Below are positions 1-25,424 of a DNA stretch of 25,424 nt, one piece after another. The position numbers were made by a program, and so were the translations under genes. Origin of the DNA: a virus; the IMG/VR virus record IMGVR_UViG_3300030943_000158, positions 1 through 25,424 of that record. One strand, 5' to 3'. Within the stretch, counting starts at the first letter, position 1. Every line of letters starts with the position of its first letter. Under the pieces are notes generated by a model. That model did no database searches. It saw only the letters and a program-made list of their open reading frames with translations, and was not told where the DNA came from.

Positions 1-1
1 T

Positions 2-721
2 CAAGGTGCAGTGTCGTACAGCGACCAATTTGATCTGGCTGGTTGGCTCGCTATGAACCAAGCATCAGAACCAGAAAAAGAACCAGAAGTTACCATTCCG
101 CCAGAAGTCACTGTCGAACCTGAGCCAGTCGATCTCAAGAAGGACGAGAATGAAGAAGCTTGTGGTTGTGCTGGTGAGAACGAAGAAAGTTCCTATGGCA
201 CTTGTCCTGAGTGCGGTGAACCAGGTGTTGGAACAGAACGAAGCATTGACGGAATGAACTTCTGCGCAAATCATCACAGATTCCCTCGTCCAAAGGCTGA
301 AGAGAACTGCGAGAAGGCTGAACATGAAGAAGCTGAAGCAGTGAACATCGACCAAGACGGAATGGTCCCATCGTTCTCGAACGTAGTGGTCAAGCGCATC
401 AATGACGATCAGCCGATTGAAGCTCTCGTTGATACCGGTGCAGATCTCTGCTCGATCGATGCACTCAACGTAGAGACCGGTGAGAACTACGCAAAGTTCA
501 CGTTTGCCGACAAGGTGTACAAGGTGCCTCTCGTGAGAACCGTTGACATCGTCGCAACGAATGGTACAGAAACTCGTCCAGTCGTATCATTCGACATTGA
601 GCTTGATGGTGCATCTTACAAAGGTGTTGAGTTCACTCTAGCCGATCGTCCAGAAGGTACCCCGAAGGTTCTTATTGGTCGTGAGTTCCTCGCAGCCAAC
701 GATTTGCTGGTTCAAGCGTAA
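2..721 (+). CDS. Retropepsin-like aspartyl protease domain protein (5' end probably outside window)
   Basis: The reading frame is open to the window edge. A GTG at 11 and an ATG at 53 exist, but neither has a convincing ribosome-binding site, so the gene probably starts upstream. Counting from the GTG, residues 20-50 are rich in Glu and Pro. Residues 51-90 carry a cysteine cluster (CGC, CPEC, then CANHH) that could bind zinc. The C-terminal part has the catalytic-type motif DTGAD (141-145), then VEFTLADR and VLIGREFL near the end. This combination matches the retropepsin-like fold of the RimK-associated 'ATP-dependent zinc protease' family. In phages such a domain could process a virion or host protein, but that is inference. 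The next gene has its own late promoter, so this one probably closes an upstream transcription unit. The domain call is fairly firm; the biological role is not. Confidence 0.75.
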   Translation, partial: QGAVSYSDQFDLAGWLAMNQASEPEKEPEVTIPPEVTVEPEPVDLKKDENEEACGCAGENEESSYGTCPECGEPGVGTERSIDGMNFCANHHRFPRPKAEENCEKAEHEEAEAVNIDQDGMVPSFSNVVVKRINDDQPIEALVDTGADLCSIDALNVETGENYAKFTFADKVYKVPLVRTVDIVATNGTETRPVVSFDIELDGASYKGVEFTLADRPEGTPKVLIGREFLAANDLLVQA

Positions 722-731
722 AAACAAATAC

Positions 732-739
732 CATAAATA
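732..739 (+). promoter_or_regulatory. T4-type late promoter
   Basis: The octamer CATAAATA differs from the T4 late consensus TATAAATA only at the first base. It lies about 36 bases before the ATG at 775. A start of transcription some 6-7 bases downstream would leave a leader of roughly 29 bases containing GGAG at 764-767. Confidence 0.7.
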
Positions 740-774
740 AGTACAACTTCAATAAAAAATAACGGAGATTTTTG

Positions 775-1401
775 ATGTCTAAAAGCCCTTTCATGATTTT
801 CCAGGATTTCCTGTCGCCGAAACAATGCGATGCTATCCTTGACCAGGTTCGACTTGTTGCTCCGAATCTGGACAAGGAAGGAAATCCAGCGAAGATGGAA
901 CGCTTCCACAACGATGCTGAAGATCAGATCTTTGACAAGTTCCAACCGTTGATCCCGCAGATTGAGGCGCATTACGACCTCAAACATAAAGGAACTGAAC
1001 GTCTGCTGTTCCAATGCTTCCCTGAAGGGATGGCTACGATTGCTGAAGCACCTCACTGCGAGAGTTCGGCAATGGTCAGAAAGAAATGGGTCAAGGTACG
1101 AGATCGTGATCTGACCGGGATCCTCTGGCTCAAAGACCATCAACATGAACCTCCGTTGGACCTCAAGACAGAAGTGTACGGCGGGAAACTTGAGTTTCCG
1201 ATCTACAACTTCTCGCTGCAACCGCAGCGCGGTACTTTGGTCCTGTACCCAGCAGGCCCTCACTTCATCACAGCAACTTCGCAAGTCCTTGTTGGTGACC
1301 TGTATGCTGTTCGTTTTCATATTGCTGCTGATGGGATCTGGATCTACCAGCCTTCCAACTTCCCTGGAAACTATGTTGAGTGGTTTGCTGAACACGCATA
1401 A
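775..1401 (+). CDS. Putative 2OG-Fe(II) oxygenase, prolyl-4-hydroxylase-like
   Basis: The protein is 208 aa. The start is ATG 775, with GGAG at 764-767 and 7 bases of spacing; the TTG just before it (772) is less likely. The N-terminus (IFQDFLSPKQCDAIL) is the opening helix typical of phage P4H-like dioxygenases, and the length fits that family. Candidate metal ligands are H94 and E96 (an HCE form of the HxD/E motif) and H163. The strand YGGKLEF and the phrase QPQRGTLVLYP match the double-stranded beta-helix core. The usual 2OG-binding Arg/Lys about ten residues after the distal His is not clearly in place; R180 is a possible substitute. The protein would hydroxylate a protein side chain or a nucleobase. 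The substrate is unknown and activity is not certain, because the triad is not canonical. A late promoter precedes the gene and a strong terminator follows. Confidence 0.7.
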   Translation: MSKSPFMIFQDFLSPKQCDAILDQVRLVAPNLDKEGNPAKMERFHNDAEDQIFDKFQPLIPQIEAHYDLKHKGTERLLFQCFPEGMATIAEAPHCESSAMVRKKWVKVRDRDLTGILWLKDHQHEPPLDLKTEVYGGKLEFPIYNFSLQPQRGTLVLYPAGPHFITATSQVLVGDLYAVRFHIAADGIWIYQPSNFPGNYVEWFAEHA

Positions 1402-1464
1402 AGCCTGGTGGGGAGTTCTGGAACTGCACTCGTACCCCGCGACATCTCCTCGGAGATTTGCAGA

Positions 1465-1498
1465 ATGAAAAATGGGACCGTACGGTCCCATTTTTCAT
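1465..1498. terminator. Bidirectional terminator, perfect 34-bp palindrome
   Basis: An uninterrupted inverted repeat centred on GTAC gives a stem with a GGGACC core flanked by A-tracts on one side and T-tracts on the other, so it works as a rho-independent terminator on either strand. It lies between the convergent genes ending at 1401 (+) and 1495 (-), and its right end overlaps the TGA stop of the minus-strand gene. A smaller hairpin (ATCTCC / GGAGAT) lies just before it. Confidence 0.9.
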
Positions 1499-1809
1499 AG
1501 TACTGCTGGAACTATCAATGGTTCTGGAGTTGGCGCGTCTGGTACATCTAGAAGTTCATCTTGAAGCTTTTGAATTGCTTTGAGATTGTTCTCAAGGATC
1601 ACGGTTCGTTCCTCACTTCTGAGCAACCAATCTGCGAAGGTTTTCTGAGTTGCGATCTTGGTATCGATTGGGTCGACCTGTGGAGGAATGTACAGATGAT
1701 CAGCGGGAATTTTCGTGGTAACGTAACGAACTTCCGGTACAATTCTCGCCGGTTCACATTGACAACCAAACATGATCAACGACATGGCTACGATGAGTAT
1801 GCTCTTCAT
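1495..1809 (-). CDS. Small lipoprotein, candidate outer-membrane spanin (Rz1-like)
   Basis: The protein is 104 aa. It begins MKSIL followed by a hydrophobic stretch and a lipobox-like MFGC, so Cys16 would become the lipidated N-terminus. The -3 residue is Met rather than the usual Leu. The mature part is Pro-rich early (PPQVDP) and ends in PDAPTPEPLIVP. Pro-rich lipidated proteins in phage late regions are typically o-spanins, which pair with an inner-membrane spanin and fuse the host membranes at lysis. The start ATG at 1809 has a strong GGAG immediately after the stop of the fibre gene, so the two are co-transcribed. The possible partner is the 144-aa membrane protein at 4778-5212. The lipoprotein call is fairly strong; the spanin role is inference from features and position. 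Confidence 0.65.
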   Translation of the reverse strand: MKSILIVAMSLIMFGCQCEPARIVPEVRYVTTKIPADHLYIPPQVDPIDTKIATQKTFADWLLRSEERTVILENNLKAIQKLQDELLDVPDAPTPEPLIVPAVL

Positions 1810-1822
1810 TATTTTGATCTCC

Positions 1823-4774
1823 TTATTTTTTCAGATCTGTGATTTGTTGTTCAAGGCTTTGGATCTTCAGAGACAGTTCTTTCACTGCTTCGATGAGGAA
1901 CGGAACAAGCTTGTTGTAAGCGACAGTGTCGTATTGCGTACCGTTTCGATCTGGTACCGAAGGGTACACAATCTCAGGAGCAATAGCTTTCACTTCATCG
2001 GCAAGAACACCAACGTCGTACTCGCCCGGCTTACCAATGAGCTCACTCTGTTTCCACTTGAATCGAACACCACGAATAGACTGGATCTTCTCTAGTGCAC
2101 TATCAAGAACAGTGATGTCTTCTTTCAAACGTGGATCAGAGTAAGCGGTAACGTCACCAGCAGCAACCATGTTGCCGTTAGTGTCTGAGTACCATGACCA
2201 AGCTGCGCGACTCCAACCACCGAGACCAAAGTATCCGTCAGCACGAACACCAAGTTTGATTGAGTAAGCATCATTGCTGAAAGTGATCCCGGCGAGGTTT
2301 GCATCACCAGCACCAGTTGCCTTTGCAATGAAGCTACCTTGAGTAGCACCACCATCTTGAGACATCGACATCGAAGCCGACTTACCAATAACCGGTTGAT
2401 TCAACTGAACACCGGAAAGATAGGTTGCAGTCGTAGCAGTCGTAGCAGAACCAGCAGTCGTTGCTGATGTAGCAGTCGTTGCGGTAGTGGCAGTCGTTGC
2501 CAGATTAGCAGTAAGAGCAGTCGTTGCCGAATCAGCATTGGTTGCGGTCGTAGCTCTGGTTGCAGTTGTAGCATTCCCACCAATGTTGATCGGCCAGTTG
2601 GAGCCATAATCGGTGGTATCGACCTGCAGGCGGAGAGCATTTGCACTTCCCCATCCAATATAGATTTTGTTTGTAAGTTGGTTAGTACCACCACCTTGTT
2701 GGACCGAAGTGTAACTGATCGAGGCTGCATCAGTAATACCATATCCAGCGAGAGTCGTTGGCTTGCCAGTAGTGATCTTCGACCAGTCAAGAGCCGGGAC
2801 ATCAGCTGCAGCAATGGTGATACCATAGCCACCTACTGTGGATGGCTTGCCAGTAGTGATCTTCGACCAGTCAAGAGAAGGAATATCACCAGCGTCAATA
2901 ACAATGCCATAACCAGCAATAGTTGTCGGCTTGCTAGTGGTGATCTTCGACCAGTCGAGAGCCGGGATGTCGGCAGCAGTGATGAAGTTTCCTGCAGTGA
3001 CAATACCCTTGGAGTTCACAGCAACTTTTGAATAGGTCCCAGGAACAACACCAGACGCAATGAGCGAAGTCGTTGTAACGACGTCAGCAGAACCATCAAA
3101 GGGGATTGAAAAAGAAACGTCACCAGCGCCTGTGATAAGTCTGTTGGTCTTAAGCTGATTGGCGAAGTTTGCAGTGCCTGACACATCGACCTGAAGAGGA
3201 TGTGCATGGTCTGCTCTGGCTGCAGTCAATGCAGATCCAGCTTGGCCAGCTAGAGTTGGAGCACTTGGTGTAACCGAGCTAAGCAATACAGCATCGGTGA
3301 TGCCGTATCCAGCAATAGTTGTCGGCTTACCAGTGGTGATCTTTGACCAGCTAAGATCCGGAATATCGAGTTCAGCCAATGCCGAATAACCGTAGACCAA
3401 GCCTTTGCTGTTCACTGTCACTTTAGTGTAAGAACCCGGAGCGATTCCGATTTCAGCCAGAGTAAGCATGATGGAAGTCGTACCAGACCCAGTCGCAGCA
3501 CCAGTGATGTTGATCGTCTGATTCTGTGTAAGGTAACCAAGGTTGAAACCAGCAGTGACACGACCATCGGTACCGACAGTGACCGAGTTGTACGTACCGG
3601 ATGCAACACCACTTGGAGCGATCTCGATGACACTGCCATTCTTATAAAGACCTGCACCGATTGAAACAGCACCGCCACCATTGAACTGGACGAAGGCCAG
3701 TTCGGTACTTCCTACAATGACAAGACCATCAGATGAAAGTACCCAAGCAGAATCAGCAAGAGTGCTTCCAGTTTCAATGAACATGTACGCACCGCTGGTG
3801 ACCTTACCATTCACAAAGTCTGCTGTACGGTTAAGAACCCATTGGGACGAAGAACTACCTTGATTGGCAACAGTGAACACACCATTCTGAACACGGTTCG
3901 CTTGGTTCTTAATCAGAACTCTAGTACCTAGTGCTGGTGTAGATCCATCAAGGATCAGAAGACCATTAGCCGAGGCTGTCAGCGTATCACCAACAAGAGT
4001 TGCAGGAAGATCAACAGTTGAACCGAGTAGAACTGATTCTTTAGGATCAAGACCAGCAGCAAGATCGTCAACGTATTGCTTGGTGACGACGTGGTACGGT
4101 TGTGTTGCAGCAACAGTGATCGACAGAGGACCAGAGAGAACACCACCGGTGGTCTGAAGACGATTGTCAATCTGTGATTGGATCGATGAAGTAGTTCCGC
4201 CGAGCAGATTCAAATCAGCGGCAGAGACAGTGATCGCTTCAAGCCAATTGTGCTGAGCTGAAGTCAGGTGAAGATTGGTATTCGTTGCATGGTCATTGAG
4301 ATTTGAAATGATAGTCGAATCATTACCGGTACGTGCTGCAAGTTCTGTTGCAAACATGCTTGCAACAGTGTTCGACAACCCTGCCAGCAGATTGAGCTCA
4401 GTGGCACTAACAGTCAAACCGTCGAGAATGCCTCGTTGCGACGGAGTCACGTGAATCGTTTGATTCGATGTGTGGTTGTCGATAAGCGAATCATCAACCA
4501 TCGTCGTTGCCCAGACACCACCGGTCCAGAGTTTCATTCTGGTCGTTGATGCATCGTACCAGAGCTGACCACGTGAAGGCGATTGTGGCGGAACACCAGA
4601 ACAGAAGTTCTCAGTAATGCGAAGAAGATTCTCTTGCAACTTCTCGCCATAGTCAACGACACCACGACCAAAAAGAGTGAGAGAGGTTGACGATGAATCG
4701 ATCGACATATCGTTGATAACGATAGCCGCCTTCATTCCATCATCGGACCAGTTTAGTACAAAATTGCCAGCCAT
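1823..4774 (-). CDS. Tail fibre protein with C-terminal S74 intramolecular chaperone
   Basis: The protein is 983 aa and is a long fibrous adhesin. The N-terminal quarter holds units of the 'TSAQHNWLEAITVSAADLNLL' kind (ELNLLAG, DLNLLGG) common in myovirus fibres. The middle has four units containing DWSKITTGKPTT and AGYGI. A Thr/Ala-rich stretch (about residues 735-785) follows. The last 105 residues are a Peptidase_S74 domain: SDPRLKEDI supplies the self-cleavage Ser879 and Lys884, then GVLADEV and a C-terminal coiled coil. In this family the chaperone domain trimerises the fibre and is then cut off just before the Ser. The start ATG 4774 lies 3 bases after the upstream gene. Fibre identity is very secure; the receptor is unknown. 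The gene sits between two candidate spanin genes, which is unusual. Confidence 0.92.
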   Translation of the reverse strand: MAGNFVLNWSDDGMKAAIVINDMSIDSSSTSLTLFGRGVVDYGEKLQENLLRITENFCSGVPPQSPSRGQLWYDASTTRMKLWTGGVWATTMVDDSLIDNHTSNQTIHVTPSQRGILDGLTVSATELNLLAGLSNTVASMFATELAARTGNDSTIISNLNDHATNTNLHLTSAQHNWLEAITVSAADLNLLGGTTSSIQSQIDNRLQTTGGVLSGPLSITVAATQPYHVVTKQYVDDLAAGLDPKESVLLGSTVDLPATLVGDTLTASANGLLILDGSTPALGTRVLIKNQANRVQNGVFTVANQGSSSSQWVLNRTADFVNGKVTSGAYMFIETGSTLADSAWVLSSDGLVIVGSTELAFVQFNGGGAVSIGAGLYKNGSVIEIAPSGVASGTYNSVTVGTDGRVTAGFNLGYLTQNQTINITGAATGSGTTSIMLTLAEIGIAPGSYTKVTVNSKGLVYGYSALAELDIPDLSWSKITTGKPTTIAGYGITDAVLLSSVTPSAPTLAGQAGSALTAARADHAHPLQVDVSGTANFANQLKTNRLITGAGDVSFSIPFDGSADVVTTTSLIASGVVPGTYSKVAVNSKGIVTAGNFITAADIPALDWSKITTSKPTTIAGYGIVIDAGDIPSLDWSKITTGKPSTVGGYGITIAAADVPALDWSKITTGKPTTLAGYGITDAASISYTSVQQGGGTNQLTNKIYIGWGSANALRLQVDTTDYGSNWPINIGGNATTATRATTATNADSATTALTANLATTATTATTATSATTAGSATTATTATYLSGVQLNQPVIGKSASMSMSQDGGATQGSFIAKATGAGDANLAGITFSNDAYSIKLGVRADGYFGLGGWSRAAWSWYSDTNGNMVAAGDVTAYSDPRLKEDITVLDSALEKIQSIRGVRFKWKQSELIGKPGEYDVGVLADEVKAIAPEIVYPSVPDRNGTQYDTVAYNKLVPFLIEAVKELSLKIQSLEQQITDLKK
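2424..2575 (-). repeat. Low-complexity Thr/Ala-encoding repeats in tail fibre
   Basis: Short, imperfect GTTGC / GTAGCAGTC units repeat here and encode a Thr-Ala-Thr run punctuated by Ser, Asn and Gly. This composition is common in the shafts of long tail fibres. The units invite slippage and recombination. Confidence 0.75.
2739..2974 (-). repeat. Tandem 84-bp repeat in tail fibre gene
   Basis: Three units start at 2739, 2823 and 2907 with a period of 84 bases (28 codons). Each encodes a version of LDWSKITTGKPTT followed by GYGI. A fourth, separate unit lies near 3304-3372. The shared core (GTGATCTTCGACCAGTC on the plus strand) is almost identical in the three tandem units. They form part of the fibre shaft and could change number by recombination. 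Confidence 0.85.
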
Positions 4775-4777
4775 TGG

Positions 4778-5212
4778 TTATCGACCTTTTCTTGATTCTT
4801 GGATTATGTTCATGGTTTCGACCAAGACCGGAGACAACGGACCATCCGATGTTTTAGGAGCATCGACGATCTTGGTTCTTTGCTTCGACAGAGGCGAAGC
4901 ATCTTTGATGATGTTGTTCTTTAGGTTCTTGCTGCTGGTATCGGTCAAGTTTTGATCATGCATCAGGTGATCAATCGCCTCTTGATTCGTTTTAGCAATA
5001 CCAATAGCTTTTTCTTTCTCATGTTGCTCGGTGACACGAGCTGTTTCAGCATCAGCTGCGAGCTTCTTGACATCAGAGATGTAGTGGACCAGATAAGCCG
5101 CAGCAGCCACTGCGATGATGGCGATCAAGATCTTTGGATTCTTAAATAGAAAGGCAATGATGTTTTTGATGAAGCCAAAGGCCTTTGCAAGCAAAAGAGT
5201 AATCTGGAACAT
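4778..5212 (-). CDS. Membrane-anchored coiled-coil protein, candidate inner-membrane spanin
   Basis: The protein is 144 aa. It has an N-terminal hydrophobic stretch with a clear transmembrane segment at about residues 28-46 (NPKILIAIIAVAAAAYLV). A charged, helix-prone region rich in Glu, Lys and Ala follows, suited to a periplasmic coiled coil. That layout and length fit an Rz-type i-spanin. The start ATG 5212 has GGAG a few bases upstream, and a GATAAATA late promoter lies at 5238-5245. The fibre gene begins 3 bases after its stop, so the two form one operon with the small lipoprotein. The alternative is another type of lysis or envelope protein. Membrane topology is solid; the spanin role is moderately supported. 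Confidence 0.6.
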   Translation of the reverse strand: MFQITLLLAKAFGFIKNIIAFLFKNPKILIAIIAVAAAAYLVHYISDVKKLAADAETARVTEQHEKEKAIGIAKTNQEAIDHLMHDQNLTDTSSKNLKNNIIKDASPLSKQRTKIVDAPKTSDGPLSPVLVETMNIIQESRKGR

Positions 5213-5237
5213 GTTCTTCTCCGAACAGAATTTAGAA

Positions 5238-5245
5238 TATTTATC
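5238..5245 (-). promoter_or_regulatory. T4-type late promoter (minus strand)
   Basis: The minus strand reads GATAAATA, one base from the T4 late consensus. It lies 26 bases before the ATG at 5212 and would drive the candidate i-spanin, tail fibre and lipoprotein genes. Confidence 0.65.
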
Positions 5246-5281
5246 GATCTTTCAGATCGTAGGATGATTTGGATAGACTTA

Positions 5282-5295
5282 CATAAATATTTATC
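5282..5295. promoter_or_regulatory. Overlapping divergent late promoters on a palindrome
   Basis: The 12-base palindrome ATAAATATTTAT (5283-5294) gives CATAAATA on the plus strand (5282-5289) and GATAAATA on the minus strand (5288-5295). The plus copy would serve the gene starting at 5317. The minus copy would be a second start for the 5212 operon, exactly 50 bases upstream of the first. Confidence 0.55.
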
Positions 5296-5316
5296 AAGTC
5301 ACTCTGGACATTCAAA

Positions 5317-5646
5317 ATGGTCAATTTCTACCTTATCGTCTTAGTCATCTGTCTTCTTGCAGCAATCATTTTCATGGTCGTCACAGATCGTTTCATGCTC
5401 AAAAAGATGAAACTGCTACTGCAAAGCAGCAAGCGCATTGAAGCCGAGTACACTGCAAAGTACGTCAGCATTCTCGATGAACTTGAACGAACAGTTGAAG
5501 ACAAGGTGCTCGCTGAGATGTACCGCGCAGGTAAAGAGTATTGGGTTTGTGAAAGTCGTAGTGGGTACAAGTTCAGCATAGAACGCCCAAAGTGTGCTCA
5601 CAATGAGACACGTGTGAAACGAGTTCAAGTCTGCGTCAAAGACTAA
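5317..5646 (+). CDS. Small membrane protein of unknown function
   Basis: The protein is 109 aa. Residues 4-23 (FYLIVLVICLLAAIIFMVV) form one transmembrane helix. A basic stretch follows (MLKKMKLL), then a helix-prone middle and a C-terminal part with three cysteines (CES, CAH, CVKD). No signal-peptidase site is evident, so it is probably an anchored protein. The start ATG 5317 lies 28 bases after a CATAAATA late promoter. The gene faces away from the lysis/fibre operon. I do not recognise the family. A role in lysis or superinfection control is possible from position alone, with no sequence support. Confidence 0.65.
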   Translation: MVNFYLIVLVICLLAAIIFMVVTDRFMLKKMKLLLQSSKRIEAEYTAKYVSILDELERTVEDKVLAEMYRAGKEYWVCESRSGYKFSIERPKCAHNETRVKRVQVCVKD

Positions 5647-5678
5647 AAGTAATTCCGTCGGTCTTAGTGGTACAATTT

Positions 5679-5686
5679 CATAAATC
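5679..5686 (+). promoter_or_regulatory. Possible late promoter ahead of the radical SAM operon
   Basis: CATAAATC differs from the motif used elsewhere in this window at its last base. It lies 15 bases before the ATG at 5701, leaving only a very short leader. It is the only promoter-like element I see before the operon running to 15244. Confidence 0.4.
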
Positions 5687-5700
5687 GAAAAGTCAATAAC

Positions 5701-6606
5701 ATGCTGAAAAAAATTAGCGAGTATGATGTCGTCTATATCTCGTACGACGAACCGAACAAAGAACAACATTGGGCGCGAATCAAGCGTATGGTTCCGCACG
5801 CTCAACGCGTTGATGGTGTGACCGGCTTTGATGCTGCTCATAAAGCAGCTGCAGCACTTGCAACAACCGAACGTGTCGTCACCATTGATGGCGACAATGA
5901 ACTGCTTGACAACTTCATCACTATGGAGATCGATGATGAAGTTGTACCAAAAGATGCTGTCGTGTCCTGGTCATGTCGCAACCACATCAACAACCTAGTC
6001 TATGGCAATGGCGGTGTTAAGCTCTGGCCAGTACATGTGATCAACGAGATGCGAACTCATGAAGTCGCTGAGAGCGATCGTCTTAAACTCGACTTCTGCT
6101 GGGACCTTGATTACCTTCAACGCAACGAAGTTCTTTCAGTTGCTCGTCCTAATGGTTCACCATTGCAGGCTTTCAGAGCAGGTCTTCGCGAAGGCGTGAA
6201 GATGAGTTTGGTGAATGGTGCACTGATCAATGATCAACAAACCTTCAAACAACAACTCTTTCACCTCAACCTGCATCGTCTAAAGATCTGGATGTCGGTT
6301 GGTGCTGATGTGCAGCACGGTGACTGGGCCATCTATGGTTCAAGACTTGGTTTCTGGTTGGCGAACTTCGATGACTTTGACATTACGTTGATCAACGACT
6401 ACGAGTACATTCGTAAGATGTACAACGAGGCATTCTATGCGATCCGTGTGTGGGACAACTTGATGATTGAGATTGAAACTCTCGGTGAATCAATTGCACG
6501 AGCATCTGATCTCGAAGTAGAATACTTTGATTATTTGCAGAGTGCGCTGTTCAAATCTAAATTCTTCAATGGACCTAGAGTGGCCAACCCTAGACCGATC
6601 GTATAA
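5701..6606 (+). CDS. Putative GT-A-like glycosyltransferase family protein (301 aa)
   Basis: The N-terminal half has the pattern of a phage family that I associate with T4-like cyanophages and that is often annotated as a glycosyltransferase. It starts with a strand and YDEPN (15-19), then RVDGV and AHKAAA, then a DGDN motif (63-66) that resembles the DxD metal/nucleotide-sugar site of GT-A enzymes, and YGNGGVK (101-107). Later come LQAFRAGLREG and a final helical part. A 233-aa paralogue at 23202-23903 shares all these blocks. The gene opens the coupled radical SAM operon, with 9 bases to the next start. The enzyme class is inferred from motifs; no donor or acceptor can be named. It does not open with the PSYKR-like start I associate with the TET-associated glycosyltransferases, so I do not assign it to that family. 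Confidence 0.6.
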   Translation: MLKKISEYDVVYISYDEPNKEQHWARIKRMVPHAQRVDGVTGFDAAHKAAAALATTERVVTIDGDNELLDNFITMEIDDEVVPKDAVVSWSCRNHINNLVYGNGGVKLWPVHVINEMRTHEVAESDRLKLDFCWDLDYLQRNEVLSVARPNGSPLQAFRAGLREGVKMSLVNGALINDQQTFKQQLFHLNLHRLKIWMSVGADVQHGDWAIYGSRLGFWLANFDDFDITLINDYEYIRKMYNEAFYAIRVWDNLMIEIETLGESIARASDLEVEYFDYLQSALFKSKFFNGPRVANPRPIV

Positions 6607-6615
6607 GGAAAGACA

Positions 6616-7080
6616 ATGACAACTGGGAAACAAGTTACTGAGAACGATTTCAGACTTCCCGAGTTTCGGAACGCCAATATTGCCGACTATGAGTTCGATA
6701 GTACCGGTAAGCTTGTGAGAAAGGATCGTTGGAAACGAGCAGTTGAAACGATTCGGTACTACGTTGGCATTACCGATCGGACTTACGAAATCTATGATGT
6801 GATAACAGCTGCACGAAAATTATCGATTGACATCGACTGGACCTGGGTTGAAGAGATGGATGAAGGCGAAATCGTTCTCAACTACCCGGACGATAACGTG
6901 TACGTTGACGTGCTGTTGATTGATCGGTCAATCATTCGAGACGTTTTTTACAATCGCACAACGCAGATGTGGGTCTGGGACCCGGTTGCAAACTATCCGT
7001 TGACAGGCCTCAACTCAATAAATCTCGGCGGCGAGGTTCAAGCATGGCATAAAGCGCTGACTGAGCGGGAAGAAGGATGA
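6616..7080 (+). CDS. Conserved phage/bacterial hypothetical protein
   Basis: The protein is 154 aa. It opens with FRLPEFRNANIADYEFDS and KLVRKDRW, a start I recognise as recurring in small proteins of phages and bacteria without a known function. The rest is rich in aromatic and acidic residues, with no cysteine and no membrane segment. The start ATG 6616 follows a strong AAGGAAAG site right after the previous stop, and its own stop overlaps the next start (ATGA), so it is translated as part of the radical SAM operon. It could be an accessory factor, or the protein acted on by the operon's enzymes; nothing in the sequence decides this. Confidence 0.7.
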   Translation: MTTGKQVTENDFRLPEFRNANIADYEFDSTGKLVRKDRWKRAVETIRYYVGITDRTYEIYDVITAARKLSIDIDWTWVEEMDEGEIVLNYPDDNVYVDVLLIDRSIIRDVFYNRTTQMWVWDPVANYPLTGLNSINLGGEVQAWHKALTEREEG

Positions 7081-7727
7081 AGACTATCCAGCAGGTCAAT
7101 CAAGACGAGAGGTTCTCGACGAAGTTCGTACTCGACCTCGCTGAGACGGCTCGTAAGTATTCAGATGAGCGCATTCTTGACACGATGTACCGTGGACAAG
7201 TCGCAAGCAAGATCATGCTCATTCGTGCTCTCGAGCAACTCGACACCATTGCAAAACCAGTGGTACGCCGGCCACTCAATATTGCGATCTGTGGTGGTTG
7301 GTACGGTGTGCTGCCACGCATGATGATCGATCTTTCAACAGTGCTCGTACCGTGGTATGTACGAGTCATTGACAACGATCCGAATTGTTCCTGGCCAGCG
7401 GTATACCTCAACGAAGCACTGAACCCTCGTTCGTACAAGTTCCGATTCGATTGTCGTTCAATGCTCGAAACCCGGTACCTTGAAGACATGGTGATCAACA
7501 CATCACTCGAGCATCTTTCGACAGATGAGCTTGGTCGTTGGTTCGACCTCATTCAACCTGGTACGATCGTTGCAATGCAAGGGAACAGTTCAACAGAGCC
7601 AGACCATCCGAACCCGATCATGTCATTTGATGACTTTCCGAACAAGAACTTCGAAGAACTTCACCGTGACTCGTTGCTCATGTACAACGACAGCATTCGG
7701 CGCATGATCATTGGTGTGAAGAGATGA
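7077..7727 (+). CDS. Putative class I SAM-dependent methyltransferase
   Basis: The protein is 216 aa. After a helical N-terminus it has LNIAICGGWYGVLP (68-80), a motif I-like SAM loop, with an acidic residue (D99) at the end of the next strand. INTSLEHL (140-147) matches the 'NTS.EH' motif IV region of phage and bacterial class I methyltransferases. A strand in GTIVAMQGN follows. The length suits a single-domain enzyme. It overlaps both neighbours by ATGA and so is coupled to them. In this operon it may add a methyl group to, or otherwise process, the product of the radical SAM enzymes. No target-recognition domain is visible, which argues against a restriction-type DNA methyltransferase. The fold call is good; the substrate is unknown. 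Confidence 0.72.
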   Translation: MKTIQQVNQDERFSTKFVLDLAETARKYSDERILDTMYRGQVASKIMLIRALEQLDTIAKPVVRRPLNIAICGGWYGVLPRMMIDLSTVLVPWYVRVIDNDPNCSWPAVYLNEALNPRSYKFRFDCRSMLETRYLEDMVINTSLEHLSTDELGRWFDLIQPGTIVAMQGNSSTEPDHPNPIMSFDDFPNKNFEELHRDSLLMYNDSIRRMIIGVKR

Positions 7728-9199
7728 GCAACGTTGTTCTGATCGGTGGTACACAACTCGGTTCAAAGATCCCTGGTTGGACGAAACATGCAGCGATCTA
7801 TCGTCTTGGTGCAGTACTCGAACAGCGTGAAGTAGAGGTTCGGTACGTTGATCATTTCGAGATGACGACTGAAGCTGATCGTGAGAAAATCATTACTCTG
7901 ATCGACGATGACACAGTGTTTGTAGGAGTCTCTACTACGCTGCTCTCGTCGCCGTCAGGCGATCTGTTCGGAATTCCTGATGGTGCATTTCAGGTCTTCA
8001 TGCAACGCATTCTCTCGCTTAACGTATGCACTATTGTCGGTGGTGCAAGTGTGTACCGCGAGAACGATTCACTGCAGCGCTACGCACAGTACTTCGACTA
8101 TTTCGTTGAAGGTGATGGAGAGATTGCTATCGAGAAGGTGTACGACTCTGTTATGTGGGGTCTTACATTCGATGTTGATCGTGTGCATGGAATGAAGTTT
8201 GTTCGTAGCAAGCCATACACCGGCTTCAACCGCGATGTGCTCGTCACTCATGAAAAGGTTTTTGAACCTGAAGATACGCAGATCGTTGAGTTCTCTCGCG
8301 GTTGCATCTTCAGTTGCAGGTTCTGCAAGTACTCGATCAAGGACGGAGATGGTAAACGAATCTCTGAGAAGCCATCGAGTGACACGTTCATGTCGTATGA
8401 TGTGCTGCGAGAGTTGTTCATTACGAATCATGAACGCTTCGGTACGACCAATTACTTCTTCGCAGACAGCATCATCAATGACTCGTACGAGAAGGTCGAG
8501 ACACTCGCTCGCGCATTGACGAGTCTCCCATTCAAACCACAATTCGCTGCACACTGTCGTATTGAGTTCTTCAACAAGCATCCGGAGATGATGGTGATGT
8601 TGAAAGAGGCTGGAATGGTCTCAGCGAACTTTGGTATTGAAACGATGCACAGAGATGCCGGACTCAAAGTTGGGAAAGGTCTTGGTTGGCGTGCTGATGA
8701 CATGATGCGAAAGGTACGAGAAGGATTCAACGATGAGATCATCATCTCGTGTGGCTTCATTGTTGGACTTCCAGGAGAACCGATCGAGTCGATTGAGAAG
8801 ACTGTTGAGTACTTGATGAGTGCTGATTGTCCTGTCGACAGTGCGATACTGAATGCACTTATGGTTCAGCCTGAACGAGGTCGCAGCGATATGGATCGCA
8901 ATCCGATAAAGTATGGAATCAAAATCATTGATCGTACCTTCGAAACCGATATCATGTCCAAGGACGAGATCAATGCGCTGCGCAACAGATTGAATCGCAA
9001 ACTGCTTGCTGCAAAGCCGTACAACGACATCATCTCCCCGATGAACTTCTTCAAGTTGTTCTCACTCGGGTACACCATGAACGACGTGTTCTCATGGAGA
9101 GGTTGTACCGATACGACTGCACTTAGTGATATTATCGCGGACATTAGCGCCAAGGCAGAATGCAAGCGCAACACTTATTTTGAAAGGCTCGGAACATGA
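7724..9199 (+). CDS. B12-type radical SAM protein (491 aa)
   Basis: It has two domains. Residues 1-145 form a Rossmann-like region resembling the cobalamin-binding domain of class B radical SAM enzymes (IGGTQLG, VGVSTTLLSS, TIVGGASVY, FVEGDGE). No DxHxxG lower-ligand motif is present. Next comes the radical SAM core with C194, C198 and C201 binding the 4Fe-4S cluster (CIFSCRFC), followed by FFADSIIND, FGIETMHRD (the 'GxIxGxxE'-like part) and GFIVGLPGE. The layout is that of MiaB/Elp3-like B12-binding radical SAM proteins, many of which methylate or rearrange unactivated carbons. The next gene encodes a paralogue sharing PGWTKH and DHFE near the N-terminus. Start and stop both overlap neighbours by ATGA. 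The superfamily call is secure; true B12 binding is not shown. Confidence 0.88.
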   Translation: MSNVVLIGGTQLGSKIPGWTKHAAIYRLGAVLEQREVEVRYVDHFEMTTEADREKIITLIDDDTVFVGVSTTLLSSPSGDLFGIPDGAFQVFMQRILSLNVCTIVGGASVYRENDSLQRYAQYFDYFVEGDGEIAIEKVYDSVMWGLTFDVDRVHGMKFVRSKPYTGFNRDVLVTHEKVFEPEDTQIVEFSRGCIFSCRFCKYSIKDGDGKRISEKPSSDTFMSYDVLRELFITNHERFGTTNYFFADSIINDSYEKVETLARALTSLPFKPQFAAHCRIEFFNKHPEMMVMLKEAGMVSANFGIETMHRDAGLKVGKGLGWRADDMMRKVREGFNDEIIISCGFIVGLPGEPIESIEKTVEYLMSADCPVDSAILNALMVQPERGRSDMDRNPIKYGIKIIDRTFETDIMSKDEINALRNRLNRKLLAAKPYNDIISPMNFFKLFSLGYTMNDVFSWRGCTDTTALSDIIADISAKAECKRNTYFERLGT

Positions 9200-10716
9200 A
9201 CGTATTGTTCGTTGGTGGATACTTCAACAATCATCGTCACGACACTGATGTTCCGGGTTGGACGAAGCACCCTCAGAACTACAAGATCGCTGCGTACCTG
9301 AAAAAGAAGTTCGGTGCAAAGTGCTTTGTCATCGATCACTTTGAAGGGATTACGTACCCAACAGCGATTGCTGAGAACATCAAAGAACCGGTTGATATGG
9401 TCGTGGTCAACGCGAACTATCTCGAAGTTGACATGCGTTCGATGTTCGGCGATTCTGATGCAACATTCTTCAACTTCATGACTACGATTCATGCAAGCCA
9501 CCCGAATGCGGTGTTTGTGCTGTGTGGGTCTCGTGAAGTGTACCGTGAGAATCCGAACATTGACAAGTACGCACACGTGTTTGACTTCATTATCTACGGT
9601 CAAGAAGAGTATGGTGTTCCGGCGGTGTACCAATATGTCGACGGTATCGGACCATTGATGCCATACACGTCATTGGGTCGTACCAAGTGCATCGATGGCA
9701 ACGCCGAGTCCTGGTCGATCGACCCAGATGACATCGTGTTTCCGGATGGTCGTTACTTCACCGAGTACGATGTCGTACCGCTCGAGTTCTCGAAGAACTG
9801 CGTGTTCAACTGCAGCTTCTGTAAGTCAGCGACCTCGAAGAATCGTGAAGTGAACATGCCTCAAGCGAATGAGGACGAGTTTCGTCAGATGCTCATCGAC
9901 AATTTCGAGAAGTACAACATTCGTACGTACGTGTTCTACGATCGTCTCGTCAATGGTACACCTGACAAGGTACGAATGTTCAGACGAGTGACGAAAGATC
10001 TCCCGTTCAAGCCACAGTTCCTCGGTCATGCCCGCCTCGACCTGTTCGAGAAGTATCCATGGCAGATCGAGATGTTGCGAGACTCTGGCTTTGTTGCTTT
10101 CAACTTCGGCATCGAGACGTTCAATCGTCTTGCTGGTACACTCGTTGGTAAGCCACTCGGACTTGGTGCAATTGAACTCCTTCGTCAAGTGAAGAAAGTG
10201 TACGCTGATGCAGGCCAACATGTGTTCCTTAGCGGTACGATGATTGTTGGTTTGCCGGGCGAGAGTGTTGAGTCGCTTGAACGCATTCCGACAATCGTTT
10301 CGAAAAAGGATTTCCCACTCGATTCGGTCTCATTGTACCCTCTCGAGGTCGATAGATATAGACAACGAACTGACATCGAACAGAACCCGATGCACTATGG
10401 GATCACTTTTTCCGATGACGGCGAGTTCCACAACGGTATAATGTCAAGATCAGAGATGGTGACGCTCGCTGCACAGCTGAATGACGAGATCTGTAAGTCT
10501 CGCATGTTCAACAAACAGTTCTCGCAGCTTAGCTATCACAAGTTCTTCAACGTGGTGTTCAGAACGCCAGAGTTTACGGTACGACTCGCTAAGTCAAGAG
10601 ACACCGAAGAGAACAGAGACTTGAAAATTTTCATCAAACGCAGGTACACCGGAGTTGTCGATGATCTGATCGTCGCCTACTTTGACAAGCTTAAGGAAGG
10701 GATCACATTCGAATGA
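9196..10716 (+). CDS. B12-type radical SAM protein, paralogue (506 aa)
   Basis: This is a sister of the preceding gene: PGWTKH at 20-25, DHFEG near 47-51, GSREVYREN, then a radical SAM motif at C202, C206 and C209 (CVFNCSFC). FYDRLVNG, FGIETFNRLAG and GTMIVGLPGESVESLE follow in the same order as in its neighbour. The N-terminal 145 residues again resemble a B12-binding Rossmann domain without DxHxxG. A tail of about 60 residues after FSQLSYHKFF contains RRYTGVVDD and is probably outside the core. The product may act with the sister enzyme as a pair, since the two genes overlap by ATGA. Duplication followed by divergence is the simple explanation. The reaction is unknown. Confidence 0.88.
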   Translation: MNVLFVGGYFNNHRHDTDVPGWTKHPQNYKIAAYLKKKFGAKCFVIDHFEGITYPTAIAENIKEPVDMVVVNANYLEVDMRSMFGDSDATFFNFMTTIHASHPNAVFVLCGSREVYRENPNIDKYAHVFDFIIYGQEEYGVPAVYQYVDGIGPLMPYTSLGRTKCIDGNAESWSIDPDDIVFPDGRYFTEYDVVPLEFSKNCVFNCSFCKSATSKNREVNMPQANEDEFRQMLIDNFEKYNIRTYVFYDRLVNGTPDKVRMFRRVTKDLPFKPQFLGHARLDLFEKYPWQIEMLRDSGFVAFNFGIETFNRLAGTLVGKPLGLGAIELLRQVKKVYADAGQHVFLSGTMIVGLPGESVESLERIPTIVSKKDFPLDSVSLYPLEVDRYRQRTDIEQNPMHYGITFSDDGEFHNGIMSRSEMVTLAAQLNDEICKSRMFNKQFSQLSYHKFFNVVFRTPEFTVRLAKSRDTEENRDLKIFIKRRYTGVVDDLIVAYFDKLKEGITFE

Positions 10717-11498
10717 GCGACTTCTTCGTTCAGCCACAGAAAACAATGTATGACCTGGACGAGATTCGTGCAGCACTCTCCGAGGTCATGGAGAACCGTG
10801 GTGTCATCATCTCGAAGCCTGAGTCGAGACCGATGCACTACCCGAAGATTGTCACGATCAACCACTCTGAACCAGGGCTGGTGATTGGTAAAGTCGATGG
10901 CGTTCTCCCGGAGTTTCGCGGTACGATCTTCGAGGTGATCGCTGGTACGCAGGGTCCGATCGGAAACTTTCAGATTCGAGTCCTGAGTCAGGGCTGTGGG
11001 TACGTCGCTCATCGTGACCCGGATCCTCGTTCACATCTCGCAGTGTACAGTGATGAGCACTCGTACCTTGTCGACTGTGATACGAACCAGATGTTCAACG
11101 TTCCGATGGATGGCAGGCCGTACGTCCTGGACTCCACAGTGACGCACAGCGCCATCAACATCGGTCGGACTGAAAGATACCATCTGCTCTGGGCTCACTA
11201 CGTCTGTGATGATCCTGATGCAGCCGGTGTGAAGTACAGTTTCGAGATGAAGAACCGAGGCGAGTCTGTGATCTCCTGGCAGACGAGACACCTCAACAAG
11301 CTCCTCGTCAAGTACGGTCGTAAGATGAAGACGTTGTACGTCCATCCGACCGATGGAAAGCACGGTGATGACTCCCGTGTTGTCATTGCCGAGTTCATCT
11401 CGAGAGAGATTGCTCAGGACTTCGTGCTGGCGCTGCGTCTCGCAGTTTGTGCATACGGCGACAACATCCTCTTTGAGGAGAAACAAAATGAGATATGA
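10713..11498 (+). CDS. Aspartyl/asparaginyl beta-hydroxylase-like 2OG-Fe(II) oxygenase
   Basis: The protein is 261 aa. The region 86-160 reads as an Asp/Asn beta-hydroxylase-type jelly roll: GYVAHRD gives metal ligands H100 and D102, THSAIN gives H145, and RTERYH gives R155 for 2-oxoglutarate. The spacing between these residues is right for the family. The C-terminal 100 residues (from about 165) are less typical and may be a small separate domain. The enzyme would hydroxylate a carbon on a peptide side chain or a small molecule, using oxygen and 2OG. It sits between two radical SAM genes, overlapping the first by ATGA and the second by 11 bases, so it probably works on the same product. The motif is complete and activity is likely; the substrate is unknown. 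Confidence 0.78.
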   Translation: MSDFFVQPQKTMYDLDEIRAALSEVMENRGVIISKPESRPMHYPKIVTINHSEPGLVIGKVDGVLPEFRGTIFEVIAGTQGPIGNFQIRVLSQGCGYVAHRDPDPRSHLAVYSDEHSYLVDCDTNQMFNVPMDGRPYVLDSTVTHSAINIGRTERYHLLWAHYVCDDPDAAGVKYSFEMKNRGESVISWQTRHLNKLLVKYGRKMKTLYVHPTDGKHGDDSRVVIAEFISREIAQDFVLALRLAVCAYGDNILFEEKQNEI

Positions 11499-12561
11499 AG
11501 ACATCACGTCGATCGATCTTGAATTGACAAGCAGCTGTCAGGCTTCATGTCCTCAGTGTGCTCGCAACATTCGCGGAGGGTTGCCTAATCCTCTGCTTCC
11601 GATTCGTCAACTCAGTCTCGACGACATCAAGAAGATCCTCACTGTTGAAGACCTTCAACACCTGAAGAGTATCACGATCTGCGGGAACTATGGTGATGCG
11701 ATCGTTGCCAAGGACTGTCTCGCTATCGTCAACTACTTCAGACAGGCGAACAACACCATTCAGATCACGTTGCACACCAATGGGAGTGCACTCTGGAAAG
11801 AGTGGTGGGTCGTACTCGCTGAAACGATTGGTAAGTACGGTGACGTCAAGTTTGGCATCGACGGTCTCGCTGACACTCACTCGCTGTACCGTGTCGGTAC
11901 CGATTTCAACAAGATCATCGAGAACGCTAAAGCATTCATTGGTGCTGGTGGGCGTGCACACTGGGAGTTTATTGTGTTCGAGCACAATGAGCATCAGGTT
12001 GAAGAGTGTCGAGTGCTCGCTGCTGAATATGGATTTATGTCTTTCACAGCGAAGAAGACTCCTCGTTTCTTTCTGAGCAGCATCGGTAAGCATCAACCGC
12101 AACAACCAGTGTACTCAAGAGATGCACAGATCGTTCACTTCATTCGTGAACCGAAGAGCGAGAAGTATCGAAACAATGTCATCGAGCGTTGGAGAGATCT
12201 GACACCGAGACAGTTCGATAAGCATCTCGAGTCAACAGTGATCAGCTGTAAAGCGAAACAGCACAAGAGCGTGTTCATCGACTTCGACGGGATCGTGTAC
12301 CCGTGTTGCTGGATGGGTGCTCAACCGTACCTCGTCTCAAACCTTCTCGATTCGAATCAGTTCCTCGAGACATTCGTACCAGCCGATTGGCGCACTTGGT
12401 ACGACGGTCGTCGAGGTCTTCGTACCGTACTCAACGACACTGATTTGTTTCAGCGGTACGAGAACAATTGGAAGCTCAACAGTATCGAAGGAGGACTGTT
12501 GAGAATGTGCGCTCGTACCTGTGGTGCACAAGATCCTTTCACCGAGATGTTCAATCAATGA
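11488..12561 (+). CDS. Radical SAM/SPASM-type protein (357 aa)
   Basis: I chose ATG 11488 because GAGGAG stands just upstream; a longer reading from 11353 would run through the previous gene. The radical SAM motif is at the very N-terminus, C17, C21 and C24 (CQASCPQC), after a strand ending LELTSSC. The core continues with ITICGNYGDAI, LHTNGS and KFGIDGLADTH. The C-terminal third has C254, C273, C274 (YPCCW), C341 and C345, a pattern fitting a SPASM or twitch domain with auxiliary Fe-S ligands. SPASM enzymes usually modify peptides or proteins, sometimes sugars. This is the only member of the plus-strand operon with the auxiliary domain at the C-terminus. Its stop overlaps the next start (ATGA). 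Confidence 0.88.
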   Translation: MRYEDITSIDLELTSSCQASCPQCARNIRGGLPNPLLPIRQLSLDDIKKILTVEDLQHLKSITICGNYGDAIVAKDCLAIVNYFRQANNTIQITLHTNGSALWKEWWVVLAETIGKYGDVKFGIDGLADTHSLYRVGTDFNKIIENAKAFIGAGGRAHWEFIVFEHNEHQVEECRVLAAEYGFMSFTAKKTPRFFLSSIGKHQPQQPVYSRDAQIVHFIREPKSEKYRNNVIERWRDLTPRQFDKHLESTVISCKAKQHKSVFIDFDGIVYPCCWMGAQPYLVSNLLDSNQFLETFVPADWRTWYDGRRGLRTVLNDTDLFQRYENNWKLNSIEGGLLRMCARTCGAQDPFTEMFNQ

Positions 12562-13847
12562 AACACTTCTGCATTCTTCCATGGATTCACACTTCGGCAC
12601 GAGCTAATGGTTCGTTGAAGCTCTGTTGCAAGACTGAACGTTGCACTGTCGTCAAAGATGGTGGTGATCCACTGTACCCAACCGAGGAAACTGCGGTACT
12701 GATAGGACGAGATGACGTACGAATTGCAATGGATAACCAATACATGAACTCTATTCGTCATCGAATAATGAACGGTGAGCTCGTTGATGAGTGCAAGTCG
12801 TGCTTCATTGAAGAGCAAAGTGGTCAGCGTTCGAAGCGACAGGAAGAGAATGATGCATGGTCGCACCTCTATTCTCCGAGAACGATCAAGCAGAACAACA
12901 TCACGGCCTCTCTTGGGTTGCGAGACCTTGACATTCGTCTTGGGAATCGTTGCAATCTGAAGTGTGTGATGTGTGGTCCAACAGCGAGTTCGATGCATGT
13001 TCGTGAAGCGAACCAGATCGTTGCAGAAGGTCTCAGTGTTCCTGCACGGTATGAACGAGTGATGCAGTTCATGCCGAAGAATGGTGAAGTGTACGACTGG
13101 GTGAAGAGCTTCGCCTACAACGCGAACATCGGGGCTATGCTGTTGCAGGGTATCGAACGTCTTCATCTCTCTGGTGGAGAACCGACACTCAACGATGAGA
13201 TGTACCAGCTGCTTTCAAGATGCATCATGATCGGCTCTGCACCATTCATTGACATCACGATGAACACGAACCTGGCTAATCTTGACCATGAGCTGCTTGA
13301 CATGCTTCATGAGTTCAAGTCGGTGACGATTCACTTCAGCGTCGATGCGACCGATGCTCGTCGTTCACGGTACATTCGGTACCCACAGAACTTCGAGAAG
13401 TTTGATCAAAAGGTACAGGATCTTCTACGTCTGCCTGAGAAGTTTAAGCTCGGTGCAATCGTCACGTTCATGAACATCAACCTTCTCGACATCATCGACG
13501 TGTTCGAGTATGTTGAGTGTCTGAACTCAGTACGACGTGTTGACCTGTACCCGAACATGCTTTACGAGCCGTCGTACTATGCAATGAACGTTGCACCGAA
13601 CTCGTTGAAGAATGAGATTCGTGCAAACCTCTCGTACCATCAGTTGCAACGTGCACCGTCGATGAAGATCTTCTCGCACAACGACAACGAGCTCTATGGT
13701 GTTGTGTCTAATCTCATCAGAGCTATTGATCGTCCTTGTCTCGAACATGAAAAGAAGGATTTTGTCGATATCACCAAGACGTATGATAAAATCAGAAGTT
13801 GTGATTTCAAAGAAACGTTTCCGGAGTTTATTGAATGGTTTCGATAG
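12558..13847 (+). CDS. Twitch domain-containing radical SAM protein (429 aa)
   Basis: ATG 12558 overlaps the previous stop by ATGA. The N-terminus carries the auxiliary cluster region first: FCILPWIH (C5), KLCCKTE (C23, C24) and CKSC (C79, C82). This is the layout that NCBI calls 'twitch domain-containing radical SAM protein', with the twitch ahead of the core. The core motif is C132, C136 and C139 (RCNLKCVMC) in LDIRLGNRC. LSGGEPTLND, the SAM-contacting GGE motif, and FSVDATDARR follow. It ends ETFPEFIEWF, an ending shared with its paralogues. The protein probably carries two Fe-S clusters. The gene overlaps the next one by 13 bases. The family is secure; the substrate is unknown. Confidence 0.9.
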   Translation: MKHFCILPWIHTSARANGSLKLCCKTERCTVVKDGGDPLYPTEETAVLIGRDDVRIAMDNQYMNSIRHRIMNGELVDECKSCFIEEQSGQRSKRQEENDAWSHLYSPRTIKQNNITASLGLRDLDIRLGNRCNLKCVMCGPTASSMHVREANQIVAEGLSVPARYERVMQFMPKNGEVYDWVKSFAYNANIGAMLLQGIERLHLSGGEPTLNDEMYQLLSRCIMIGSAPFIDITMNTNLANLDHELLDMLHEFKSVTIHFSVDATDARRSRYIRYPQNFEKFDQKVQDLLRLPEKFKLGAIVTFMNINLLDIIDVFEYVECLNSVRRVDLYPNMLYEPSYYAMNVAPNSLKNEIRANLSYHQLQRAPSMKIFSHNDNELYGVVSNLIRAIDRPCLEHEKKDFVDITKTYDKIRSCDFKETFPEFIEWFR

Positions 13848-15244
13848 AAGCTGAACTGAAAGAGCGACTACTTCGTTTCGATACTCTGGTGTCGAAGACG
13901 TTCTGCATTCTGCCGTGGATTCACTTATCAACTCGTCCGAACGGCGAGATGCGTCTATGTTGCAGCGCAAATGCTTCAGCGATCAAGAAGAACGACGACA
14001 CGTACCTACGAGAGCAGGTTGGTGTGTTGAAGAACCCGGATGGTTCTCCTGCCAATCTGAACTCAACTGATCTGCTTGATGCATGGAACAACGAGTTCAT
14101 GCGTTCGGTACGAGTTGCAATGCTCAATGGTGAGGTACCGACGAGCTGCACCAAGTGCTTCATCGAGGAGAAGAACAAGATCGTCTCGAAGCGCATTTGG
14201 GAGATGTACCATTGGGGACAACAACTCGACATCGAGAAGCTTGCTGCTGAAACAGCGAGTGATGGTACCGTTGACCCGAAGATTTACTACCTCGACATTC
14301 GTCTCGGGAACCTGTGCAATCTGAAGTGTGTGATGTGCAGTCCGCATGACTCGAGTGCCTGGACACCTGAGTGGAAGAAGATCAAGCTCGTGACGAAGAG
14401 TGAGGCTGTGAAAGGCTATGTCGATGGTTGGATGAACGCTTTCGCTGGTGAGGACGGGAACTATCGTTGGCATGAGAACGAGAACTTTCTCAATCGACTG
14501 TACGAGCAGGTTCCACACATCAAGCAACTGTACTTTGCTGGTGGTGAACCGTTCCTGATCAAGGAGCATTTCGCTGTTCTCGAGAAGTGTATCGAGATGG
14601 GGCAAGCGTCTCACATTGAGGTACGATACAACACGAACCTCACAGTGTTGCCACCACGTTTGTTCGAACTGTGGAAGCACTTCAAGTCGGTGAAGGTGAC
14701 ATGCTCGATCGATGCATACGGTGAGCGTGACGAGTACATTCGTCACCCGACAGAGTGGGACACCATCGAGAAGAATCTGAACATCCTCGAGAACTGTGAG
14801 CATCTGCCGAACCTGACTGTGACGCTTGCTTGCTGCGTCAGTCTACTCAATGTCTGGCACTTCCCAGACTTCATTCGCTGGAAGCTCAGAAAAGACTACA
14901 AGCGCATCAACGCGTGGCCTAATGGCGCGGGGTTGGTGAACTTCCATCTCGTTTATTTCCCGCCATTCCTGAACGTTCGTGTGCTTCCTGCGTCATTCAA
15001 GGCTGAGGTCACCGAGCGTTTCAACGTACTGATCAACGAGCTTCGTGAGGATCCTCCGTTTGAAGGCTTCCTTGATCACCCTTACGGGATCGTTCGTCTC
15101 GAAGGTTTGGTCAAGTACATGAACGAAGAGGACTGGAGCAATCGTTTCGATCAATGTCTCGAGTTCATTCGAGCATCCGACGAGGCTCGTGGTACAGACA
15201 TCATCAAAGCATTGCCAGAACTCAAACAACTTTTCCAACAATAA
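13835..15244 (+). CDS. Twitch domain-containing radical SAM protein, paralogue (469 aa)
   Basis: It has the same architecture as the preceding gene, with a 20-residue helical extension. Twitch cysteines are C24 (FCILPWIH), C42 and C43 (LCCSAN), and C105 and C108 (CTKC). The radical SAM motif is C161, C165 and C168 (LCNLKCVMC). The GGEP motif is in YFAGGEPFL, and the later CSIDAYGERDEY matches the sister protein. The start ATG 13835 has GGAG 8 bases upstream. The two are clear products of duplication, kept next to each other. This gene ends the tightly overlapped stretch; the next gene starts 18 bases later with its own strong ribosome-binding site. Confidence 0.9.
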   Translation: MVSIEAELKERLLRFDTLVSKTFCILPWIHLSTRPNGEMRLCCSANASAIKKNDDTYLREQVGVLKNPDGSPANLNSTDLLDAWNNEFMRSVRVAMLNGEVPTSCTKCFIEEKNKIVSKRIWEMYHWGQQLDIEKLAAETASDGTVDPKIYYLDIRLGNLCNLKCVMCSPHDSSAWTPEWKKIKLVTKSEAVKGYVDGWMNAFAGEDGNYRWHENENFLNRLYEQVPHIKQLYFAGGEPFLIKEHFAVLEKCIEMGQASHIEVRYNTNLTVLPPRLFELWKHFKSVKVTCSIDAYGERDEYIRHPTEWDTIEKNLNILENCEHLPNLTVTLACCVSLLNVWHFPDFIRWKLRKDYKRINAWPNGAGLVNFHLVYFPPFLNVRVLPASFKAEVTERFNVLINELREDPPFEGFLDHPYGIVRLEGLVKYMNEEDWSNRFDQCLEFIRASDEARGTDIIKALPELKQLFQQ

Positions 15245-15262
15245 TAACAATAAAGGAAGATC

Positions 15263-15649
15263 ATGAAACTGATCATTGGTAAACCGGTCGCTCGTTCCAA
15301 CCCAAAGAACGTCTATGTACTCACGATCACTCACATGCACGGTGACGCTGATGCGTATAGTGAGTCGACCCGTTCAACGTCTGACCCATACAGCGGCATT
15401 GTTTCGCTATGTGATCTGATCAAGGTCATCGAGGACTTTGGAAGTGATTGCCAGTTCTTTTACTCGAGTGAGTACCGTGAAGAAGTGTTGAAGCAAGCTG
15501 GCTTCTCGGATGAGTTCATTAACAACATCACCGACTACATGGAAGGCGACTGTACCAACGATGGCAACACCATGGCAATGTTCGACGGGTACGATCTCGT
15601 TTACTTTGATGCCGATGGTGTTGAGCATGAAGTGACTGTGGAACAATAA
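15263..15649 (+). CDS. Hypothetical protein (128 aa)
   Basis: This acidic protein has N-terminal strands (NVYVLTITHMHGDAD), a Ser/Thr-rich linker, a helical middle (GIVSLCDLIKVIEDF) and an acidic end (FDGYDLVYFDADG). I recognise no family. The HMHGDAD segment is reminiscent of a metallo-hydrolase motif (HxHxD), but the protein is much too short for that fold and the remaining ligands are missing. AAGGAAG precedes the ATG 15263 at good spacing. It begins a run of short genes after the radical SAM operon and may share its transcript. Confidence 0.65.
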   Translation: MKLIIGKPVARSNPKNVYVLTITHMHGDADAYSESTRSTSDPYSGIVSLCDLIKVIEDFGSDCQFFYSSEYREEVLKQAGFSDEFINNITDYMEGDCTNDGNTMAMFDGYDLVYFDADGVEHEVTVEQ

Positions 15650-15651
15650 GC

Positions 15652-15900
15652 ATGGAAGTCACCAGAAAAGTGACACTGGAAGCATTTGATGCTTGCTGGT
15701 GTCCGGCATGTGGGAAGGCTGTTGTGATGGAACGATTGCCGACAGGTCTTCCGGGAATATTAGCGCAGAAGTGTGTTGAGTGCAGTACTTTTTATCAAGC
15801 TAACTATCCGGAAGATGAAGACGATATTCTTACTGTTCCGGATAATTTTGTTATGGTTGGCTGGATTGGAGCGAATGGCAATGAACAAAACAGATCGTAA
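15652..15900 (+). CDS. Small zinc-ribbon protein (82 aa)
   Basis: Cysteine pairs CWCPAC and CVEC, about 25 residues apart, make a compact zinc-ribbon-like knuckle. The rest is acidic (EDEDDI) and ends in a short hydrophobic stretch. Starting 2 bases after the previous stop, it is co-translated with its neighbours. Small zinc ribbons in phages often bind nucleic acid or a polymerase, but no specific role can be claimed. The next gene starts inside its last codons. Confidence 0.65.
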   Translation: MEVTRKVTLEAFDACWCPACGKAVVMERLPTGLPGILAQKCVECSTFYQANYPEDEDDILTVPDNFVMVGWIGANGNEQNRS

Positions 15901-16171
15901 GATTCGTCGTGCTGCTCGTGATGGTGTCTACCTCTATCGTTCAGATGATGGTACATCGTACGACATCATCGATACAGCAGGTCCTCGTGATCAGCGGTTG
16001 ACAAAACGTGCTGCTGCGAACTTCGCGTACCATGTCTCGCAACGCCGGCCGACGTTGAAGATGTACGGCTTCTCGACTGTAGATAACAAGTGGCACCGAG
16101 CAGGCTGCGAGATGATCACGCCGAAGTACTTCAACCCGAAGCCATGTGACTGTAAGTACCTCGTCGTTTGA
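15881..16171 (+). CDS. Small basic hypothetical protein (96 aa)
   Basis: I prefer ATG 15881, which has GGAG 9 bases upstream, over ATG 15875. It overlaps the zinc-ribbon gene by 20 bases. The protein is basic (TDRKIRRAARDG, QRLTKRAAANF) and ends with CEMITPKYFNPKPCDCKY, a possible metal-binding end with three cysteines. No family is recognised. The basic character would suit nucleic-acid binding, which is inference only. Confidence 0.6.
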   Translation: MNKTDRKIRRAARDGVYLYRSDDGTSYDIIDTAGPRDQRLTKRAAANFAYHVSQRRPTLKMYGFSTVDNKWHRAGCEMITPKYFNPKPCDCKYLVV

Positions 16172-16177
16172 TGTAAC

Positions 16178-16185
16178 CATAAATA
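16178..16185 (+). promoter_or_regulatory. T4-type late promoter
   Basis: CATAAATA lies 34 bases before the ATG at 16219 in a 47-base gap. It would start a new late transcript for the genes running to 17557. Confidence 0.65.
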
Positions 16186-16218
16186 AAGCTGACCACGTTT
16201 ATTAAAAGGTAAGCAACC

Positions 16219-16578
16219 ATGCTAGTCAAAACAACCAGAACCGGATGGTTCCCGTCACAGTCCTCATTCGAGAAGTTTGTTGAGCACGCAACGAACACGA
16301 TTCTACAATCGAACAAGAACCCGAAACCTCTCGGTTGGTGGTTCAAGCACAAGTCTGATGAAGATGGTTACTGTGTCGAGACGCTGATGATCTTCATGGA
16401 TCGCGATGTTCTCACTGCATTCAATGCGAGTGGCGCTGCTCAACTTGTCAAGTCATTCACCAAGACTCTTGAAGTCGTTTGGACTGACGACCTCATCACT
16501 GATGCTCCACAGATTATCGACGAAACCAAGATCGATGACTATGTGAGTCCCGTTTCAGGTTACACCAAGCTGTACTAA
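16219..16578 (+). CDS. Hypothetical protein (119 aa)
   Basis: No family is recognised. The protein starts MLVKTTRTGWFPSQSSFEKF, has a Trp-rich turn (PLGWWFKHK), a central helix (AAQLVKSFTKTLEVVW) and an acidic stretch, with no membrane segment. The ribosome-binding site AAAAGGT precedes the ATG, and a late promoter is just upstream. It ends 9 bases before the next gene, with which it is probably co-transcribed. Confidence 0.65.
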   Translation: MLVKTTRTGWFPSQSSFEKFVEHATNTILQSNKNPKPLGWWFKHKSDEDGYCVETLMIFMDRDVLTAFNASGAAQLVKSFTKTLEVVWTDDLITDAPQIIDETKIDDYVSPVSGYTKLY

Positions 16579-16587
16579 GGGGAACAA

Positions 16588-17211
16588 ATGTTCTGGCACG
16601 ACGACAAGACTTACACCAAGCATCTTGAAGCTCAAGACTTTCCAGCACTAGGGAGATTCTGTCAACGATGTGAGGAGCTCGGATACCAGAACAATGCCTC
16701 TTTCAAGGCGATGAAGATCGAGCAGATGATGATGGACGATTTCGGTCACTACTTCGTCACGTACGATGCAGAGACCGAATCAATCTTCAGTATCAATGGT
16801 GTGCAACATCTCCCAATGATCGATCTGAATTGTTGGCGCATCCTTACGAGAATGTGTATGTTGCCAGAGTACTCGTGGCGTGCCAAGAAAGAAACAACTA
16901 CGAAGGGTCTTAAGCGAGCGAACAACCATCACAACTCGTTCATCCTCTCCGATATCGTACCGCTTCAGGTCGAGTGGACCAGGACTCATCATGATGATCC
17001 GATGTTCGTGTTCACTGCAAAGTCTGAGCTCGAGGAGAATGACACTGCTGGTAAGGGTAAGCTCGTGAATCGAATCATCAAGTACCATGCACGTGTACCG
17101 AACTCTGGCATTACGGTACTTCATGAACACTACGAACTGTACCACGCGTTGCAGAACATCTTTCTCGTTGATGTTGACCAGTTTGCAGCTTATCAGAAAG
17201 CTACACGATGA
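16588..17211 (+). CDS. Hypothetical protein, possibly GNAT-like acetyltransferase (207 aa)
   Basis: The N-terminus has HLEAQDFPALGRFCQRCEELGY, then a helix and the strand pair GHYFVTYDAETESIFSINGV, followed by a conserved-looking WRILTRMCMLP. A similar order (helix, helix, antiparallel strands, aromatic arginine segment) occurs in cyanophage proteins that are loosely annotated as N-acetyltransferases. I cannot see a clear acetyl-CoA pyrophosphate loop (Q/RxxGxG/A), so the call is weak. The start follows AGGGGAAC just after the previous stop. Its stop overlaps the next small gene by ATGA. Confidence 0.5.
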   Translation: MFWHDDKTYTKHLEAQDFPALGRFCQRCEELGYQNNASFKAMKIEQMMMDDFGHYFVTYDAETESIFSINGVQHLPMIDLNCWRILTRMCMLPEYSWRAKKETTTKGLKRANNHHNSFILSDIVPLQVEWTRTHHDDPMFVFTAKSELEENDTAGKGKLVNRIIKYHARVPNSGITVLHEHYELYHALQNIFLVDVDQFAAYQKATR

Positions 17212-17321
17212 ACCGAGTAGAATTACACAACAAGAAGTACAAGCGGAGTGAAGAACTATTCTGGGCAACAGTGATCGCATTCAATCTCCTATTGTGGCTT
17301 CTTCCAATGGTGCCGGAATGA
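17208..17321 (+). CDS. 37-aa single-span membrane peptide
   Basis: The peptide reads MNRVELHNKKYKRSEELFW and then a hydrophobic segment (ATVIAFNLLLWLLPMV) ending PE. The positive N-terminus (KKYKR) suggests an N-in orientation. The start overlaps the previous stop and its own stop overlaps the next start, both as ATGA, which strongly favours a real gene despite its size. Tiny membrane peptides of this type in phages often act in lysis timing or inhibit host membrane proteins; no direct evidence here. Confidence 0.6.
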   Translation: MNRVELHNKKYKRSEELFWATVIAFNLLLWLLPMVPE

Positions 17322-17557
17322 TCCCTAATCAAGCAGGACAATGGCACTACCTTCCAATGGACATAGTTGTTGATGTGTACCCTCTTGATCCGGTTGGTGG
17401 TGTTCTCTGCATCTGGGGACCTGATGTCGGTATGACCTATTCCTTCTCTAAAGATGGCCAATCGTGTTGGGATAGCGATGAATGGCAGGGTCATGTCCCG
17501 GTCAAGCTATTCGATGATGATCCAAATAGCTGGGCAACAAGTGTAAGCATCCTTTAA
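17318..17557 (+). CDS. Hypothetical protein (79 aa)
   Basis: I chose ATG 17318 because it overlaps the TGA of the 37-aa peptide; a GTG at 17294 is an alternative start. The protein is acidic and aromatic (WHYLPMDIVVDVYPLDPVGG, CIWGPDVG, CWDSDEWQG), predicted mostly beta. It has no recognised family. It closes a short operon, since a late promoter begins 10 bases after its stop. Confidence 0.55.
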   Translation: MIPNQAGQWHYLPMDIVVDVYPLDPVGGVLCIWGPDVGMTYSFSKDGQSCWDSDEWQGHVPVKLFDDDPNSWATSVSIL

Positions 17558-17566
17558 TAAGAAAGT

Positions 17567-17574
17567 CATAAATA
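17567..17574 (+). promoter_or_regulatory. T4-type late promoter of the adhesin gene
   Basis: CATAAATA lies 25 bases before the ATG at 17599. It is followed by a block ending in TTATTAAATGGAGTA that includes the ribosome-binding site. Almost the same block recurs at 19790-19822. Confidence 0.75.
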
Positions 17575-17598
17575 CTCCTTATTAAATGGAGTAATACT

Positions 17599-19722
17599 AT
17601 GACACTTCCTGTAAGTGGAGCAATCTCACTCAACCAGGTTGAAGTAGAGCTGACGTATGTGGCTGGCAGTACTATTTCGATGAATGATGCTGCAGTCCGA
17701 GCATTGACTGGCATTGCGAGTGGTGCAATCTCCTTCGACAATCTCTTTGGAAAGACCTTCGCTGCAGGTGTCGGTACGACATGGGTAGCGCAGCCAGGTT
17801 TGAATACTGCAACGCCAAATGCAGTGTTCAACAGCATTGCTTGGTCTGGTACCAAGTTCGTGGCTGCAGGTGGTGATTACACGGGTTCGTACTGTGCAAC
17901 GTCTCCTGATGGCGTGATCTGGACCAATCAAGCAAGTCTTAGAACAGTTTTCGGTGCTGGGAACCTTGTTTATAAAGTCATCTGGAACGGTGCCAAGTTC
18001 CTGGCGATCGGTGGTAATGGTGGTACCGCGTGTAAGTGTGCAACATCCACAGACGGCATTACCTGGGCCGCGCAGGCTAGCTTGCCGACCGTGATCGGTG
18101 CAGCCAACATGTTCAGCGTCTGCTGGACTGGTACACAGTTCGTTGCGGTTGGTGGTAACACGAACACAATGGTTGCGAAGTGTGCAACATCACCTGATGG
18201 TGTGACATGGACTGCTCGTGCTGGTTTGGCAACAGCAGTCGGAGCCACTTCAAATGCGTACGATGTGGCATGGAACGGGACGAGACTCGTTGCAACTGTC
18301 AACAACCAACGTATCGCGTATTCTGCTGACGGCATTACCTGGACCAAAGTGACTACTAATGCTCTCTCTTCGTCAAATATCGTTTGGACCGGGGCCCAGT
18401 TTGTCATCACTGGTCTGATCGGTCAGACACCAACGTCCTTCAACAGCTACTGCAGTGTCGTGACCTCGCCTGATGGTATCACATGGACGAATCGTCGAAC
18501 CGAGACCGATTACAACATCTCGTATGGTGGTGTCTGTTGGTCTGGGACTCAGCTGATGGTGATTGGTAACAGCTACTGTCTTTCTTCTCCTGACGGTATC
18601 ACCTGGACTGTTCAAAACAGTCTTGGCTCCGGCGCTCCAGGCTCTTACAATAGCGTCTGCTGGACCGGCGCGAAGTTTGTTGCTGTCGGTTATGGCGTCT
18701 GTGCAACAAGCAGTGTTGTGCCATGGTCTAGTGGTGCTTGGACTAACAGAACTTCTACCCTTACTACATTGTTTGGTTCTGGTCAGAGTATCAACACAGT
18801 GAAATGGAATGGCTGGAATTTTGTAGCGCTTGGTGGAACCTTTGGTTCTGCTGGCCGATTGGCCGTGTCAACAAATGGCACAGATTGGACAAATAGCAAT
18901 ATGCCGAGTCTGCCATCGGACGCATTGACTGTGACTTGTTCCAACGGCCTCAAGCAAATCGCAAGTGGATACAATGGTTCGTTCTTCTCTTCACTAGATG
19001 GTGTGACTTGGTCGGCTCTTCCTGCTGCTGCAGTGCCTTGGTACACAACCTCGTTCACGTATTTCACTGTATACGATATGGTCTGGATCGGCACGAAGTT
19101 CGTGGCAGTTGGGAGCGGGTCGACTACGGTTGGTGGTTGTGCCACTTCTCCTGACGGTGTGACCTGGACTCGTCAAGCTGGCCTCTCCACCGCTATGACC
19201 TCTGGCACTGCGAAAGCTGCAGCGTGGAACGGGTCGATACTGGTAGTGGTTGGCAATATCCCAACAGGCGCTTCTGGATGTGCAACATCTCCGGATGGCG
19301 TGACCTGGACGAGCCGCACTGGTTTGGCAGCACTGACCGCTGGCAACTCGGCTCAGCGTACCTTCCAAGATGTTGTTTGGACCGGTACGAAGTTCGTTGT
19401 TGTTGGAGACGATGCTAACACCGGCGTTGGTGGTTTCTGTGCAACGTCGCCAGACGGTATCACGTGGACCAAGCAAGCCGGCTTCCCGGCAGGCGCTGGG
19501 ATGCAACTCGTCTGGACTGGTTCATTGCTCGTGGCAATTGGTGCTAACAAGGCTATGGCTACTTCTCCAGACGGTATCACATGGACAGCGTCTACTTCGC
19601 TGTCGACAAGCATCAACGATACAAACGTTCAAGCTAGTACCATGGCTTCGAACGGTTCGTCATTAGTTGTCATTGGAACCAACACAACAACTGCAGCTCC
19701 GGTGTACTTCACCTCGCCATGA
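17599..19722 (+). CDS. Asp-box repeat (beta-propeller-like) tail adhesin
   Basis: The protein is 707 aa. The first 57 residues (MTLPVSGAISLNQV, then NDAAVRALTGIASGAISFDNLFGK) match the N-terminal domain shared by many phage structural and adhesin proteins. The rest is about 13 repeats of around 50 residues, each with a strand pair like WTGTKFVAVG and an Asp-box-like turn (S-P-D-G-V/I-T-W-T), found for example at codons near 19137, 19278 and 19446. Two repeats in the middle are degenerate. Repeated Asp-boxes mark beta-propeller blades, as in sialidases and BNR proteins, but no sialidase catalytic residues are evident, so binding rather than cutting is likely. It is preceded by a late promoter and followed by a strong terminator, so it is a single-gene unit. 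A broken paralogue follows directly. The role as a tail-tip or fibre adhesin is inferred. Confidence 0.8.
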   Translation: MTLPVSGAISLNQVEVELTYVAGSTISMNDAAVRALTGIASGAISFDNLFGKTFAAGVGTTWVAQPGLNTATPNAVFNSIAWSGTKFVAAGGDYTGSYCATSPDGVIWTNQASLRTVFGAGNLVYKVIWNGAKFLAIGGNGGTACKCATSTDGITWAAQASLPTVIGAANMFSVCWTGTQFVAVGGNTNTMVAKCATSPDGVTWTARAGLATAVGATSNAYDVAWNGTRLVATVNNQRIAYSADGITWTKVTTNALSSSNIVWTGAQFVITGLIGQTPTSFNSYCSVVTSPDGITWTNRRTETDYNISYGGVCWSGTQLMVIGNSYCLSSPDGITWTVQNSLGSGAPGSYNSVCWTGAKFVAVGYGVCATSSVVPWSSGAWTNRTSTLTTLFGSGQSINTVKWNGWNFVALGGTFGSAGRLAVSTNGTDWTNSNMPSLPSDALTVTCSNGLKQIASGYNGSFFSSLDGVTWSALPAAAVPWYTTSFTYFTVYDMVWIGTKFVAVGSGSTTVGGCATSPDGVTWTRQAGLSTAMTSGTAKAAAWNGSILVVVGNIPTGASGCATSPDGVTWTSRTGLAALTAGNSAQRTFQDVVWTGTKFVVVGDDANTGVGGFCATSPDGITWTKQAGFPAGAGMQLVWTGSLLVAIGANKAMATSPDGITWTASTSLSTSINDTNVQASTMASNGSSLVVIGTNTTTAAPVYFTSP
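17860..19620 (+). repeat. About 13 Asp-box-type coding repeats
   Basis: DNA units of about 150 bases carry the recurring string TGCAACATCTCCxGAxGGxGTGACxTGGAC with variation. The third-position differences between units indicate old duplications under selection, with a few near-identical pairs. Recombination between units could swap blades. Confidence 0.75.
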
Positions 19723-19735
19723 TCTTTCTGTGATC

Positions 19736-19762
19736 AAATGGGAGACTTCGGTCTCCCATTTT
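19736..19762 (+). terminator. Rho-independent terminator with UUCG loop
   Basis: A perfect 11-base stem (AAATGGGAGAC / GTCTCCCATTT) closes on a TTCG tetraloop and runs into T-residues. It lies 13 bases after the adhesin stop. Confidence 0.9.
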
Positions 19763-19788
19763 CGTTTCTGAATCTTGTAAAGAAAACA

Positions 19789-19796
19789 AATAAATA
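19789..19796 (+). promoter_or_regulatory. Duplicated late promoter before the broken adhesin copy
   Basis: AATAAATA is 26 bases before the ATG at 19822. The following bases (ACTACCTTATTAAATGGAGTA) nearly repeat those before the intact adhesin gene, with one inserted base. Confidence 0.6.
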
Positions 19797-19821
19797 CTAC
19801 CTTATTAAATGGAGTATTTTT

Positions 19822-20098
19822 ATGACACTACCAGCAAGCGGGGCGCCAACCAACACTAGCTTCTGCAGTTGGTAATGCCACACAGAATGCGGTAGCATGG
19901 AGTGGATCCGTTTTAGTGTCTGTAGGATATAATGGAACTTGCGCAACATCTCCAGATGGAGTGACTTGGACTGCCTCAACAACACTATCTTCAACGATTG
20001 ACTCAACTATCTCGCCAGGATCACTCTCAACCAATGGAGCGGTACTTACACTTGCATGTTATGGGCCAACCACTGATGTTTTCCTCACCTCGCCGTAA
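19822..20098 (+). pseudogene. Truncated, frameshifted copy of the Asp-box adhesin
   Basis: The start MTLPASGA copies the beginning of the intact adhesin, with its promoter and ribosome-binding site, but this frame stops at the TAA 19873-19875 after 17 codons. The following frame (+1) continues without a stop to 20098 as a last adhesin repeat: AVGNATQNAVAWSGS, then CATSPDGVTWTAS and an end VFLTSP that matches the FTSP end of the intact protein. So about 2 kb of middle sequence is missing and the two parts meet out of frame near 19840-19850. It may be a deletion remnant or a recombination reservoir for the last blade. A +1 programmed frameshift making a 92-residue protein is possible but has no visible slippery site. 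A sequencing error at the run of four G cannot be excluded. Confidence 0.7.
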
Positions 20099-20116
20099 CA
20101 AAGCGATAGTCGACCG

Positions 20117-20140
20117 AAAAGGAGGCCTAGGCCTCCTTTT
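20117..20140. terminator. Bidirectional terminator, perfect 24-bp palindrome
   Basis: AAAAGGAGGCC and its exact complement flank a TA centre and continue into T-residues on the plus strand. It separates the plus-strand adhesin block from the minus-strand gene ending at 20145, and serves both. Confidence 0.9.
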
Positions 20141-20144
20141 TTTG

Positions 20145-20363
20145 TTAGTCGAACAGACTAGCGATACCTTTGACTGCACCGAAGACTGCCAATGGTGCAG
20201 CAGCAAAGACTGCAACACCAGCCACCATACCACCACCAAGGACTGCTCCGGCGGAAGCAAGGATGACCGAAATTTCTGCAGCACTAGCACCAACCAAAGT
20301 AGTACCAATGGCACCAACAGTGCCAGCACCAGCCGCTGCACCAACTTTATCAGAATTTTTCAT
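20145..20363 (-). CDS. Gly/Ala-rich hydrophobic peptide (72 aa), holin- or bacteriocin-like
   Basis: After a short polar start (MKNSDKVG) the peptide is almost wholly Gly, Ala, Val and Ile, in two long hydrophobic segments (about 9-33 and 36-66) with glycine-zipper spacing (GAAAGAG, GAVLGGGMVAG), ending in GIASLFD. The very strong ribosome-binding site (GAGGTGATC) just upstream makes the gene credible and points to high expression. Such composition occurs in holins, small membrane-perturbing peptides and some bacteriocins. It is the last gene of the minus-strand region carrying three radical SAM enzymes, which makes it a speculative precursor peptide. No cysteine is present, which excludes a sulfur-to-carbon-bridged product, but other radical SAM modifications would not need one. 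Confidence 0.65.
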   Translation of the reverse strand: MKNSDKVGAAAGAGTVGAIGTTLVGASAAEISVILASAGAVLGGGMVAGVAVFAAAPLAVFGAVKGIASLFD

Positions 20364-20412
20364 TTGATCACCTCAAGATGGTTCCAGAATCCAAGCTGAC
20401 GTGATCAGTATA

Positions 20413-20895
20413 TCACCACTTGATGTTATCGTTGAGGATTTTGCACAGCGTTTCAAAATACTGTTTGAGATCCTCTTCAGTGATCTTCATTTCACGACTA
20501 TCGCCGACCACCTTGTAGAAACGACCAACGTCAGTGTGCTTATCAACCCATTGGATCAAAAATTTCTCGAGCGCCATGGCGGCGCCATCTTCAATACTCA
20601 GCCCACCTTCACCAATATCGTATCCAACCTCGTCAAAAAGGTTCTCATCAAGGTGATCAAGAAACCCATTGATCGTCAGCAGATCTTTACCTTCGAGATT
20701 GCTAAACTCGGCGACATAGTAAGTCGTGCCGACGACGTTGATATTGGATTTCGTCAGTTCATCGAGAAGTTGTTGGTATTCTGGATGGACAAGACCAGTG
20801 GCGAATGCTTCGGTCACGAAGATCAAGTCGCTAAGGAGGTCGCTCATACTGGTGAATCGGAAGTCCTCACCATCAAGACTAAAGCATTGTTCCAT
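20413..20895 (-). CDS. Acidic hypothetical protein (160 aa)
   Basis: I chose ATG 20895, which has AGGA upstream and lies 8 bases after the stop of the radical SAM gene; a longer frame from 20970 would run into that gene. The protein is acidic and helical, with DLIFVTEAFATGLVHPEYQQLLDEL, a motif FLIQWVDKHTDVGRFYKVVG and an end KITEEDLKQYFETL. No membrane segment or cysteine cluster beyond one Cys near each end is present. Some small T4-like phage proteins share this flavour, but I cannot name a family. Through its spacing it belongs to the minus-strand operon. Confidence 0.7.
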   Translation of the reverse strand: MEQCFSLDGEDFRFTSMSDLLSDLIFVTEAFATGLVHPEYQQLLDELTKSNINVVGTTYYVAEFSNLEGKDLLTINGFLDHLDENLFDEVGYDIGEGGLSIEDGAAMALEKFLIQWVDKHTDVGRFYKVVGDSREMKITEEDLKQYFETLCKILNDNIKW

Positions 20896-20903
20896 GATTT
20901 TTC

Positions 20904-21935
20904 CTAGTAGTAAATTCTGGTCTTCGGAATTTTCGAGTCGGCACTGCTGACACAACGACGAGTGGTACACATCGTTGGTTCGTTGAAGATCTTGAAGCCG
21001 CCATCAATAGTCCCGAGCGGCACATCGGTACACGAGTAACCACGCTTGACTTCACCGGCAGGTTCACGAATGATCAGACTACGATAGCCTGCACAACAAC
21101 TCCAACCAGCGAACCTGTTGAGGCCGAGTGCGTTGAGCTTCTCAGCCGAGTCGATAAAGTATTGGCCACCGTTGTTATCGAGCAACTCGACTTGCAAGCT
21201 CTGATTCGGCTTGGTGATTCGGTCGATGTTCCATCCGGCCTTCGGGAGAAAACGAATTGGGTGACGTTCACCTTGAATGTCAGTGTTCATGATGTCGAGT
21301 TGTTCTTGAGTGTACAGAACAAGAGCCGATGCGGTCTCATTCGACTGAGGCTTCATGACACAGGTGATGCCGTAGTTACCGAAGATCGCCGCCTGTTGGG
21401 CCAGATCATTGAACAGTGCAGGAATCATTACGATGTTCACCGTCACATCGATCTCGGCGTCCTGGAGATATTTGATACGTTCGATGAAAGAGCTGATGTC
21501 CTTAGCGAACTCTGGGTGCCAAGAAGCTGTAATGCTTACCCGGTTCAGAGTCTTCACCCGATCGATGAACTCGGCCTTCCACCAATTCAGACCACGAGAC
21601 AGATTCGTCGTGATGTGAAGGCTGAGATAGTTTGCTTCGGGGTCGTTTGCGTAATACGAAACAAGATCACCAAAGTTGTCATACAGCGTTGGTTCGCCAC
21701 CAGAGAAGCTGAAGTGGAAGCTGTTGAACTCATGCTCACGAGCCTGACGTTTTACTTCATCCATCGTGTCGCAAAGCTGTTTGAGAGGGCGATACAACTT
21801 TTCATCAGATCGACCATGAGGCCAGCAGTAGCTGCAGTTGTAGTTGCAGTATCGTCCGAGAAGCCAACTCACCGTAAAGAGATCCGAATGGATCATCGTG
21901 CGCTGTCCGAGCGCCACTACGTTTTCAATCAGCAT
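20904..21935 (-). CDS. Radical SAM protein with SPASM-like C-terminal cysteines (343 aa)
   Basis: The start ATG 21935 has GGAG nearby and overlaps the previous stop by 11 bases, the same overlap seen at other joints in this window; starts at 22010 or 21986 would reach deeper into that gene. The radical SAM motif is C30, C34 and C37 (CNYNCSYC, followed by WPHGR). SFSGGEPTLYD is the GGE motif, and SITASWHPEF lies in the barrel. The C-terminal part has C280, C281, C302, C323 and C328, consistent with auxiliary Fe-S cluster ligands. The order of domains (core, then cysteines) matches the 357-aa protein of the plus-strand operon, not its twitch-first neighbours. Substrate unknown. Confidence 0.87.
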   Translation of the reverse strand: MLIENVVALGQRTMIHSDLFTVSWLLGRYCNYNCSYCWPHGRSDEKLYRPLKQLCDTMDEVKRQAREHEFNSFHFSFSGGEPTLYDNFGDLVSYYANDPEANYLSLHITTNLSRGLNWWKAEFIDRVKTLNRVSITASWHPEFAKDISSFIERIKYLQDAEIDVTVNIVMIPALFNDLAQQAAIFGNYGITCVMKPQSNETASALVLYTQEQLDIMNTDIQGERHPIRFLPKAGWNIDRITKPNQSLQVELLDNNGGQYFIDSAEKLNALGLNRFAGWSCCAGYRSLIIREPAGEVKRGYSCTDVPLGTIDGGFKIFNEPTMCTTRRCVSSADSKIPKTRIYY

Positions 21936-23205
21936 GAAATAGTCTCCGAACAGTTCGAGGTTGGAAGGGATTTCCTCTGGCCTCATTGAGACACTTATCA
22001 TACTCCACAAAATCGGCGTACAGCTTGGAAACTTTCAGAGGATCAACTTCTTTTCTCAGATAGCTGATCGCATCTTTATATCGAGCAATCGTGTACTTGG
22101 CGAAGTCTTGATTCTCATACAGCGTTGGAATCTCTTCAAGGAAGCGCTCGTACCGGTTGATGAGCTCAACACGGACTTCTGGGAGAACGACCTCGATCGA
22201 GAGTACCTCTGGGAACATGACGAAGCACATATGATGAGGTGCACCAATCGAGGCGGCATATCGTGTGATCTGCGGAAGGACTAGAGCATTGTAGTTCTGT
22301 ACCGCGGTGGCAATGACGATACGCTCGAGATTCGGAAGACCGATAACTTTGTTGATGTTCGCAAGCATGCTGTCATAGTTCGCGTTCGTACGAATGTACT
22401 CATGGACCTCTTCATTGCCATCGACTGTGACGTTCAGTGTCACGGACTTGAAGTTTCGCCAAACGTTCTCGAGCTTCATTCCCTTGAAGCCAAGGACAGA
22501 CATGTTCGTGTCATACTTGAGATTGATGTGCTTGGATGCTCGCATTCTGATGAGATAGTCGAGTACCTCATAGTGGAACGGGTTCATCAATGGTTCGCCA
22601 CCGGAGAACTCGAGCTGGTCAACCGAGTGACACAGGCGATTCATGTCGGTCCAGAACTTTGGATTGTCGGTGAAAAAGTCCTGCAGCGGTTTGCGATCGA
22701 GATTGTTGAGCTTGATGTACGTCGACACCGATCTGTCTCGCTTGTTAACGATCGGTGCCACCGCGTCGTAGTCATTCCAACTCGTACTCACGATTGGATT
22801 GCACATGCGACACTTGAAGTTGCACAGGTTTGAAGTCTTCAGTTCGAGGATCTTGACGAACGACTTCATTTTGAACCCGGGTTCAATCCCATCGTAGAAG
22901 AACTTGCCGAACTTCGAATAGGTTGACTCTGGGTTGGTCAGATCATTCTGACGGAGGCGCTTCGACTCCATGCCTTTATCTTCGTACCGCCAGCAGCCAG
23001 CACAAATCTCGGACCTGACTCCTTTGACAACATCGGCTCGAAGCTGGCACATCTTCTCGTTGTTCCAGATGTCGCTCATCGAGTCCTGTTGAATGTTCCC
23101 AACTGGTTCACTGCGACAACACACAGCAACGTCACCGTTCGTACGAGTGACGAGTGAAACAAAAGGGTAAATGCAGAAGGCGCTGTCTTTGAGTGGATCG
23201 CTCAT
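21925..23205 (-). CDS. Twitch domain-containing radical SAM protein (426 aa)
   Basis: Twitch-first layout: FCIYPFVSLVTRTNG (C11), AVCCRSE (C29, C30), DIWNNE, and CAGC (C68, C71) with SKRLRQND. The core motif is C128, C132 and C135 (LCNFKCRMC) after ILELKTSN. FSGGEPLMNP and VTVDGNEEVHEY complete the barrel pattern. It is close in arrangement to the two plus-strand twitch proteins but shorter in the linker. The start overlaps the previous gene by ATGA; an AAGG lies upstream. Its N-terminal pair spacing is the most canonical of the four twitch proteins here. Confidence 0.9.
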   Translation of the reverse strand: MSDPLKDSAFCIYPFVSLVTRTNGDVAVCCRSEPVGNIQQDSMSDIWNNEKMCQLRADVVKGVRSEICAGCWRYEDKGMESKRLRQNDLTNPESTYSKFGKFFYDGIEPGFKMKSFVKILELKTSNLCNFKCRMCNPIVSTSWNDYDAVAPIVNKRDRSVSTYIKLNNLDRKPLQDFFTDNPKFWTDMNRLCHSVDQLEFSGGEPLMNPFHYEVLDYLIRMRASKHINLKYDTNMSVLGFKGMKLENVWRNFKSVTLNVTVDGNEEVHEYIRTNANYDSMLANINKVIGLPNLERIVIATAVQNYNALVLPQITRYAASIGAPHHMCFVMFPEVLSIEVVLPEVRVELINRYERFLEEIPTLYENQDFAKYTIARYKDAISYLRKEVDPLKVSKLYADFVEYDKCLNEARGNPFQPRTVRRLFHAD

Positions 23206-23903
23206 ACCTTGAACCTTATTCCGTCGAAGACGTCCTTGATAAAGTCGAAGTCATTGATCTTCGCGAACATCTTGTCATCAGTTGAGTAGGCTCTTGCGTA
23301 GTGCGCACCAGCTTGTGCACCAGCCATACATTCACCGGCATATGGAGCATTATGTTGGGCATCGGTGCACCATACGTTCAGACGACGAAGTTCGTCAGAG
23401 CCGCGTACCTTGCTCATCGGCAATCCAAGAATCTTCTTCGTAAGCTTTGCTGCCTCACGAAATCCAGCTCGATAAGCCTGAAGAGCTGTGGTATTGATCA
23501 CAGTCCACGAGGCAATCTCCTCGTGAATCTTGGAGGCCGCTACAGTAGTCGCGAAGTCGATGTACTCGATAGGTTTGTCGAAGTGGGATTTGTTGAAGAT
23601 CTTCACTCCACCATTGCCATACTGAAGACGATTCACCGAGTTGATGCTTCGGAAGATGTGGACATACTGCTCGTCATGTTTGTTCGGTGTGTACTCAAAC
23701 CAGAACTGATCGGCGATGTCATTGTCACCATCGACCACATAGAAGCAGTTCGTGTCAGCTAGTTCAGCAGCTGCTTTATGCGCCTCCTGAATGCCCTTAA
23801 CACCATCCACTCTCTTCGCGAATTTGAATCGCCCTTTAAGCTTCTTCCAGTTGCGTTCAGCGTTCGGTTCCCCGAACGTGATCATCACAATATCAAGTGC
23901 CAT
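23202..23903 (-). CDS. Putative GT-A-like glycosyltransferase family protein (233 aa)
   Basis: Paralogue of the 301-aa protein at 5701-6606. Shared blocks in the same order are an N-terminal strand with GEPN (11-14), RVDGVKG and AHKAAAELA, DGDN (58-61), YGNGGVK (95-101), LQAYRAGFREAAK and a final tryptophan-containing helix. This copy is shorter, lacking the long C-terminal extension. DGDN may bind a metal and nucleotide-sugar as in GT-A enzymes, though this is inference. It overlaps the preceding radical SAM gene by 11 bases and the next by 4, so it is strictly co-translated with two twitch radical SAM proteins. Finding one member in each radical SAM operon links the families functionally. 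Confidence 0.62.
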   Translation of the reverse strand: MALDIVMITFGEPNAERNWKKLKGRFKFAKRVDGVKGIQEAHKAAAELADTNCFYVVDGDNDIADQFWFEYTPNKHDEQYVHIFRSINSVNRLQYGNGGVKIFNKSHFDKPIEYIDFATTVAASKIHEEIASWTVINTTALQAYRAGFREAAKLTKKILGLPMSKVRGSDELRRLNVWCTDAQHNAPYAGECMAGAQAGAHYARAYSTDDKMFAKINDFDFIKDVFDGIRFKV

Positions 23904-25281
23904 AGTTCTTCAACAGCTCCAGTGAGTTGTACCAATCAGCGAGTTCTGGGAACGTCGCAATGAAGTTTTTGTTTCGTCTGACATCATACTGCATGTAGAA
24001 CGATTTGAAATCGTTTTCGATGATCTGCACCGGTTGTTGAGAAGCATACTGCGGATTCTCAACATTCCGAAGGTAGCTGACGACTCGAGAAATCTGGTCG
24101 AGCTCGTGATCCTGCAGTGCAGGCTTATCATCGTAGTTCGGGATGAGACCGTTGTCGATTGTCCAGGACTCGAGCTCTGAGGCAAATTTGTTGCGCAGCT
24201 CCTTCGGCAAGACCAGGACATTTTGGAAGTTCGGGAAGCGGAGAATATTCAGTGACAAACTCGGTCGCGACCCATACTTCACCTTGAGACGCATGATGTC
24301 ATCGAGGAAGCGAGTCAGAGACGGAAGACTGAGGACATTGATCGTCATCATGATGCACACCTGCTTGGCGTTGCCATGGACAATCATTCGTTCGAGGTTC
24401 TCGTACCATTTGAAGTAATCGAGTCCATCTCGAGTGTACTCAGCTGCAGCACCGTACGCCTCACATGAGGTGTACAGATGAAAGTTCTTCACGTGCTGCG
24501 CAGCCTCAACAAGACGATCGATCAGTTCTTGTTTTGCACCGAGGTTCGAGTTCACTGCAAAGCGCATAGCACTCGGATTCTCACGGAACCAGGTGAAAAG
24601 CTTCCACACTTCGGAACTCATTAAAGGTTCGCCGCCGGTGATCCGGAGCTCTTCGAGATTTGTAGACAGTTCAGGCCACCATCGCCAGAAGGCATCGATG
24701 TACGGATTGAATTCGCCAGGTTTGAAAGGCTCTGCACGTTCAGCGAGAGTGACGAAGTGACCACGGGCATCTGAACGGATATTCTCGTAGAACCCGTTCT
24801 GCTTGAGATCCTTTACCCATGTAGTGGAGAACATTGGATTGCAGTATGAGCAGGCAAAGTTGCACGTACGATCGAAGCTGATCTCAAGGGTCTTGAGCAT
24901 CACATCAGCCTGCGGGTCAAGATGCTGCAGGGCGGCGACGTCAGAGTCCTCGTAGATCTGTGTTTTGTGTACACGGTCCGAGATGAACTCAGGCCCCATG
25001 TCTTCGATCTTCCAGCAGTACTCACACTCAGCTGGTCGTTCACCATCCAGCATCAGCTCACGGTTCCATTTCTTTATTTCGGTGTTGTGGATCGCGGATG
25101 GGTTGTGTTTGATTTCTTCGAGATTGATCTGGTGCGCAGATGGGTGATGGCAGCTGACAGTCGAACCATGACCGAGCCAAATTGTCGCGTTGTACCACTT
25201 GGCCGCGCAGAATGACGGAGAGATCGAGTTGATCTTCAGGTCACGGTATTCTTTAGCACTAAGAAATTTTATTGACTTCAC
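23893..25281 (-). CDS. Twitch domain-containing radical SAM protein, variant (462 aa)
   Basis: The start is a GTG at 25281; no ATG lies near the N-terminus, and GGTGG is just upstream. The N-terminal domain has the twitch layout but with changed ligands: C25 (FCAAKW), then C44 followed by HH where the relatives have CC, then CEYC (C86, C89). The core motif C140, C144 and C147 (TCNFACSYC) is intact, with ITGGEPLMSSEV after it. The end (ATFPELADWYNSLELL) agrees with the other family members. The altered cysteine pair may mean a different auxiliary cluster with His ligation, or fewer ligands. It overlaps the upstream gene end by 23 bases and the next gene by 11. Confidence 0.87.
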   Translation of the reverse strand: MKSIKFLSAKEYRDLKINSISPSFCAAKWYNATIWLGHGSTVSCHHPSAHQINLEEIKHNPSAIHNTEIKKWNRELMLDGERPAECEYCWKIEDMGPEFISDRVHKTQIYEDSDVAALQHLDPQADVMLKTLEISFDRTCNFACSYCNPMFSTTWVKDLKQNGFYENIRSDARGHFVTLAERAEPFKPGEFNPYIDAFWRWWPELSTNLEELRITGGEPLMSSEVWKLFTWFRENPSAMRFAVNSNLGAKQELIDRLVEAAQHVKNFHLYTSCEAYGAAAEYTRDGLDYFKWYENLERMIVHGNAKQVCIMMTINVLSLPSLTRFLDDIMRLKVKYGSRPSLSLNILRFPNFQNVLVLPKELRNKFASELESWTIDNGLIPNYDDKPALQDHELDQISRVVSYLRNVENPQYASQQPVQIIENDFKSFYMQYDVRRNKNFIATFPELADWYNSLELLKNYGT

Positions 25282-25424
25282 TATTCCACCATTCTAATAC
25301 TCTAGGGCTGCGAGATACAACATCAACAAAACGATGTTGCGCTCCACCTGAACGTTTCATTTTATCAAATTCGAGGATCGTCTTGACATACTTAGTTAAT
25401 GCTTTTTTCGACGGTGGGATATAG
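25259..25424 (-). CDS. C-terminal end of a probable further radical SAM protein (partial)
   Basis: Only the last 54 codons lie in the window; the gene continues past the right edge. The readable end includes KYVKTILEFDKMKR and SRSPRVLEWWNSEV. This matches the way the twitch radical SAM neighbours finish (an acidic-aromatic helix, Asp-Lys/Met, then a turn and an EW/DWYNS-like end). The cysteines cannot be seen, so the family call rests on that C-terminal similarity and on the operon position, overlapping the next gene by 23 bases. Confidence 0.5.
   Translation of the reverse strand, partial: YIPPSKKALTKYVKTILEFDKMKRSGGAQHRFVDVVSRSPRVLEWWNSEVNKIS

Follow-up and report, generated by a model that had tools for sequence, protein, structure and literature searches.

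The window, the whole 25,424-nt IMG/VR record IMGVR_UViG_3300030943_000158 and itself a fragment, carries its radical SAM (rSAM) genes in two runs of overlapping genes, one on the plus strand and one on the minus strand; genes overlap by 4-13 nt inside each run, the sole exception being a 9-nt gap after the gene at 5701-6606, an arrangement in line with the two operons proposed in a preliminary description of this DNA. The eight complete rSAM enzymes with a CxxxCxxC motif that it had listed were all recovered: a genome search found PF04055 in each (E 4.7e-17 to 8e-7; six of the eight over the Pfam cut-off), and the CX3CX2C cluster-binding motif is intact in 8/8. Five keep a GGEP motif (12558, 13835, 21935, 23205 and 25281), the gene at 11488 has GNYGD in its place, and the B12-like enzymes at 7724 and 9196 are without it. 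Eight full-length rSAM enzymes with intact motifs exclude a chance pattern. A supposed ninth is unsupported: at the edge of the contig there is a stub of 54 codons, still open, which scores 0.1 bits and bears no significant resemblance. We also rejected a viperin-like, antiviral reading of the enzymes, whose best score was 44 bits against an NCBIfam viperin cut-off of 180.

Four of the enzymes place a twitch domain before the core, as first described: they score 288-413 bits against NF033640, the NCBIfam model of N-terminal twitch-domain rSAM enzymes (curated cut-off 170 bits), and in all four the auxiliary-cluster cysteines, four in number with the spacing C-x17/18-C...CxxC, precede the core. 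On the minus strand are twitch A (23893..25281; NF033640 E 1.9e-92; AF2 pLDDT 90), which serves as the cassette signature and is up to 55% identical to copies in other phages, and twitch B (21925..23205; NF033640 1.2e-88; SPASM 2.8e-10); twitch C (12558..13847; 8.4e-86) and twitch D (13835..15244; 9.9e-124; 46% identical to L031) lie on the plus strand. In structure comparison, peptide enzymes and sugar or nucleoside enzymes were effectively tied among the folds closest to twitch A; SkfB, SuiB, anSME and a sactipeptide maturase were among them, and BlsE, DesII and MoaA fitted about as well.

The other four rSAM enzymes form two pairs. Extra cysteines confirm the cysteine-rich C-termini of R1, an STM4011-like enzyme (20904..21935, minus strand; PF04055 9.9e-15) that is 46% identical to L031, L036 and L030 and whose family is present in 17 loci, and of R2, a SPASM-like enzyme (11488..12561, plus strand; PF04055 1.1e-6, just below cut-off) with relatives in 11 loci, the best three 37-39% identical. 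The second pair, B12a (7724..9199, plus strand; PF04055 1e-12) and B12b (9196..10716, plus strand; PF04055 3.8e-8), are paralogues of 35% identity; the putative B12-type N-termini ascribed to them go back to matches with NCBIfam models of B12-rSAM enzymes that stay below threshold (57 bits for the first, where the cut-off is 360, and about 16 bits for the second), and neither has a Pfam B12-binding match.

Interspersed with these are candidate accessory enzymes. Protein G (5701..6606, plus strand) has a DGDN (DXD) motif whose D63 and D65 are invariant across 51 sequences; its predicted model (AF2 pLDDT 92) resembles GT-A folds over residues 1-150 with Z up to 10.8, its best Foldseek E value, 1.5e-3, lying above 0.001. 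A second, short-form GT-A-like protein (23202..23903, minus strand) is a sequence homologue of it and of the G proteins of related cassettes. The two putative glycosyltransferases (GTs) of the preliminary description thus stand as GT-A-like, on a model and on homology to it, and may transfer a sugar, but neither matched a GT family by sequence (Pfam; profile versus PDB sequences), and the fold is also common to nucleotidyltransferases. Protein M (7077..7727, plus strand), previously called a methyltransferase, is a member of a conserved family marked by the Rossmann-like pattern GGWYG...D and has homologues in 12 loci, several sitting between rSAM genes; it has no Pfam match, and G-family and M-family profiles gave no credible match among PDB sequences. 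The 2OG/Fe(II) oxygenase, an aspartyl-type beta-hydroxylase (10713..11498, plus strand; PF05118 sub-threshold), was upheld by a match to Cpz10, the 2OG beta-hydroxylase of caprazamycin synthesis (7v4f; E 1.7e-9). A 154-aa protein (6616..7080, plus strand) matched no named family and had no relatives in family searches or in the cassette loci.

Two non-enzymatic neighbours are of interest. A tail fibre with a C-terminal S74 intramolecular chaperone (1823..4774, minus strand; PF13884 2.6e-12; PHROG tail fibre) adjoins the plus run and is a candidate substrate; at the N-terminus it matches the tail-fibre gene that other phages carry upstream of their cassettes. Between the two rSAM runs, a protein with SPDGxTW (Asp-box-like) repeats and an N-terminus of PHROG unknown class (17599..19722, plus strand) is a second, speculative candidate. 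The Gp23 major capsid gene was not found in the window record, a fragment.

We sought relatives of twitch A in IMG/VR and confirmed at least 587 places; among the matches listed, 94 loci were compared and 38 records assessed. These 94 loci show a syntenic cassette, with a mean of 4.5 twitch genes per locus, in the order tail fibre-Y-s-g-g-x-G-twitch array; its parts after the fibre are a "GYGQ" protein, a 115-aa protein, two GT-like genes, a GT-A-like gene and the twitch array, often followed by an SGNH-like gene and a carbamoyltransferase. The G family occurs in 85/94 loci, in 77/94 no more than three genes upstream of a twitch gene; a tail fibre is present in 57/94 and the carbamoyltransferase in 41, and an epimerase, a UDP-sugar dehydrogenase and a cytidylyltransferase are also found in related cassettes. 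Cassette-bearing records hold 3-16 twitch rSAMs each, and 20/38 carry the T4-type major capsid gene (Gp23). Parts of the gene set recur in fixed order by tail-fibre genes across many giant phages from the environment that appear T4-like. The window shares with them its minus-strand run and part of its plus-strand run; Y, s, g and carbamoyltransferase genes are absent from this fragment. The conserved neighbourhood holds for much of the set, with a limit for three genes of the plus run: no relative turned up in IMG/VR scans that used B12a, B12b, an alignment of the two, or the 2OG gene as query. Such scans work from short patterns matched exactly and may miss distant relatives. Searching 50,697 phage records by tblastn with the products of 7724, 23202, 23893, 5701 and 20904, and with two cassette proteins from relatives, gave no match.

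The twitch paralogues are distinct, old enzymes, because 404/407 copies have their nearest counterparts in other phages and not among their own array mates, and we rejected recent tandem duplication on the same count. Loss of Fe-S residues, named beforehand as evidence against a working pathway, was not seen: every full-length twitch copy (398/398) retains its core and twitch cysteines, and all eight enzymes here retain the core ones. An Fe-S carrier gene in 11/38 records (9/12 of those above 160 kb) is supportive, not decisive. A bacterial source was discarded, since full-length twitch A homologues were found solely in four Bdellovibrionia-type MAGs, all without the phage cassette; one of the four is labelled Bacteriovoracales. 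With the neighbourhood in 94 loci, diverged paralogues and intact catalytic cysteines, the dedicated multistep modification pathway first proposed is well supported.

We wondered what such a pathway would act on. Twitch and SPASM enzymes frequently use peptide substrates, and the rSAM enzymes might alter tail-protein side chains or backbone directly, in the manner of RiPP or sulfatase maturases, with the GT-like genes serving separately. The peptide enzymes near the twitch A fold are in keeping with this, and so are the neighbouring tail proteins, among them a conserved GYGQ/GWGQ protein directly downstream of the fibre, yet BlsE, DesII and MoaA fit about as well, GT-like genes sit beside the array in 85/94 loci, and twitch-twitch gaps of 20 bases or fewer (240/251) leave no room for precursor peptides, no precursor-like gene having been seen; we consider direct modification unlikely.

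Phages rich in rSAM genes were already known (2010-2025), so the earlier statement that no such phage system had been described was too strong. The T4-related Campylobacter phages CP220/CPt10 were reported with 11-12 rSAM genes (Timms 2010, PMC2853527), of which we recounted 11. Their module of five rSAM genes, two nucleotide-diphospho-sugar transferase genes and an amidinotransferase lies beside baseplate genes; the R1 family has a relative in CPT_0081 and the R2 family in CPT_0080/0083/0084, while CPT_0086 is related to an amidinotransferase-like gene near four IMG/VR cassettes, a gene absent from the window. In contrast to the cassettes, CP220/CPt10 have no twitch rSAM over the NF033640 cut-off and no twitch array, and BLAST matched none of their sugar-transferase genes to ours. 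For TARA_ERS488813_N000010 a count of 12 rSAM genes was reported, together with an Fe-S carrier gene (Nishimura 2017, PMC5332604); like the cassette phages it is T4-like, uncultivated and, by gene count, rich in rSAM enzymes. Aeromonas phage 332-Vera has eight rSAM genes within a structural gene cluster with tail fibres (2025, PMC12390700), a likeness taken from its published description, but belongs to the Chimallinviridae and is not T4-like. Two isolates, Vibrio phages K566/K567 (OZ196521, OZ196593), interleave twitch-type rSAM and glycosyltransferase-type genes: K566 has a GT8 gene, over the Pfam cut-off, and a weaker GT4-like candidate set among four twitch-type rSAM genes. The twitch genes of these phages are only about 25% identical, two exceed the NF033640 cut-off, and no twitch A or G homologue was found in either phage. 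Across the literature covered, with bioRxiv and most subscription papers outside its scope, phage twitch rSAM enzymes and tail modification yielded solely rSAM counts or mentions; the literature found gave no function or shared architecture.

A pathway that remodels a host surface glycan or host metabolite, for example against superinfection, is distinctly unlikely. LPS-type gene clusters are known in phages (PMC3037559), the CP220 authors suggested a metabolic benefit to the host (PMC2853527), and the carbamoyltransferase, epimerase and sugar dehydrogenase near the cassette would suit such a role; against this, transmembrane segments are predicted in 9/1219 cassette genes, no flippase, polymerase or ligase was recognised in the cassettes, and linkage to tail genes is fixed. 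That same linkage would be left unexplained by a small diffusible molecule (a nucleotide analogue or antibiotic-like compound) acting on the host, rival phages or defences. The 2OG enzyme's proximity to Cpz10, the sub-threshold viperin matches and the BlsE/DesII folds point this way, but the viperin matches are generic to the rSAM core and far below the NCBIfam cut-off, and no export genes were recognised; we judge such a product improbable. Phage DNA hypermodification can employ rSAM and glycosyltransferase genes, and in L016 the cassette has a QueE-like gene some 4-5 kb away. A hypermodified base is nevertheless very improbable, given the tail linkage, amidinotransferase and carbamoyltransferase neighbours atypical of base modification, and the lack of any recognised nucleotide-synthesis gene by the rSAM genes of the window. 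Where the preliminary description had left the substrate open, virion proteins are now tentatively favoured over DNA bases and host envelope glycans because of the tail linkage and the absence of membrane proteins.

We tentatively favour, at somewhat below even chances, a cytosolic multistep pathway that builds a glycan-like decoration and tailors it by radical chemistry, with phage tail or adhesin proteins as the inferred substrate. G-type proteins would transfer a sugar; each twitch rSAM would carry out a C-H step of its own, be it oxidation, epimerisation, deoxygenation or the making of a C-C or C-S bond; the B12-like rSAM enzymes and methyltransferase would add methyl groups; the 2OG enzyme would hydroxylate; and in relatives the carbamoyltransferase would cap the product, which would be joined to tail or adhesin proteins of the virion, probably to the benefit of receptor binding or masking. 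Its observed basis is the enzyme families, intact cofactor residues, tail synteny in relatives and diverged paralogues; the predicted GT-A-like fold of G, the sugar-type enzymes in related cassettes, the K566 GT8 interleaving, the CP220 module and the scarcity of predicted transmembrane segments among cassette genes also count towards it. On the other side, proximity to tail genes may reflect expression timing alone, the GT-like proteins match no GT family by sequence, the Foldseek E value stays above 0.001 and nucleotidyltransferases share the fold, the modelled twitch A folds tie between peptide and sugar/nucleoside enzymes, and the window is without Y, s, g and carbamoyltransferase, with no relatives found for its B12-like and 2OG genes.

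More tentatively still, uncultivated T4-like giant phages may share a widespread virion-decoration system in which non-redundant twitch rSAMs tailor a glycan-type group on adhesins. The fixed gene order by tail fibres makes radical-tailored virion decoration a concrete hypothesis, one that can be tested in the Vibrio phage isolates, which have related genes. If true, the product would be a radical-modified virion glycoprotein of a kind so far undescribed, and tail adhesins changed in this way would matter for host range, for the ecology of phages and for new enzyme chemistry.

All eight radical SAM (rSAM) genes of the window, which spans an entire IMG/VR virus record of 25,424 bases, keep the CX3CX2C motif, as the preliminary description had proposed; its probable ninth is not borne out: the open stub in the final 143 bases runs to 54 codons and reaches 0.1 bits against the neighbouring family. 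GGEP is kept in five of the genes, with GNYGD at that motif in 11488. A twitch domain precedes the core in four, namely A (23893-25281, minus strand), B (21925-23205, minus), C (12558-13847, plus) and D (13835-15244, plus), which score 288-413 bits against the twitch-domain model NF033640 (cut-off 170 bits), and the cysteine-rich C-terminal regions described for two others were recovered as extra C-terminal cysteines in R2 (11488-12561, plus) and R1 (20904-21935, minus). The remaining pair, 7724 and 9196, are paralogues (35% identity) that lack GGE, which is frequently missing from B12-rSAM enzymes elsewhere; their earlier designation as B12-type found weak matches to B12-rSAM models and nothing stronger, and we call them B12-like.

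The genes form a plus-strand run of nine (5701-15244; overlaps of 4-13 nt with a single exception, a 9-nt gap) and a minus-strand run of four (25281-20904; overlaps of 4-11 nt). Directly left of the plus run lie a tail fibre gene (1823-4774, minus) and a gene (4778-5212, minus) whose product is predicted to have two membrane segments; the latter and 1495-1809 (minus; weak Rz-like spanin match) flank the tail fibre and are perhaps a lysis pair. Elsewhere, 2-721 (plus) encodes an aspartyl protease domain of the retropepsin type, with the sequence DTGAD and matches to the Pfam families Zn_protease and Asp_protease_2, uncommon for a phage and possibly a prohead or maturation protease, and 772-1401 (plus) a second 2OG-Fe(II) oxygenase-like protein with a weak PHROG match. 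A large SPDGxTW repeat gene (17599-19722, plus) is followed by a short related stretch with a broken frame (~19816-20098, plus; MTLPASGA...), apparently a disrupted or alternative copy of that gene.

Searching with twitch D returned 14 contigs with 3-6 rSAM domains apiece, and a second search, using an alignment of twitch A and nine orthologues (35-38% identity), confirmed at least 587 places, 80 of which were retained; the resulting 94 viral loci were picked by similarity to A or D, so counts apply to that group rather than to phages overall, and gene counts are lower bounds because contig ends cut many loci. Full-length twitch A homologues (35-46%) also occur outside a phage cassette in Bdellovibrionia-type MAGs (L103, L104, L105 and L106), two of them in tandem in L103 with an R1-like gene nearby.

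The cassettes share a usual order: tail fibre (at least 57 of 94 loci), a protein bearing the motif GYGQ or GWGQ (at least 64), a 115-aa protein (at least 71), two glycosyltransferase (GT)-like proteins (at least 81), a small gene, a homologue of window 5701 and 23202 termed G (at least 85), the twitch array, gene n, an SGNH-like gene (at least 29) and a carbamoyltransferase (at least 41). Twitch ORFs average 4.5 per locus (range 2-9); in L010-L017 and L019-L022 the array's second gene comprises two fused twitch units (~820 aa). Several T4-like contigs carry a QueE-like gene some 4-5 kb away from the cassette (in L016, 15548-16399, minus), and an amidinotransferase-like gene related to CP220 CPT_0086 lies near the cassette of L047 (18289-19308, minus). 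NF033640 matches number 3-16 per record in all 38 whole records, and none exceeded the cut-off in 14 control genomes; the T4-type major capsid protein Gp23 was found in 20 of the 38, and A-type Fe-S carriers in 11; among the 12 records longer than 160 kb, 9 have such a carrier.

In L031, L036, L038 and L044 a single run holds, in part, relatives from both window runs (R1, the methyltransferase-type gene at 7077-7727 (plus), R2, twitch D, G and twitch A), so the two runs look, by gene content, like a split form of one module. IMG/VR scans and the compared loci gave no close relatives of the B12-like pair, the Cpz10-like 2OG enzyme (10713-11498, plus) or 6616-7080, suggesting that the plus run adds tailoring steps missing from most relatives; a distant B12-like rSAM sits inside the L094 cassette.

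Core and twitch cysteines are kept in 398/398 full-length twitch copies, and GGEP too in 392, although one copy per locus was retrieved via a motif pattern and is biased to intactness, the remainder being unbiased. The best match lies in a different locus for 404 of 407 copies, and median identity is 80% outside the own locus versus 30% within the own array, marking the arrays, on sequence comparison, as old subfamilies maintained separately. The folds nearest the twitch A model (pLDDT 90) are SkfB (14.0), BlsE (13.9), DesII (13.2) and MoaA (12.9); peptide, nucleoside, sugar and GTP enzymes thus score close together, and the fold names no substrate.

Across 51 aligned members of the GT-like G family, D63 and D65 (DGDN) are invariant. 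The AlphaFold2 model of 5701 (5701-6606, plus; pLDDT 92) matches GT-A folds, including B4GALNT1 (Z 10.8, 142 residues), a Leptospira glycosyltransferase (10.6), ThuS (9.8) and a PBCV-1 capsid-glycosylating enzyme (8.7); the nucleotidyltransferases MobA and IspD also match, at ~9. Foldseek with this model gave nothing at E < 0.001, and profile searches matched the GT-like proteins to no sequence family. The model supports a GT-A-like assignment for 5701 at fold level, homology would extend it to the short form (23202-23903, minus), and these proteins may transfer sugars.

A simple hydropathy scan predicted membrane segments in 9 of 1219 cassette genes, none in a recurring membrane family; no envelope-glycan flippase, polymerase or ligase was recognised in the cassettes, and twitch-twitch gaps of at most 20 bases in 240 of 251 cases leave no space there for precursor peptides. 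Together these point towards an acceptor that is soluble, for example a virion protein; a host surface or metabolite target is quite unlikely. The tail-fibre linkage suggests which virion protein this is. We are highly confident that the window genes form a working multistep pathway; its product could be a glycan-type decoration on tail proteins, our leading reading but a tentative one, and direct modification of tail proteins by the rSAM enzymes is unlikely, though it ranks next. We consider a small-molecule product very unlikely and a DNA base modification less likely still. 

Phages rich in rSAM genes have precedents. CP220 and CPt10 encode 11 and 12 rSAM proteins, five in a swappable module (PMC2853527), TARA_ERS488813_N000010 carries 12 rSAM genes (PMC5332604), 332-Vera has eight amid structural genes (PMC12390700) and a variable region with rSAM cassettes is mentioned for pelagimyophages (PMC7029224); the accessible parts of this literature assign these sets no function. 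Our recount for CP220 was also 11; its module holds five rSAM genes (of which three are akin to the R2 family and one to R1), two nucleotide-diphospho-sugar transferase genes and an amidinotransferase related to a gene near four IMG/VR cassettes, with baseplate lysozyme and PAAR genes nearby. Vibrio phages K566 and K567 interleave twitch-type rSAM with glycosyltransferase-type genes. Multi-rSAM phages were thus already known, though unexplained; what appears to be new is the common architecture of the cassettes and their synteny with tail genes.
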